DNA of 64,000 bases from assembly GCA_026537415.1 (NCBI GenBank), contig JAFNMF010000001.1, positions 759,811 through 823,810 on the forward strand, written 5' to 3'. The position numbers and the translations under genes were made by a program. Within the stretch, counting starts at the first letter, position 1. Each line of letters begins with the position of its first letter. Shown here one piece after another: positions 1-64,000 of this stretch. The notes under the pieces are model-generated. The model was not told the origin of the DNA. It ran no database searches and saw only the letters and a list, made by a program, of their open reading frames with translations. Source of the stretch: Acetobacteraceae bacterium B3987. Lineage in GTDB: Bacteria; Pseudomonadota; Alphaproteobacteria; Acetobacterales; Acetobacteraceae.

Positions 1-1
1 G

Positions 2-532
2 TTCGTTCAGTTGACAGACTTGCGGAAACGTCTTCCAGCCATTGATCGCCGCATCATTCCCATGTCACCGGGTAAAGGGCAGGCCCAGAAGGAACTGGCA
101 GCCCTCACAGCCCCGGCTCATCAGGCCGCTACCGCTGCCATGGTACAGGCTGCCACGGCTCACTCTCTGCATGAGACTACAGCCAGTGCCGACCACCCGG
201 AGCGCAAAGTCGCACGCCTCCATGCCCGCAAGGATGATGCAGGAGAGGCAGATCGCCAGTTGGAACGGAGTCTGGCACTACTCAGTGCCCAGGATAGTGG
301 TACTCTGCCTCGGCATCACCTTCATGGTACTGCGGATGCCACGGCCATGCCTAATCATCGGAAGCTCCACCCGGTATCTGACCATCTTCACAACGAGTCA
401 ACGGAAGATGTGGCTTGGCACGTTCCTGCCCGCCAGACCGCAAAACGCAGCCATATGAGTGGAATCCGTACAGCCTCGGCCCCTGCGGACGAACCAACCC
501 CGCTTCCCCCGCCCGTCCCTCTAGCGGACTGA
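2..532 (+). CDS. ftsL: Cell division protein FtsL, 3' part (5' end outside window)
   Basis: The frame is open at the left edge, so this is the C-terminal part of a longer gene. The first visible residues (FVQLTDLRKRLP) resemble the end of the FtsL periplasmic region in acetic acid bacteria, and the gene sits directly before ftsI, the usual place of ftsL. The remaining 160 or so residues are a low-complexity tail rich in Ala, His, Pro and Arg with no membrane segment, so the family's single transmembrane helix and coiled coil must lie upstream. A TTG at 11 could be read as a start but probably is not one. FtsL is a bitopic divisome protein that works with FtsB and FtsQ. The identification rests on position plus a short motif and could be wrong. 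Confidence 0.55.
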   Translation, partial: FVQLTDLRKRLPAIDRRIIPMSPGKGQAQKELAALTAPAHQAATAAMVQAATAHSLHETTASADHPERKVARLHARKDDAGEADRQLERSLALLSAQDSGTLPRHHLHGTADATAMPNHRKLHPVSDHLHNESTEDVAWHVPARQTAKRSHMSGIRTASAPADEPTPLPPPVPLAD

Positions 533-569
533 TCTTGCGGCAGCCCTCGCCTGCGTTCCTTCCTTCTTT

Positions 570-2522
570 ATGCCGAGCTTACGCCCCATGGCATCCAGAC
601 CGTCCCACAAGACCAACAAACCGGACCCGGAACACGGGCCATCGGGGAAGCCATCTCTGCTAGGCCGTATCAGAAACTGGTGGAACGAACGCAGACAAAA
701 CCCCATGAGCTGGCTGGAGAAAAGTCGTAACCGGTTAGTCTATCTCGGTATGGGGTTTCTCTTTCTTTATGGTGGCGTGGCCCTAAAAGCACTTTTTGCG
801 ACCATCCTGGCCCCTATGGCCCCTTTGCCAAACCAGATTGGCAGCACCATACCAGAAATCCCCCACCCCGACCCCAAAGCCATGGCGGGTAATGGTTTCG
901 TACTTCCTGACATAAAACGTGCAAGCATTGTGGACCGCAACGGGCAGCCATTGGCACTCTCACTACCCGTTGTACAGGTTTACGCTAATCCTATGGAGAT
1001 CATCGAGCCCGAGGATGTCGCCAAGAAACTCCGTACGGTTCTGCCTGACCTCAACATGGCAGAAACTGTCCGCCGTCTAAAACAGAAAAAGCAATTCGTC
1101 TATCTCGCTCGCAATATCGCCCCGACAGATGAGCTAGCTATCAATAATCTGGGGATTCCCGGCATCTATTTCGAAAATGGCGAACAGCGTCATTATCCAC
1201 TGGGGAATGTTGCCGCTCAAATTCTCGGCAGTGTGGATATAGACAATCACGGTATCGCCGGGGTCGAAAAGTTCTTTAACCAACGCCTTCTAGAAGACCA
1301 TACGCCCCTGCGCCTCTCCATTGATGCCCGGGTGCAGGCTGCCGTCCGGGATGAACTCAATGATGCAAAACTACGCTTTCGGGCGATTGGTGCCTCGGCC
1401 ATCCTAATGGATGTCCATACCGGGGAAATACTGGCCATAGTCAGTCTCCCGGATTACGACGCCAACAACTTTGCCCATGCCTCAGACGATGCCCGGTTCA
1501 ACCGGGCCGTAACGGGTATGTATGAGCCAGGCTCTACCTTCAAACTTCAAACGGCTGCCATGGCGTTGGAACTCGGCGTAGCCCATCCTTGGGACCAGTT
1601 CTCCACGATTCCCATCCATGTTGGACGCTTCAAAATATCCGACCTCAAAACAGACCATTTCGCCCCGTGGCTGGCTCTGCCTTCTGTCATGGCCTATTCC
1701 TCCAACCCGGCCTCGGCCCATATCGCACTGGATGTCGGGCGGGAACGCCAGCATAACTGGCTAAAAAACATGGGTTTTCTGGACCGTGTGCCTGTCGAGC
1801 TGCCCGAAGCGGGACGACCTCTGGTGCCATCCCTTAAAAACTGGGGCGAAACCACAGTCATGACGGTCGGCTTCGGTCATGGTGTGGCGGAATCTCCACT
1901 AGCCATTGTCCGAGGAACAGCCTGCACCGGCAATGGTGGCTATCTCGTCACCCCCACCCTACTAGCTCATGAACATCTCAATGATAATGTCGTCATGGCC
2001 GAGGAGCAAAAGGGGCCGCACCTGATTTCCGCCAAGAACTCCGAACTGCTCCGCCGTATTCTCCGCCTCGTCGTGACCAAAGGCATCGGCAAGAAAGCCG
2101 AAAGCCCCGGCTATCTTGTTGGCGGAAAGACCGGAACGGCAGAAAAAATCGGCGCGCATGGGGGCTATCTGAAACATGTCAACATTACAGCCTTTACGGG
2201 CATGTTCCCCATGAATGACCCCAAATATGCCCTCTATGTCATGCTGGATGCCCCACAGGGCACAGCAGAAACGCACGGCTGGACGACAGCCGGCTGGATT
2301 GCCGCCCCCACATTCTCCCGCATCGTGACACGCACAGCCCCTATGCTGGGGCTTTTCCCGCTGGAGCCAGATAAAGCCCAACAGATTGATGACCAGCTTG
2401 CCCTACCGCTAACGCCACCAGTTCCACCCGGTGTCCGTCATCCACTTGGCCCCGGGAACGACCCGGGAGCCGCTACGGTCAACCGTCTAGCGGTCAAGCA
2501 TGGTGCCCCGCACGCACACTGA
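570..2522 (+). CDS. ftsI: Penicillin-binding protein FtsI (PBP3), septal transpeptidase
   Basis: Septal peptidoglycan transpeptidase of the inner membrane, periplasmic catalytic domain. A 650-residue class B PBP, somewhat longer than typical because of a basic cytoplasmic N-terminus before one transmembrane segment at about residues 52-75 (LVYLGMGFLFLYGG). The dimerisation domain follows, then the transpeptidase domain with all three active-site motifs: S322-T-F-K325, S377-S-N379 and K520-T-G522. ATG codons at 588 and 706 are alternative starts; 570 is the longest. It follows ftsL by 37 bases and runs into the murE leader. FtsI crosslinks the lipid II product of the mur and mra genes downstream and is expected to act with FtsW, encoded in the same cluster. 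Confidence 0.96.
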   Translation: MPSLRPMASRPSHKTNKPDPEHGPSGKPSLLGRIRNWWNERRQNPMSWLEKSRNRLVYLGMGFLFLYGGVALKALFATILAPMAPLPNQIGSTIPEIPHPDPKAMAGNGFVLPDIKRASIVDRNGQPLALSLPVVQVYANPMEIIEPEDVAKKLRTVLPDLNMAETVRRLKQKKQFVYLARNIAPTDELAINNLGIPGIYFENGEQRHYPLGNVAAQILGSVDIDNHGIAGVEKFFNQRLLEDHTPLRLSIDARVQAAVRDELNDAKLRFRAIGASAILMDVHTGEILAIVSLPDYDANNFAHASDDARFNRAVTGMYEPGSTFKLQTAAMALELGVAHPWDQFSTIPIHVGRFKISDLKTDHFAPWLALPSVMAYSSNPASAHIALDVGRERQHNWLKNMGFLDRVPVELPEAGRPLVPSLKNWGETTVMTVGFGHGVAESPLAIVRGTACTGNGGYLVTPTLLAHEHLNDNVVMAEEQKGPHLISAKNSELLRRILRLVVTKGIGKKAESPGYLVGGKTGTAEKIGAHGGYLKHVNITAFTGMFPMNDPKYALYVMLDAPQGTAETHGWTTAGWIAAPTFSRIVTRTAPMLGLFPLEPDKAQQIDDQLALPLTPPVPPGVRHPLGPGNDPGAATVNRLAVKHGAPHAH

Positions 2523-2562
2523 ACCCCAATTCCATTACTGCCCCATCGTGAAGGCCTCCACC

Positions 2563-4050
2563 ATGAAACTGTCCTCCCTGCTCCGCCACCATGATTTTAC
2601 CAGAGACCTCATCCGGGATCCGGAAATCTCCAGCATCACAGCCGATAGTCGAAAAGCAGGAACAGGCTGCATTTTCGTGGCACTGAAAGGCACGAAGCAG
2701 GATGGACGTCACTTCATCCCTCTGGCCATCGCCCAAGGTGCTGCTGTGATAGTTCTGGCAGATGAGGCGGGTCATCACCACCTGCCAGAACAAACAGAAA
2801 ATGGTCATACGGCTCTCATCATCACACTACCCGACCCCGCCCGTTTTCTGGCCCGTTCGGCAGCCCTTCTGGCTGGCTCGCAACCGGACCATATCGCTGC
2901 CATTACTGGTACAAATGGCAAAAGCAGCACAGCAGATTTCCTCCGCCAGCTCCATCAGCTACGCCATGAAAAAGCTGCCAGTCTTGGCACTCTGGGGCTT
3001 ATCAGTGATGTGGACCTTCCCCCTCTGCCATCCCTGACAACACCAGATGCCGTCACCCTTGCGGACACGCTTGCTGCCCTCAAGGCTCATGGCGTCAATC
3101 ATGTTGCGCTGGAGGCCTCATCTCATGGGCTTCAGCAGCACCGGCTGGATGGTGTTGCGGTTACGGCAGCGGCATTCTCCAACCTCACACGGGACCATCT
3201 GGACTATCACCACACGCTGGAAGCCTACCGGCAGGCCAAGTTGTATCTCTTTGAAACGCTACTGCCCGAAGGAGGGCGGGCCGTCATCAATAGCGACATG
3301 GATGCCGAAAGCTACAAAGCCCTTTGTGAAATTGCCGCACGCCGGAAACTGAACCTCCGCACGGTCGGCGCAACGGGAAAGACCATCCGCCTTGTTGAGG
3401 CCACCCCCACGCCGCAGGGTATGGACCTGACGTTGGAGCTTCATGGCCGTGCCCTACCTTCGCTGCATTTCCCGCTTCCGGGCCGCTTTCAGGCGGAAAA
3501 TGCTCTGCTGGCAGCCGCTCTTTGTTGGGATAATGGCAGAGACGCTGAACCGGTCATCGCCCTGCTGCCGCATCTGAAAGGCGTACCGGGCCGCTGCGAA
3601 CCCGTTGCCCATCTGCCCAACGGGGCCTGCGCCTATGTGGATTACGCCCACACACCGGATGCTCTGGAACATGTCCTGCTCAGCCTGCGTCCTCACGCCA
3701 GTGGCAGGCTGGTGGTCGTCTTCGGGGCTGGTGGAGACCGTGACAGGGGCAAACGCCCGCTCATGGGGCAGATTGCCGCCCATCTCGCCGATGAGGTCAT
3801 CATCACCGATGACAACCCCCGCAGCGAAGAACCCGCTTCCATCCGGGCTGAAATTCTTGCCACGGCCTCGCAGGCAAAAGAGATAGGCGACCGTAAAGAA
3901 GCCATCCGTACAGCTCTTGCAGGGCTGAAAGCAGGCGATGTTCTGCTCATCGCCGGGAAAGGCCATGAGACAGGCCAGATCATCAAGGGCGAGACCCACC
4001 CGTTTGATGACCGCACCATCACCGCTACTCTTGCAAAGGAGCTTGCCTGA
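2563..4050 (+). CDS. murE: UDP-MurNAc-tripeptide synthetase MurE (meso-DAP adding)
   Basis: Cytoplasmic ATP-dependent ligase that adds the third stem-peptide residue to UDP-MurNAc-L-Ala-D-Glu. The Mur-ligase P-loop GTNGKSS lies at residues 116-122, and the C-terminal domain carries D417-N-P-R420, the motif that marks meso-diaminopimelate specificity rather than lysine. At 495 residues it has the usual length. I chose ATG 2563 (MKLSSLLRHHD) because a GTG at 2500 would add 21 non-conserved residues and overlap ftsI. Its stop overlaps the murF start by one base (TGATG), indicating translational coupling within the dcw operon. Confidence 0.95.
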   Translation: MKLSSLLRHHDFTRDLIRDPEISSITADSRKAGTGCIFVALKGTKQDGRHFIPLAIAQGAAVIVLADEAGHHHLPEQTENGHTALIITLPDPARFLARSAALLAGSQPDHIAAITGTNGKSSTADFLRQLHQLRHEKAASLGTLGLISDVDLPPLPSLTTPDAVTLADTLAALKAHGVNHVALEASSHGLQQHRLDGVAVTAAAFSNLTRDHLDYHHTLEAYRQAKLYLFETLLPEGGRAVINSDMDAESYKALCEIAARRKLNLRTVGATGKTIRLVEATPTPQGMDLTLELHGRALPSLHFPLPGRFQAENALLAAALCWDNGRDAEPVIALLPHLKGVPGRCEPVAHLPNGACAYVDYAHTPDALEHVLLSLRPHASGRLVVVFGAGGDRDRGKRPLMGQIAAHLADEVIITDDNPRSEEPASIRAEILATASQAKEIGDRKEAIRTALAGLKAGDVLLIAGKGHETGQIIKGETHPFDDRTITATLAKELA

Positions 4051-5459
4051 TGCCCACCAGCCTCTGGACCAGTAGAGAACTCCGTGACGCCACTCAGGGA
4101 GAGCTTTCCGGTGACGTGCAGGTGCATGGCGTCTGTATTGATACACGCACCTTACAGCCCGGCGATCTCTTCATCGCTCTGATCGGCCATAATTCAGATG
4201 GGCACCGCTATCTGAAGCAGGCACTGGAAGCCGGAGCCAGCTGCGTGATGGCTCATGATAAATCCGCCATTGCTGAAGCTGGCCTGACGGATGATCCCCG
4301 CCTGCTGAAAGTCACTGACACCATGCAGGCACTGGAAGCTCTGGGACGTTACAGACGGTCACAGTTTCAGGGCAAGGTCATTGCCATTACGGGAAGCGTG
4401 GGAAAGACAACCACCAAGAACATGCTGGCTACGGCCCTTGCGCCTTATGGAAAGGTCCATGCCTCCGTGGCTTCCTTCAACAACCATTGGGGAGTCCCAC
4501 TGACCCTCGCTCGCCTACCGAAAGAAGCCGACTTCTGCATCAGTGAAGTGGGCATGAACCATCCCGGTGAAATCGCCCCACTGGCAGCCCAGATACGCCC
4601 GGATATCGGCATCATCTCCACCATTGGCAACGCCCATCTGGGCCATATGGGCAGCATTGATGCCATTGCGACAGAAAAGGCCGCCCTGTTCGCCGCCCTG
4701 CCTGCCTCTGGCATCGCTCTATGCCCGGAAGGCTCGCAAGGTCTTGCCTGTTTGAAAGCCGCCCTGCCCAATGGCGTATCCCTCTGGCAGGTGGGCACGA
4801 CCAAGCAGGCCACCTGCCAAATGACAGGTCTCACCTGCACGGCAGAAGGCAGTCGTTTCCATCTACTCACACCACAGGGTGAAACCGATGTGGAGTTGAC
4901 TGCCCCCGGCCCCCATCTGGCCCGCAATGCGGCGCTGGCTCTGGGCGTCATTGCCGCACTGGGTCTCCCCCCGGCAGCTGGTGCCAATGCTCTGCGCCAT
5001 TTCCTCCCCGAGGCCGGACGGGGCCAGCAACGCCTGTTACCCGGTAATGTCACTCTGCTGGATGAGAGCTACAACGCCTCCGGCCCCAGCATCTGCGCCG
5101 CCATCGAAACGCTGGCTCTCATGCCAGCCGGACGCCATCTCGCTGCTCTGGGCGACATCAGAGAACTGGGCCAATTTGCCGATGCCGAACACCGTGCCCT
5201 CGCTGAGCCGTTAATAAAACATGACATTCTAACATTCTGCTGCGGTTCACATATGAAATCCCTTTACGAAGCCCTTCCTCCTTCCCTACAGGGGGGCTAT
5301 GCTGAAACCTCGACCCAGCTGGCCTCTCTACTGCAACCCGCCCTGCGAGATGGGGATGTGCTGCTCGTAAAGGGAAGTCTGGGCAGTAACATGCGTGCCC
5401 TCATTGCGCTGCTGGAGCAGCCTGTACCCGCAACATCCCACGCCCCAGAGTCCGCCTGA
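4050..5459 (+). CDS. murF: UDP-MurNAc-tripeptide:D-Ala-D-Ala ligase MurF
   Basis: Adds the D-Ala-D-Ala dipeptide made by Ddl to the MurE product, completing UDP-MurNAc-pentapeptide in the cytoplasm. A 469-residue Mur ligase with P-loop GSVGKTT at residues 115-121, a conserved [12 protein letters not shown] stretch and a C-terminal [11 protein letters not shown] segment typical of MurF. Start and stop overlap the neighbouring murE and mraY genes by one base each. Codon use matches the flanking genes and nothing is missing. Confidence 0.96.
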
Positions 5460-6550
5460 TGCTCTTCAACCTTCTTGCTGCACCTTCTTCCTCCCACGGC
5501 GGCCTGCTCAATCTGCTGCATTACATGACCTTCCGGGCCGGATGCGCCTGCCTGACAGCACTGGTAATCTCCCTGCTGCTCGGTAAGCCGTTCATTGCCC
5601 AACTCAAGCGCATCCAGCGGCAGGGACAGCCCATCCGTGCCCTCGGGCCAGAACGGCACATACTGGAAAAAGCAGGCACCCCCACCATGGGCGGCGGCCT
5701 CATCCTTTTCTCTCTAACCTGCTCCACCCTACTCTGGGCTGATCTATATGACGGATTCGTCTGGGCTGTCTTGCTGACAACATTGGGGTTCGGTGCCATC
5801 GGCTTTGCGGATGACTATCTCAAGCTGGCGAAAGGCAACAGCAAAGGCGTCTCCAAGAAAGTCCGACTGGGCGGAGAGTTCCTGATCTCCTGCCTCGCCG
5901 GTATTGCCATGGAGGCCCTGACGCCGCCCGACCTACGCAATGCTGTGGCCTTTCCTTTTGCCAAGACATTCGTCCTGCATCTGGGCTATGTCTTCCCGCT
6001 CTTTGCGATGGTGACGATCACCGGCTTCGGCAATGCCGTGAACCTGACGGACGGGCTGGATGGACTGGCGACCGTACCCTCCATCATTGCCGCCCTCGTC
6101 TTTGCTCTGATTGCCTATCTAGTCGGCAACCATGTGTTTGCGGACTACCTCCAGCTCCATCACGTCCCCGGCACAGGGGAACTCAGCATCTTCTGTGCCG
6201 CCCTGATCGGGGCCGGGCTGGGCTTCCTCTGGTTCAATGCTCCCCCAGCAGAAGTCTTCATGGGAGATACCGGGTCTCTGGCCCTAGGCGGTGCCCTCGG
6301 TGCCGTAGCTGTCGCCGTGAAGCATGAACTGGTCCTTTGCCTCGTTGGCGGGCTGTTTGTGGTGGAGACGATTTCCGTCATTATTCAGGTCTTTTGGTTC
6401 CGCCGAACGGGGAAGCGCATCTTCCTCATGGCCCCGCTGCATCACCATTTTGAAAAGAAAGGCTGGCAGGAACCGAAGATTGTCGTCCGCTTCTGGATTA
6501 TCGCCATCATTCTGGGGCTGTGTGGTCTCGCCACACTGAAGCTGCGCTGA
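5459..6550 (+). CDS. mraY: Phospho-N-acetylmuramoyl-pentapeptide transferase MraY
   Basis: Integral membrane enzyme that moves phospho-MurNAc-pentapeptide from UDP to undecaprenyl phosphate, giving lipid I. The 363-residue protein is strongly hydrophobic with about ten helices. It has the family motifs GFADDYLK (Mg-binding aspartates), [23 protein letters not shown] and the C-terminal [13 protein letters not shown]. The start at 5459 overlaps the murF stop and begins MLFNLL. A later ATG (MTFRAG, near 5525) would lose conserved N-terminal sequence. Confidence 0.97.
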
Positions 6551-7899
6551 TGACAACCTCACCTTCTTCCCCCACACCATGGCCTGCTGCTCTGCTGGCT
6601 GGTCAGCATTACGCAGTCTGCGGTCTGGGCCGCAATGGGGCTGCTGTTGTGCAAGCCCTACTGGGTATGGGAGCAACCGTTCAGGCATGGGATGACAATA
6701 AGCCTGAACTGCCTGCCCCTCTCTCCAGCCATCCCCGCCTGACACTTGCTCCCCTTACGGACCTGACAGGCATGAAGGCCCTGATCCTGTCACCGGGCAT
6801 TCCCCATCACCTGCCCAGACCACATCCCACGGCCCTGCTGGCACAGGAACAGCATGTCCCCATCCTTTCCGATGCAGAACTGCTCTGGCAGGTCGTGCGT
6901 AAAGCGGGTTCAAATGCCCGCTTCGTCTCCATTACGGGGACCAACGGCAAATCCACCACCACGGCCCTGCTGACCCATATCCTCACACAGACGGGCATTC
7001 CGGCTTGCTGCGGGGGTAATTTTGGTACGGCTTCCCTCGCCCTGCCCGCCCTGGGGAATGATGGCGTCTATGTCATCGAAATGTCGTCCTACATGCTGGA
7101 ACGGCTGAAGGACTACCATGCCTGCGCTGCCGCCCTTCTCAATCTAACACCAGACCATCTGGACCGGCATGGTTCCATGCAGGGCTATCTAGAGGCCAAG
7201 GCACATGTTTTTGACAACATGACCACAGGCGACCTTGCCATTCTGGGGGAAGACGCCTCATGGGCGGATACCCTGCGCCAGCGGCTGGATAGACAAGGCG
7301 TAACCGTACAGACACTCACCATCGCGCAGGCTGTTCCTGAAGCAGACGCCCCTTTCCTACCGGGGCAGCATAACGCCCAGAATATCGAGACCTGCCGGGT
7401 CATTGCCCGGCACCTTGGCCTTTCTGAAGAGCAAATCGCTGCGGGTATCAGAAGCTTCACCGGGCTGGATCACCGCCTCCAGCTCGTAGCACAGGCTGAT
7501 GGAATCAGCTTCATCAATGATAGTAAAGCCACCAACGCCGAGGCCAGTTTCCATGCGCTGAGGGCCTTTCCCAAAAGCCTGTGGATTGCCGGAGGCACCG
7601 CCAAGGAAGGCGGCATCACCAGTCTTGCACCGCTTTTCGGCCATGTGCGCCGGGCCTTCCTCATCGGGCAGGATGCGCCGCTGCTGGCCAATACGTTGGC
7701 AGCGCATGGCGTTCCCTTCGAAATCAGCAAAACGCTGGAAGAGGCGACCCGTGCCGCATGGGCTTTCGCCCGGACGCAGGAAGCTTTACCTATCCTGCTC
7801 TCCCCGGCCTGTGCCAGTTTTGACCAGTTCCGCAATTTCGAGGAACGAGGCACCAGCTTTGCAACATTGGCCCGCCGTCTCTGTGCGGAGGAACCCTGA
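6550..7899 (+). CDS. murD: UDP-MurNAc-L-Ala:D-Glu ligase MurD
   Basis: Cytoplasmic ligase adding D-glutamate to UDP-MurNAc-L-Ala. The N-terminal Rossmann domain starts with [17 protein letters not shown], followed by P-loop GTNGKST (residues 130-136) and the central-domain signature [11 protein letters not shown]. At 449 residues it is typical. I chose ATG 6550 because it shares one base with the mraY stop codon; the reading frame extends ten codons further up to a non-ATG codon inside mraY. The C-terminal [19 protein letters not shown] is also diagnostic. Confidence 0.96.
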
Positions 7900-7901
7900 T
7901 A

Positions 7902-9104
7902 ATGGCCCTCGCCGACCGTACCGACAGTTCCCAGAAAGCCCAATGGTGGCGTAGCCTCGACCGTGTCAGCCTAAGCTGTGTCGGCGTGCTGATCGCACTG
8001 GGCTACATCCTCATGCTAGCTGCCAGCCCTGCCGTAGCGCACCGCATCGGGGCCTCCCGGAATATGTTCATCCTCAAGCAGGTGGTCTTTCTAGCCCTTG
8101 CCAGTTCGGTCGTTGTTATAACATCACGGTTCAGCCCCCGCATGATCGGGCGCATTGCCGTCATGGGGGGAATCGTTGCCCTTGGAGCCACATTTCTAAC
8201 CCTTGTCCACGGTATGGAGATTAAGGGAGCCAGGCGCTGGATCGCCCTACCTCTTATGTCCGTTCAGCCATCTGAATTTCTCAAGCCCTGTTTTGCCGTC
8301 GTGACAGGCCTGCTACTGAGCCTGCGCCATACTCTGAGGCTTTCCAATGGCTGGCGTTTCCCGGGGCGGCTGGTGGCCTGCGGGGTTTATGTCGTCATTG
8401 CCGCCCTGCTTCAGGCCCAGCCGGATATCGGGATGCTGTCCGTCATCAGCATGGTATTCATCACACAGCTTTTCATTGATGGCCTGCCCATCGTCGTTTT
8501 CGGAATGCTCGTTTCAGCCGCAATGGGAGCCTTTGGTGTGGCCTATCTGGTATTCGACCACGTTCATTCCCGCGTGCAACGCTTTCTGCACCCGGATGTA
8601 GGGGACCATTACCAGATTGATACCTCTATGCGGGCCTTCGGCAATGGAGGTCTGCTAGGCCGAGGACCGGGTGAAGGCCGGGTGAAAGACCTGCTGCCCG
8701 ATGCCCATGCTGATTTCGTCTTCTCCGTAGCGGGTGAAGAGTATGGTTTCGTGATGTGTCTCTTCATCATCGCCATGTTTACCATACTAGTCTTTTCTAC
8801 ACTCAACCGCCTTCTGGAAGAAAAAAAGCCTTATATTATCCTCTCCGCAAGCGGACTGATTACCGGGTTCGGCCTACAAGCCTTCGTGAATATGGGTTCG
8901 TCTCTGCATCTCATCCCCACCAAAGGGATGACGCTACCTTTCATTTCCTACGGGGGAAGTTCGGCCCTCTCCGTAGCCCTGACCATTGGTATGGTTCTGG
9001 CATTGACCCGCCATCGTGTAGAGGCAGGCCCCTTTACACCGGACCCATCTCCAATCGAAACAGTCCCCCGTCTCACTACGTCATCCTCAAAGGATCACAT
9101 TTAA
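7902..9104 (+). CDS. ftsW: Lipid II polymerase / divisome protein FtsW
   Basis: Polytopic SEDS-family glycosyltransferase that polymerises lipid II at the septum together with FtsI. The 400-residue protein has around ten hydrophobic helices after a short charged N-terminus. SEDS hallmarks include GARRWI, QPSEFLKP, QAQPDIGM, the GPGEGRVKDLLPDAHADFVFSVAGEEYG loop and a C-terminal TKGMTLPFISYGGSSAL. It begins two bases after murD and its stop overlaps the murG start by one base. Confidence 0.96.
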   Translation: MALADRTDSSQKAQWWRSLDRVSLSCVGVLIALGYILMLAASPAVAHRIGASRNMFILKQVVFLALASSVVVITSRFSPRMIGRIAVMGGIVALGATFLTLVHGMEIKGARRWIALPLMSVQPSEFLKPCFAVVTGLLLSLRHTLRLSNGWRFPGRLVACGVYVVIAALLQAQPDIGMLSVISMVFITQLFIDGLPIVVFGMLVSAAMGAFGVAYLVFDHVHSRVQRFLHPDVGDHYQIDTSMRAFGNGGLLGRGPGEGRVKDLLPDAHADFVFSVAGEEYGFVMCLFIIAMFTILVFSTLNRLLEEKKPYIILSASGLITGFGLQAFVNMGSSLHLIPTKGMTLPFISYGGSSALSVALTIGMVLALTRHRVEAGPFTPDPSPIETVPRLTTSSSKDHI

Positions 9105-10213
9105 TGAAACATGCAACAATTCTCATTGCCGCTGGAGGTACTGGCGGACATTTCTTTCCCGCAGAAGCACTGGGGGCAGAGCTTCAACGTCGGGGGCATC
9201 AAACCATCCTCGTAACTGATGCCCGCAACACCCGGGCAGGGCTGGGTACCTTTGCAAACAGTCCCCGCTACGTTCTCAAAAGCAGTGGCGTGGCCGGGAA
9301 AAAGCCTCTCGACAAGCTCAAAGGTATAGCTCGCCTGCTATGGAGCTGCCTTGGCGGCCGCCAAATCGTGGCCGGATACCGGCCAGCTGCTGTTGTCGGG
9401 TTCGGCGGGTATCCATCCATTCCTCCCCTGCTGAGTAGCCGCCTGATGATAGGCAAACGCCCAGCTCTCATCATCCACGAAGGCAATGCCATCCTTGGGC
9501 AAGCCAATGCCCTACTGGCCCGTTTTAGTGATGCCATCGCCACATCCTACCCACGGGTGGCCCGCTTGCCGGCCGGTCGGAAGGTCATGCAGACAGGCAT
9601 GCCGGTTCGTCCCTCCATCGAGGCTCTGGCCGATACAGAATACAACGCCCCGGATATGTTCAGTAATGAGCCAATCAATCTGCTTGTCTGGGGAGGCTCA
9701 CTAGGGGCAGAGATTTTCAGCTCCGTTGTTCCTCAGGCCCTTTGCAATCTGCCAGCATCCTTCCGCTTCCGGCTCCATGTGACCCAGCAGGCCCACAAGG
9801 ACATGGTCCCTGTCCTGTCCGGCATTTATGAACAGGTCGGCATCAAAGCAAATGTCACGCCTTTCATTGACGACGTGGCTGCTGAGCTAGAAAAAGCCCA
9901 TCTCGTCATCGGACGTGCCGGTGGCTCCTCCGTGGCAGAGCTGGCCATGGCAGGGCGTCCATCCATCCTTGTGCCACTCCCCATTGCGGCCTCTGATGAA
10001 CAAGGGGTCAATGCGCAGGCCATGGAGCGGGCCGGTGGGGGTTGGATGGTCCGTCAGCGTGACTTCTCCTCCCCTGCACTATGCGAGCATCTGACGCACC
10101 TCTTCACCAATCCTGATGAGCTGAAACGAGCAGCAGAAGGTGCCCGCAATCTTCAGCAACGCCGGGCCGCCGAAAAATTGGCTGATCTGGTTGAAACGAC
10201 CATCAAAGCCTGA
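9104..10213 (+). CDS. murG: Lipid II synthase MurG (UDP-GlcNAc transferase)
   Basis: Peripheral inner-membrane GT28 enzyme that adds GlcNAc to lipid I to form lipid II. The 369-residue protein opens with ILIAAGGTGGHFFPAEALG, the glycine-rich loop of the acceptor domain, and carries GFGGYPS, HEGNAILGQAN and the donor-site stretch GRAGGSSVAELAMAGRPSILVPLP. ATG 9104 overlaps the ftsW stop. The same frame is open back to 8756, but that extension lies within ftsW and is not MurG-like. A 39-base gap separates it from murC. Confidence 0.96.
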   Translation: MKHATILIAAGGTGGHFFPAEALGAELQRRGHQTILVTDARNTRAGLGTFANSPRYVLKSSGVAGKKPLDKLKGIARLLWSCLGGRQIVAGYRPAAVVGFGGYPSIPPLLSSRLMIGKRPALIIHEGNAILGQANALLARFSDAIATSYPRVARLPAGRKVMQTGMPVRPSIEALADTEYNAPDMFSNEPINLLVWGGSLGAEIFSSVVPQALCNLPASFRFRLHVTQQAHKDMVPVLSGIYEQVGIKANVTPFIDDVAAELEKAHLVIGRAGGSSVAELAMAGRPSILVPLPIAASDEQGVNAQAMERAGGGWMVRQRDFSSPALCEHLTHLFTNPDELKRAAEGARNLQQRRAAEKLADLVETTIKA

Positions 10214-10252
10214 TTATCTGCCTCTATCCACCCCCTGCCGGAGTTCCCCCTG

Positions 10253-11671
10253 ATGCGTGCATTACCCCTTAATCTTGGCCTCATTCACTTTGTTGGCATT
10301 GGCGGCATCGGTATGTCCGGCATTGCCGAAGTACTGCATATGCTTGGCTACAAGGTTCAGGGGTCCGACATTGCCGAAAATGCCAATGTGAAACGCCTGC
10401 GGAAGTCCGGCATTCATGTGCATATCGGCCATGACGAAGCCAATCTGGGGGAAGCACGGGTCGTTGTCGTCTCCACCGCCGTAAAGCGGGACAATCCGGA
10501 GGTTGTGGCTGCCCGCGCCCGGCTCATCCCCGTTGTCCGGCGGGCTGAGATGCTGGCAGAGCTGATGCGCCTGCGTTGGGCCGTTGCCATCGGGGGGACA
10601 CATGGCAAGACCACCACAACCAGCCTCGTGGCCTGTGTGCTGGAACAGGCAAAACTGGACCCGACCGTCATCAATGGCGGCATCATTGAAGCCTATGGCA
10701 CGAATACCCGCATGGGGTCTGGCGACTGGATGGTCGTGGAAGCCGATGAGAGCGATGGCTCCTTCCTCCGTCTTCCCGCCATCATTGCCGTCGTCACCAA
10801 CATGGACCCCGAACATCTGGACCACTGGGGGTCCGACGAGGCGATGGAGGCCGGATACCGGCAATTCGTCTCCAACATTCCCTTCTACGGGTTCGCCGTT
10901 CTCTGCGTGGATCATCCCCGTGTGCAGCAAATGATTCCCCAGCTCTCCGACCATCGTGTCGTGACCTATGGCTTCAGCCCGCAGGCCGATGTCCGGGCCG
11001 AAATCACCGGAACGGACAGCCAGGGCGTCACCTTCAACGTCACCATCACGGACCGGACCACCAGCAGCCAACGTCTGGCCGGGCCGTTCCATCTGCCCAT
11101 GTTCGGGCATCATAATGTCCTCAACGCCGTAGCAGCCATCGCCGTGGCACAGGAAATGGAAATCCCCGATCACGTCATCGCCGATGCCCTTGGCGGATTC
11201 CGTGGTGTCCAGCGTCGTTTCACCCTGACCGGCACATGGAATGACGTAAAAATCATTGACGATTACGGCCATCACCCTGTCGAAATCGCCGCCGTTCTAA
11301 AAGCCGCCCGTCAGGCCGGGGCCGGGCACGTCATCGCCGTCATCCAGCCGCACCGTTATTCACGCCTCAATGCGCTGTTCAATGATTTCTGCACCTGCAT
11401 GAATGATGCCGATACCGTCATCGTGGCCGACGTCTATGCCGCCGGGGAAAGCCCGATCGACGGTGTCGGACGGGACCAGCTTGTCGAAGGGTTGCGGGAC
11501 CGTGGGCACCGTCATGTCCTGCCTCTATCCTCTCCAGACGAACTGGCAGACCTCGTGGCAGATGTGGCCGCACCGGGTGACTATGTCGTCTGTCTGGGGG
11601 CCGGTTCCATCACCCAGTGGGCACAGGCCCTTCCTGAACAGCTTTCCAGCCTAAGACGGGAGGCATCATGA
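10253..11671 (+). CDS. murC: UDP-MurNAc:L-alanine ligase MurC
   Basis: First of the amino acid ligases of the pathway: adds L-Ala to UDP-MurNAc in the cytoplasm. The N-terminus has the classic [15 protein letters not shown] nucleotide-binding loop, and the P-loop GGTHGKTT spans residues 114-121. [10 protein letters not shown] and QPHRYSR are further MurC signatures. At 472 residues it has the usual length. The gene overlaps murB by four bases (ATGA). Long frames on the opposite strand here are codon-bias shadows. Confidence 0.97.
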
Positions 11672-12585
11672 CGGCTGATGCACCTTTCCGACAGCTACGG
11701 GGGCGACTGAAAGCGCAGGCACCTCTGGCTGCCCGCAGCTGGTTCCGCAGCGGCGGAGCCGCAGACTGGCTGTTCGTCCCGCAGGATGCCGAAGACCTTG
11801 CCTCGGCCCTGCGTCAGTGCCCGCCTGATATGCCCGTGACGGTTCTTGGTGCCTGCTCCAACGTCATCATCCGTGATGGTGGCCTGCCTGGCCTGACCAT
11901 CCGCCTCGCTGGAGGCTTCGCTAATATCGAGACAAATGGCGATGGCCTGATCGCCGGAGCCGCTGCACTGGACAGCAGCGTAGCCGAGACGGCGGCACAG
12001 GCTGGCATGTCCGGCTTTGCTTTTCTCTCCACCATTCCCGGCTCCATTGGCGGGGCTGTCTGCATGAATGCAGGAGCCTATGGAGGCGACATGTCCTCCC
12101 TGCTTGATTGGGTGGACATTCTGACCCATGAAGGTTTCCTCCAGCGTCTTCCCGCCTCGGCCCTGAAAATGCAATACCGCCACAGCTCCCTGCCCGAAGG
12201 CAGCATCGTCCTGCGTGCCCGCCTGAAGGCGCATGGTGAGGAAGACCCTACCGCCATCCAGCAGACAATGCAGGAGATGCGGGCTAGCCGTGAGGCCAGC
12301 CAGCCCCTGCGTGCCCGCACGGGTGGCTCCACCTTCCGTAATCCTGAAGGCCATAAGGCATGGGAACTGATTGACGCTGCCGGCTGCCGGGGGCTGCGAC
12401 ACGGGGGAGCGCAGATCAGCGAAAAGCACTGCAACTTCATGCTTAATACCGGTGACGCCACCAGCACGGAGTTGGAAGAACTAGGTGAGATGGTCCGTAC
12501 CCGTGTTCTGGACAAAAGCGGCATCTCCCTCCATTGGGAAATCAAACGGCTGGGCCGCCTCCTGTCCTCCGCTTCTTCCTCCTGA
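11668..12585 (+). CDS. murB: UDP-N-acetylenolpyruvoylglucosamine reductase MurB
   Basis: FAD- and NADPH-dependent reductase that turns UDP-GlcNAc-enolpyruvate into UDP-MurNAc. The 305 residues show [12 protein letters not shown] and [13 protein letters not shown] (FAD-binding), [20 protein letters not shown], the YRHSSLPEG loop with the likely proton-donor Ser, and GGSTFRNP. The start overlaps the murC stop, and its length fits the alphaproteobacterial form. Seventeen bases separate it from ddl. Confidence 0.95.
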
Positions 12586-12601
12586 CGATGAGATATTGGG
12601 C

Positions 12602-13597
12602 ATGACAGACACAAACATTCTCCCCACCTCCACGCCTCTTTCCATCGCCGTGCTGATGGGAGGAACATCCAGCGAACGCAGTGTCAGCCTCTCCAGCGGC
12701 AAGGCCGTCATGGCCGCCCTGAAAGAAGCCGGACACCATGTCCATGCCATTGATGCAGGGCCGGACATCACCGCCACCATCAAATCCCTGAAGGCCTACA
12801 CGCCGGATGCCGTCTTTAATGCTCTTCATGGTCCCGGTGGCGAAGACGGTGCCATTCAGGGCGTTCTGGAATGGCTGGGTATGCCCTATACTCATTCAGG
12901 CATTCTGGCTTCTGCCGTTGCCATGAACAAGGCTAGCACCCGCATGGCTCTTCAGGCAGCCGGACTGCCTGTAGCAGAGGGCTGCCTCATCACACCAGAA
13001 GAGCTGAAACAGCAGGCACCATTACCGGCCCCCTATGTACTGAAACCCGTGGCGGAAGGGTCATCCGTCGGGGTTCATATCCTGCATGAGGATGATTCGG
13101 AGACACGTCGCACCATCGCCAACTCATGGACGTTCGGCCCCCAAATTCTGGCTGAGCGTTTCATTCCCGGCCGTGAGCTAACCGTTGCCGTTCTGGGGGA
13201 TGATGCCCTCGCTGTAACGGAAATCCTCCCACAGGAAGGCGGCGGCTTTTACGACTTCGCTGCCAAATATCAGGCCAACGGGTCCCGCCATATCATTCCC
13301 GCCCCCCTGCCTACAGACATTACAGAACGAGCCCTCACCCTCGCCCGTAAGGCTCATCAGGCCCTTGGCTGCAAAGGAGCCAGCCGGACGGATTACCGCT
13401 ATGATGGCGACAGTGGCGAGCTCATCATTCTGGAGGTCAACACCCAGCCGGGCATGACCGCCACATCTCTTCTGCCCGAACAGGCTGCCGCCCGCGGTGT
13501 AAGCTATCCCCTGCTATGCCACTGGCTGGTGATGGATGCTTTGGGGAAAGCTCAGCCGCTCTCTCTCCACCCCGTGCCTCAGCCAGAAAACCGCTGA
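12602..13597 (+). CDS. ddl: D-alanine:D-alanine ligase Ddl
   Basis: ATP-grasp enzyme making the D-Ala-D-Ala dipeptide used by MurF. The 331-residue protein starts MTDTNILP with SIAVLMGGTSSERSVSLSSG, contains FNALHGPGGEDGAIQG and PYVLKPVAEGSSVGV (ATP-grasp), and ends with LEVNTQPGMTATSL, which carries metal-binding residues. ATG 12602 is chosen; the frame is open back to 12485 inside murB, but that part is not family-like. It lies between murB and ftsQ in the standard alphaproteobacterial order. Confidence 0.95.
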   Translation: MTDTNILPTSTPLSIAVLMGGTSSERSVSLSSGKAVMAALKEAGHHVHAIDAGPDITATIKSLKAYTPDAVFNALHGPGGEDGAIQGVLEWLGMPYTHSGILASAVAMNKASTRMALQAAGLPVAEGCLITPEELKQQAPLPAPYVLKPVAEGSSVGVHILHEDDSETRRTIANSWTFGPQILAERFIPGRELTVAVLGDDALAVTEILPQEGGGFYDFAAKYQANGSRHIIPAPLPTDITERALTLARKAHQALGCKGASRTDYRYDGDSGELIILEVNTQPGMTATSLLPEQAAARGVSYPLLCHWLVMDALGKAQPLSLHPVPQPENR

Positions 13598-13603
13598 CAC
13601 ACC

Positions 13604-14491
13604 ATGGTGTCCTTCTTCAGAAAACGTCCGCAGGAGCCACTCGATCCCTACGGGGACCGCCCCTCCAGTATGTCCCTCTTCTGGCAGAGGCAAAAAATCT
13701 TTTTCCGGCGGCTCAGTATTCTGGGAATGGTCTGCTTCCTGCTGGTCGGCATCGGCTGGCTCGCCTGGAGTAGCCAAGGAGGGCACAGGCTGGCCGACAA
13801 TCTACGCGCCAGTCTGGCTACATTGGACCCGTTGCGGATTCATCACATCATCATCACGGGACGGCATCTAACTGATGAGAGTGAAATCATGGAAGCTCTG
13901 GGAACGAGCCTGAATCGCTCGCTTTTCAGCTTTTCTGTCGAAGACGCACGACAGCGCATTAATGCCCTGCCCTTCATCGAACATTCAACAGTCGAACGCC
14001 ACCTACCAGATACCATCAATGTCATGGTGGAAGAAAAAAATCCCATCGCTATCTGGCAAATGGAAGGCCATTTCGTTCTCATTAACCAAAAGGGGGATAC
14101 TGTATCCCGGCAGGAGCTAACAGCCCATAACAGTTCCGTATTCCGTAAGCTGCCTCTTGTTGTTGGTGCAGGGGCCAATCTGGAGGCCGATTCTATCATC
14201 ACCCTGCTAAACCAGTTTCCCGACATCAACAGCCATACGCTGGCTCTCATACGCATTGGGCAACGACGTTGGAATATCCTTATGCAGAATGGCACCACCC
14301 TCATGCTGCCCGAAGGAGCTGAAGCCGCCGCTCTGTCCCGCCTGCATGAGTATCAACATGATTATCAGCTGTTGGACCGCCCGTTGAAAACCATTGACAT
14401 GCGTCTGCCCGACCGTATGGTCATTCACCCTGCTACGTCTCCGGGAGCCGATCAGGAAGTCCCGCCTGTACCTCCGCCGTCAGAAAACTGA
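13604..14491 (+). CDS. ftsQ: Cell division protein FtsQ
   Basis: Bitopic inner-membrane divisome scaffold. The 295-residue protein has a cytoplasmic N-terminus rich in Arg and Pro, one transmembrane segment around residues 42-62 (LSILGMVCFLLVGIGWLAW), then a POTRA-like segment beginning RIHHIIITGRHLTDESEIMEAL and the FtsQ beta domain (TINVMVEEKNPIAIWQ). The length is typical for alphaproteobacteria. It begins six bases after ddl and ends six bases before ftsA, so all three are probably translated from one message. Confidence 0.92.
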   Translation: MVSFFRKRPQEPLDPYGDRPSSMSLFWQRQKIFFRRLSILGMVCFLLVGIGWLAWSSQGGHRLADNLRASLATLDPLRIHHIIITGRHLTDESEIMEALGTSLNRSLFSFSVEDARQRINALPFIEHSTVERHLPDTINVMVEEKNPIAIWQMEGHFVLINQKGDTVSRQELTAHNSSVFRKLPLVVGAGANLEADSIITLLNQFPDINSHTLALIRIGQRRWNILMQNGTTLMLPEGAEAAALSRLHEYQHDYQLLDRPLKTIDMRLPDRMVIHPATSPGADQEVPPVPPPSEN

Positions 14492-14497
14492 TCCACC

Positions 14498-15829
14498 ATG
14501 TCCCGCTCCGTCTCTCACTCCCGGCATGCCCCCACCATCCCCCAACAGGGGCGAGCCATTCTTCCCATTCTCCCTTCGGAAGAACAGCAGGGCTTTGTCT
14601 GGACACCGGGACTGAAGGCCGTTCTGGACATAGGCTCCACCAAAACAACCTGCCTAATTGGGCAGGGCCTGAAAAATGGTGGCCTGCGTGTACTAAGCTG
14701 GGGCTGGCGGCGGTCTGAAGGCGTAAACTCCGGGGCTATCGTAGATACCATCCAGCTAGAGCGGGTCATCCGGGCAACGGTAGGAGATGCGGAGCGCAAA
14801 ATTAGCCGCCGTATTCGGGACGTAACGGTCAATCTCGCCTGCGGCAATCCCCGCAGCTACCACATGGATGCCTTCATGGCTCCCAATGGGCGGGAAGTGA
14901 CCAAAGACGACATTCTACACCTCTATGCACAAGCCCGTCATGATGCCGCCGAGCCTGACCGCAGGATCGTTCAGGCCATGCCTTTGGGCTTCAATATTGA
15001 TGATAGCCTCACTGTTCTGAACCCCTGCGGGCAACGCTGCGAAAAGCTGGTCGGAAAATTCCATGTCGTGGATGCCCAGACAAGTGCCCTCCACACGCTG
15101 GATTCTGTCCTACGCAAAGCAGAATTGCGAGCCATCAACCTGCTCTCCAATCCCATCGCCTCTGGCCTTGCCGTGCTGGATCATGATGAGCGGGACTTAG
15201 GGGTAACCGTTGTCGATCTGGGAGCCGGAACAACCACTCTCGCCGTCTTCGCCCGTGGGCGCGTTCTCTATACACGACATATCAGGGTTGGCGGGCATCA
15301 CATCACTCGTGACATCGCCCAATCTCTATCCATCCAGCTCGAAACCGCTGAACGACTCAAAACCCTCTATGGGGTTGCCTATGCCTCGGCGGATGATACG
15401 TCCATCCCTATTGCCCTTCCGGTCTCACACCGTAATATTGTCCGACAGATTACCCGAGCCGATCTCGTCCGAGCCATTGCGCCTCGTGTTGAAGAAACGC
15501 TGGAAATGCTCCGCTATGAGCTGGATGGGGCCGGTCTGGGCCGCCCAGCGGAAGGGCGTGTCATCCTGACAGGCGGCGGGGCTTTGCTTAATGGAATAGA
15601 TGCCGTAGCAGCGGAAATCCTCAACCGTTCCGTTCAGGTCCGCTCTCCTACGACCATACGAGGGCTACCAGAATCAGACCATCCCTCTATCTGGGCAGGA
15701 TTCTCAACCGCAGCAGGCTTGCTCGCTTGGGCAGCCGGGGCAAAAGACCGTTTTTGTTTCTCCGAGACAGAAGCTGCCCCCCGAGGGGTCGCCTGGCGTT
15801 TTGCGAATTTCCTACGAAGAAAGACATAA
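14498..15829 (+). CDS. ftsA: Cell division protein FtsA (actin-like)
   Basis: Actin-fold ATPase that anchors FtsZ filaments to the membrane and recruits later divisome proteins. Phosphate-binding loops are visible as VLDIGSTKTTCLIG near residue 45 and VVDLGAGTTTLAVF; ILTGGGALLNGID is the adenosine motif. The basic C-terminal end (WRFANFLRRKT) fits the amphipathic membrane-targeting helix. The 443 residues include an N-terminal extension of about 40 residues. A 127-base gap with a palindrome separates it from ftsZ. Confidence 0.95.
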   Translation: MSRSVSHSRHAPTIPQQGRAILPILPSEEQQGFVWTPGLKAVLDIGSTKTTCLIGQGLKNGGLRVLSWGWRRSEGVNSGAIVDTIQLERVIRATVGDAERKISRRIRDVTVNLACGNPRSYHMDAFMAPNGREVTKDDILHLYAQARHDAAEPDRRIVQAMPLGFNIDDSLTVLNPCGQRCEKLVGKFHVVDAQTSALHTLDSVLRKAELRAINLLSNPIASGLAVLDHDERDLGVTVVDLGAGTTTLAVFARGRVLYTRHIRVGGHHITRDIAQSLSIQLETAERLKTLYGVAYASADDTSIPIALPVSHRNIVRQITRADLVRAIAPRVEETLEMLRYELDGAGLGRPAEGRVILTGGGALLNGIDAVAAEILNRSVQVRSPTTIRGLPESDHPSIWAGFSTAAGLLAWAAGAKDRFCFSETEAAPRGVAWRFANFLRRKT

Positions 15830-15901
15830 ACGAACTGTAGCCTCGATATTTCAGATTACATCTTCTGTTCCAGATGTTACTCTGCTGTCATGATTTATCT
15901 G

Positions 15902-15918
15902 CTACAGATTATCTGTAG
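15902..15918. promoter_or_regulatory. Perfect 17-base palindrome upstream of ftsZ
   Basis: CTACAGAT-T-ATCTGTAG: two 8-base arms around one central base, 39 bases upstream of the ftsZ ATG in the only sizeable gap of the late dcw cluster. A related CTGTAG half-site occurs near 15835. The dyad form and position suggest a regulator site or a small leader hairpin; no T-run follows, so it is not a terminator. Confidence 0.4.
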
Positions 15919-15956
15919 TCCCCTTTATATCTCACCCCGGCCGGAGCAAGACCATT

Positions 15957-17429
15957 ATGTCATTGAACCTGACCCCAACGACCCCTGGTGTTAGCGCTGT
16001 CAGCCCCCCGCGCATCACTGTCATCGGGGTTGGCGGCGGCGGGGTCAATGCCGTCAATAATATGATTGATGGCCAGCTGCGAGGCGTCACCTTCATTGCC
16101 GCCAATACGGATGCGCAGCAGCTAGCTCTTTCCAAGGCAGAGACACGCCTCCAGCTTGGGCCGACCCTGACACGTGGACTGGGCGCAGGCGCCAAACCAG
16201 AAGTCGGACGTCAATCAGCTGAGGAAGTGGAAGAGGAAATCCGCCAGCATCTGGAGGGTGTAGATCTCGTCTTTGTCACGGCTGGAATGGGTGGTGGTAC
16301 CGGTACAGGGGCAGCCCCCGTTGTCGCACGGATTGCTCATGAAGCCGGGGCCCTGACCATTGGTGTTGTCTCCAAGCCATTCGACTTTGAGGGGGCACGC
16401 CGCAGTCGGGCAGCGGCTGCTGGCATTGCAGAGCTAGAGAAATACGTTGATACACTGCTGGTTATCCCTAACCAGAACCTCTTTGGCAGTGCCTCACTAA
16501 CGACCTCCCTTGTGGAGGCCTTCGCCATGGCTGATGATGTCCTCTATAGCGGCGTCCGTAGCGTAACCGACCTGATGGTAGAAGCCGGATACCAGAATCT
16601 CGACTTCGCTGATGTCCGTACTGTCATGAGCGGTATGGGCAAGGCCATGATGGGCATTGGTATGGCCTCGGCTGAGGAAGATGGTGAGGACTGGGCCATT
16701 ACCGCTGCCGAGCGCGCCATCTCCAACCCGCTTCTGGAAGAAACCTCCATTGCCGGGGCACGGGCATTGCTCGTTAACGTCACACTTGGCCCGGATATGA
16801 GCCTGCTGGCTTATAACCAAATTATGAATCTCATCCGTGAGACAGCCAACTGTGAAGATGAAGAAATCAACAGTGGGTTTGTCGTCAACGAGAACATGAA
16901 GGGCAGAGTGCAGGTTTCCGTTATCGCTACGGGTTTGAATAGCCAAAAACGCCACGAGCCTTTCGAAGAAAAACCTGCCGAAACATCCCATCATACTCCT
17001 ATCGAAGAGATTACCCCCAACACAGAAAGAGAGCCTGCCGTAGAGCATGGAGCGGAATCTACCGTAGAAGCTGCTGGAGAGGCTGCGTTATCTGAAGGCT
17101 CTGAAGCTGTACAGGAAGGTGGCAACCCGTCCGAATCAGGACCTGAAAGCAACGTCCCTCATATCCCCAATTATGACCCCCATCTTGGTCCACATCACTC
17201 CCCTAGCGGTATTCCACCCGAGCCAATCCGCCCACGGGAAGAGGCTGGGCAAACAGGAGGCGGACTATTCAGCCGTTTCTTCCGCTCCCGCCCTGCACCA
17301 GAGCATGAACGCCGCGACACGCCGCCTGCCGCTAGTGAACGGAAGCCACCGCAGCGTGATGGTCTGACACCACCACCGGAGGATGACGAGCTGAGCATTC
17401 CAACCTATCTGCGCCGTGGTCCGAAATAA
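15957..17429 (+). CDS. ftsZ: Cell division GTPase FtsZ
   Basis: Tubulin-like GTPase forming the cytokinetic Z ring. The tubulin signature GGGTGTG lies at residues 112-118, after [24 protein letters not shown]. The globular core ends near residue 325. A long acidic, Pro/Glu/His-rich linker of about 145 residues follows, then the conserved C-terminal peptide [12 protein letters not shown], which binds FtsA. At 490 residues it is longer than the roughly 380-residue gammaproteobacterial form, as is common in alphaproteobacteria with extended linkers. It probably has its own promoter in the 127-base gap upstream. Confidence 0.97.
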
Positions 17430-17445
17430 CTGGCTCTGACTTCAG

Positions 17446-17478
17446 GCCTCCACCCTTTCCATAGGCTGGAGGCTTTAT
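17446..17478 (+). terminator. Hairpin after ftsZ
   Basis: GCCTCCA (17446-17452) pairs with TGGAGGC (17467-17473) around a 14-base loop and is followed by TTTAT. The stem is short and the T-run weak, so termination may be partial; lpxC begins 22 bases further on. Confidence 0.4.
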
Positions 17479-17499
17479 CCACCCTTTCCCCTTACGGGG

Positions 17500-18489
17500 A
17501 TGCGCCCTGCCTCATCGGGGAAGGTCGCCCATGCCGGAACACCTACCCTGATGATAAACGCTTCATCCTATTGGCCAGCACCGGCACCTCTTCCCATGCA
17601 GGCCACATTAGGCCAAACCATCCAGTGCCAAGGGACGGGGCTACATAGTGGTAAACCCGTTATGGTCCATCTCGTCCCAACCGGACCCGATACGGGCATC
17701 CAGTTCCAGCGACTGGACGTGATGAACTCTCCTGCCTTCCGCCTGACATATGACTGCATCATCTCCAGTCCACTGGCCACAGTAGCGTCCTCCCCTCTCA
17801 CGCCGGGGCTGACAGTCGCTACAATGGAACACCTCATGGCGGCTCTCCATGCCTGTGAGGTGGATAATCTGCTTATCCAACTTGACGGCCCGGAGTTACC
17901 CATTTTGGATGGCGGTTCCCGTACATTCCTTTCCCTCATAGAAGCGGCTGGCCGTAGCCACCTAAACGTGCCACGCCGAACTATTGAGGTTCTTCGTCCC
18001 GTTCATGCAGAGGGTCGAAATGGCTCTCATGCCAGCTTGTTGCCCGGCAGACCTGAGGAGCTAGACCTCTCCTTGACTATTGATTTCCCTGCCCCAGCCA
18101 TCGGGAAACAATCTTTCCAAATGACACTATCCCGACGGGGTTTCGAACGTGACATTGCGCCCTGCCGAACCTTTGTGAATCACCAGGACATTACCATGCT
18201 TCAGGCGCAGGGGCTGGCTCTAGGGGGCACCTTAGAAAATGCACTGGTCATTCAGCATGACCGTGTCCTGAATCCCGATGGGCTACGCTTTGATAATGAG
18301 TGTGTCCGCCATAAAATGCTGGATGCTATCGGTGACCTTTACTGCTCCGGTTTCAAACTTTCGGGCCGATTTGAAGGGCATAAAACAGGCCATGCTCTGA
18401 ATAATCAGCTTCTGCATGCCCTGTTTGCCTCACCCGAAAACTGGCGTTTCTCTGATGGCAGCCCGCCTGTTATTCCTTCATCCGGTTGA
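17500..18489 (+). CDS. lpxC: UDP-3-O-acyl-GlcNAc deacetylase LpxC
   Basis: Zinc amidase catalysing the committed step of lipid A synthesis in the cytoplasm. The core shows GTGLHSGKPV, the zinc region TMEHLMAALHACEVDN, DGGSRTFLSLIEAAG, NECVRHKMLDAIGD (second His and the Asp ligand) and GHKTGHALNNQLLHAL. From ATG 17500 it has 329 residues. ATG 17551 and 17596 are also possible and would give lengths closer to the typical 300; none has a clear ribosome binding site, so the start is uncertain. Its place just after ftsZ matches many proteobacteria. Confidence 0.93.
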   Translation: MRPASSGKVAHAGTPTLMINASSYWPAPAPLPMQATLGQTIQCQGTGLHSGKPVMVHLVPTGPDTGIQFQRLDVMNSPAFRLTYDCIISSPLATVASSPLTPGLTVATMEHLMAALHACEVDNLLIQLDGPELPILDGGSRTFLSLIEAAGRSHLNVPRRTIEVLRPVHAEGRNGSHASLLPGRPEELDLSLTIDFPAPAIGKQSFQMTLSRRGFERDIAPCRTFVNHQDITMLQAQGLALGGTLENALVIQHDRVLNPDGLRFDNECVRHKMLDAIGDLYCSGFKLSGRFEGHKTGHALNNQLLHALFASPENWRFSDGSPPVIPSSG

Positions 18490-18552
18490 GAATATCATAT
18501 CCGGACGCAAGAACCCCCTTTTCCCTGAACACTCCCATGCTATAAGAAAATC

Positions 18553-19599
18553 ATGGTCAGCAGCATCCTAAAATCCTACATGGTTTCATACCGTTCCAGT
18601 CTTTCGGCCCTTGGCGCACCAGCTCTACTTGGGCTTGCCCTTCTTACGGGCTGCTCCAGTTCCGATGCCGACATACAGGCAAAACTGCCACGTACGGCGG
18701 ATGCCGAGACCCTTTATAATTACGGGATTGATGCCCTGCATGGCGGGCATTACAAGCTGGCCAGCAGCGAGTTCGAGCTTCTCCAGCAGAACTTCCCTTA
18801 TTCCGGCTATACGGGCAGTGCCGAATTGATGGAAGGGTACGCCTACTACCTGCAAGGTGAGTATGCGCTTTCCGTCCAGCAGCTGGAACGCTATCTCCAG
18901 CTCCATCCCACCAGCCCAGATGCAGCTTACGCCTATTATCTGCGTGGTCTCTGCTATTACGAGCAAATCGGTGATGTCTCCCGAGATCAGCTCGGCACGC
19001 TGGAAGCTATGGATGCTCTACAGGAAGTCATAACACGCTTCCCCCAAACCTCTTATGCTCGTGATGCCCAGCTGAAAATTGACCTCTGCCGTGACCATCT
19101 GGCCGGTAAAGAGATGTATGTTGGCCGCTACTATCAACGGGAAAAAGACTATCAGGCCGCTTATGGCCGTTACCAGCGGGTCATTCAGGATTTCCAGACG
19201 ACCAACCATGTTCCGGAAGCACTGGAACGCTTGGTGGAGGTCAATCTGGACCTCGGTCTGCCCGATGAAGCCCGTCAGGCCGCCGCCGTACTCGGCTACA
19301 ACTCGCCGGACAGCCGCTGGTACCGTCTCGCCTATGAAAAGCTGAAATACCACAATCAGCTTACGCCACAGCTACCAAAGCCGTCCCGTAGCCAGCAGAA
19401 GGAAGAGCGGCGTGCCAGAAAGCACCATGCCGTAGCACCGCCGCCTGTGCAGAAGAACGCACCAACCTCTCCAGATAACGTCATCGTACAGCCTGTTTCT
19501 GCAACTCAGTCTGCACCTGTGGCGTCTGTCGAGATTCCCCCTGTGCCGACGGCGGCCTCTGGCCCCAGCCAGAAAAATAATGGAAAGACGTCACGCTAA
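18553..19599 (+). CDS. bamD: Outer membrane assembly lipoprotein BamD
   Basis: TPR lipoprotein of the BAM complex, which folds beta-barrel proteins into the outer membrane. A signal peptide ends in the lipobox LLTGCSS. TPR-like repeats begin ADAETLYNYGIDALHGGHYKLASSEFELL and include PDAAYAYYLRGLCYYEQI, all characteristic of BamD/ComL. The 348 residues include a C-terminal Pro/Ala/Lys-rich tail beyond the TPR domain. An in-frame ATG at 18580 would give a more usual 25-residue signal peptide. It sits between lpxC and recN, a common alphaproteobacterial order. Confidence 0.92.
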   Translation: MVSSILKSYMVSYRSSLSALGAPALLGLALLTGCSSSDADIQAKLPRTADAETLYNYGIDALHGGHYKLASSEFELLQQNFPYSGYTGSAELMEGYAYYLQGEYALSVQQLERYLQLHPTSPDAAYAYYLRGLCYYEQIGDVSRDQLGTLEAMDALQEVITRFPQTSYARDAQLKIDLCRDHLAGKEMYVGRYYQREKDYQAAYGRYQRVIQDFQTTNHVPEALERLVEVNLDLGLPDEARQAAAVLGYNSPDSRWYRLAYEKLKYHNQLTPQLPKPSRSQQKEERRARKHHAVAPPPVQKNAPTSPDNVIVQPVSATQSAPVASVEIPPVPTAASGPSQKNNGKTSR

Positions 19600-19811
19600 A
19601 ACGGTTGGTTGTTGCCGTATTTGCGTCGCAATTCTTTCTGAAAGGTAGCATGTGAGGCTAGAATCATCTGGCCTCACAGCGTTTCTCTTTGTCCGGCCGG
19701 TGCAGCCACTTGCACGGATCAAGTTTCTTCCTGACTATCGGGCACCGCATTTTCTGCAAACCATAACAGAAACACGGATTGATGTTTCTGCCGGTTCTGG
19801 AGGCTGCATTT

Positions 19812-23623
<3,812 letters not shown>

Positions 23624-23801
23624 TGCGATACCATCATCAAATCAAGACATGACCACATAAAGGATAGATGGAGTCTACATATAAAATTTTAGAGTCAAAA
23701 TTATTAGACTCCTGAAATCCTCTTTAAACGGAGAATCAAAAAAATAACCATTCAGTGACTATATTCAACATATATAACATTTGATTATCACTCTACTTGA
23801 T

Positions 23802-23819
23802 TATAAAATTAATTTTATA
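23802..23819. promoter_or_regulatory. 18-base AT palindrome before a glycosyltransferase gene
   Basis: TATAAAATTAATTTTATA is a perfect 18-base inverted repeat lying within the AT-rich 218-base gap between ligA and the next gene, 22 bases before that frame opens. It could be a regulator operator or simply a product of high AT content; the gap holds no other clear signal. Confidence 0.25.
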
Positions 23820-23841
23820 TTAAAACATTGTCAGCGTTTTT

Positions 23842-25188
23842 ATGGAGACTCGTGCAATGAACAGAAAAAGATATTTTCTAACGTGGAACTTCCAGGTCGT
23901 TCGACAGAATCCAGAGAGCAAAACACTTTATTGCTCTCCCCTTGATGCCCAGTTTCCCGATGACGCCTTCGCTCTTGAGCTGAAGCAGGATGACATCGCC
24001 ACAAACTGGACCTTTATCCCTCAAGGTGAAGAGATTGCTTCCCACTACACGGACGATATCAAAATAACCTTTAATTCCGAAATGCGGGTCTGGAACCTCC
24101 AAAATAAAGACGGACTGTTCCTGTGTTTTGACACCAAAACCCTTTCATTCTCTCGGGAACAAGCCTCCTTTTGGGAAGGTTTTCTACTACTGACACGTAA
24201 AGAAATTGAGACACTGACACATCTATTAAATCATAAATGGGTCATTCCAAAAACACAGATGATTATGGATGGAAAGGACTTTCAATTTGTTGATACCTTC
24301 AAAATAAAAATTGGAGATTTTGACATTGATATGCGTTACCAACTCCTAAGATATTGGAATAAATACAATGTAACCCTCTACTTTGATGGATGGAAAAGGG
24401 AAACACTTTATTTATACAATCCTGCCATCTACATTACTGCTTACAATAAAGAAGCTATCATGCAGCAATGTAAGATGTGTGTCATCTCACTCCGGAAAAT
24501 GGGCAATTTCACCGGACCAATCATTCTCATGACTGATAAAGATCAAGCTTATATAGACAATCTTTTTGAAGGGGAAAAAGAATATACCGACAACCTCATC
24601 ATTCATAACCTGTATCCAAAGGACTTTCTCTCCTTTGTCTGCTCAAAATATGAAATAACAAATAAGGCTACATTTGCCGGCTACCAACCTCTTCTCTATC
24701 TAGACCCGGATATCATCATAGACAGGCCATTAGTACCACTTCTGGTCCGTGGTCTTTCAAGTGGCAAGATATGTTCACCCGCTGAGGAATTTCACCCAAT
24801 ACAATCTCACATCCCAGTGGGTTCCTCCCTCTTCTCAATGGATGGCATTTCCGGACGCTTCACCCCGGGTATTAACGGAGGGACTATTCTGTTCCCCAAT
24901 ACAGAAAATGACACGATACGGCGTTTTATTGACGAAATACGTCATGTCATCACAAGTCTAGTATTCAAATTTGGACGTGCCTTTAACGGATGGGCCGATC
25001 AAGAGGCTTATAATTATCTCGCGATCAAAACCAACTGGGTCAATTCCAACGCTCTAACATCGTTCACAGCTTATCAAGGCCCTACCTATGACAGACGTCT
25101 GGGCCTCATTCATTTCTGGGGCTTTTCCTCAGAAGAAAAAGTGGAGCGTATGAAGGAATATATGACTATGTTGGACTGTCACCACTGA
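23842..25188 (+). CDS. Glycosyltransferase with N-terminal fascin-like accessory domain
   Basis: Two-part protein of 448 residues (ATG 23857 would give 443). Residues 10-130 match the domain shared with four other proteins here: an opening YFLTWNFQVVRQNPE, then DGLFLCFDTKTLSF and FWEGFLLLTRKEIETL. From about residue 195 a glycosyltransferase region follows (AIYITAYNKEAIMQQCKMC), with a metal/sugar-nucleotide motif D288-P-D290 in LYLDPDIII and a WADQEAYNYL stretch like that of GT8-type enzymes. No signal peptide or membrane segment is visible, so it is probably cytoplasmic. The gene is AT-rich compared with the dcw cluster. Donor and acceptor are unknown. Confidence 0.75.
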   Translation: METRAMNRKRYFLTWNFQVVRQNPESKTLYCSPLDAQFPDDAFALELKQDDIATNWTFIPQGEEIASHYTDDIKITFNSEMRVWNLQNKDGLFLCFDTKTLSFSREQASFWEGFLLLTRKEIETLTHLLNHKWVIPKTQMIMDGKDFQFVDTFKIKIGDFDIDMRYQLLRYWNKYNVTLYFDGWKRETLYLYNPAIYITAYNKEAIMQQCKMCVISLRKMGNFTGPIILMTDKDQAYIDNLFEGEKEYTDNLIIHNLYPKDFLSFVCSKYEITNKATFAGYQPLLYLDPDIIIDRPLVPLLVRGLSSGKICSPAEEFHPIQSHIPVGSSLFSMDGISGRFTPGINGGTILFPNTENDTIRRFIDEIRHVITSLVFKFGRAFNGWADQEAYNYLAIKTNWVNSNALTSFTAYQGPTYDRRLGLIHFWGFSSEEKVERMKEYMTMLDCHH

Positions 25189-25194
25189 GCTAAC

Positions 25195-25243
25195 TGCCGA
25201 CCTGCCCGCCCCGCAGCACACTGACGGAGCGGGCAATACGGCA
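25195..25243. terminator. Two-part hairpin between convergent genes
   Basis: Nested inverted repeats: TGCCG (25195-25199) with CGGCA (25239-25243), and TGCCCGC (25203-25209) with GCGGGCA (25229-25235). It fills the gap between two convergent glycosyltransferase genes. No T-run follows on either strand, so it is at best a weak bidirectional terminator. Confidence 0.45.
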
Positions 25244-25244
25244 A

Positions 25245-26165
25245 TTATGCCCTATCAATTTTACTCCACATAAAGCCGCAAATTACCTTAGGTAAACTAT
25301 TCCTGATCTCTTCCTTTACCAAGGCAACTAACGCCCGATATTCTAACCGGTATTTATTTGTGGTCTCAGGTTCGGGGTGATCCCACGGTTTGGTATCCGC
25401 CACGAAATGAAATATGGACGCATTCTCCTGCGCTTCTTTCACCTGCTCCTGTATATCAGGTTCAAAATAAAGGTAATTTTCATTCATATATTCAGCATAA
25501 AAATTCCATTTTTGTGAAAAATTATAAAGAGATTCCCTAAAAACATGATTTAATATTGATTCATCATAAAATGGCCATTTCTTATTTATGCAATCGATAC
25601 AGTAAGTGGCATCTGATGGTGTAATCGCTTCCATATTAAAAACAACCATACCACTATTTATGTAACGTAACGGATTACCTATGCCCAGCATGTTTCTGCT
25701 TATCTTATTAAAGTCTCCATAATCCTCATATTTTCTAAAATTACGTATCATACAACGAACACCACCGAGCTTCTTATCAGAGGGGAGTTCGTTAATAATC
25801 TTCAGAACATCATCTCTCACCAGCATATCGACATCAATGCTCAATATTTTTTTAAAGTCTTTAAAAATTGTAGGAATTAATAAAGGAAGATATGTTTCTA
25901 GAGGCCGGTTTTCATTATTGGAAAAATTCTTATTCTCTAAAAATGATGAACAATCGATAAATGATATTATACTTCCAAAAGAGGCAACAACACGCTCCAC
26001 AAGCTGGATTAATGTTGTATCAAGGCACTTATAAAGTACAAAGAACTCTACCTTGCTTATATCAGAACAATTATCGAGTATGGATTTTATTGTGACAAGA
26101 GACGGTATTACATATTTTTTATCAAATGAAATAACTATTGGAAATAAGCTCATCACACCCCCCAT
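25245..26165 (-). CDS. Glycosyltransferase family 8-like protein
   Basis: A 306-residue protein that looks like a GT8 enzyme. An N-terminal FPIVISFDKKYVIPSLVTIKSIL strand-helix is followed by the DxD motif in ILSIDVDMLVRDD (Mn and nucleotide-sugar binding), YINSGMVVFNME, and a C-terminal FHFVADTKPWD resembling the HFxGxxKPW motif of the family. The likely start is the fifth codon (ATG at 26153, MSLFPIV). The gene is distinctly AT-rich, suggesting acquisition or relaxed composition. It converges on the preceding glycosyltransferase. Acceptor unknown; a surface glycan is the natural guess. Confidence 0.8.
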   Translation of the reverse strand: MGGVMSLFPIVISFDKKYVIPSLVTIKSILDNCSDISKVEFFVLYKCLDTTLIQLVERVVASFGSIISFIDCSSFLENKNFSNNENRPLETYLPLLIPTIFKDFKKILSIDVDMLVRDDVLKIINELPSDKKLGGVRCMIRNFRKYEDYGDFNKISRNMLGIGNPLRYINSGMVVFNMEAITPSDATYCIDCINKKWPFYDESILNHVFRESLYNFSQKWNFYAEYMNENYLYFEPDIQEQVKEAQENASIFHFVADTKPWDHPEPETTNKYRLEYRALVALVKEEIRNSLPKVICGFMWSKIDRA

Positions 26166-26385
26166 AAGACCATAATTTCATATCCTATAAAATATTTTGT
26201 AATAATTTCAAGAAGATACTCTACACTATCGACTTTACTTTTTAGGAAATATCTCTTCCTGAAACATTATCAGCCATGACAAAATTATTTCGTTCTGGTC
26301 GCATAAAGCAATTGAAACCTGTACCAACTCCATTATCATGCCGCCAGTAATAGCTACCTTGGCAAGGTGGCCATAGAGAGAGCAT

Positions 26386-27753
26386 ATGCCCACCACATCA
26401 CCCAGTCACCATTCCCTCATCATGCTAGTCGTTGGCTTGTTAGTTACCGTCATACTGATTGGGGTTTCCATTCTCATTTCCCTCTCGGAAATCTCTTTTG
26501 CTGCCGCACGGGAAACCCGGATGCGGGCTCTGGCCAAAGAGGGTGACAAACGGGCCCGGGCCTTTCTCCGCCTCCGCCGTAATAGCGGACAGGTGATGAC
26601 AGCCATCCAGATCTGCCTCAATGCCGTCGGGATTCTGGGCGGTGTGGTCGGTGATGCCCTACTGAGCGAACCTTTCGCCGATGGCTTCCATTATCTGGGA
26701 CTATCCACTCCTTTATCGGAAAAAGCTGGGTCTTTTACATCATTCATTCTCGTAACCGGGCTGTTCGTACTTTTTGCCGACCTTCTGCCCAAACGCACGG
26801 CAATGAATGCCCCCGATAAAATCGCCCTAGCCGTAGGCTGGTTCCCTGCCTTAATCCTGAAGCTACTTTATCCTGCGGTATGGGTCTTTTCCCATATTGC
26901 CGATCTGATCCTGAAATTGCTGCGTATTCCTGCCACCGCCACAGTAGAGGCCGTAACGCCAGAGGATCTCCGGGCCATCCTCGCCGCAGGAACGGCCTCC
27001 GGTATTCTGCTGGAGCAGGAACATCAGATGATTCAGAATGTCATGGCCCTACAGAACCGTTCTGTAACTTCTGCCATGACACCACGGGATGAAATTGTTT
27101 ATCTGGATGTTAATGAAAGTCTGGAAAGCCAGCGTGACAAAGTGCGTGTCCGCCCCTATTCCCGCTATCCATTCTGTGATGGATCACTGGATAAAGTGGT
27201 TGGTTCCATCCGTGCAGAAGACGTTCTGGTCGCCGTTGTGGACGAACCGGCTACACTGACCAATCCGCAGAAAGCCTCTCCCAAACAAATCTTCAACATG
27301 CGACGGGATGTTCTCTCTCTCCCCGATACGCTGAATCTCTGGGAAACTCTGGCCCAATTCGACACTCACGGAGCCGGATTTGCACTCATCTTCAATGAAT
27401 ATGGGCTGATTGTCGGGCTAATCACCTATAAGGACATCATGGGTGCCCTGATGGACGGGCTGGCCAATCCTTTTGAAGAACAGGCCATCGTCCGCCGTGA
27501 TGATGATTCATGGCTGATTGATGGTGCCGCTCCCATTCTGGACGTCATCCGTGAACTGGATATTCCCCTCTCCCACGACAATACCGAATTTGACACGATT
27601 GCCGGCTTCATCACGCACCGGCTGCGCCGCATGGCCCGCAAGGCAGACCGTGTTGAAATTGCCGGTTTCCGATTTGAGGTCGTAGATGTCGAGCTGTTCC
27701 GCATCAACCAGCTTCTGGTAACCCGTATGAAGCCCACCAGCAAAAACGGATAA
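26386..27753 (+). CDS. CNNM/CorC-family membrane protein (DUF21-CBS-CorC_HlyC)
   Basis: A 455-residue inner-membrane protein of the HlyC/CorC group, linked to Mg/Co ion transport or tolerance. The N-terminal DUF21 region has about four hydrophobic stretches, starting LIMLVVGLLVTVILIGVSILISL, and contains the typical SEISFAAARETRMRALAKEGD. A CBS pair follows the conserved NVMALQNRSVTSAMTPRDEIVYLD, and a CorC_HlyC domain lies at the C-terminus (DGAAPILDVIRELDIPL). An AGAGAG element lies just before the ATG. It is followed at 14 bases by the nicotinamidase gene. Confidence 0.88.
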   Translation: MPTTSPSHHSLIMLVVGLLVTVILIGVSILISLSEISFAAARETRMRALAKEGDKRARAFLRLRRNSGQVMTAIQICLNAVGILGGVVGDALLSEPFADGFHYLGLSTPLSEKAGSFTSFILVTGLFVLFADLLPKRTAMNAPDKIALAVGWFPALILKLLYPAVWVFSHIADLILKLLRIPATATVEAVTPEDLRAILAAGTASGILLEQEHQMIQNVMALQNRSVTSAMTPRDEIVYLDVNESLESQRDKVRVRPYSRYPFCDGSLDKVVGSIRAEDVLVAVVDEPATLTNPQKASPKQIFNMRRDVLSLPDTLNLWETLAQFDTHGAGFALIFNEYGLIVGLITYKDIMGALMDGLANPFEEQAIVRRDDDSWLIDGAAPILDVIRELDIPLSHDNTEFDTIAGFITHRLRRMARKADRVEIAGFRFEVVDVELFRINQLLVTRMKPTSKNG

Positions 27754-27767
27754 GGTCTGCCCCCATC

Positions 27768-28355
27768 ATGACCTCTCATAGCCCCCTGCTCCCTGATACA
27801 ATCACCAAGCGGGATGCTCTACTCATCATTGATATGCAGAACGACTTCATGCCCGGCGGGGCTCTACCCGTCTCTGGCGGTCCCGCTTGTCTGCCAGCCA
27901 TCAACCACCTCACTCAATACGGCTTCCGTGCTGTCATTGCCTCTCAAGACTGGCACCCTGCGCAGCATTGCTCCTTCAAAGAACAAGGCGGATCTTGGCC
28001 CATACACTGCCTTGCAGGCTCATTCGGTGCTGCTCTGGTTGATGGGTTGGATCAGCAAAACATCACCCACATTATTCGCAAAGGAACGGCCTTGGAGGCA
28101 GATTCAAACTCTGCCTTTTATGACGATCATGGTACCAACACCGGTTTAACCGCTCTACTATGCGGCTTGGGCATCAAACGAGTTTTCCTATGCGGCGTAG
28201 CGTTGGATGTCTGCGTTCTTGCTACGGCACGCCATGCAGCACGAGATGGCTTTGAGACATATATCCTACAACAGGCCTCGGCAGGAATCGGGGCATTGCC
28301 CACCTCCCTCCACGAAGAAAACCTCATCCTCTACCGAGGAAATATAGGGGCTTAA
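27768..28355 (+). CDS. pncA: Nicotinamidase / pyrazinamidase PncA
   Basis: Cysteine amidohydrolase that converts nicotinamide to nicotinate for NAD+ salvage. The 195 residues carry the triad context: Asp in LLIIDMQNDFMPGGALP, Lys in IRKGTALEADSNSAF and Cys in FLCGVALDVCVLATARHA. Metal-binding SQDWHPAQHCSF is also present. The length fits PncA. It starts shortly after the CNNM-type gene and is probably co-transcribed with it; no functional link between the two is evident. Confidence 0.93.
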   Translation: MTSHSPLLPDTITKRDALLIIDMQNDFMPGGALPVSGGPACLPAINHLTQYGFRAVIASQDWHPAQHCSFKEQGGSWPIHCLAGSFGAALVDGLDQQNITHIIRKGTALEADSNSAFYDDHGTNTGLTALLCGLGIKRVFLCGVALDVCVLATARHAARDGFETYILQQASAGIGALPTSLHEENLILYRGNIGA

Positions 28356-28378
28356 CGCCTCTGCGCACCCAGAAACCG

Positions 28379-29806
28379 TTATTGTTTCTGGAAACCCGCC
28401 ACATGCAGCCCCTTCTGAAGGTAGGCATTCCTTTTCATGACATTCCAGACCAAACCACTGCGAAGATTTTCGATCATCAGCAGAATGGGGCCCTGATCAA
28501 TCCCCAGTTGCTGCCCATCAACCCAGAAGCTGTCTCCATCGACAAAGCTGGGATTGAAAGCATCCAAAAAGCCATACCGATTATAGACCTTGCTTCCATA
28601 CCGGGCCTTCATAGCCTGAAGTGCGGGCAAAGCAATTTCTGGGGCAAAAGCCACGGACCCACCCACCGCTGTGGGAGCAATCGTGCCGTCATCAAGTACA
28701 TAATCCCAACCAGCCCCACGGGCACTATAGGCAAGGAAGTGACGTCTCTGGCCATCAACATTCCTATAAGCATCCCCCGGACCATCCGAGGCCGTCAGCC
28801 CCCAAATATCTGCACTATAATCCTTCCAGTGCCCCGGATTATGACGGGCATATTCACGCTGTGAGTAAGCTGCCTTTCGACTATTCTGGAAATAGTTGTA
28901 GCCCCGTTGGCGGCTCGCTTTATCCAGAATACCACGGAAATCTACCCAGCATTCGCTATACTGATGCCCAAATAAAGGAGCGAAATTAAGCAGGTTATAC
29001 CCATAAAAATTGCCCTGCTGCCTCTTATGTGTCTCTGTCCAGCGGTCCCATGTGTCAGCGGGCAAAGCATGTGTCGGGGAACCAAGTGCCAGCAGATAGA
29101 GCATCAGCCCTTCATTATATCCTGTCCACTGCGAAGACAGAAAATGATCCGGTGGCATCCACCCCATACTCAGCCATGAGCTTTTACCTCCGGTCATCCA
29201 CCGCCAGTCCACCCGACGATAAAGCCCATCTGCCAGCGTTCGTATCTCCCGCTCCTGCTGGCTCGGACCATCATAATAAGACTGAACAAACAATACTCCG
29301 CCCATCAGCAAGGCCGTGTCTATGCTGGAAAGCTCCGACCAATCCGCTACACGCAACCCTGTTTCGGGATCCAGAAAATGATAGAAAAACCCATGAGTGC
29401 CCGCCGTACCACGGGCCGCATCACCTTGCGGTAACGCCGCCAGAAAACGCAATGTAAGAAGGGTGCGCTCTACAGCCTGCTGCCGTGTGATATACCCCCG
29501 CTCCACACCAATTCCATAAGCGGTCAGACCAAAGCCTACACTGGCTATGCTGGCAGCACCATGCGGCAAAGGCGCACGATCTGGCACAAGCCCATTACGA
29601 GGATTCGCTGTCTCCCAGAACCAATTAAACGTCCGATGTTCGAGGTCCTCTACAAAAAGACGCTCCTGAGACGATAAAGGATAGGACGTCGCTTTAGCAG
29701 TCGGTATAGCCCCAGACACTAGCGCGGCCAGAACAATACCGGCTGCCAATATCCATAAGTTCCTAAGAGCACAATATACGGGCTGAATCATCTTCATAGA
29801 AAGCAT
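28379..29806 (-). CDS. Secreted glycoamylase-like glycoside hydrolase (GH144 type)
   Basis: Exported protein of about 475 residues. The start at ATG 29806 is chosen because GGAGAAGAGAGG lies just before it; the frame is open eleven codons further. A signal peptide (LWILAAGIVLAALVSGAIPTAKA) precedes an (alpha/alpha)6-type domain with EDLEHRTFNWFWETANPRNGLVPDRAP, SVGFGLTAYGIGVERGYITR, a GYNEGLMLYLLALGSPTH segment with a likely catalytic Glu and a C-terminal DGDSFWVDGQQLGIDQGPILLMIENLRSG. These are hallmarks of PF10091 glycoamylase-like proteins, which include GH144 endo-beta-1,2-glucanases. A role in periplasmic beta-glucan turnover is inference. Confidence 0.85.
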   Translation of the reverse strand: MLSMKMIQPVYCALRNLWILAAGIVLAALVSGAIPTAKATSYPLSSQERLFVEDLEHRTFNWFWETANPRNGLVPDRAPLPHGAASIASVGFGLTAYGIGVERGYITRQQAVERTLLTLRFLAALPQGDAARGTAGTHGFFYHFLDPETGLRVADWSELSSIDTALLMGGVLFVQSYYDGPSQQEREIRTLADGLYRRVDWRWMTGGKSSWLSMGWMPPDHFLSSQWTGYNEGLMLYLLALGSPTHALPADTWDRWTETHKRQQGNFYGYNLLNFAPLFGHQYSECWVDFRGILDKASRQRGYNYFQNSRKAAYSQREYARHNPGHWKDYSADIWGLTASDGPGDAYRNVDGQRRHFLAYSARGAGWDYVLDDGTIAPTAVGGSVAFAPEIALPALQAMKARYGSKVYNRYGFLDAFNPSFVDGDSFWVDGQQLGIDQGPILLMIENLRSGLVWNVMKRNAYLQKGLHVAGFQKQ

Positions 29807-29871
29807 GTCCTCTCTTCTCCAAGCCCTTACATGTCCCATGCAGAAGCTAACCCTACCCTCTTGATGAGCCT

Positions 29872-30921
29872 CTAATCCAACATTCTACCATTGATAATGG
29901 CAGAGCTTCGCCGACTATAATGCGTCTCTTTCCCCACAGGCTCATGGTGCGCTGCAGTATCTTCGAAAATAGTATATTCAATGCCGTTCGAATAACTATG
30001 AATCTGCCTTACTTTATCCTCATACCGCCCACGATATTCGTGAATCACCATGGAATATAATAAGGGGCCTGTAACACGCAGAATACCGTAAGCCCCTACC
30101 CCATGAATGGCTTTCTTATACAAAGCAATACTGCACATGACCTGCTGTATGATACGGCGCATCAAAGGATGGCCCGCAGCGCATATTATGTAATACTGCT
30201 CATATTCACCATAAGAGATATGTTCAATCTCTCTATGCATACGGGCCCCATGATACCAGAACGAAAGCAGGAACCGGTCGTCTGGCTGTACAACTAGATC
30301 AAGGGGATAGGAGATAACAGTTTTCAAATCGAGATATACACCGCCCACAGCATATAAGCACAGATAACGAAAGAAATCAGCACGAGCAGCCAGATAATCA
30401 GGACTGATAGACTGGTAATATTTCAGAAACTCATCACCATAATTCTCTTTAATAAATGTCTCTATGTCATAGTACCCGCCCTCTGACCAGAAATAGAACG
30501 TATAATTCTGGTTAAGAGAAACGATATTGTTTCTATTTTCGATAAAAGCTTTTGGATATACGCCCGGCTCTTTAGGGAAAATACCTATCTGATGAATCTG
30601 ATGAGCAATATGCTCCTGCTCAGGAAACTCCGGCACTCGGGGCGGCAACATTTCAAGATCAATCAGGCGAAATGTTTCACACCGCTCCATGTGAGGGCAG
30701 TAGGCCTCAGAAAGATCAGGAGATGCGGAAAGATACCCTTTGCCCTTCTTGAAGAAACCAACACGCGTAACAACCTGACGGTGAGCCTCAAACCCTGCCT
30801 CTATGAGGTCATCCTCTGTCGCCACCGGTGGAGCATCGTCCTCATAATATTCGCACAGGAATTTCTGAACAATCTTACGATCAATAATGGCTAGATAGGT
30901 ATTGTAACAAGAAACGAACAT
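29872..30921 (-). CDS. Sugar transferase with DXD motif (GT32/capsule type) and N-terminal shared domain
   Basis: A 349-residue protein. Residues 1-90 include KGKGYLSASPDLSEAY and CETFRLIDLEML, the C-terminal half of the domain shared with four other proteins in this window. From about residue 104 it looks like a glycosyltransferase sugar-binding-region protein: HIAHQIHQIGIFPKEP, SPDYLAARADFFRYLCLYAVGGVYLDLK, where D198 begins a D-x-K version of the DxD motif. No export signal is visible. It lies seven bases after the stand-alone shared-domain gene, so the two are probably co-translated and may work as a pair. Confidence 0.7.
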   Translation of the reverse strand: MFVSCYNTYLAIIDRKIVQKFLCEYYEDDAPPVATEDDLIEAGFEAHRQVVTRVGFFKKGKGYLSASPDLSEAYCPHMERCETFRLIDLEMLPPRVPEFPEQEHIAHQIHQIGIFPKEPGVYPKAFIENRNNIVSLNQNYTFYFWSEGGYYDIETFIKENYGDEFLKYYQSISPDYLAARADFFRYLCLYAVGGVYLDLKTVISYPLDLVVQPDDRFLLSFWYHGARMHREIEHISYGEYEQYYIICAAGHPLMRRIIQQVMCSIALYKKAIHGVGAYGILRVTGPLLYSMVIHEYRGRYEDKVRQIHSYSNGIEYTIFEDTAAHHEPVGKETHYSRRSSAIINGRMLD

Positions 30922-30928
30922 GCCGCCC

Positions 30929-31576
30929 TCAAAATTCTATATCTTTAAGACGCTTAATGCGCATGTTATACTGTTTTTCCGATACAAACCCTTGGAAAGA
31001 AAAGGTCGCCATTTCACCTTTTTTCATACGACCTACCTTCGCAAAAGTAGGTATATTTTCTAAAAAGCCAATGCGTTTCCTATCAAAAGACGCAACGAAT
31101 GGCTTGTTCTCTCCCGGGGGGATAAACTGTAGGCCGGAGATTTCCGTATTGTCGTTATGACAGACAATATGACTCATGCCGGGGTCTGTGACAGCCAGAA
31201 GCCCTTTATAGACATCATAAGGAAGGGGGCAAAATAACTCCCAGTCTGCTACACCGCCAGAAAAAGTGGTCTTGTTGTTTGATGGGTTAATGCTGAGATA
31301 ATCACCCGTCTCATCATTACACAACGCCACCAGTCCCCTATCCTGCGGACATATCCTCAAGGGGGACATCTCTACTAGCATATTGAAAATATTACGCCAC
31401 TGCGGCACGAATTTTTGCGGGAACGGATAAGGGCTAGCCACAAACCCACTGACAAAAGAGCCTTGAAGCGGCACCCGGGCCAATATTTTACGATGGGGCG
31501 TATAGCATAAAACATGCCCAAAACAGTCCATGAACCAGACTTTATCAAACGAGTAAGGTAAAACTTCCTCGGGCAT
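30929..31576 (-). CDS. Stand-alone fascin-like domain protein (copy 1)
   Basis: About 215 residues with no known name. It is clearly homologous to the 209-residue protein just upstream: VWFMDCFGHVL against LWVMDWFGHLI, and GLVALCNDETGDYLSINPSNN with DWELF (residues 112-116) against SLVALEDQDSGTYFSINPRNH with DWERF. The pattern of a Gly-x-Tyr-Leu-Ser strand followed by Trp-Glu-x-Phe resembles fascin or beta-trefoil modules. A GTG codon precedes the chosen ATG. No catalytic motif, signal peptide or membrane segment is seen. The adjacent sugar transferase suggests a glycan-binding or partner role, which is inference. Confidence 0.7.
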   Translation of the reverse strand: MPEEVLPYSFDKVWFMDCFGHVLCYTPHRKILARVPLQGSFVSGFVASPYPFPQKFVPQWRNIFNMLVEMSPLRICPQDRGLVALCNDETGDYLSINPSNNKTTFSGGVADWELFCPLPYDVYKGLLAVTDPGMSHIVCHNDNTEISGLQFIPPGENKPFVASFDRKRIGFLENIPTFAKVGRMKKGEMATFSFQGFVSEKQYNMRIKRLKDIEF

Positions 31577-31663
31577 CACCCATTCCCTAAAAACAGCATC
31601 AGTTCACCTGAAAACTTCTTCGCTTAAAAGCTATTGGTGCGCAGACAACAGTTCTATGCAGCA

Positions 31664-31696
31664 GAAAAAATCCCATCCCTCTGAACAGGGATGGGA
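31664..31696 (-). terminator. Rho-independent terminator
   Basis: Nine-base perfect stem CCCATCCCT (31672-31680) with AGGGATGGG (31687-31695), six-base loop. On the minus strand it is followed by ATTTTTT, giving a classical terminator just after the 209-residue shared-domain gene that ends at 31705. It separates that gene from the downstream pair. Confidence 0.85.
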
Positions 31697-31704
31697 CAAA
31701 AATC

Positions 31705-32334
31705 TTACAATTCTTTCTCTGACCGAACGATAACAAGTTCCGCAACATCACCATGCGGACTGGCCAGCTTGACTTCCACAGACGAACCCGGTGCCGTCGT
31801 GCCAATCTTAGCCAGGTTTTCCAGATTACGGGTAATGGAGAATGCAAATTCACCCAACCACGCAAAATTGCCGACATTTTCGACCACGGAAGGCCAGGCA
31901 AGAGTAGGAACGGGCTGTCCGTTCATCTCTACCTCACCATAGGAATGATCCTGCAGGATAGCCAAACCATCCAGCATTTCCTTGGTCAGAAGAATGAAAC
32001 GCTCCCAATCATACACAGCTGGAGAGTTCCAATGAGTGTCATGGTTCCGAGGATTAATCGAGAAATACGTCCCGGAATCCTGATCTTCAAGAGCTACAAG
32101 GCTCGCCCCTGCATCCACAAACTGGGCATCCGGCAGATTGTGCGCAACACTCGATGTATGACGGAACATAACACGGGTTGGTGTCTTCAACGGCCAGGAA
32201 GCCAGTACGAATGTATCTGGATAGGCCCCCGGGGAAAAATAACTACGGATCAGAGGACCATCTTCAGAAGGCTGCTCAATCAGATGACCGAACCAGTCCA
32301 TGACCCAAAGACGCTGTAAACGATTCTCGCTCAT
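31705..32334 (-). CDS. Stand-alone fascin-like domain protein (copy 2)
   Basis: A 209-residue uncharacterised protein. It starts MSENRLQRLWVMDWFGHLIEQP, carries DSGTYFSINPRN and DWERF at residues 109-113, and ends in a more variable segment with short beta-rich stretches (SSVEVKLASPHGDVAELVIVRS). It is a paralogue of the next minus-strand gene and of the N-terminal region of the transferase at 23.8 kb. It has its own terminator, so it is probably a single-gene unit; the AT-rich region before it would hold the promoter. Function unknown; a carbohydrate-binding beta-trefoil is the best structural guess. Confidence 0.7.
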   Translation of the reverse strand: MSENRLQRLWVMDWFGHLIEQPSEDGPLIRSYFSPGAYPDTFVLASWPLKTPTRVMFRHTSSVAHNLPDAQFVDAGASLVALEDQDSGTYFSINPRNHDTHWNSPAVYDWERFILLTKEMLDGLAILQDHSYGEVEMNGQPVPTLAWPSVVENVGNFAWLGEFAFSITRNLENLAKIGTTAPGSSVEVKLASPHGDVAELVIVRSEKEL

Positions 32335-32681
32335 GGTAACACCTCATTAAATCAGGGTATGAACCGCATTATAACAGGATAGAAAGAATGTAAACATCCC
32401 TCTACAGGAAGGAAATTTAAAGATAACAATAATAAAATTTAATTGATTAAGTTGCAAACAAAGAAATAGAGAAAACACTTAACATATTTACTTCTATCAA
32501 AGTAAATATTTAGACAGAAAATAGATCCGCCCATCATATTCCAAGTGTCATATCTTTAATGTTGCTCTAAAAAAAAGAATGATACTATCACTCTAGTAGA
32601 AAATAAGAGGAAGAAAGCTTACAAAAAACTTCAATATTCTTAAAACCGAACACTCTTCTCAGTCAAGAATACGGAAATGTA
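32335..32681. other. AT-rich intergenic region
   Basis: About 350 bases between a minus-strand gene start and the tRNA-Arg 3' end. It is strongly AT-rich, with short A- and T-runs and no reading frame or convincing hairpin. It should hold the promoter of the 209-residue shared-domain gene and the end of the tRNA transcript, but I cannot assign exact elements. Confidence 0.5.
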
Positions 32682-32758
32682 TGGTGCGCCCTGCTGGATT
32701 CGAACCAGCGACCCACAGCTTAGAAGGCTGTTGCTCTATCCAGCTGAGCTAAGGGCGC
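32682..32758 (-). tRNA. tRNA-Arg (anticodon TCT)
   Basis: Complete 77-base cloverleaf on the minus strand. The acceptor GCGCCCT pairs with AGGGCGC and the CCA end is encoded. The anticodon loop CTTCTAA reads TCT (arginine, AGA codons), and the T-loop GGTTCGAATCC is standard. It lies 20 bases downstream of tRNA-Pro and is probably processed from the same transcript. Confidence 0.93.
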
Positions 32759-32778
32759 TCTCGCCTTGCTGTGCAACG

Positions 32779-32855
32779 TGGTCGGGGCGCCCGGACTCGA
32801 ACCGGGGGCCTCCTGTACCCAAAACAGGCGCGCTACCAGGCTGCGCCACGCCCCG
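32779..32855 (-). tRNA. tRNA-Pro (anticodon TGG)
   Basis: Complete 77-base cloverleaf on the minus strand. The acceptor CGGGGCG pairs with CGCCCCG, CCA is encoded, and the anticodon stem CCTGT/ACAGG encloses a loop with TGG (proline). The T-arm CCCGGTTCGAGTCCGGG is canonical. Confidence 0.93.
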
Positions 32856-32935
32856 ACGACGTGAGCCCTTCTTAAAGGGACTTCTTCTTACAGGCAAGAG
32901 ACTTTCTTGCCTAAAAAAAGTGTTTTTTCAAAAAA

Positions 32936-33451
32936 TTATGCTTTGTGACTGCGATTTAGAGGGGCAACAAACTGCGGTGCCATATCCCACGGAAACAAAA
33001 CCCACGTATCCTGCGGTACTTCCGTAACAAAATGATCCGTAAAAGGACGTCCATCCGGTTTGGCATACAGACAGGCGAACACAGCCTTAGGTAGCATGTC
33101 CCGCACATAACGAGCCGTAACACCAGAATCGACCAGATCATCCACAATCAGAAAGCCTTCTCCATCCCCAGCGGCTTCGGGAGATTTCAGCAGCTTGGGC
33201 TCCTGCTGTGTCCCCTCCTCTCCTGCATAACTGGCAACAGACACACTCTCAATCAGGCGACATCCCAACTCCCGCCCCAAAATGGCCGCCGGAATCAACC
33301 CGCCCCTTGTAATAGCAACAATACCACGGAACGGCCGGTATTTACGCATCAGCTCCGTAGCCAGAAGGCGAGCATCCCGGTGCAGCTGATCCCACGTTAC
33401 CGTAGCATAATTGATACTCTGTGAGCCCTGTGTCTCTACGCCACCTGTCAT
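32936..33451 (-). CDS. gpt: Xanthine-guanine phosphoribosyltransferase Gpt
   Basis: Purine salvage enzyme that joins guanine or xanthine to PRPP. The 171-residue type I PRT fold shows RGIVAITRGGLIPAAILGRELG and the PRPP loop FLIVDDLVDSGVTARYVRD with its paired aspartates, then the C-terminal DTWVLFPWD, whose Trp is typical of XGPRT. An N-terminal tail of about ten residues is variable. It lies between tRNA-Asn and tRNA-Pro on the same strand. Confidence 0.93.
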   Translation of the reverse strand: MTGGVETQGSQSINYATVTWDQLHRDARLLATELMRKYRPFRGIVAITRGGLIPAAILGRELGCRLIESVSVASYAGEEGTQQEPKLLKSPEAAGDGEGFLIVDDLVDSGVTARYVRDMLPKAVFACLYAKPDGRPFTDHFVTEVPQDTWVLFPWDMAPQFVAPLNRSHKA

Positions 33452-33553
33452 GGTCTGCTCTTACCCTTCATTCATGATTCAGCCAGTTCTCCCCACACGA
33501 TAAGGTATGAACAGGCAGAATCACAACATACTGATCTTTTATGAGAGAGATAC

Positions 33554-33584
33554 AAAAAAGGCCCGCACCTTTACGGTCGGACCT
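33554..33584 (-). terminator. Terminator after tRNA-Asn
   Basis: On the minus strand GGTCCGACC pairs with GGTGCGGGCC (one bulge, one G-T pair) around GTAAA, followed by six Ts. It begins 12 bases past the tRNA-Asn CCA end, as expected for a tRNA transcript terminator. Confidence 0.65.
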
Positions 33585-33595
33585 ACAAAAAAGGC

Positions 33596-33671
33596 TGGCT
33601 CCCGAAGTAGGACTCGAACCTACGACCCAGCGATTAACAGTCGCTTGCTCTACCAACTGAGCTATTCGGGA
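33596..33671 (-). tRNA. tRNA-Asn (anticodon GTT)
   Basis: Complete 76-base cloverleaf on the minus strand. The acceptor TCCCGAA pairs with TTCGGGA, discriminator G, encoded CCA. The anticodon loop CTGTTAA reads GTT (asparagine); the T-arm GTAGGTTCGAGTCCTAC is canonical. Confidence 0.94.
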
Positions 33672-33762
33672 TCAGCTGGAGCCTATCTACCCAATCTCTT
33701 CTGGCAGGTAAAGCCCCCGAACACATTTATCCGAAAAAATCTTCTATAATACGTTCAGAATG

Positions 33763-34254
33763 TTAGCCTTCACCCTTCTGACTAGCTTCCAGCTCTTCCC
33801 GCCCCTCGGTTGCCAACTGATCCACACGGTCATTTTCCTCATGGCCAGAATGACCTTTCACCCAGTGCCAATCCACCTTATGACGTTTGGCCGCCTCCAG
33901 AATACGACGCCACAGGTCCATGTTAGCCACAGGGTCCCCCGATGCATTACGCCAGTTGCGCCGCACCCACCCCGTATGCCAACGGGTAATGCCGTTCCGC
34001 AGATATTCACTATCCGTATAAAGATTAACTACACAGGGGCGTGTAAGCGTTTCCAGCGCAACCGCAGCAGCTGTAAGCTCCATGCGGTTATTGGTCGTTT
34101 CCGCCTCTCCGCCTTTCATGGTGCGCTCATGCCCCTGACAGCGAAATAGAATCCCCCACCCACCGGGACCCGGATTAGGCTTGCAGCCACCGTCCGTCCA
34201 AATCTCCACCTGTGTTGTGGGAGGCGACATCCCTTCATCCGCTCTTTCAGACAT
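33763..34254 (-). CDS. rnhA: Ribonuclease HI
   Basis: Cleaves the RNA strand of RNA-DNA hybrids in the cytoplasm. The 163-residue protein shows VEIWTDGGCKPNPGPGGWGI (first catalytic Asp), TTNNRMELTAA (Glu), LYTDSEY (second Asp), WVKGHSGHEENDRVDQLA (His and last Asp), so the active site is complete. The start overlaps the thrB stop by eight bases; an in-frame ATG at codon 9 is an alternative. It is the last gene of an ispH-thrB-rnhA unit, an order common in alphaproteobacteria. Confidence 0.95.
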   Translation of the reverse strand: MSERADEGMSPPTTQVEIWTDGGCKPNPGPGGWGILFRCQGHERTMKGGEAETTNNRMELTAAAVALETLTRPCVVNLYTDSEYLRNGITRWHTGWVRRNWRNASGDPVANMDLWRRILEAAKRHKVDWHWVKGHSGHEENDRVDQLATEGREELEASQKGEG

Positions 34255-35197
34255 CGGACACCTTCTGGAAATGATGAAGTCGCCGCTGATAAGCCCACGG
34301 ATCTTTTTTAGTCACCAAGGCACCCGCTGGCGTATGTACCCAATCATACAAACGGGTCAGCAGAAAACGCATGGCCGCTCCCTGACATAGAACCGGCAGC
34401 ATCTTGTGTTCTGCCGCCGTCAAGGGACGAACCTGCTCATAGCCCCGCAACAGAGCCTCCGCCCAGTCCTGCCGGTAATGGCGTTCATCTTCAAAGCACC
34501 ATGCATTCAGGCAGATGGCCAAATCGTATGCAAGAAAATCCGTGCAGGCAAAATAGAAGTCGATAACGCCAGAGAACTGACCGTCCCGGAAAAAGACGTT
34601 ATCCATGAACAGATCCGCATGAATCTGCCCACGTGGCAGAGCATCAGCTGCCGGCCATGCGTCCACGATGGAAGAAAGTGCCGTGCGGGTCTCGGCAATC
34701 AGCACTGCTACCGCTGTATCCCCGCCATCCGTGCAACGAGAGAAAAGCTCCACCCACCCTTCTGGTGCCAGAGCATTGGCCCTTTCAGCCTTATAGCCCA
34801 GCCCTGCTTCATGCAAACGGGCCAGACCACGCCCAACCTGTTCACAGGCCTGTGACGTCGCAGCTTCCAGAGACCGACCCTCCAGAAAACTGACCAAAAT
34901 GGCCGGACGCCCCGCCAACTGTCGCAAGGACACCCCATCCTTCGCCACAATGGGCTGAGGGCACGCAATACCCTGTTCAGCCAGATGGGCCATCAATCCT
35001 AGAAACCAGGGGAGTTCCGCTGGTTTCATACGTTTTTCAAACAATGTCAGGATAAAACGACCCTGAGTAGTCTCCACCAGGAAGTTGCTGTTCTCAATCC
35101 CTTCCGCAATTCCTGCAAAAGACCGGAACTCCCCCACATCGTAAAGAGAAAGAAAGTTCCGCATCTCCTCCTCATGCAGTTCCGTATAAACCGCCAT
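34247..35197 (-). CDS. thrB: Homoserine kinase ThrB (APH-fold type)
   Basis: Phosphorylates L-homoserine for threonine synthesis. The 316-residue protein is of the aminoglycoside-phosphotransferase fold, not the GHMP fold: GIAEGIENSNFLVETTQGRFILTLFEKR at the N-terminus and the catalytic-loop stretch RGQIHADLFMDNVFFRDGQFSGVIDFYFA with the Brenner-like HxDxxxxN and DFxxA residues. This is the usual alphaproteobacterial ThrB. Six bases separate it from ispH, and it overlaps rnhA by eight, giving a tight operon. Confidence 0.93.
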   Translation of the reverse strand: MAVYTELHEEEMRNFLSLYDVGEFRSFAGIAEGIENSNFLVETTQGRFILTLFEKRMKPAELPWFLGLMAHLAEQGIACPQPIVAKDGVSLRQLAGRPAILVSFLEGRSLEAATSQACEQVGRGLARLHEAGLGYKAERANALAPEGWVELFSRCTDGGDTAVAVLIAETRTALSSIVDAWPAADALPRGQIHADLFMDNVFFRDGQFSGVIDFYFACTDFLAYDLAICLNAWCFEDERHYRQDWAEALLRGYEQVRPLTAAEHKMLPVLCQGAAMRFLLTRLYDWVHTPAGALVTKKDPWAYQRRLHHFQKVSDV

Positions 35198-35203
35198 AAG
35201 GTA

Positions 35204-36226
35204 TCAGACCGCATCAGAGAGCGGATGAGGAAGTCGGAAATTAATATTCTCCTCCTTCACGATGCGCTCCTCGATGGTAACGTCATAACGGATGGAAAGC
35301 TGTTCGATCATTTCCTGCACGAGGCTTTCCGGTGCAGAGGCACCAGCACTCATGCCCAGCGTCCTCACGCCTTCCAGTTCATTCCAGTCCATATCGGAGA
35401 CCTTCGGAACCAGCAGTGCCCGCTTTGCAAGGGAACGCTCGGCCACCTCACGCAGTCGCTGTGAGTTGGAAGAATTCGGTGAGCCAATAACGATGACCAG
35501 ATCACATTCTGCCGCCAGTTCCTTCACCGCCATCTGTCGGTTCGTCGTGGCATAACAAATGTCTTCCCGGCGAGGCCCCACAATATTGGGGAAACGGGAA
35601 CGTAGAATATCTACAATCTCTGCCGTGTCATCCACAGACAGGGTCGTCTGCGTAATGAAGGCCAGACGATCCACGTCTTTAGGCTGAACCTCGGCTGCTT
35701 CTTTTGCGTCATTAATCAACGTCACGGCACCCGGCGGCAACTGTCCCATAGTACCGACAACTTCTGGATGACCGGCATGACCAATCATCAGAATATGACG
35801 CTGCTCCGGGCCACCACCGGCGAAATGACGCTCAGCTTCCCTGTGAACCTTAGATACAAGCGGGCATGTCGCATCCAGATAAAGCAGATTGCGCCGCTGC
35901 GCTTCCGCTGGAACGGATTTAGGCACACCATGAGCCGAAAACACGACATGGCCATCTTCCGGAACTTCATCCAGCTCCTCGACAAAAATGGCACCTTTGG
36001 CTTCCAGTCCTTCCACGACCGTGCGGTTATGCACGATCTCGTGACGGACATAGACAGGAGCTCCATAACGGCGCAGAGCCTCCTCAACCACTCGGATGGC
36101 ACGGTCGACCCCGGCACAGAAACCACGTGGCCCAGCCAGCAGAATCTTCAACGGGGGCTTACCCGTCGCTGAATCTGCTCCGGGGACGGCAGAGTTGGAG
36201 GTTACAGGCGTCGTCTGTTCTGACAT
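35204..36226 (-). CDS. ispH: 4-hydroxy-3-methylbut-2-enyl diphosphate reductase IspH
   Basis: Last enzyme of the MEP isoprenoid pathway, an Fe-S protein making IPP and DMAPP, which feed undecaprenyl phosphate for the wall pathway. Three Fe-S cysteines are seen in [27 protein letters not shown] and [15 protein letters not shown], and substrate residues in YVRHEIVHN and VFSAHGV. ATG 36226 (MSEQTTPV) is chosen, giving 340 residues; the frame is open far upstream to 36838, but that region overlaps an opposite-strand lipoprotein gene and is not family-like. Confidence 0.95.
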
Positions 36227-36391
36227 AATCTTCCCCAGGCAGGCGATGAACGATACGATATTGAATGGTCCGGTGATGCTCCATACAAGATTATGGGCTA
36301 CCCTGCACCACCACCTTGGGCCCTTATATCGTCCGTATTGCCGTTTGCTGCAATGTCCTGCACCATTTTCTTGTGGAGTTTTCTGAGTCCG

Positions 36392-36994
36392 ATGCCTGCA
36401 TTCTCCCCCTCTTCCCGCATCTTTTCCCGCCTCGCTGCGGGCCTCGGCTCTCTCATGCTGGCAGGCCTCCTCAGTGGGTGCGAAGATACAGATACCACCA
36501 ATACCTTTGCTCCAGCCTGCCCCAAATTCGATGTGCCAGGCCAGGTAGCGGACCGTATCACTTATGATGGAAAAGGGCTGGATGCCGCCCATCGCCTGAC
36601 CTCTGCCCATATTCTGGGTGTTCAGGGCGACTGTCGTAATGGCCCGCAGGATGAACAAAAACGTCCTATGACCCGTGTCCGGGTTAGCCTGAATCTTCAG
36701 CTGGAGCGTGGCCCTGCTGCCACCGACAATACAGTGACAATCCCCTACTTTGTCGCCATCCTTCAAGATGGTGCCATTGTAGATAAGAAAATCTTTACCG
36801 AGACGATCAAACTGCCTCCGACGGTCTCCGTCAGTCACAGCAACACGCCGCTGCGTTTTATTGACGTGCCGACGGGCAACAACCCACAGATCAGCCCCTA
36901 CTCCATGGAAATCGGGCTACAGCTGAACCATGACGAGCTGGATTATAACCGCAGCCACCTACGCACAGCCCAGTTCCATGAGCATGTGCAATAA
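36392..36994 (+). CDS. Predicted lipoprotein of unknown function
   Basis: A 200-residue exported protein. From ATG 36392 the signal peptide is [18 protein letters not shown] with the lipobox LLSGC, so it is probably lipid-anchored. The mature part is beta-rich and hydrophilic ([53 protein letters not shown]). I do not recognise a named family. An upstream start at 36293 would add 33 residues that spoil the signal peptide. It is divergent from ispH and ends before a strong terminator. Confidence 0.75.
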
Positions 36995-37021
36995 ATCATC
37001 CGCCATCTGGTAGATCATGCA

Positions 37022-37055
37022 GAAAAGGCCCTCCTGATGTGGAGGGCCTTTTCTT
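37022..37055. terminator. Strong bidirectional Rho-independent terminator
   Basis: AAAAGGCCCTCC (37023-37034) pairs perfectly with GGAGGGCCTTTT (37041-37052) around a six-base loop, with TTTTCTTT after it on the + strand and A-runs giving Ts on the minus strand. It lies between the convergent lipoprotein and glycosyltransferase genes and can serve both. Confidence 0.9.
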
Positions 37056-37057
37056 TA

Positions 37058-38989
37058 TCATATCTCATGCAATGGAATCTGACCTTGCCGTTCCGCCACC
37101 AGAGGGTCAAGGACATAACGCCACTCCTCTTTCAGACGAGAAGCGACATCAGCTTCCTCCACCATATCTAGCAGAGCAAGAAGCCGCTCCTGCCAGGTTT
37201 CACGCACAATATTTTCGGCCTGAACCACCGCTGCAATGCGCCGCAAATTCGCTAATTCTTCCAGAAAACCATCAAGACGAATCAGGATATTCTCATTCAC
37301 CCCATCATGTGGATCATTCAACTGGCAGATAAAGGAATTGGCCCAATAATCAGCATAACGCTCCACACCAAAGGACATGGCACCGTCTAACCCGCTATTG
37401 CGGGCATATTTCCAAACCCACTCGATAATCGATTTATAATAATAATGCGAAATATAGATATCCGCACAACTATCATAATCAGCGAAGGCTGGGTCTGCCC
37501 CAATACCGGGTGGCGGATTGCGGTAGTTATGAATAGCCCCATCAGACAGCCTATAAGTAAATTTCTCTGCCTGTACCCAGACCGGATGATGCGGCCGGGA
37601 CTGAATGGCCCGCCCGGGGCGAACAGCAGATTTTACAAGCCGCCAACCTTCGCCAATCCCGCCACGCGAAACAATATTACGGTTCCGCTGTATCAAGGGC
37701 TTCACAAGGTCTGACAACCCTTCTTGATTGACTTCAGAAGCTATGAACTTCCAGTTCAAAGCAATGGCATCACTCTCCCAAAGAGAAAAGCGTTCTAGAT
37801 ACTCACCAATTGTCCGATATGATGGTGACAGAGTAATAAATTCATCGCCATCAAGAATGAAGCACCATTCATAATCCAGAATATTCGGCAAGACATTCAG
37901 GCCATGCCCATAAGCCTTCATCTGGGCAGACATACCCGGCTGAACATGATTCTCGATGAAGGTAACAATCCCTTCATCATGCAGGGCCTTCAAAATAAGT
38001 TCAGAACGATCATTATTGTCGTTACTGTAAATAAAGAAATGCTCGACCCCTATGCTTCGATGATAGGCAATCCACTCCAGAATGTAGATTCCTTCATTCC
38101 GGATAGTAGACATCATGCAGACACGCTTGCGTGGCTCCACACTGGCCCGGGCCGTATGCAACGTCGCTTGAACGAACCCTGCCAACGCATCTACCTGACC
38201 ATACGCCAACACGACATCACTCAATGGGCAGCCACGCTCTGCCGCAGGGTCGCTGTCCCTATTCTCAAGCCAACGAGAAAGATACTGCCAACCGTCTCTC
38301 CACGGGCTATCACCTAACTGACGGAAAAAAGCCTCACGAAGCGGATCCTGACTCAACAATCGCTGCCCTATCTCACGAACAACGGACCAAGATGTCACGG
38401 GAACCATAGCATCCAGCAGCCACGTCAGATGACTACCAGCATATGTAACGATCAACTGTTCCAAATAATCGGCTGACGGAAATACCCTGAAATGAGCGGT
38501 CATTTCCTCACCCAGACGCCGCAGCCTATCAGTCGCTTCTACCTCATGCAGTTGGAACTCCTCCCAGTCGAACATCTGGTTACAGTCCCCGAGAAACTCG
38601 TTGACACCACCTTGACTGTTCCATGGTTGAGCTGTGCAGCACTGACTGGGGCGAAAAAGGTTTCGCAACCCGACACGCCCCTTATGTTTTGTACTTTCAA
38701 CACGACGGAAAGGAAGGATAGCTCCCCTATAGGAAAAATGCTTTATCCAAAGAAGAGGAGCCTCCTTTTCCCCGGAATCTATGACAAGGAATATGTAGTC
38801 AGGATAATCTGGCAATGTCATCGCCAATAAAGGACAATAGAGGGGAATACCATTCTCATCCCGACGGGTCATCTCATCGGACCGGAGATGACAAACTCCC
38901 CCCCCTATCCTTTGGACTGCAAGCCAGCCCTGATGCGCCGTTTCCAGATAATGAAAAACCACCTCAGTCACCCTATGCACTCCCGGCAT
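37058..38989 (-). CDS. Large glycosyltransferase 2-like protein with N-terminal shared domain
   Basis: A 643-residue protein in three parts. Residues 10-155 carry a version of the shared accessory domain (NGIPLYCPLLAMTLPDYPDYIF; D141-W-E-E-F145). Residues 165-280 are helical. From residue 288 there is a GT2-like domain of the PF13704 type: RVCMMSTIRNEGIYILEWIAYHRSIGVEHFFIY, then D380-G-D382-E in WCFILDGDEFITL, the likely metal site, and HNYRNPP further on. A C-terminal helical tail follows. No signal peptide is present. It is divergent from the GT8-like gene, 66 bases away. Substrate unknown; a surface polysaccharide role is inferred. Confidence 0.75.
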   Translation of the reverse strand: MPGVHRVTEVVFHYLETAHQGWLAVQRIGGGVCHLRSDEMTRRDENGIPLYCPLLAMTLPDYPDYIFLVIDSGEKEAPLLWIKHFSYRGAILPFRRVESTKHKGRVGLRNLFRPSQCCTAQPWNSQGGVNEFLGDCNQMFDWEEFQLHEVEATDRLRRLGEEMTAHFRVFPSADYLEQLIVTYAGSHLTWLLDAMVPVTSWSVVREIGQRLLSQDPLREAFFRQLGDSPWRDGWQYLSRWLENRDSDPAAERGCPLSDVVLAYGQVDALAGFVQATLHTARASVEPRKRVCMMSTIRNEGIYILEWIAYHRSIGVEHFFIYSNDNNDRSELILKALHDEGIVTFIENHVQPGMSAQMKAYGHGLNVLPNILDYEWCFILDGDEFITLSPSYRTIGEYLERFSLWESDAIALNWKFIASEVNQEGLSDLVKPLIQRNRNIVSRGGIGEGWRLVKSAVRPGRAIQSRPHHPVWVQAEKFTYRLSDGAIHNYRNPPPGIGADPAFADYDSCADIYISHYYYKSIIEWVWKYARNSGLDGAMSFGVERYADYWANSFICQLNDPHDGVNENILIRLDGFLEELANLRRIAAVVQAENIVRETWQERLLALLDMVEEADVASRLKEEWRYVLDPLVAERQGQIPLHEI

Positions 38990-39055
38990 AATGTTGCCTA
39001 CCCCTCAGGATGCCCCTATAGTCTGTAGGACTCTGTTAAATAACTTGGCCTGTCT

Positions 39056-39952
39056 ATGCAAACCGTTCTCCCACCACCCGCAGACTTCATACCGGTTGCC
39101 CTTCCCCTGTCGGAGCATAGTGCTCCTAACGCCTATGCTTCCATTCTTTCAGGGCTAAACAACCTTCTCCCGGGCGTGAAACTTGCCCTCTACATGCTGC
39201 ATGAAGGCTTGCCGGAGGAGACCATAACCGCAGGTCGGCGTCTTTTTGATGGCAGGCTTTCGCAAATCCATTTTGTAGACGTTTCGAAATGGATGGAAAC
39301 ATACACTCCAGCCCATGTCGAAACGACAGATCGCAAAACTTTCTACCGTCTTGCTGTACCAACACTCTTCGCAAATTTCCAGCGTATCGTGTATTTAAGC
39401 GACGATATACTACTCCGAGCTTGTCCTAGCCTCCTTTATTACAGCATCCCCGCTACAGCCCAAATCGGAGCCACACGAGACCTTCTCCTTATTCCAGCAC
39501 AAAGCAATGGTTTCCGTCTACCGCAAGCTATTGCCGGTGGCCCTCCGCTTGTCGACTACCACCGCGGTGCGCTTGGGGTCTTGGACTCTAACAATTATTT
39601 CCAAAATGGTGTTCTGGTCTTCAACCTTGCACGAATCAGCCCTGCTCAGGCGGAAGAATGTGGCCAACTCTGCAACACGCTTTTCTGGATGAACGATCAA
39701 GATATTCTCAACCGTATTTTCTTTGGCAAAGTCCATTTTATCCATCAGAACTGGAATGTCTGTTGGGGACCGGGCTGCGTTGAGGCCAGTGAAGCCCTTC
39801 CAGCAGAGTGGAAAAAAATCTATGACGAAGGCTTAGGCAACCCCTTTGCTGTCCATTTCACAGGTTCTCCTAAACCATGGACAGGCTGGGATGGGCCTTA
39901 TACGGAAGATTTCCGGCGGCTAATCGCTGATGTTATGAGAGCTTTTTCGTAA
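39056..39952 (+). CDS. GT8-like glycosyltransferase with altered DxD motif
   Basis: A 298-residue protein with the GT8 layout: an N-terminal strand-helix with YASILSGLNNLLPGVKLALYML, TFYRLAVPTLFANFQRIVYLSDDILL, NYFQNGVLVFNLARI, NDQDILNRIFFGKVHFIHQNWNV and a C-terminal AVHFTGSPKPWTGWDGPY (HFxGxxKPW motif). In the DxD position the sequence is S-D-D, so the first aspartate of the usual motif is missing, although the remaining features look intact. It starts a two-gene + strand unit, with the GT2 gene 54 bases further on. Confidence 0.8.
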   Translation: MQTVLPPPADFIPVALPLSEHSAPNAYASILSGLNNLLPGVKLALYMLHEGLPEETITAGRRLFDGRLSQIHFVDVSKWMETYTPAHVETTDRKTFYRLAVPTLFANFQRIVYLSDDILLRACPSLLYYSIPATAQIGATRDLLLIPAQSNGFRLPQAIAGGPPLVDYHRGALGVLDSNNYFQNGVLVFNLARISPAQAEECGQLCNTLFWMNDQDILNRIFFGKVHFIHQNWNVCWGPGCVEASEALPAEWKKIYDEGLGNPFAVHFTGSPKPWTGWDGPYTEDFRRLIADVMRAFS

Positions 39953-40006
39953 CTGTAATTCCGTAACATATTTTCCTTGAATATAGACAGACTGGTGAGG
40001 CGTTTC

Positions 40007-41443
40007 ATGGCCGGGAAACTGGGTATCGGTATCATTACCTATAATCGCAAGGACACGCTCAAAGAGGTCATCGCCAGCGTCCAGCGTTACACACGCACGC
40101 CATTTGAGTTCGTAGTAGCTGATGACGGGTCTGCTGATGGCACGCCGGATATGCTGAAACAGCTGAATATCCCTTGTGTTACCGGGAAAAACAAAGGCAT
40201 CTCATGGAATCGCAACCGCATCCTCTGGTACCTGAAAGAGGAGAAACAATGCGATTGGATCATCATTCTGGAAGATGACTGCTTCCCCACCTTCTTTGGT
40301 TGGGAACGCCCCTGGATTGAAGCCATTGAACGCTATGGTCATATCAATTTCATGCCAGAAATCACCATAGAAATTGATAACGACATTTCCTCTGGCAAAG
40401 GCACGCCCGAAGATCCCTATATCGCTCCTATGCATCAGGCGTTCTGCATTGGCTATCATACCAAGGCTCTCTCCTATGTTGGGTATTTAGATGTTCGCTT
40501 TGAACGATACGGTGAAGAGCATGTCGAACACACCCAGCGTTTCCTCCGTGCCGGCTATGGCGGACTAGCCCAGCATCTCAGCCCGGAACGTGGCCAGCTC
40601 TTCTATCTGAGAGGTGGGTTGGATACCCTCCCTTCCCATAGCCATGGCAATCATGAACTGGCCATGCGGAATCAAGCCATTCACGAGGCCATCCGCCATG
40701 ATCCACTTTATCGTCATCCATGGCGGACTGATGAACAAATGTTCGAGTTCCGTGAAGAAATCGCCACAGCTCTATCCCGCCCCTCTCCTGCACCACAAGA
40801 AGAGGAGCAGCAATTCGATAGCATCATCTCTCTGGGAGGGGATGAGCTTGTCAATCAGGCTATCGGAAACAGTTTTGGACGCCCCGGCCCAGGCCTTTTC
40901 GATCAGTTCTTGGCACCATTCCACACACTGGTCTCTCTGTTCCAGAATGACTTCGCAGGACTGCTTTCAACAAACTGCCTTTATGGGCTTCATAATGCCC
41001 TGCGCTGCCGTGACACGCTGATTACCTATCATAACTGTCTGGAAAAATCGGACAGAGAACATGCCAGCGTAGAGATGTTCCACGCACAGCTCTCTTCCCT
41101 ACAGCATCGCTTCCACAGCATGATTCAGGAAATGGACACACTCTGCCACACATCCCGGCGTGTCCTCTTCGTCCGCAGCTGGCGCGATAATCTCTTCTAT
41201 GCCGGGCAACATCGCCCTGCCCACACCATCAGTGCCAACTTTACAGCACTGGCAGACGCTATTGCTGCCCGCTATCCTGCGTTGGATTTCAAAATCATGT
41301 TCGTCAATTTCGGTGATGCCAGTACTGCTGACAAGCGCATGATCTTCGCCAACACAAAAACACCGGATGTCTGCTCCAGAGACGAAGAACTGGCAGGATG
41401 GAGTGCCATGTTCTCCGATTATAAGATCGTTCTATCTTCCTAA
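40007..41443 (+). CDS. GT2 glycosyltransferase fused to DUF1796-like domain
   Basis: A 478-residue protein. ATG 40007 is chosen because GGTGAGG lies just before it; an upstream TTG lacks this. Residues 1-250 form a GT-A domain: KLGIGIITYNRKDTLKEVIASVQ, VVADDGSADGTPDML and L89-E-D-D92, the metal site. A Pro/Glu-rich linker is followed, from about residue 269, by a segment like DUF1796 papain-like proteins (FDSIISLGGDELVNQ, FDQFLAPFHTLVSLFQNDF, YHNCLEK, VLFVRSWRDN). In that family the SLG motif is normally followed by a cysteine, here replaced by Asp-Glu, so peptidase activity is unlikely. Confidence 0.75.
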   Translation: MAGKLGIGIITYNRKDTLKEVIASVQRYTRTPFEFVVADDGSADGTPDMLKQLNIPCVTGKNKGISWNRNRILWYLKEEKQCDWIIILEDDCFPTFFGWERPWIEAIERYGHINFMPEITIEIDNDISSGKGTPEDPYIAPMHQAFCIGYHTKALSYVGYLDVRFERYGEEHVEHTQRFLRAGYGGLAQHLSPERGQLFYLRGGLDTLPSHSHGNHELAMRNQAIHEAIRHDPLYRHPWRTDEQMFEFREEIATALSRPSPAPQEEEQQFDSIISLGGDELVNQAIGNSFGRPGPGLFDQFLAPFHTLVSLFQNDFAGLLSTNCLYGLHNALRCRDTLITYHNCLEKSDREHASVEMFHAQLSSLQHRFHSMIQEMDTLCHTSRRVLFVRSWRDNLFYAGQHRPAHTISANFTALADAIAARYPALDFKIMFVNFGDASTADKRMIFANTKTPDVCSRDEELAGWSAMFSDYKIVLSS

Positions 41444-41462
41444 AAACGGAACGACCCTGCCT

Positions 41463-42566
41463 TTAAAGGTTCGTCAGATGACGCCACGCATGGGCCTCTT
41501 CTGGCAGGGGCCCTAATGTCTGGCCGATAATGTAATCGGCCACGGCGCACTCATTGAAGAGCGCATGATAACGCTGCCACCCCGCTCGAGCGACATCCTT
41601 ACGAGACTCTGGTGCCTTGTGATATTGGCCGATCAACTCCACCAGCTCATCCAGGCTACTGAAGAAAGCCATCTCCTGATCGGAGAATATCCGGTCGAAC
41701 CCTGTCTGCCGTTCCATAAAAACTAGCTGCCCGTTTCCGACCATTTGAGCCAGACGGTCTGAACTATACAGATAATAATCGGCCCGGCGACTGATATTCA
41801 GCCCCATAGCTGTCTGTTCCAACAAGAGAGCATAGGCCGCCCCGCTGACATAAGGTTGCCCCCGTACACCGGCATAAGCGAAACGCAGTGATGGCGGCAG
41901 CCTTTCTTCCAACATCTCGCAAAACACGTCCATATCCCAGTCCCGCCCGCATATGGTGCGTAGCCGAGCAGGATTACCACAGGAATAAAAAATATCTGCC
42001 TCTGGGTAGGACAGAGCGAAGGCTTGCCCTCTCTCGACACTGCGATCGACTGGGTTGGGCAGATAACCAACATGCCCTTTATCACCAATCAGCTGACGCA
42101 CGACCGGACCAGCCGTAGAAATGAAGCTAGCATCCACAACCCGATGCCGTGCCGCAAAGTCTCTGGCATTAGCCTCTACAAACAGGGCATCAATATTCCA
42201 CTGTACCACCATCATACCGGGCTGCTGCTGGCGTATCTCTTCGATAACGAAGGGGGGTATCATGTAACCATGCCCCAAAAGGAGAATATCTGGCGCACTG
42301 AACGCCAAAAACTCCTTCAGCGCACGGAAGAGATGCCGCCGCCCCATTCTACGGCTGCCAAACCAGCCGCTAGAGCGAGCTACATCTCTATAAGAAAAGT
42401 CGATGACATGATGGCCATTCCGTATCAAGCCATTGGAGAGCTTCCCCCCCACGCTGAATTGACACGGTGCCTTCTTCTTCAAGCTGAAGAAAAAATCCCC
42501 GACATGAACAATCTTCAATGGGCGAGACGTCTGCCACTCACTTCCATACCAAGTTCTGTCCACCAT
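41463..42566 (-). CDS. CgeB-like glycosyltransferase (GT-B, Glyco_trans_1_2)
   Basis: A 367-residue protein resembling CgeB-type transferases. The N-terminal Rossmann-like half has LKIVHVGDFFFSLKKKAPC, a SYRDVARSS motif and DILLLGHGYMIPPFVIEEIRQQQPGMMVVQWNIDALF; the C-terminal half has GLNISRRADYYLYSSDRLAQMVGNGQLVFMERQTGFDRIFSDQEMAFFSSLDELVELI, matching the PF13524-type acceptor region. It is convergent with the GT2-DUF1796 gene. It probably acts in the cytoplasm on a surface glycan or protein; substrate unknown. Confidence 0.75.
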   Translation of the reverse strand: MVDRTWYGSEWQTSRPLKIVHVGDFFFSLKKKAPCQFSVGGKLSNGLIRNGHHVIDFSYRDVARSSGWFGSRRMGRRHLFRALKEFLAFSAPDILLLGHGYMIPPFVIEEIRQQQPGMMVVQWNIDALFVEANARDFAARHRVVDASFISTAGPVVRQLIGDKGHVGYLPNPVDRSVERGQAFALSYPEADIFYSCGNPARLRTICGRDWDMDVFCEMLEERLPPSLRFAYAGVRGQPYVSGAAYALLLEQTAMGLNISRRADYYLYSSDRLAQMVGNGQLVFMERQTGFDRIFSDQEMAFFSSLDELVELIGQYHKAPESRKDVARAGWQRYHALFNECAVADYIIGQTLGPLPEEAHAWRHLTNL

Positions 42567-42641
42567 CTCCGCAACCCCATTTTCTACTACCAGATGGCCC
42601 AGATATGGCAGTAAAACGTGCGGGCATCATAGCAGGGCCGA

Positions 42642-43223
42642 TCAGTCCGTCCACCATTGCACAGGCTGCGGACCTTCGTCATCACTCTCGACAGAAACAA
42701 CCTTTGCCTTGGTAGGTGCCGCAGTACGACGCACCTGTTGCTCCCGGGCCTGATGCAGCTCTGCCCGAAGACGCAAGATACTCTCATCACGCTGTTGGAT
42801 GGCCTTCTTCCCTTCTTCTACCTGAAGGCGCAGATGTGTCATCTGGGTATTCACGGCACGGATCCGCTCATTCAGAGCCATAAGCTCCGTTTCCATATCA
42901 TGGACCCGACGTCTCTCCCGGAGCAAACTTTGCTTTAGTCTTTCCTGCTCCTGCCCTGCCTCGGAGGTAACAGACACACGATTTGCGGCACGCTTCTGTG
43001 ATGAACGACCAAGGGACTGATGTTCCACAACAACTGTATCATCCCCTGAAGGGCGACGACGCCGGGTCATCTGCTGGGCTGGCCGGACACGGGAAGCAGA
43101 TCGACCGCTCAAGCCATGTCCATGAGGCTGCGGCCCATCCACATTACCAGACACCTGTCCGCCCCCCATACGCTCCAAAGCCTTACGAAGGGAACTCTCT
43201 GTTAAAGGCGAATCGTTCTGCAT
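42642..43223 (-). CDS. Coiled-coil protein of unknown function
   Basis: A 193-residue protein with no recognised domain. The first 80 residues are basic and low-complexity (SRVRPAQQMTRRRRPSGDD). Residues of about 95-165 form a predicted coiled coil with heptad-like Leu, Met and Val spacing (ERLKQSLLRERRRVHDMETELMALNERIRAVN). The tail is acidic with a final Trp-Trp. No signal or membrane segment. It lies 75 bases before the CgeB-like gene on the same strand and may be co-transcribed. The basic head could bind nucleic acid, but this is speculation. Confidence 0.65.
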   Translation of the reverse strand: MQNDSPLTESSLRKALERMGGGQVSGNVDGPQPHGHGLSGRSASRVRPAQQMTRRRRPSGDDTVVVEHQSLGRSSQKRAANRVSVTSEAGQEQERLKQSLLRERRRVHDMETELMALNERIRAVNTQMTHLRLQVEEGKKAIQQRDESILRLRAELHQAREQQVRRTAAPTKAKVVSVESDDEGPQPVQWWTD

Positions 43224-43466
43224 GTCTATAATTCGTCAATCTTGATAATGCGACACAACAAAAGACCCCTGTTTTCTGCCCACACCCTTCAGATCTTTTC
43301 CTGACAGGAAGATGAAAAGGCTATGATATTTGTGTGGAAACTATCAGACTGGGTCTTTTACTCTCTATAACTGAAGGTTGTAACACATCACTAATAAAAC
43401 GTCAAAATTATGTTATAATATTACCGTGCCCTAACAAGCTGCCTGCGTACCCCATACCGATGAAAC

Positions 43467-44015
43467 TTATCGACGCATCAAGCCACGTCCCTGCTGCTGG
43501 CTACGGTCCAAAAGGTCCAGTGCCATCCCCGCCAGACTCTTCATATCCGCTGTACTCCCATTCTTCTTCGCCTGTGTGAGGGCTGCTCGCTCCTGCTTTG
43601 TAAAGGAATGGGTCAAAATATACAGCAAAGCCCTGTCGAAAGGCCGTCCGTACGATTTTCCCAGCATAGTCAGCCGGTTCTGCTGTACCGTAGGCAATGT
43701 TCCTACCAATGTAAGCGTATGCGTCTCAGCTACTTTCTGCGCCGCTGTGTGAAGCCCATCATAATCTTTGACCTGCTGAGCGGCAAAACCCTTGATGAGT
43801 TCATCCTTACTATGCATCGCTGCTAAATCAGTCGCCGTCTTCATGTAAATGGAGCGCAAGCTGATCTTCTGCAAAAGCGCGACATCTTCAACAGACAGCG
43901 TCGGCGGTGCCAAAGGCCCTTTTGGTAGGGGAGGGATCGGTGGCGGTGGCGGTGGCGTAAGGCCACACCCCCCCAGAGACAGAAGCGCCGCACAGATCAT
44001 AAGACGAAATTTCAT
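43467..44015 (-). CDS. Predicted lipoprotein (DUF4142-like)
   Basis: A 182-residue exported protein. The signal peptide MKFRLMICAALLSLGGC ends in a lipobox (LSLGGC), followed by a Pro-rich linker (PPPPPPIPPLPKGPLAPP). The mature part is helical and charged: EDVALLQKISLRSIYMKTATDLAA, KGFAAQQVKDYDGLHTAAQKVAETHTLTL, resembling the predicted-outer-membrane DUF4142 pattern, which I treat as tentative. It stands alone, with 243 bases before the next gene downstream that contain no further frame. Confidence 0.7.
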   Translation of the reverse strand: MKFRLMICAALLSLGGCGLTPPPPPPIPPLPKGPLAPPTLSVEDVALLQKISLRSIYMKTATDLAAMHSKDELIKGFAAQQVKDYDGLHTAAQKVAETHTLTLVGTLPTVQQNRLTMLGKSYGRPFDRALLYILTHSFTKQERAALTQAKKNGSTADMKSLAGMALDLLDRSQQQGRGLMRR

Positions 44016-44091
44016 ACAGCATCCCTCTTCTCATATTCCCAGGCACCTGAAACAATGCCCTTAATCCTCATCCAGCCGGGTTATAATAAAT

Positions 44092-44520
44092 ATGCTGCAC
44101 CATGACAGGCCAATTTCTTCCCCAACCCACTCATTCCTGAAAATCCTTTTCAGTCTGGGAGCCATTTATGCCAGTCTGGCAGTTGCTTGTCAGGCTGCAG
44201 CCACACATCTACCCGATGCTGCCTTCCCCATTCCCAATGGCAGAAGCATGATGCATATGGCCGCCGATATCGCACTCTGGCACGGCATTGCCCTCTGCGC
44301 CCTGACACTAGGTAGCAGACAGCTCCATCCACTGCGTCTTACCGTTGGTTGTACTGGTCTGGCACTGGGAACAGCCCTATTCAGCATTCCCGTCACGCTG
44401 CATGGTTTCGGAATTCTCTTCCTAGCACGGCTAGCACCAACTGGGGGAACGCTGCTCATCCTCTCATGGCTCTGCGTCGCTTCAGCGGCCTTCACCCACT
44501 CTGGCGAGAAACGCTCCTAA
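44092..44520 (+). CDS. DUF423 family membrane protein
   Basis: A 142-residue small membrane protein of the DUF423 (YgdD) group. Four hydrophobic helices are visible, starting FLKILFSLGAIYASLAVACQ, then a HMAADIALWHGIALCALTL segment (the family's QYHLIHALAL-like position), LGTALFSIPVTLHGFGIL and PTGGTLLILSWLCVA, the best family match. Function is unknown. A TATAAT at 44082-44087 lies directly before the ATG. It converges with and overlaps the next minus-strand gene by four bases. Confidence 0.8.
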   Translation: MLHHDRPISSPTHSFLKILFSLGAIYASLAVACQAAATHLPDAAFPIPNGRSMMHMAADIALWHGIALCALTLGSRQLHPLRLTVGCTGLALGTALFSIPVTLHGFGILFLARLAPTGGTLLILSWLCVASAAFTHSGEKRS

Positions 44521-44840
44521 TGGCGACGGATCCGGTTTACGATCCACAAACCCACAAGCTGGATCAACAGAGCCAGCAGGAAGCAGCATAGGACAATTCC
44601 TATCAGAATCAGCTGCTCCCGCCCCAACGCTGTCTCGACATGAAAGAGACCATAAAGCTGCTGCCAAAGCGAGGTCCCAACAATACGCTGCATGAGATGG
44701 GTTGCCGGCTGATAGAACCTGACCAGTAGCAGAAGACAGCACGTCAGCCCGAGCAAAACGACCATCCTACCCAATGTTGAGAGGACCGAAACCTCCCTCC
44801 GCGGAGAGGTAGAAAAAATTGGCCGTTTCCGTTTCACCAC
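44517..44840 (-). CDS. Small two-helix membrane protein, unknown function
   Basis: A 107-residue protein from a GTG start, with a basic N-terminus (MVKRKRPIF) and two hydrophobic segments: LGRMVVLLGLTCCLLLLVRFY and LILIGIVLCCFLLALLIQLVGLWIV, with a basic end (NRIRRH). I do not recognise a family. It has only a weak ribosome binding site and no obvious partners, so it is supported mainly by the frame, membrane pattern and codon use. Confidence 0.5.
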   Translation of the reverse strand: MVKRKRPIFSTSPRREVSVLSTLGRMVVLLGLTCCLLLLVRFYQPATHLMQRIVGTSLWQQLYGLFHVETALGREQLILIGIVLCCFLLALLIQLVGLWIVNRIRRH

Positions 44841-45003
44841 AAGCGTACCATCCTTATCATACTCAGCCCCACCCTAATCAGGAGATCGTGAGTTATCAAG
44901 AACAGCCCGTCCCCTATGGCTCTATTTAACGTCTCGTTGTTACCTTTACGCTAACAATAGAAACGAATTCTCCACAATCTCTTTTCGTTAAGGAGACATC
45001 ATT

Positions 45004-45570
<567 letters not shown>

Positions 45571-45576
45571 ACCAGG

Positions 45577-45613
45577 AAGGCCATTTCTACCAGGTTGGAT
45601 AGAATGGCCTTTC
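45577..45613. terminator. Terminator between convergent genes
   Basis: AAGGCCATTTCTA pairs with TAGAATGGCCTT (one bulged T) around a ten-base loop; TTT follows on the + strand. It lies between the thioredoxin-like gene and the convergent aminotransferase gene and can end both transcripts. Confidence 0.7.
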
Positions 45614-45616
45614 ACA

Positions 45617-46821
45617 TCAGTCCGTGATGCCTTGCACGAAACGTGCCAGCCGCTGGCAGGCTTCTTTCAGCTCTTCATCAGACGCCGCAAAAGACAGACG
45701 CAGATGCGGCCCGTACCCAAAGGCTGAACCCGGCACGGTCGCCACATGCGCTTCCTCCAGAAGGGCCTCTGCAAAAACCACATCGTCACTCAACACACGC
45801 CCACCGGCTGATGTCCTGCCAATCAGGGATGACAGGCCGGGATAGGCATAGAAAGCCCCCTGCGGCATGGCACAGCTCAGCCCTTCAATCTGGCGCAACG
45901 CACCAACCACGAGGGCACGCCGCCGCTCGTAGGTCTCCCGCATGGCCTGCACGCCAGCAATATCTTCTTTCAGAGCCGCCACGGAACCGCCCTGCGCCAG
46001 CGTACAGATGCCCGATGTCGTGTTCCCCTGCACCTTAATCATCGCCCTGATGAGCGGCACGGGACCACAGGCGAACCCGACCCGCCAGCCTGTCATGGCA
46101 TAGGCCTTGCTCATGCCATTGATGATGAGGATACGATCGGCGAGGTCCGGAGCCACATTCAGCAGAGACAGGTGATGCCTGCCATCAAATGTCAGATGCT
46201 CATAAATCTCGTCGCTCATCACCATGACATGCGGGTTATCCCGCAACACAGCCGCGATCGCTTCCAGATCAGCCCGTTCCAGAATGGCTCCGGTCGGATT
46301 GTTGGGGAAGTTCAGCACGAGCCAGCGGGTCCGAGGCGTGATGGCAGCCCGGATGGCCTCCGCCTGCGGGCGAAAACCATCTTCCTCCCGGCAGGCAATC
46401 TCTACCGGTTCACCACCGAACATGCGGGCAATAAGCGGGTAGCTGACCCAGTAAGGTGCTGGGACAATCACCTCATCCCCTGCATCCACCGACGCCATGA
46501 AGGCATTGAAAATGGCCTGCTTGCCCCCGTTACAGACCATCAGCTGATCCAGCGACACATCCAGCCCGTTATCCCGCCGGAACTTTTCAGCAATGGCTTC
46601 CAGCAGAGGTTTCTGGCCGGGAATAGGCGGATAGCCGGTATGACCAGCCTTCACCTCCGCTACGGCTCCTTCCAGAGCTGCCGCAGGAGACGGAAAATCA
46701 GGCTGCCCCAGAGCCAGAGAAATAACCGGCTTGCCCTGCGCTTTCAGCTCACGGGCACGGGCGGCCATGGCGATGGTGGCGGGCGTCGGCAGCGTAGCCA
46801 GACGTTTCGCAGGTTTGAACA

Positions 46822-46822
<1 letters not shown>
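45617..46822 (-). CDS. PLP-dependent aminotransferase, class I/II (second of tandem pair)
   Basis: A 401-residue fold-type I aminotransferase of the aspartate-aminotransferase group. It shows VISLALGQPDFPSP, NGGKQAIFNAFMASVDAGDEVIVPAPYWVSYP, LNFPNNPTGAI, SDEIYEHLTFDG and [15 protein letters not shown], with the PLP-binding lysine in [10 protein letters not shown]. It starts on the last base of the upstream aminotransferase stop codon, with which it shares similar motifs throughout. The two are probably paralogues with different substrates. Which amino acid each uses cannot be told from the sequence; leucine/branched-chain context suggests a link to amino acid synthesis. Confidence 0.85.
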
Positions 46823-48042
<1,220 letters not shown>

Positions 48043-48109
48043 TCAAAAAAACACCCGCCCGTGAAACACAGGCGGGCGCATGGCATTTCATAACACGATC
48101 ACCCGGAGA

Positions 48110-49219
48110 TCAGGCGAGTTTCTGAAGTTCCTTCAGGACCGCAGCCCCCATCTCCGCCGTGCTGACACGGGCTTCCCCGGCAGCGGCAATATCCGCCGTC
48201 CGCAGCCCGGAAGCCAGAACATTGGAAACAGCCTGCTCAATCAGCTCGGAATCCTCACCACGATCCAGCGAATAACGCAGCATCATGGCCAGAGACAGAA
48301 TCTGCGCCAGCGGGTTGGCAATGCCCTTCCCGGCAATATCCGGCGCACTGCCATGAATCGGCTCGTACAGGGCTGCCTGCTTGTCCGTTCCTTCCGGCGT
48401 ACCCAGCGTAGCGGATGGCAGCATCCCCAGAGAGCCGGTCAGCATGGAAGCGAGGTCAGACAGCAGATCACCAAACAGGTTACCCGTGACCATCACGTCA
48501 AACTGGCGAGGATCACGCACGAGCTGCATGGCACAGTTATCGGCCAGCATATGCGTCAGCGTCACATCGGAGTACTCACGCTTATGCAGGTCCGTAACCA
48601 CCTCACGCCAGAGCAGACCGCTCTCCATGACGTTGCCCTTCTCCACGGAACAGACACGGCCACTGCGCAAGCGGGCGAGGTCAAACGCCACACGGGCCAC
48701 ACGTTCGATCTCGGCAGTCGTATAGACTTCCGTATTCACACCACGCTTCGTGCCATCCGGCAGGGTTTCGACCCCACGAGGTTCCCCGAAATAGATGCCA
48801 CCGACCGTCTCACGCACGATCATCAGATCCAGCCCACGCACAACATCCGGCTTCAGAGCGGAAGCAGACAGAAGCGGGTCAAACAGCTTGGCCGGACGCA
48901 GATTGGCGTACAAATTCAGCTCTTTCCGCAGGCGCAGGATGGCAACTTCCGGGCGGCGGTCGAACGACACATCTTTCCATGCCGGGTCCCCCACAGAACC
49001 AAACAGAACGGCGTCTGCTTCCTTGGCCTTGGCGATCACCTCATTCCGAATCGGCACGTCATACTTGGCCAGAGAGGCTCCACCGACGACGTCTTCGGAC
49101 AGCTCAACATCCAGACCACGCTCGGCTTTCAGCCAGTCGATGATCCTGACAGCCTGTTCCATGATCTCCGGGCCGATACCATCACCCGGCAGCAGCAGGA
49201 TTTTCTGTTTTGCACTCAT
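48110..49219 (-). CDS. leuB: 3-isopropylmalate dehydrogenase LeuB
   Basis: Oxidatively decarboxylates 3-isopropylmalate with NAD+ in leucine synthesis. The 369-residue protein starts [22 protein letters not shown] and shows [13 protein letters not shown], the LRPAKLF loop, [10 protein letters not shown], the [17 protein letters not shown] metal-site region and [20 protein letters not shown] 49219 is chosen; it overlaps the leuD stop by four bases. An upstream frame extension to 49285 lies in leuD and is not conserved. Confidence 0.96.
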
Positions 49220-49878
49220 GCCTGCTCTCCTTTGGCACCAGTCACGCTCTGCGTCCGGCCGGGCTGCTTCGTGGATGGAATCCATGCACGAGAAGGACGG
49301 GCCTCGAACTCACGGATGGACTGCTCGTGATTTTTCAGCGTCTGGGCCACATCATCCAGCCCTTCCAGAAGAACCTGACGGCGGAACGGGTCCATCTCGA
49401 AAGAAATGACCTCACCATCCGGGCGGTGGATTTCCTGCTTTTCCAGATCAACCGTCAGGCGGGCATTTTCGCCGTGGCTGGCATCTTCCATCAGAGCAAG
49501 ACACTGCTCACGAGGCAGACGAATGGGCAGGATGCCGTTCTTGAAGCAGTTATTATAGAAAATATCCGCAAAGCTGGGCGCAATCACGCAGCGTATGCCG
49601 AAATCCAGCAGGGCCCAAGGGGCATGTTCACGAGATGACCCGCAACCGAGATTATCCAGCGTAATCAGGATACCAGCCTTGCGATAGGCTGGCTTGTTCA
49701 GCACGAAATCGGGATTTTCGTTGCCTTCAGCATCATAACGCTGACCGGCAAAAAGATGCTTGCCCAGACCAGTACGTTGAATGGTCTTGAGGAAGCGGGC
49801 CGGAATGATCTGGTCCGTATCCACATTTTCCTGTGGCAGAGCGGCAGCAACACTTGTCAGACGAGTGAATTTTTCCAT
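49216..49878 (-). CDS. leuD: 3-isopropylmalate dehydratase small subunit LeuD
   Basis: Small subunit of isopropylmalate isomerase. It shows [18 protein letters not shown] and the swivelling-domain motif [14 protein letters not shown], with [16 protein letters not shown] after it. From ATG 49878 (MEKFTRL) it has 220 residues; the frame is open back to 49977 inside leuC. A C-terminal extension ([14 protein letters not shown]) goes beyond the core. It starts three bases after leuC. Confidence 0.95.
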
Positions 49879-49880
49879 GA

Positions 49881-51323
49881 TCAGGCGGCTCCTTCTGCCA
49901 TTGTCGGTTCCAGCAGGTCCCGTGCATCGCACAGCGTCCCCGTCACGGCGGCGGCGGCGGCCATTGTGGGGGAACAAAGATGGGTACGGCCATCCGGCCC
50001 CTGACGTCCCTCAAAGTTACGGTTGGACGTGGAGGCAGAACGCTGCCCAGCACTCAACTTGTCGGGATTCATACCCAGACACATGGAGCAGCCAGCCTCA
50101 CGCCATTCAAACCCGGCATCACGGAAAATCTTATCCAAGCCTTCTTCTTCCGCCGCATAACGGACCAGACCGGAACCCGGAACAACCATAGCCCGCACGC
50201 CTTCTGCCACCTTGCGGCCCTTCAGCACCGCAGCAGCAGCCCGGAGGTCCTCAATACGGCTGTTCGTGCAGGAACCAATGAAGACGACATCAACCGGTGT
50301 CCCGGCAATCTTCTGGCCAGCTTCCAGCCCCATATAGGCCAGCGTACGGCGGATGCGCTCGGCCTTGGCCGGGTCTGCAAAATCCTCGGGACGGGGTACG
50401 GTACCGGTAATCGGCAGCACATCCTCAGGGCTTGTGCCCCATGTCACGGATGGGCTGATCTCGGCAGCATCCAGCACCACTTCCTCATCAAAATGGGCAC
50501 CTTCATCCGTTGCCAGAGTCTTCCAGTAGGCCACGGCCTGCTCGAAAGCTTCGCCCTGCGGCGCAAAAGGACGGCCCTTGACGTAATTAAAGGTCGTCTC
50601 ATCCGGAGCCACCATGCCCGCACGGGCACCAGCCTCGATGGACATGTTGCAGAGCGTCATGCGCCCGGCCATATCCAGCTTACGGATGGCCGAACCGGCA
50701 AATTCGATCACATGGCCGGTGCCCCCGGCCGTGCCGATACGCCCAATGATGCTGAGCATGATGTCCTTGGCTGTCACACCCGGAGCAACATCACCTTCAA
50801 CCCGCACACGCATATTTTTGCTGCGCTTCTGAAGCAGAGTCTGGGTAGCCAGCACATGCTCCACCTCGGACGTACCAATGCCGAACGCCAGAGAGCCAAA
50901 GGCCCCATGCGTGGAGGTATGGCTGTCCCCACAGACGATCGTCATGCCTGGCAGGGACACGCCCTGTTCCGGTCCGACGACATGCACGATGCCCTGCTGG
51001 CGGGAGCGCAATGGAAAATAAGGAACGCCGAACTCCTTGACGTTCGCTTCCAGCGTTTCAATCTGGAGGCGGCTCTGCGGGTCTTCTACCGGCTGGGAGC
51101 GGTCAGAGGTCGGGACGTTATGGTCTGCCACGGCCATCGTGGCATCAGGACGCCGCACCGGGCGTCCGGCAGCCCGCAGACTCTCGAAAGCCTGCGGACT
51201 GGTCACCTCATGAAGGAGGTGGCGGTCGATGTAGAGAAGGCTTGTTCCGTCCTCAAGGGTTTTCACCACATGATCGTCCCAGATCTTGTCATAAAGAGTT
51301 CTAGGGGTAACCGGATTCTGCAT
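49881..51323 (-). CDS. leuC: 3-isopropylmalate dehydratase large subunit LeuC
   Basis: Aconitase-fold Fe-S subunit that forms the isomerase with LeuD. The 480 residues show [77 protein letters not shown], the cluster cysteine in [20 protein letters not shown] and the pair in [13 protein letters not shown]. It is 31 bases downstream of rplS in the same direction, as in other alphaproteobacteria. Confidence 0.96.
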
Positions 51324-51354
51324 TCTCTCTCATCTCCTTATGAGAGCTGAAAAA

Positions 51355-51732
51355 TCAGCCCTCCTTCTTAATATCGCGCGGACGCTCGGCAATACGAGCG
51401 GACTTACCGGAACGGCCACGGAGGTAGTATAGCTTCGCACGGCGAACCTTACCACGGCGAACCACGGTAATATCAGCAATTGCCGGGGAGAAAAGCGGGA
51501 AAACACGTTCCACACCTTCACCGTTGGACAGCTTACGCACCGTGAAGCTGCTGCCCAGACCACGGTTTGAACGGGCGATCACGACACCTTCGAAGACCTG
51601 TACACGTTCACGTGTGCCTTCGACAACACGCACGCCGACACGCACAGTGTCACCGGCGGCGAATTCAGGAACGCTACGGATAGCGGAAAGACGCTCCATT
51701 TCGCGCGCCTCATACTGCTGAATGATGTTCAT
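51355..51732 (-). CDS. rplS: 50S ribosomal protein L19
   Basis: A 125-residue L19. It starts [15 protein letters not shown] and shows [54 protein letters not shown] and [20 protein letters not shown]. The tail RPRDIKKEG is slightly extended. It lies 22 bases after trmD, forming the classic rpsP-rimM-trmD-rplS unit. Confidence 0.97.
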
Positions 51733-51754
51733 GCTTCAAACTCCTGAAAAAAAC

Positions 51755-52459
51755 TCAACTCTGTTGCTGCTGCTCATAAACGGCCCAGAGGTCCGGGCGG
51801 CGTGTACGGGTCACAGCGATGGATTTCTCATCTCGCCAGCGGGCGATTTCCCTATGATTACCAGAAAGCAGGACAGGCGGGACATCCCTCCCCTCCCATG
51901 TGGCAGGCCGTGTGTACTGGGGGTATTCCAGCAATCCGGCGGAGAAACTTTCTTCCTCCCCGCTCAGGGCTGACCCCATCACACCCGGCAGAAGTCTTAC
52001 GCAGCCATCAAGAAGTGCCAATGCCGGTATTTCCCCGCCAGAAAGGACAAAATCCCCCATGCAGACCTGCTCGATCGCATGTTTTTCCAGCACCCGCTCA
52101 TCAACACCCTCAAACCGTCCACAGAGAATGACAACGCCCTCTCCCTGAACGTAGCGTGCAATATCCTTCTGCTCCAGACGATGGCCCCGTGGTGTCGGAT
52201 AGATCACCGGGCGTCCATCATCTGCCTGCCTTACGCTGGTCAGGGCGTCATCCAGCACATCCGGCCGCATAACCATCCCTGCGCCCCCGCCAAATGGCGC
52301 ATCATCCAGAGCCTTGTGAACGCCCCGCCCGAACGGACGGAGATCATGCGTTCTGCAGGCCCACAGATTCCGCTCCAGGGCACGCCCCGCAAGGGAGCAG
52401 CCCAGCGGGCCGGGGAACATCTCCGGAAAGAGGGTCAGAATGTCAGCCTGCCATGTCAT
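51755..52459 (-). CDS. trmD: tRNA (guanine-N1)-methyltransferase TrmD
   Basis: SPOUT-fold SAM-dependent methyltransferase modifying G37 of tRNAs, here probably including the tRNA-Arg and tRNA-Pro types. The 234 residues show [34 protein letters not shown], the trefoil-knot motif [16 protein letters not shown] and [26 protein letters not shown]. It overlaps rimM by four bases. Confidence 0.96.
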
Positions 52460-52998
52460 GACCGGACTTCCACCTCACCAGTCAGATCACCCTCCACTTC
52501 CACGGCTTCCGGCGGAACGACCACGAGGCGTTTTGCCTTCATGTCCACCTCCGGCACGCAGGCCATGGTGAAAGGAATCAGCTGCCCTGCTTCCAGCTCC
52601 AGACTGGTGCCAGCCCCATAATCATGGACACTGACAACACGCCCCACAGCCTCCCCGGACGCAAGAACGGCCTCCATACCGATCAGATCGATATGATAGA
52701 ACTCATCCTCTTCCACCTCCGGCAGAGCCTCACGGGGGACATAGAGCTTACGGTTCACCAGCTTTTCTGCCGCTGTCCGGTCCGGCAGAGGCTGTCCGTC
52801 CTGTCCCAGAACGGCAGCAATGCCCGGAGCCTTCCAGCGTATCTGCCACACGGTGCCCGTCTCATCATGAAGAGGCCCGAGTTCCTCGAGCGTCTCGGGA
52901 TGTTCCGTTGCCGGATGCAGGCGCACAAGCCCCCGCACGCCATGCGGACGCCCTATCGTGGCGACCAGAACATCCTGATGTGAAGGACGATGTGACAA
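52456..52998 (-). CDS. rimM: 16S rRNA processing protein RimM
   Basis: Ribosome maturation factor acting on the 30S head. The 180-residue protein has an N-terminal RimM domain starting [28 protein letters not shown] and a C-terminal PRC-barrel ([57 protein letters not shown]). It lies 25 bases after rpsP and overlaps trmD. Confidence 0.94.
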
Positions 52999-53023
52999 GA
53001 AGAAATCTCCCGCTCAGACCTGA

Positions 53024-53377
53024 TTAGGCCTCGGCTTCTTTAGCGGCTTCAGCGGCCTTGGCAGCACGCTCCTGAGCCTTCTTCTTCGGAGCAGACTTCT
53101 TGGGCTGCTCACGGAAAGCCGGCTTCGGTGCCAGACCGGCATGGCCGAGGAAACGGGCCACACGGTCGGTTGCCTGGGCACCATTCTCCAGCCAGTGCTT
53201 GATGCGCTCGTCATTCAGACGCACGCGGTCAGCGTGGTCAGACGGCAGCATCGGGTTGTAGGCACCAACCTTCTCAACAAAGCGGCCATCGCGCGGGCTG
53301 CGGCTGTCTGCCACCACGATGTGGTAGTAAGGACGCTTCTTCGCACCTGCGCGGGACAGACGGATCTTCAGGCTCAT
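53024..53377 (-). CDS. rpsP: 30S ribosomal protein S16
   Basis: The S16 core [44 protein letters not shown] is complete. The 117 residues include a Lys- and Ala-rich tail ([28 protein letters not shown]) longer than in enterobacteria, a common alphaproteobacterial feature. It lies 54 bases after ffh on the same strand. Confidence 0.97.
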
Positions 53378-53431
53378 AATAACTCCTGCATCATCAGAAC
53401 ATTACAAAAAGACAGACAGCCAAGAGGACAC

Positions 53432-54853
53432 TCAGCCAAAAGGTGGACGGCCTCCCGGACCTCCCATCCCCTTGAACATATCACCCAGACCACCGGCACC
53501 CCCCATGCCACGCATCATACCAGTCAGACCGCCCATTTTATTGAGTCGCTTCATCATGGTGGACATCTCACTAAACTGCTTGAGCAGCCGGTTGACTTCC
53601 GGAACGCTCGTACCGGAGCCAAGGGCGATACGCTTCTTGCGTGAGGCCTTGATGATCTCCGGTGCGCTGCGCTCCTGCGCTGTCATGGAGGAAATGATCG
53701 CCTTGTGACGGTTGAAAATGGACGTATCCAGATCCTTCCCCGCCAGCTTATCCTTCAGCTTGCCCATACCCGGCAGCATACCAAGAATGCCGGAGATGGA
53801 GCCAAGGCGATTGATCTGATTGATCTGTGAGACATAGTCGTTCAGATCAAACTTGCCGGCGAGCATCCGCTTGGCAACACGCTCACCTTCTTCCTGATCG
53901 AGCTGCTCGGACGCTTTTTCCACCAGCCCGGCGACATCGCCCAGCCCCAGAATACGCCCGGCAACACGCTCGGGATGAAACTCTTCGAGAGCCTCCATCT
54001 TTTCACCAGAGCCGGTGAACTTAATGGGCTCTCCTGTCACGGCCTTCATGGAAAGGGCGGCACCACCACGGGCATCACCATCCATACGGCTCATGATGAC
54101 ACCGGTCAGGCCGACCTGGTCCTTGAAGGACTGTGCGGTATTGACGGCATCCTGCCCGGTCATGGCATCGACAACCAGCAGCGTCTCCACCGGCTTTGCC
54201 ACGTCACGGACCTGCCGGACCTCATCCATCAGGGCTTCATCAATCGCCAGACGCCCTGCGGTATCCAGAATGACGATGTCAAAGCCTTCACGGCGGCCTG
54301 CATCCAGCGCACGGCGGGCAATATCGACAGGCCCCTGACCCGGCTCGATCGGCAGGGACGTAACCAGCCCGTTCGTGCGTCCCCCCACCTGCTCGGCAAT
54401 CTGCTGGAGCTGGAGCTGGGCCGCCGGACGCTGCACGTCCAGACTGGCGAGCAGCACTTTCTTCCGCTCACGACTGGCGAGGCGCAGAGCCAGCTTACCG
54501 GCAGTCGTGGTCTTACCAGCACCCTGAAGACCAACCAGAAGATAAGGAATGGGTGCCGGAGCGGACAGGTTCAGCGGAACCGCACCCGCACCACCCAGAG
54601 CTTCGATCAGCGCATCATTGACGATCTTCGCCACGGCCTGACCGGGAGAGACGCCATCCAGCACCTCACCGCCAACGGCACGCTCCTTCACCTTGCTGAC
54701 GAAGCTGCGTACCACGGGCAGGGCCACGTCGGCCTCCAGCATGGCCAGACGAACCTCACGCATGGCCTCGGTGACGTCACCCTCCGAAAGTTTCTCCCCA
54801 CGGGAAAGACCTTCGAAAACTTTCGACATTCTACCAGAGAGCTGCTCGAACAC
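53432..54853 (-). CDS. ffh: Signal recognition particle GTPase Ffh
   Basis: Recognises signal sequences on nascent chains and targets them to the membrane with FtsY. The 473 residues have an N domain (MFEQLSGRMSKVFEGLS), a G domain with GLQGAGKTTTAGKLALRL, DTAGRLAIDEALM and TGEPIKFTGSGEKMEALEEFHPERVAGRILG, and a methionine-rich M domain ending in a Gly-Met-rich tail (GLGDMFKGMGG). It heads the minus-strand operon and is divergent from the oxidoreductase gene, with a 208-base gap between. Confidence 0.97.
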   Translation of the reverse strand: MFEQLSGRMSKVFEGLSRGEKLSEGDVTEAMREVRLAMLEADVALPVVRSFVSKVKERAVGGEVLDGVSPGQAVAKIVNDALIEALGGAGAVPLNLSAPAPIPYLLVGLQGAGKTTTAGKLALRLASRERKKVLLASLDVQRPAAQLQLQQIAEQVGGRTNGLVTSLPIEPGQGPVDIARRALDAGRREGFDIVILDTAGRLAIDEALMDEVRQVRDVAKPVETLLVVDAMTGQDAVNTAQSFKDQVGLTGVIMSRMDGDARGGAALSMKAVTGEPIKFTGSGEKMEALEEFHPERVAGRILGLGDVAGLVEKASEQLDQEEGERVAKRMLAGKFDLNDYVSQINQINRLGSISGILGMLPGMGKLKDKLAGKDLDTSIFNRHKAIISSMTAQERSAPEIIKASRKKRIALGSGTSVPEVNRLLKQFSEMSTMMKRLNKMGGLTGMMRGMGGAGGLGDMFKGMGGPGGRPPFG

Positions 54854-55061
54854 GGGCTATCCTTAATTCCATGACAAACGCGCCACTGCGCGAACCCTCG
54901 CGGAGTGACGTGTCCGTAAACTTTCTACGCCTTTACGGCTTCCCTGCGGTTCCGTCAAGCATTTCCCGCTTTCCAGCACGGGAAAGCCGTTGCCTCCCTA
55001 TGGACAGGGGCGTAGCCTGCCAATCAAATTTTTCCTGAACAGCGCAGCAAAAGGGTGTCTC

Positions 55062-55829
55062 ATGAATGTCCTTCTCGTCCTCGCCCACCCTGAACGTCAT
55101 TCCCTCAATGGAACTCTGGTGGACATTGCCACTCGTGAACTGAACTCCCTTGGCCATGACGTCCAGCTTTCCGACCTGTACCGCATGGATTGGAAAGCGA
55201 CTGTCGATCAGGCCGATTTCCCGCATGAGGCCACAGACCCCTTAAATGTCGCCACGGCCTCCGCACGGGCCTATAAATCTGGCCAGCTGACGGATGACGT
55301 GAAAACGGAACAAGAAAAACTCCGTTGGGCCGATGCTGTCATTTTCCAGTTTCCGCTCTGGTGGTTCTCGGCTCCGGCCATTCTGAAAGGGTGGTTTGAA
55401 CGTGTGTTCTCCGCCGGTTTTGCCTATGGCACAGGCAAAAGCTACGGCGATGGCTGCATGAAGGGCAAACGAGCGATGCTGAGCGTGACAATCGGCGGTA
55501 CGGAGCATGACTATTCCGCTCGAGGCATCTGTGGACCTATCGATGACCTGCTCTTCCCACTCACACACGGAACACTCTTCTATACCGGCTTCACCACCCT
55601 ACCCTCCTTTCTAGTCTATAGTGCAGACCGGCTGGAAGAATACGGCGAAGGTTTTGCTGAGCTTGTCGAACGCTACAGGGAACGTCTCTATACCTTAGAG
55701 ACAACATCCCCCATTCCGTTCCGCTCTGCTGCTAGCGGAGATTACGACCCCAAAACCAGAGAACTCCGCCCCGGACTGGAAGAACAGACTATCAGCGGCT
55801 TCAAGCTGCATCTGAAAACCACACCCTGA
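55062..55829 (+). CDS. Flavodoxin-fold NAD(P)H oxidoreductase (NQO/MdaB type)
   Basis: A 255-residue protein of the NAD(P)H dehydrogenase (quinone)/KefF flavodoxin-like family. It starts MNVLLVLAHPERHSLNGTLVDIATRELNSLGHDVQLSDLY and shows DAVIFQFPLWWFSAPAILKGWFERVFSAGFAYG, which binds the flavin, and SVTIGGTEHDYS. It probably reduces quinones by two electrons. ATG 55062 is the conserved start; the frame runs 24 codons further upstream without similarity. DUF2130 follows at ten bases. Confidence 0.88.
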   Translation: MNVLLVLAHPERHSLNGTLVDIATRELNSLGHDVQLSDLYRMDWKATVDQADFPHEATDPLNVATASARAYKSGQLTDDVKTEQEKLRWADAVIFQFPLWWFSAPAILKGWFERVFSAGFAYGTGKSYGDGCMKGKRAMLSVTIGGTEHDYSARGICGPIDDLLFPLTHGTLFYTGFTTLPSFLVYSADRLEEYGEGFAELVERYRERLYTLETTSPIPFRSAASGDYDPKTRELRPGLEEQTISGFKLHLKTTP

Positions 55830-55839
55830 AAGCCCCCTC

Positions 55840-57162
55840 ATGACCACACATGAAATCACCTGCCCGCACTGCCACAAGGCATTTTCACTAGATAATGCGG
55901 GCTACGCCGATATCGTCAAACAAGTGCGGGACAAAGAATTCTCCAGACAACTCCATGAAAAACTAGAGGCTGCAGCACAGGAAGAACGGCTTGCCGCAGA
56001 ACGGGCTAGATTTGCTCAGGAACAAGAAATGCATCAAGCTTTGCACAAGCGTGATGCTGAAATACAGGCCCTAAAAAACCAACTTGAGCGGCACGAAGCC
56101 GATCGCCAAACAGCCGCACGCCTTGCCGAAGCAGAAAAGAAGGCCCAGCTACAGGAAGCAGTCCAGACAAAAGAGCGGGACATTCAGGCTCTACAGGCAA
56201 AGCTTTCCGCCAATGCTGCAGAAAATGAACTGGCCATCACCAAAGCGGTTGATGCCATGCGGCAGGAGCGTGATGCTCTACAAAGCACCCTGAAAGAAGC
56301 CAAGCTGAAAAACAGCCTCGCCGCCACCCGGCTGAAAGAACATTACGAGCTTCAGCTGAAGGACCGTGACGACCATATCGAACGGCTGAAGGACATGAAG
56401 GCCCGCCTCTCCACCAAGATGGTCGGGGAAACGCTAGAACAGCACTGCGAAGTGGAGTTCAACCGGGCACGGGCAATGGCCTTCCCACGGGCCTATTTTG
56501 AGAAAGACAATGATGCCCGCTCTGGCAGCAAGGGCGACTATATCTTCCGGGACATGGACGAGAACGGAACGGAAATCGTCTCCATCATGTTCGAGATGAA
56601 GAACGAGAATGACAGCACCGCCACCAAAAAGAGGAATGAGGACTTCCTGAAGGAACTGGACAAGGACCGTACGGAGAAGAAATGCGAATATGCCGTACTG
56701 GTCTCCCTACTGGAACCTGAAAGCGAACTGTACAACACGGGCATCGTGGATGTCTCACACCGCTATCCCAAGATGTATGTCATCCGTCCGCAGTTTTTCC
56801 TTCAGCTCATCTCTCTGCTCCGCAATGCCGCCACCAATGCGCTGACCTATAAGAAAGAGCTGGAACTGACACGCCAGCAGAATATCGACGTGACCAATTT
56901 TGAGGAAAAACTGGAAGCCTTCAAGAACGGCTTCGCCCGCAACTATGACCTCGCTCACCGGCAGTTTGAGAAGGCCATCGAGGAGATCGACAAATCCATC
57001 TCCCACCTTCAGAAGATCAAAGAAAATCTGCTCAGTTCCGGGAATAACCTCCGCCTCGCGGGGAATAAGGCGCAGGACGTCACGATCAAGCGTCTCACAC
57101 GGGGGAATGCGACGATGAAGGCGAAGTTTGAAATAGTTAGAGACAGCAACAATAACATGTAA
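55840..57162 (+). CDS. DUF2130 coiled-coil protein with nuclease-like motif
   Basis: A 440-residue protein of the DUF2130 family, whose function is not established. Residues 1-15 carry one CPHC pair. A long charged coiled coil spans about 28-195. The conserved core follows (MVGETLEQHCEVEFNRARAMAFPRAYFEKDN), containing K231-G-D233 and F251-E252-M-K254, together a D-ExK pattern like PD-(D/E)XK nucleases. The C-terminus is again helical. No signal peptide. Its gene follows the oxidoreductase by ten bases, so both are probably on one mRNA. Nuclease activity is inference from the motif. Confidence 0.85.
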   Translation: MTTHEITCPHCHKAFSLDNAGYADIVKQVRDKEFSRQLHEKLEAAAQEERLAAERARFAQEQEMHQALHKRDAEIQALKNQLERHEADRQTAARLAEAEKKAQLQEAVQTKERDIQALQAKLSANAAENELAITKAVDAMRQERDALQSTLKEAKLKNSLAATRLKEHYELQLKDRDDHIERLKDMKARLSTKMVGETLEQHCEVEFNRARAMAFPRAYFEKDNDARSGSKGDYIFRDMDENGTEIVSIMFEMKNENDSTATKKRNEDFLKELDKDRTEKKCEYAVLVSLLEPESELYNTGIVDVSHRYPKMYVIRPQFFLQLISLLRNAATNALTYKKELELTRQQNIDVTNFEEKLEAFKNGFARNYDLAHRQFEKAIEEIDKSISHLQKIKENLLSSGNNLRLAGNKAQDVTIKRLTRGNATMKAKFEIVRDSNNNM

Positions 57163-57214
57163 GGTAGTATGGTCTGTCGTTGGGATGGTAGTTTGGCACG
57201 TCGTGGGTTTTCTG

Positions 57215-57243
57215 TTGACTAAACAAATCCGTAAGGGTATCAA
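57215..57243 (+). promoter_or_regulatory. Sigma-70-type promoter
   Basis: TTGACT (57215-57220) and TATCAA (57238-57243) are separated by exactly 17 bases, close to the sigma-70 consensus. It lies in the gap between DUF2130 and a small membrane protein gene and should start RNA near 57250. Confidence 0.55.
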
Positions 57244-57249
57244 CCCTAT

Positions 57250-57312
57250 GCAGGGGCCAATTCCCCTTCAAACCCGGGTCGAAGAGTTGGGGTAGTAGCC
57301 CAACTCTTCTTT
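57250..57312 (+). ncRNA. Structured leader / possible small RNA with attenuator-like hairpin
   Basis: Downstream of the promoter the RNA would contain GGGG-CCAATT-CCCC (57253-57266) and an 11-base perfect stem, GAAGAGTTGGG (57281-57291) with CCCAACTCTTC (57299-57309), followed by TTT. The second hairpin looks like a terminator, yet a strong ribosome binding site and a small gene follow within 25 bases. It may therefore be a transcription attenuator, the terminator of a 60-base small RNA, or the end of the DUF2130 mRNA. Confidence 0.4.
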
Positions 57313-57333
57313 GCCAAATTCAAGGAGGTACCC

Positions 57334-57555
57334 ATGAGATATGGCGTCTATTATTCTAGCACCAAGCACAGGCCTCATACCAGCCTTTTCCTGAGCCTGA
57401 TCGTCCTCTTTACCACGATCAGTTATCCAGAAATAAAAGGCGGCGTCTCCATAACCATTACCCTATCCCTGCCACAGGCTATTGCCATGCTGTCGTGCCT
57501 GGTAACCTTCATGTATCTCATTAAACTCCCTGCCTCTGCGGGGATGAACCGGTAG
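57334..57555 (+). CDS. Small membrane protein, unknown function
   Basis: A 73-residue protein preceded by AAGGAGGT at 57322-57329, an almost perfect ribosome binding site. Two hydrophobic segments are visible: SLFLSLIVLFTTISYPEI and LSLPQAIAMLSCLVTFMYLIKLP, with short polar ends. I do not recognise a family. It stands alone between its structured leader and a terminator, so it looks like a separate transcription unit. Possibilities include a small regulatory or holin- or toxin-like protein; none is supported by specific motifs. Confidence 0.6.
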   Translation: MRYGVYYSSTKHRPHTSLFLSLIVLFTTISYPEIKGGVSITITLSLPQAIAMLSCLVTFMYLIKLPASAGMNR

Positions 57556-57596
57556 TGTGCCAGTTCGTGGACCGTTCCCCGCCCTAGCGGGGATTA

Positions 57597-57629
57597 GAAA
57601 AGGCCGCTCCTCAATGGGGCGGCCTTTTT
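57597..57629 (+). terminator. Rho-independent terminator before tRNA-Ser
   Basis: AAAAGGCCGCTCC (57598-57610) pairs with GGGGCGGCCTTTT (57616-57628), one G-T pair, five-base loop, ending in TTTTTC. A second hairpin CCCCGC-CCTA-GCGGGG (57577-57592) lies just before. Together they end the small-gene transcript. Confidence 0.85.
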
Positions 57630-57729
57630 CATTCCACAACTTGACGCATCACATCTGAATCAGTATCAGAGGCCATCCCTTGCTTTCCTTACGGAAAGAC
57701 AGGTGTTCCCAGCTTGAGGAACAGAAAAC

Positions 57730-57819
57730 GGATGGGTGTCCGAGCGGTTTAAGGAACTGGTCTTGAAAACCAGCGTGCGTGGAAGCGTACCGTGGGTTCG
57801 AATCCCACCCCATCCGCCA
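57730..57819 (+). tRNA. tRNA-Ser (anticodon TGA)
   Basis: Complete 90-base class II tRNA. The acceptor GGATGGG pairs with CCCATCC, the anticodon loop CTTGAAA reads TGA (serine, UCA codons), a long variable arm (GTGCGTGGAAGCGTAC) is present, and the CCA end is encoded. Confidence 0.95.
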
Positions 57820-57976
57820 CAATACGTATCTCACAACATGTTCATACCGTGTCAGACAGAACGGGAATCTGCCGTTCCCCTGCGAACAAACCTATCCGCT
57901 ACAACGTATTGTAAGGCACTGCACTGACGAATACGGATAAAAACCTACAGTGCAAAAACAGCGTATTCTTGCACAT

Positions 57977-58012
57977 AAAAAGCCTGCCCTCCCACTAGGG
58001 GACGGCAGGCCT
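57977..58012 (-). terminator. Rho-independent terminator
   Basis: On the minus strand GCCTGCC and GGCAGGC (outer) with CCCC/GGG inner pairs form a long stem around TAGT, followed by TTTTT. It lies 27 bases after the stop of the 87-residue gene and ends its transcript. Confidence 0.8.
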
Positions 58013-58038
58013 GCGACAATACGAGATCATGAAGTCAG

Positions 58039-58302
58039 TCAGCCTCGGTGGTCATGCTCGGCACGTTTGCCAAGGGCCGTAATCTGAGCAGCTTCCAGCC
58101 CTTCGGGGTTATGGTGAGCTTTCTTGGCAATCTCACGCTCCTCCTCAGTAGCATGTTCACCGCTTTTCAGAACATGATCCGCCAAACGGATGATCTCATC
58201 CTTTGTCAGCAGCTTCGGCGTATGAACGGCCTTGCGGGCCAGCTCGTGCAGGGAGCTACTGGCGTGAGGTGCTTTATGCTCATGTGATGCTGTCGTTGGC
58301 AT
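58039..58302 (-). CDS. Small hydrophilic protein, unknown function
   Basis: An 87-residue, His-, Ala- and Lys-rich soluble protein (TKDEIIRLADHVLKSGEHATEEEREIAKKAHHNPE). Helical throughout by composition, no cysteine, signal or membrane segment. It has its own terminator, and a perfect hairpin (GGCCCTGT with ACAGGGCC, 58330-58350) lies in its leader. Its hydrophilic character would fit a stress-type small protein, but I cannot name it. Confidence 0.6.
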   Translation of the reverse strand: MPTTASHEHKAPHASSSLHELARKAVHTPKLLTKDEIIRLADHVLKSGEHATEEEREIAKKAHHNPEGLEAAQITALGKRAEHDHRG

Positions 58303-58449
58303 TTTTCCGGCCTTTCATTTTGAATGGCAGGCCCTGTCCTGAACAGGGCCATTATCCCCTGTTGGAGAGAGGCGTCGTCCGCCTCACTTTCACGATGAAA
58401 ACTCGCCACGCAGATAACAAGCACACTTCATGCAAGGCTGACCTGCAAA

Positions 58450-58926
58450 TCAGCTTGGCATACGGCCAAGCAGCATCAGCATCCCTGCCGTACGATCTTC
58501 GGGTGGAACACGCCCCCGGAAAGAGCCGGATGCATCCAGCAAAGTCCCATCCTGAAGAATGCGCCCAGCCGATACTCCGTTGGGACCATGAACAGCCCCA
58601 CCCTGATCGACATTGCCGATAATGGAACCGTGAGCATCAAACAGATAGCCACCCTGACTGATACGCCCTACGGACCTTCCGTGTATATCGTACAGAGACC
58701 CGTTACTATCCATATGACCAATCATCATACCATGAGCGTTCACAAAGTAACCGTCTCGGCTTATACGTCCAGCCGCTTGCCCGCCAACACCATACACATC
58801 CCCTACCCGGTCTTGACCAGACCCTGCCGGGTTTTGATAGTCATACGGCGTTGCTTTCGCGTACTGGAACGGCATACCCATGATGCCGAGCCAAGCGGCC
58901 ATCATTAAAATTCCAAAATACCTCAT
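58450..58926 (-). CDS. Secreted repeat protein, beta-flower-like (copy A)
   Basis: A 158-residue exported protein. A signal peptide ends near FQYAKA. The mature part is made of degenerate 16-17 residue repeats of the form x-G-R-I-x-x-x-G-x-x-x-D-x-x-G (AAGRISRDGYFVNAHGMMIGHMDSNGSLYDIHGRSVGRISQ). The last 15 residues (DRTAGMLMLLGRMPS) match the end of the neighbouring paralogue. The pattern resembles the propeller-like 'beta-flower' repeat proteins, which have no firmly known function. Probably periplasmic or outer surface. Confidence 0.65.
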   Translation of the reverse strand: MRYFGILMMAAWLGIMGMPFQYAKATPYDYQNPAGSGQDRVGDVYGVGGQAAGRISRDGYFVNAHGMMIGHMDSNGSLYDIHGRSVGRISQGGYLFDAHGSIIGNVDQGGAVHGPNGVSAGRILQDGTLLDASGSFRGRVPPEDRTAGMLMLLGRMPS

Positions 58927-58963
58927 AAAATTATTCCTGCCATCGTATGAATAAAGCCTGAAA

Positions 58964-59479
58964 TTATCGGGGCAGACGATTCAAAAGGATCAAGGCTCCT
59001 GTTGTCCGATCAGCCCCAGAAAGCCGCCCCCCTATGCCGCCCTGATCTATGCTCCCAACAGAAGAGCCATTTCGATCACGCAGAATACCATCCCTATCTA
59101 TACTGCCCACATAAGAGCCGTTCCGGTCACGTATGGTTCCATCACTATCCAAGCTACCAACGGAAGAGCCATTGCGATCTCTAACAATTCCGTCCCGGTC
59201 CATACTCCCGAAAGACGAACCATTCCGGTCACGGATGATGCCATCCGGGTCCAAACTACCGATGGAAGAACCATTACGATCCCGCAAAATGCCGTCTTTA
59301 TCTATACTACCTACATAGGAACCATTCCGGTCACGCACATCACTGACCTGTTCAATGTGCCCAGCAAATATTGACCGCTCACCATAAGAAACCGCTTGAG
59401 CCTCTGTCAGGTTCAACATACCAAAGCCAGTAGCCCCTAGCCATCCAATACCCATTAAAATATCAGTGCACTTCATCAT
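58964..59479 (-). CDS. Secreted tandem-repeat protein, beta-flower-like (copy B)
   Basis: About 171 residues from ATG 59479, chosen because AAGGAG lies directly before it; a TTG four codons up lies inside that site. A signal peptide ends near LTEAQA. Six 17-residue repeats of consensus DGI(L)RDRNGSS(V)GS(I)D follow, far more regular than in the neighbour, and then the shared ending DRTTGALILLNRLPR. The two genes are 37 bases apart and clearly arose by duplication. The repeat number may vary between strains. Role unknown; surface or periplasmic structural function is likely. Confidence 0.7.
   Translation of the reverse strand: MMKCTDILMGIGWLGATGFGMLNLTEAQAVSYGERSIFAGHIEQVSDVRDRNGSYVGSIDKDGILRDRNGSSIGSLDPDGIIRDRNGSSFGSMDRDGIVRDRNGSSVGSLDSDGTIRDRNGSYVGSIDRDGILRDRNGSSVGSIDQGGIGGRLSGADRTTGALILLNRLPR
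59042..59347 (-). repeat. Six-unit 51-base coding tandem repeat
   Basis: Six imperfect 51-base units encoding the 17-residue repeats of the secreted protein above. The Arg-Asp-Arg-Asn-Gly core is invariant while third codon positions vary, so the array is old enough to have drifted yet kept under protein-level selection. Confidence 0.8.
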
Positions 59480-59672
59480 ATGCTCCTTCAAGTAAACAAC
59501 TTCCTGTATAGGCTTACTGTTACACCATATGCCATGGACAGCATGTTACGCCCCTATGAAAACTACGTAACGAACCTGAATTGCCTCCTACCAATTTAGA
59601 GGTATCTTCCCCTCTCCTCAGAAGAAACTTTCATTCCTCAATGAACTACCACCCCACGGCCAAAGATAACTC

Positions 59673-59705
59673 CAAAACAGAAACAGCCCCGCAAAATGCG
59701 AGGCT
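59673..59705 (-). terminator. Terminator after the RhlE-type helicase gene
   Basis: On the minus strand AGCCTCGCA pairs with TGCGGGGCT (one G-T pair) around TTT, followed by GTTTCTGTTTT. It starts 32 bases after the helicase stop codon. Confidence 0.65.
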
Positions 59706-59736
59706 GCTCATCCGTGCAAATATAATGGCTAAATAT

Positions 59737-61056
59737 TCAGGAAGAACGTCGCCGCCTGTTTCTGGCACCGCCCTGTCCGGATGCTGCCGAACGAGACGCC
59801 GAGTGCTGGGGAGACCGTCCCCGTCCGCCGCCTGCACGGCCACCGCCACCATTGCGGCCACCACGTCCGCCACGACCACCACCAAGGACAGGTGGCGGCA
59901 GAGTGGAATTCTGCGCTTCGGCAGAATGATACGGATGATCCGTAATCACAGGCACAGCCTTACCGATACGCTTCTCAATATCCCGCAACCACGCACGCTG
60001 TTCCGCATCACAAAGAGACACTGCCCAGCCATCCCGTCCAGCACGAGCCGTCCTACCAATACGATGGACGTAAGCCTCTGGTACATTGGGAAGGTCGTAA
60101 TTGAAAACGTGCGAAACCTCGTCAACGTCGATACCACGTGCGGCAATATCCGTAGCCACTAGCACACGAACGCTGCCGTCACGGAAGCCCTGCATGGCTC
60201 GCTCGCGCGCACCCTGCGACTTATTGCCGTGAATGGCCGCTGCTGGAATCCCGTTCTTACTGAGATATTCCGCCACTTTGTTAGCTTCATGCTTCATCAG
60301 CGTAAAAACAACAGCCCGCACGACACGGTCATTATTAACCAGCATCATCAAGGCTTCTTTTTTCTGAGCCGAATCCACAAAAAGAACAGCCTGCCGGATA
60401 CGATCCACCGTACTAGATTCCGGTGTGACCTGTACCGTCTCCGGATCCTTCAGCAGGGAATGTGCCAACTCACGGATTGAGGACGGCATAGTTGCGGAGA
60501 ATAGCAGTGTTTGCCGTTTCTCTGGCAAACGGGCCACAATCCGGCGGATGTCATGGACAAATCCCATGTCCAACATACGATCCGCTTCGTCCAGCACGAC
60601 GATTTCCAGCGTGGACAGATCGATATGTCCCTGCCCCACAAGGTCCAGCAGACGCCCAGGAGCAGCCACCATGACATCGACGCCACGTTTCATGGCCTCT
60701 ACTTGCCGATTCTGCCCCACACCACCAAAGATTACGGCGTGAGAAAATTTCATATGGCGGGCATAGGCAGCAAAATTATCACCAATCTGCGCTACCAACT
60801 CCCGCGTTGGAGCCAAAACAAGAACACGGGCACTACGTGGTGCTGCCTTGCGAGGGTGTTCTAACAGGTAATGGAGAATAGGCAGAGCGAACGCTGCTGT
60901 TTTTCCTGTCCCTGTCTGTGCCAGACCGAGAAGATCCTTCCCCTTCATGAGATGGGGAATAGCCCCAGCCTGAATAGGGGTTGGCGTTGTGTAGCCTTCT
61001 CCATCCAGGGCCTGCAAAATGGGGGCCGCCAGACCGAGAGCTTTAAAACTGCTCAT
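59737..61056 (-). CDS. rhlE: DEAD-box RNA helicase, RhlE type
   Basis: ATP-dependent RNA helicase. The 439 residues show the Q motif (TTPTPIQAGAIP), AQTGTGKT (motif I), APTRELVAQ (Ia), VLDEADRMLDMGF (II), LLFSATMP (III), VLVATDIAARGIDV (V) and YVHRIGRTARAG (VI). The C-terminus is Gly-, Arg- and Ser-rich (RGGRGGRNGGGGRAGGGRGR), likely an RNA-binding tail. It is of the cold-shock and ribosome-assembly type. It probably forms its own unit, with 275 bases upstream before metW. Confidence 0.93.
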   Translation of the reverse strand: MSSFKALGLAAPILQALDGEGYTTPTPIQAGAIPHLMKGKDLLGLAQTGTGKTAAFALPILHYLLEHPRKAAPRSARVLVLAPTRELVAQIGDNFAAYARHMKFSHAVIFGGVGQNRQVEAMKRGVDVMVAAPGRLLDLVGQGHIDLSTLEIVVLDEADRMLDMGFVHDIRRIVARLPEKRQTLLFSATMPSSIRELAHSLLKDPETVQVTPESSTVDRIRQAVLFVDSAQKKEALMMLVNNDRVVRAVVFTLMKHEANKVAEYLSKNGIPAAAIHGNKSQGARERAMQGFRDGSVRVLVATDIAARGIDVDEVSHVFNYDLPNVPEAYVHRIGRTARAGRDGWAVSLCDAEQRAWLRDIEKRIGKAVPVITDHPYHSAEAQNSTLPPPVLGGGRGGRGGRNGGGGRAGGGRGRSPQHSASRSAASGQGGARNRRRRSS

Positions 61057-61331
61057 GATTCTTCCTCAAAACCGGCGTTATTCCAGCAAATCCATCTGGC
61101 AACACCGCATAAAATGGACGTTTGAGCCTCTCCCTAACGATGGGCTCCGCTCGCCTCGTCCGAAAATAGGACTCTATTTGTCTTATAACAAGAGAAAAAA
61201 CACACTGCCCCTTTATGGCCTCATTTTACGGCAAAAGCAGTTTTCTTCCTTCTCTAGAAAAGCAAAGGGAAAACAGAACGTTACTCTTCAAAATTCTACC
61301 TTATAACGTCTCTGTGAATTCCACACTTACT

Positions 61332-61934
61332 TTACCTTTTACGGCGCAACAGAAACAGTCCCTGTTCACCAAAAAGATTGGCCAGATGCGGCGAGGCCCC
61401 TGCCAAACGAGACTGACGATTGCCGTTTACCACCATCCACTTGCAAACCTCGTATCCATCTTCTTCACATAACGCAAAAAAGTCATAAATCGTACAAGGA
61501 TGGATATTGGGTGTTTCATACCACGGTGTCGGCCAGACGGACGTCATCGGCATCCGGCCTGTCCGCAATAGATGCCAGCGTAGCCGCCAATGCCCGAAAT
61601 TGGGGAAAGACACCAAAGCAGACCGCCCAATCCTCAACATGTGCCGCAATACATCCCGTGGGCAATCCACAGCTTGAAGCGTTCGCTGTAACACAACGTA
61701 ATCGAATGTCCCATCGGGGTAGTCGGCCAGCATGTCATCAGCATCCCCGTGCATGACAGGCAAACCATGCGCTACGGACTGCGTGACTGCTTTCATGTCC
61801 AGCTCCAACCCCTGGGCATCGCAGTCTTTCTCACGTGAAAGATAACCAATCAGGCTTCCATCGCCACAACCAATATCTAGAACCCGACTATGAGGTGCCA
61901 CCATGCTGGCGATCAGCTCCTGATCAAACCGCAT
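61332..61934 (-). CDS. metW: Methionine biosynthesis protein MetW
   Basis: SAM-dependent methyltransferase-fold protein of 200 residues that works with MetX in methionine synthesis. The SAM motif is [57 protein letters not shown] and [20 protein letters not shown] are MetW hallmarks. It overlaps metX by 11 bases, confirming a coupled metXW pair. Confidence 0.94.
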
Positions 61935-63087
61935 TGTTAGAACCCCCTGCCGTCAAACCTGCTTGTTGAGCCATGCCGTTCAGAAAGCCTCGAATAGTTC
62001 TATCAAAGTCCGGTTCCTCTAGCAGGAAAGCATCATGCCCCCGGTCGCTATCTATTTCTACGAAGGACACATGCCCTCCCGCCTGATTGATAGCCCGCAC
62101 TAGAGTACGAGAGCGAGACGTTGGGAAAAGCCAGTCTGAACTAAAAGACACAACACAAAAACGGGTTTTCACCCCTCGGAATGCCGCTGAGAGATTGCCC
62201 TCATGCTCGCTACCCAGGTCAAAAAAATCCATAGCCCTTGAAATCGTCAGATAAGAATGGGCATCAAAACGGCGTGTGAAATTAGAGCCTTGATACCGTA
62301 AGTAACTCTCCACCTGAAACATTCCACCAAATGGAAGAGCCGATAATGGATCCCCAGAGGATGGCACGGTTCCGGGCCTGATTTCTCGACCGAATTTTCT
62401 GGTCAGAGCTTCTTCAGAAAGATAGGTGATATGGCCAACCATTCTGGCCACTGCCAACCCACGAGCTGGGATGACACCATGAGCCTGATAGTCTCCACCA
62501 TGCCAGTCCGGGTCCCCATAAATGGCCTGCCGGCTGACTTCATTAAAGGCAATATTCTGTGCTGACTGAAACGGTGATGTCGCAATCGGCATCGCCGCAA
62601 AGACCCGTTTTGGATAATCAGTCGCCCATGTCAGCACCTGCATACCGCCCATCGATCCACCGATAACAGCGAACAACCTATCAATGCCAAAATGATCGAT
62701 AAGTTTTACCTGAGCGGCAACGATATCGTGCATGGTGACGGGCGGGAAATCCTTCCCCCACGGCCGCCCTGTTCCAGCTCGCTCAGTTGTTGGTCCTGTC
62801 GTTCCCATGCAGCCACCCAGCACATTCGTGCAGATGACAAAGAAACGGTTTGTATCAATGGGCAAGCCCGGCCCCACCATACGGGACCACCAACCCGGCT
62901 TCCCCGTAACGGGATGTGGGCTGGCAACGTACTGATCCCCTGTGAAGGCGTGGCATATAACAATGGCATTATCCCGCTTGAGGGATAATGTACCATATGT
63001 CTGATAGGCAACCTGTAACGGAGCAACCTCCTCCCCGCATTGAAGGATAATACCTTCAGGAAAGGTTATGGACTGAAATTCCACCAT
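61924..63087 (-). CDS. metX: Homoserine O-acetyltransferase MetX
   Basis: Acylates homoserine in the first committed step of methionine synthesis, so it competes with ThrB in this window for homoserine. The 387-residue alpha/beta hydrolase shows [11 protein letters not shown], the nucleophile elbow [13 protein letters not shown] (Ser), and the Asp and His in [13 protein letters not shown] and [12 protein letters not shown]. The triad is complete. The upstream region showed no recognisable SAM-II riboswitch. Confidence 0.95.
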
Positions 63088-63191
63088 TGGCTCCGGCTGT
63101 CTGTAACAAGAAGCCCATATACAAACACCGCCACACCTACAGTTTCAAGGTAGAATAAGCACCTAATCGCAAATAACATCCTGAAATTTGC

Positions 63192-63653
63192 TTATTCTGC
63201 AGCTTCCATCATCTCCGGATAATTATCCTGTGCCAATGCAGGCATTGGCATCTTTTCAGCAACGGTTTGTACCTTCCCACGCACAGGCAACCAATGCCCA
63301 TAAGCGGCTAGAGCCAAACCAAGATGCATCAAAGCCTCCCCCAGTTCAGAATGCAGAGTCTGCTCTTCTGGTGCATTTTGCATATCCGCCAGAATATTCA
63401 AAAGATGTTCCTCCGTTGCTGAATATTCTAACGAAGCCGTACCGCAAACGGCATGTAGGAAAAGTGCTTTAAACCGCTCCTGAAGACGCTCTGCTTCCTG
63501 CCCCAACAGGCCGGATAGAGATACAGAACGCCGCCAGCAACTCGGTCCCAACAGATAGCGCAATGCCCATAGGGCCGTTTGCTCCTCCCGGGCCAGTGTT
63601 TGCATGGGCGCACCATAGCTGTTCCGCCGATCTGCAATCTGAATGATGTTCAT
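63192..63653 (-). CDS. Conserved hypothetical protein, unknown function
   Basis: A 153-residue protein from ATG 63653, chosen because GGGAGACGC lies just before it. It has a helical N-terminus (LAREEQTALWALRYLLGPSCWRRSVSLSGLLGQEAERLQERF) and TLHSELGEALMHLGLALAAYGHWLPVRG. No signal peptide, membrane segment or named domain is visible. It lies 104 bases before metX on the same strand and may be co-transcribed with metX and metW; no functional link is evident. Confidence 0.6.
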   Translation of the reverse strand: MNIIQIADRRNSYGAPMQTLAREEQTALWALRYLLGPSCWRRSVSLSGLLGQEAERLQERFKALFLHAVCGTASLEYSATEEHLLNILADMQNAPEEQTLHSELGEALMHLGLALAAYGHWLPVRGKVQTVAEKMPMPALAQDNYPEMMEAAE

Positions 63654-63967
63654 GAGGCGTCTCCCTCTCTTTGCGAGTTGCTTCAAGAGTGAAGTTAGAT
63701 GAGAACTCTTCTCACTTTCAATAGAAAGATATGGCTATACCCCACAGATCATAAGGGAAATATCATAATGTCTTGAGAAAACAGCCAATTATTGGAGTTA
63801 TTAAAGTTTTTTATAAGCGGGAAATTTAGGGAAGGATATACAACATCCTGTGGTGTTTTTCTTCGAATCACACAAGATATGGCAAGACCCAGTCGAGTCT
63901 AATTCCCCACCACGAGACACATATCTGAGGTGGTATGACGTGATTTATATGTAAGGGGGGGGTAATT
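63654..63967. other. Intergenic region before the last gene
   Basis: About 310 bases with no reading frame. It holds a short palindrome (TGAGAA-CTC-TTCTCA at 63700-63714), AT-rich stretches and a run of Gs at 63955-63962. No promoter or terminator can be assigned with confidence. Confidence 0.4.
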
Positions 63968-64000
63968 TGGATGCGGGGGTAGGATTTGAACCTACGACCT
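63968..64000 (-). tRNA. Partial tRNA, probably initiator tRNA-Met (3' end only)
   Basis: The minus strand reads a complete T-arm (GTAGG-TTCAAAT-CCTAC), acceptor 3' strand CCCCGCA, discriminator T and CCA, then the window ends. The T-arm and CCCCGCA strand match bacterial initiator tRNA-Met, but the anticodon is outside the window, and the usual discriminator is A. Confidence 0.5.

Follow-up and report, generated by a model that had tools for sequence, protein, structure and literature searches.

The five genes and their catalytic partners

The window is a stretch of 64,000 nucleotides from Acetobacteraceae bacterium B3987. Its open frames P1 (23842-25188, forward strand) and, on the reverse strand, P2 (29872-30921), P3 (30929-31579), P4 (31705-32334), and P5 (37058-38989) were all found at the positions given by an earlier note on this DNA, which proposed that the five proteins carry a common fascin-like domain marked by a Gly-x-Tyr-(Leu/Phe)-Ser strand and a Trp-Glu-x-Phe segment. 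The latter is exact in four proteins (WEGF in P1, WELF in P3, WERF in P4, and WEEF in P5), whereas P2 has CETF, in which Cys replaces Trp. WExF occurs in none of the 49 other non-overlapping ORFs of at least 100 residues in the window, a count that left out ORFs identical to those in the fetched loci, the five included. The strand is exact only in P3 (GDYLS) and P4 (GTYFS); P1 and P2 have the variants GLFLC and GYLS, and inspection of the P5 sequence revealed no strand of this type.

As the note had also proposed, the domain lies N-terminal to a different type of glycosyltransferase (GT) in three proteins. The trefoil domain of P1, delimited by profile matches (residues 8-131; 23863..24234), holds a single putative sugar-site motif, R-x5-W-E-x-F. 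It is followed by a tail that the stand-alone profile identifies as common to stand-alone proteins (residues 132-170; 24235..24351) and by a catalytic region (approximate limits 24397..25185) in which DxD and DQ motifs occur, all on the forward strand. A Pfam search of P1 gave no match at E ≤1, PF01501 (GT8) included. The P1-family profile extends to the GT8 enzyme LgtC (E 0.08), and D288 and D290 are invariant across 14 rows, P1 included. Because P1 lacks a PF01501 match and only 3 of the 66 fusions described below match the GT8 model (E ≤0.001; best 1.8e-8), we designated it as GT8-like only.

The remaining domains are on the reverse strand. P2 combines a putative reduced trefoil domain with Cys for Trp (residues 1-104; 30610..30921), identified by hhalign and a leave-family-out profile, and a GT32 catalytic domain (residues 102-338; 29908..30618). 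The Gly_transf_sug/GT32 match in Pfam is 8.2e-11, with PF04488 above its cut-off. DxK takes the place of DxD in all 26 rows that contain the region (it is missing in 2 of 28 rows), and we therefore classed P2 as GT32-like, its motif being altered. In P5, the trefoil domain identified by hhalign and profiles (residues 12-160, WEEF at residues 142-145; 38510..38956) precedes a GT92/Glyco_tranf_2_4 catalytic domain (residues 290-495; 37505..38122), which matches PF13704 (1e-17) and PF01697 (2e-13); the GT92 and Glyco_tranf_2_4 matches exceed the curated cut-offs (51 and 64.8 bits vs 23 and 27.5).

The domain had been taken for the whole protein in P3 and P4, which is inexact. In the structure model of P4, the trefoil (residues 2-118, WERF at residues 110-113; 31981..32331) is followed by a separate C-terminal alpha/beta tail, assigned from the helices and strands of the model (residues 119-209; 31708..31980). 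P3 is a stand-alone protein whose trefoil domain, with the WELF motif, was delimited by the P3-P4 alignment and profiles (31184..31558). Both proteins are thus predicted to consist of a trefoil and a second small domain, as the model demonstrates for P4. A Pfam and NCBIfam search of P3 and P4 found no domain, and the Pfam models miss the shared domain in all window copies.

Relationship of the five domains

Judged by sequence profiles, the five proteins have one domain in common. In raw pairwise alignments (ten pairs, 1000 shuffles each), P3-P4 (p 0/1000, z 22.1) and P1-P4 (p 0.005) were significant, P4-P5 gave p 0.054, and the other seven pairs were not significant; the window alone therefore joins only three of the five, namely P1, P3, and P4. 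Once profiles of relatives were used, however, all five were linked above shuffled controls. A first profile of the stand-alone proteins and P1 gave E 0.46 for P5 and did not retrieve P2 up to E 10, and the links for these two came after the addition of GT92 and GT32 relatives. Profile-profile links were tested in hhalign against shuffled and reversed controls. The P2 family matched the stand-alone family at 83.5% and the P1 family at 90.8%, compared with a maximum of 1.5% in 40 column shuffles each, among which one value may duplicate an earlier one. P5 and its wider GT92 relatives matched the stand-alone family at 85.4% and 89.8%, respectively (column shuffles, maximum 1.7%).

In their own genome, P1 (E 2.8e-18) and P3 (E 3.7e-33) were matched by a profile of which each is itself a row. 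The wide profile of the genome scans was trained on family members and holds P1-P5 or near copies, so that no match of this profile to P1, P2, or P5 counts as independent evidence; the independent tests are a profile of stand-alone proteins only and profiles that leave out one family. The stand-alone-only profile reaches P1 at E 1.5e-4 (model 6-169 on residues 5-167) and the GT92 relative L064 at E 8.6e-6, and detects GT8-like, GT92, GT61, and permuted fusions. With the leave-one-family-out profiles, each of P1-P5 scored above all 1000 of its own shuffles, which is more than chance similarity. The scores were 21.9 bits for P1 without the P1 family, 14.5 bits for P3 without the stand-alones, 8.9 bits for P2 without the P2 family, and only 6.6 bits for P5 without the P5 family, where the top shuffle reached 5.8. 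By these scores, P5 is the weakest member taken on its own.

It is hardly credible that no common domain exists and that a short motif is shared by chance or convergence. The narrow margin of P5 would fit this explanation, as would the eight of ten raw pairs not below p 0.05 and the weak hhalign comparisons of P1-P5 (30.3%), the wider GT92 relatives with P2 (10.6%), and P5-P2 (9.8%), the last not significant when compared directly. On the other hand, the hhalign shuffles and leave-one-family-out controls were passed, the stand-alone-only profile detects the domain independently, and the domain limits agree across fusions.

Fusions and stand-alone copies

The loci from the P1, P2, and P5 searches, together with 40 regions picked among the matches listed, provided 66 fusions, which are not a census. 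The domain is N-terminal in 46, C-terminal in 17, and internal in 3. The partners are GT92/GT2, GT61, GT32, GT8-like, and GT90, and 11 Pfam families were found in the 66 fusions, none of them a glycoside hydrolase or lyase family. Repeated fusion to transferases in other Acetobacteraceae, which the earlier note expected, is thus borne out across several GT families. In the wide-profile scan, the domain was found in at least 80 of 299 Acetobacteraceae genomes and rarely outside the family; as the scans scored no more than the best 13 or 14 candidates of each genome, the counts are lower bounds.

The domain had also been thought to be recombined among unrelated GT families. The families are indeed different, but the exchange appears to have been limited. 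Mapped on the domain tree, 12 architecture labels require 21 changes, compared with a minimum of 11 and a shuffled mean of 58.5, although 48 of the 97 internal branches lack support and few forks are resolved. This clustering by architecture speaks against free exchange of the domain among GTs and suggests that shuffling took place on a limited number of occasions.

Stand-alone copies were defined as those in open frames of fewer than 300 residues, and the 14 of 115 non-redundant domains on frames cut by a locus end were counted apart. In eight pairs at seven loci, the window's included, a stand-alone gene is followed on the same strand by a trefoil-GT32 gene at most 18 bp away. At the loci examined in Asaia, Swaminathania, and Saccharibacter, housekeeping genes surround the stand-alone gene, and the 10 neighbours scanned gave no match to a transferase family, which contradicts a transferase operon around every stand-alone.

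Predicted fold and proposed function

The model of P4 (pLDDT 94) forms a beta-trefoil across residues 2-118, in which the Trp-Glu motif sits just before the last strand; many of the fold matches listed stop near residue 118. Profiles tie the other four proteins to the same domain. Library matches to the P2 model were mainly to transferases, over residues 102-338, and we read its N-terminal strands as fitting a reduced trefoil. For P4, fascin (top Z 10.6, tied), CBM92, and designed trefoils tie for the top match, and a trefoil is consistent with the fascin-like fold that had been proposed. By its motif, however, the nearest relative is CBM92 rather than fascin. According to PMC11039641, the Trp of the CBM92 site stacks on glucose, Glu and Arg hold the glucose, and Trp-Glu-x-Phe is the signature.

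Against CBM92-B, the stand-alone profile scores E 1.1e-6 as a sum over three lobes (best single lobe 0.14), with WE aligned to WE in every lobe. The wider profile reaches CBM92 at 1.1e-11 in the PDB profile search, and the best PDB matches of the P1-family profile are CBM92, albeit weak (0.026 and 0.048). Because the scores of designed trefoils in these searches are similar to or higher than that of CBM92, part of the CBM92 score is fold-level. The most constrained columns of the domain are Trp (102/114) and Glu (109/114), which are the sole invariant columns in the 17 C-terminal fusions. Arg six residues before Trp occurs in 23/46 N-terminal, 14/17 C-terminal, and 3/3 internal fusions, and in 1/35 stand-alones. 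P1 keeps this Arg; its place is taken by Cys in P5 and P2 and by Ser in P3 and P4, the latter matching the first CBM92 lobe. Two or more WE-x-(F/L/Y/I/V) motifs are present in only 4 of the 115 non-redundant domains. As CBM92 has three such sites and this domain one, we call it CBM92-like, not CBM92. CBM92 is further characterised by Trp-dependent binding of beta-glucan.

With a probability of roughly 60%, we infer that the five proteins share a CBM92-like beta-trefoil with one site, which binds sugar and holds the acceptor for the fused GT, a one-site acceptor-binding module being the most likely function. Trp would stack on a gluco-configured sugar at the end of the growing glycan, and Glu, together with Arg in many fused copies, would hydrogen-bond the same sugar. 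The domain would thereby keep the acceptor close to the catalytic domain, in the manner of the lectin domain in GalNAc-transferases. P3 and P4 would carry this site but have no catalytic domain; next to P2, they may assist a transferase whose own trefoil has lost its Trp. Several observations speak against a sugar site: the usual single motif per domain, P2 without Trp, P2-P5 without Arg, the Asaia, Swaminathania, and Saccharibacter stand-alones away from GTs, and the scores of designed trefoils. According to PMC11039641, some CBM92 members lack Trp in one or more sites, and of the native domains compared, a CBM92 with Trp in the last lobe only bound most weakly.

Alternatively, the trefoil may be a structural or oligomerisation module that joins transferases by fascin-like packing, with Trp-Glu kept for folding. 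The tied fascin matches and the closely spaced stand-alone and trefoil-GT32 pairs, which would suit a partner subunit, are compatible with this. We consider it unlikely, since Trp and Glu, in the loop that leads into the last strand, are more constrained than other columns, and fused copies repeatedly have the Arg that makes the CBM92 site complete. Less probable still is a regulatory role, in which the domain responds to a free sugar or sugar nucleotide and controls the fused enzyme without holding the acceptor polymer. A small ligand fits, as CBM92 binds non-reducing terminal glucose itself, and L204 carries the domain with a methyltransferase and no GT; the affinity for free glucose, however, is millimolar (1.84 mM for CpCBM92A; this value and the binding of terminal glucose are from PMC11039641).

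Returning to the acceptor-binding module, the data suggest an exchangeable part that helps sugar-transferring enzymes grip their sugar target. Tentatively, one CBM92-like trefoil may have become, in Acetobacteraceae, an interchangeable module for reading acceptors. It would be attached to the N- or C-terminus of enzymes from five or more different transferase families, be made as a free subunit as well, and so direct many non-homologous enzymes to glycans that end in the same sugar. If true, this would offer a simple test of how the acceptor specificity of bacterial transferases is set, and many GTs of acetic acid bacteria that lack annotation could be identified and sorted into groups. The small residue set (Trp, Glu, and Arg) would be open to direct test, and the analysis supplies the window with a domain that Pfam had missed.

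Our open-access literature search returned no paper on beta-trefoil glycosyltransferases of Acetobacteraceae, on a CBM appended to a glycosyltransferase, or on bacterial GT92 with carbohydrate binding, and by titles none on point for a fascin-type trefoil with a bacterial glycosyltransferase, although print may hold some on any of these subjects. The domain resembles CBM92 (7ZOH, 7ZOI) in being a beta-trefoil of 125-150 residues, with WExF in the loop that precedes a lobe's last strand and, in P1 and many fused copies, Arg six residues before Trp. It differs in having one site as a rule rather than WExF at three lobe ends, and in the identity of the P4 fold alignments, 14-16% to CBM92-B (10% to CBM92-A), compared with at least 37% within CBM92. 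Furthermore, section 6 of PMC11039641 reports CBM92 almost always on degrading enzymes (glycoside hydrolases or lyases), whereas the putative site here is on biosynthetic transferases. DUF7910 (PF25490) is described in PMC12656318 as a 'fascin-like' trefoil of plant GH5_14 enzymes. It matches two relatives weakly (0.0051 and 0.011) and the out-of-family three-repeat protein strongly (2.1e-18), but no Acetobacteraceae copy scanned reaches its cut-off. The out-of-family protein L200, from the wider profile, has a three-repeat CBM92 domain (phmmer 3.6e-13). Fascin (PF06268) shares the trefoil fold and a match to the wider profile (6e-4), but P1-P5 have no PF06268 match at E ≤1. Fascin consists of four trefoils, compared with one here. 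The lectin domain of GalNAc-transferases (GT27) is a ricin-type trefoil, another trefoil family. These enzymes likewise place a lectin-type domain beside a catalytic GT domain, whereas the domain described here accompanies other GT families, at both N- and C-terminal positions, and also occurs as stand-alone copies.

A predicted trefoil domain common to five proteins

The five open frames P1–P5 lie in the window as the earlier note had placed them. P1 (forward strand) joins a trefoil to a GT8-like transferase, P2 (29872–30921, reverse) a reduced trefoil to GT32 and P5 (reverse) a trefoil to GT92; P3 and P4 (both reverse) are stand-alone trefoil proteins. The two motifs said to unite them are partly conserved: Trp-Glu-x-Phe (WExF) is exact in four of the five, with CETF in P2, and the Gly-x-Tyr-Leu/Phe-Ser strand is exact in P3 and P4 and in no other of the five.

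Pairwise alignment against 1000 shuffles joined P3 with P4 (z 22.1) and P1 with P4 (p 0.005), and no other pair among P1–P5 fell below 0.05. With P4 as the query, relatives were found in 29 of 249 genomes of Acetobacteraceae, and the resulting profile covers P1, which had itself been taken into this profile, over model positions 1–161 of 180. Another profile, built from 35 stand-alone proteins (open frames <300 residues) and zero fused proteins, was searched against 2099 ORFs. Besides P1 (1.5e-4), its matches included three fusions: L064 with GT92 (8.6e-6), L158 with GT61 (4.1e-6) and L154, in which the domain is C-terminal (8.5e-9). P2 and P5 themselves were absent from its matches at E ≤0.05 among these ORFs.

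Profile–profile comparison of the stand-alone family gave 96.9% with the P1 family, 89.8% with the wider GT92 family, 85.4% with the P5 family and 83.5% with the P2 family. The P1 family reached 90.8% with the P2 family and 77.9% with the wider GT92 family, which itself paired with the P5 family at 98.3%; the low pairs were P1–P5 (30.3%), wider GT92–P2 (10.6%) and P5–P2 (9.8%). Reversed and 40 column-shuffled alignments, run for seven profile pairs, gave at most 4.0%. When the profile was rebuilt without the family of the tested protein, the scores were 21.9 (P1), 19.5 (P4), 14.5 (P3), 8.9 (P2) and 6.6 bits (P5), and none of 1000 shuffles per protein scored as high. Because its score is just above the top shuffle (5.8), P5 taken alone is, on sequence comparison, the weakest of the five, and its membership depends on its GT92 relatives. 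The proposal of a common domain in all five proteins is thus upheld, as profiles of relatives beat reversed and shuffled controls, most weakly for P5. The shared domain is real, and its predicted fold in P4 is a trefoil. Many fold matches of P4 stop before its alpha/beta tail (31708–31980, reverse), a segment of which also occurs in P1 and in GT61 and GT90 fusions.

Fusion architectures and gene order

Trefoil–transferase fusions recur in other Acetobacteraceae, which the earlier note had named as a test of its reading. In all, 66 complete fusions from several GT families were gathered, with the domain N-terminal in 46, C-terminal in 17 and internal in 3. Their Pfam matches were to Glyco_tranf_2_4 (27), GT92 (27), GT61 (8), GT32 (7), GT8 (3) and GT90 (1); those of the 17 C-terminal fusions included GT92 (10) and GT61 (6). 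By comparison of catalytic parts with known members, the 65 fusions in the tree comprise GT92 (27), GT8-like of the P1 type (20), GT61 (8), GT32 (7) and other (3). The stand-alone proteins form one side of a branch with support 98. Single cases are WcbI-trefoil-GT61 (L158), GT90-trefoil-methyltransferase (L160) and a 1008-residue trefoil-DUF1796-like-GT90 protein (L152), whose DUF1796 segment is below the Pfam cut-off. The window also holds a GT2 fused to DUF1796, a putative papain-like peptidase (39977–41443, forward; 23.1 against a Pfam cut-off of 23). In P2, the GT32 domain shows DxK in place of the expected DxD, and GG[VI]Y.D.K is kept in 26/26 rows covering that region; metal use of this domain may differ.

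P4, P3 and P2 run in the same direction, with 7 bp between P3 and P2. A stand-alone gene lies ≤18 bp ahead of a trefoil-GT32 gene in the window, in L004–L008 and twice in L035, and 18 bp ahead of a GT92-trefoil gene in L015. At the Saccharibacter, Swaminathania and Asaia loci (L036, L039, L042), the ten scanned neighbours, one without a match, were non-transferase proteins such as DciA, photolyase and porin; one of these, an IPP transferase, modifies tRNA and is no glycosyltransferase. A putative glucoamylase (28379–29839, reverse; PF10091, 1.1e-82) adjoins the P2–P4 cluster, and a homologue is close to trefoil genes in L035 as well. GC content is 0.39 over P1/P6 (24001–26000) and 0.45 over P2–P4 (30001–32000), against 0.49–0.61 in the other 2-kb stretches, and these drops may mean horizontal gain.

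Distribution of the domain

In the genome from which the window comes, eight copies score E ≤10, five of them in the window. The others are a stand-alone gene about 88 kb further on, a second P2-like gene and L195 (506 residues; 4.5e-5, not part of the search profile), which begins with GT92 and carries the domain close to the other end. Because L195 is GT92-first, this genome contains both orders of GT92 and the domain.

Within Acetobacteraceae, at least 80 of 299 genomes, spread over at least 36 of the 102 genera, have a match at 0.001. At least 3 of 337 genomes in a class-wide sample match at 0.0001, all three Acetobacteraceae, and at least 8 of 299 in a phylum-wide sample match at 0.001, six of them outside the family. 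These six are a three-repeat CBM92 domain with a flagged stop (L200), trefoils fused to GT2 and an FkbM methyltransferase (L199), to an FkbM methyltransferase alone (L204) and to GT32 (L201), and two short pieces, both with flagged stops (L202, L203). In named records, the stand-alone form occurs at 13 loci of Saccharibacter, Bombella, Parasaccharibacter, Asaia and Swaminathania.

A putative sugar site and its comparison with CBM92

In a PDB search, the stand-alone profile matched CBM92-B at 1.1e-6, a sum over three lobes of which the best single one gave 0.14, and the profile WE aligns on the WE of every lobe. Designed trefoils came next, from 3.6e-6, via the strand part without the motif. 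A wider profile, trained on P1–P5 or near copies among others, gave 5.1e-14 for a designed trefoil, 1.1e-11 for CBM92-B and 6e-4 for fascin. As described in the CBM92 study (PMC11039641), glucose stacks against the WExF Trp and has its O3 and O4 bound by the Glu; O2 is bound by an Arg in two lobes, with Ser in its place in the first. We read the profile alignment letters as placing this residue six positions before the Trp (W-6), where P1 has Arg, P3 and P4 have Ser, and P2 and P5 have Cys.

Among 115 domains, non-redundant at 80%, the three strongest columns are the Trp (102/114), Glu (109/114) and Phe (104/114). WExF occurs in 93 of the 115, counting the whole ORF, versus 46 of 5750 shuffled domains. 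In the 17 C-terminal fusions, the sole invariant columns are W and E. Arg occupies W-6 in 23/46 N-terminal, 14/17 C-terminal and 3/3 internal fused copies, in 1/35 stand-alone copies and in 7/14 copies on incomplete frames. A single site of the CBM92 type is thus strongly constrained in the domain.

CBM92 is delimited by three sites and by identity, and the domain falls outside on both counts; we therefore file it as a CBM92-like variant. Ligand and function we infer by analogy: on a transferase, the simplest use of such a putative site would be to hold the acceptor glycan, as the lectin domains of GalNAc-transferases do.
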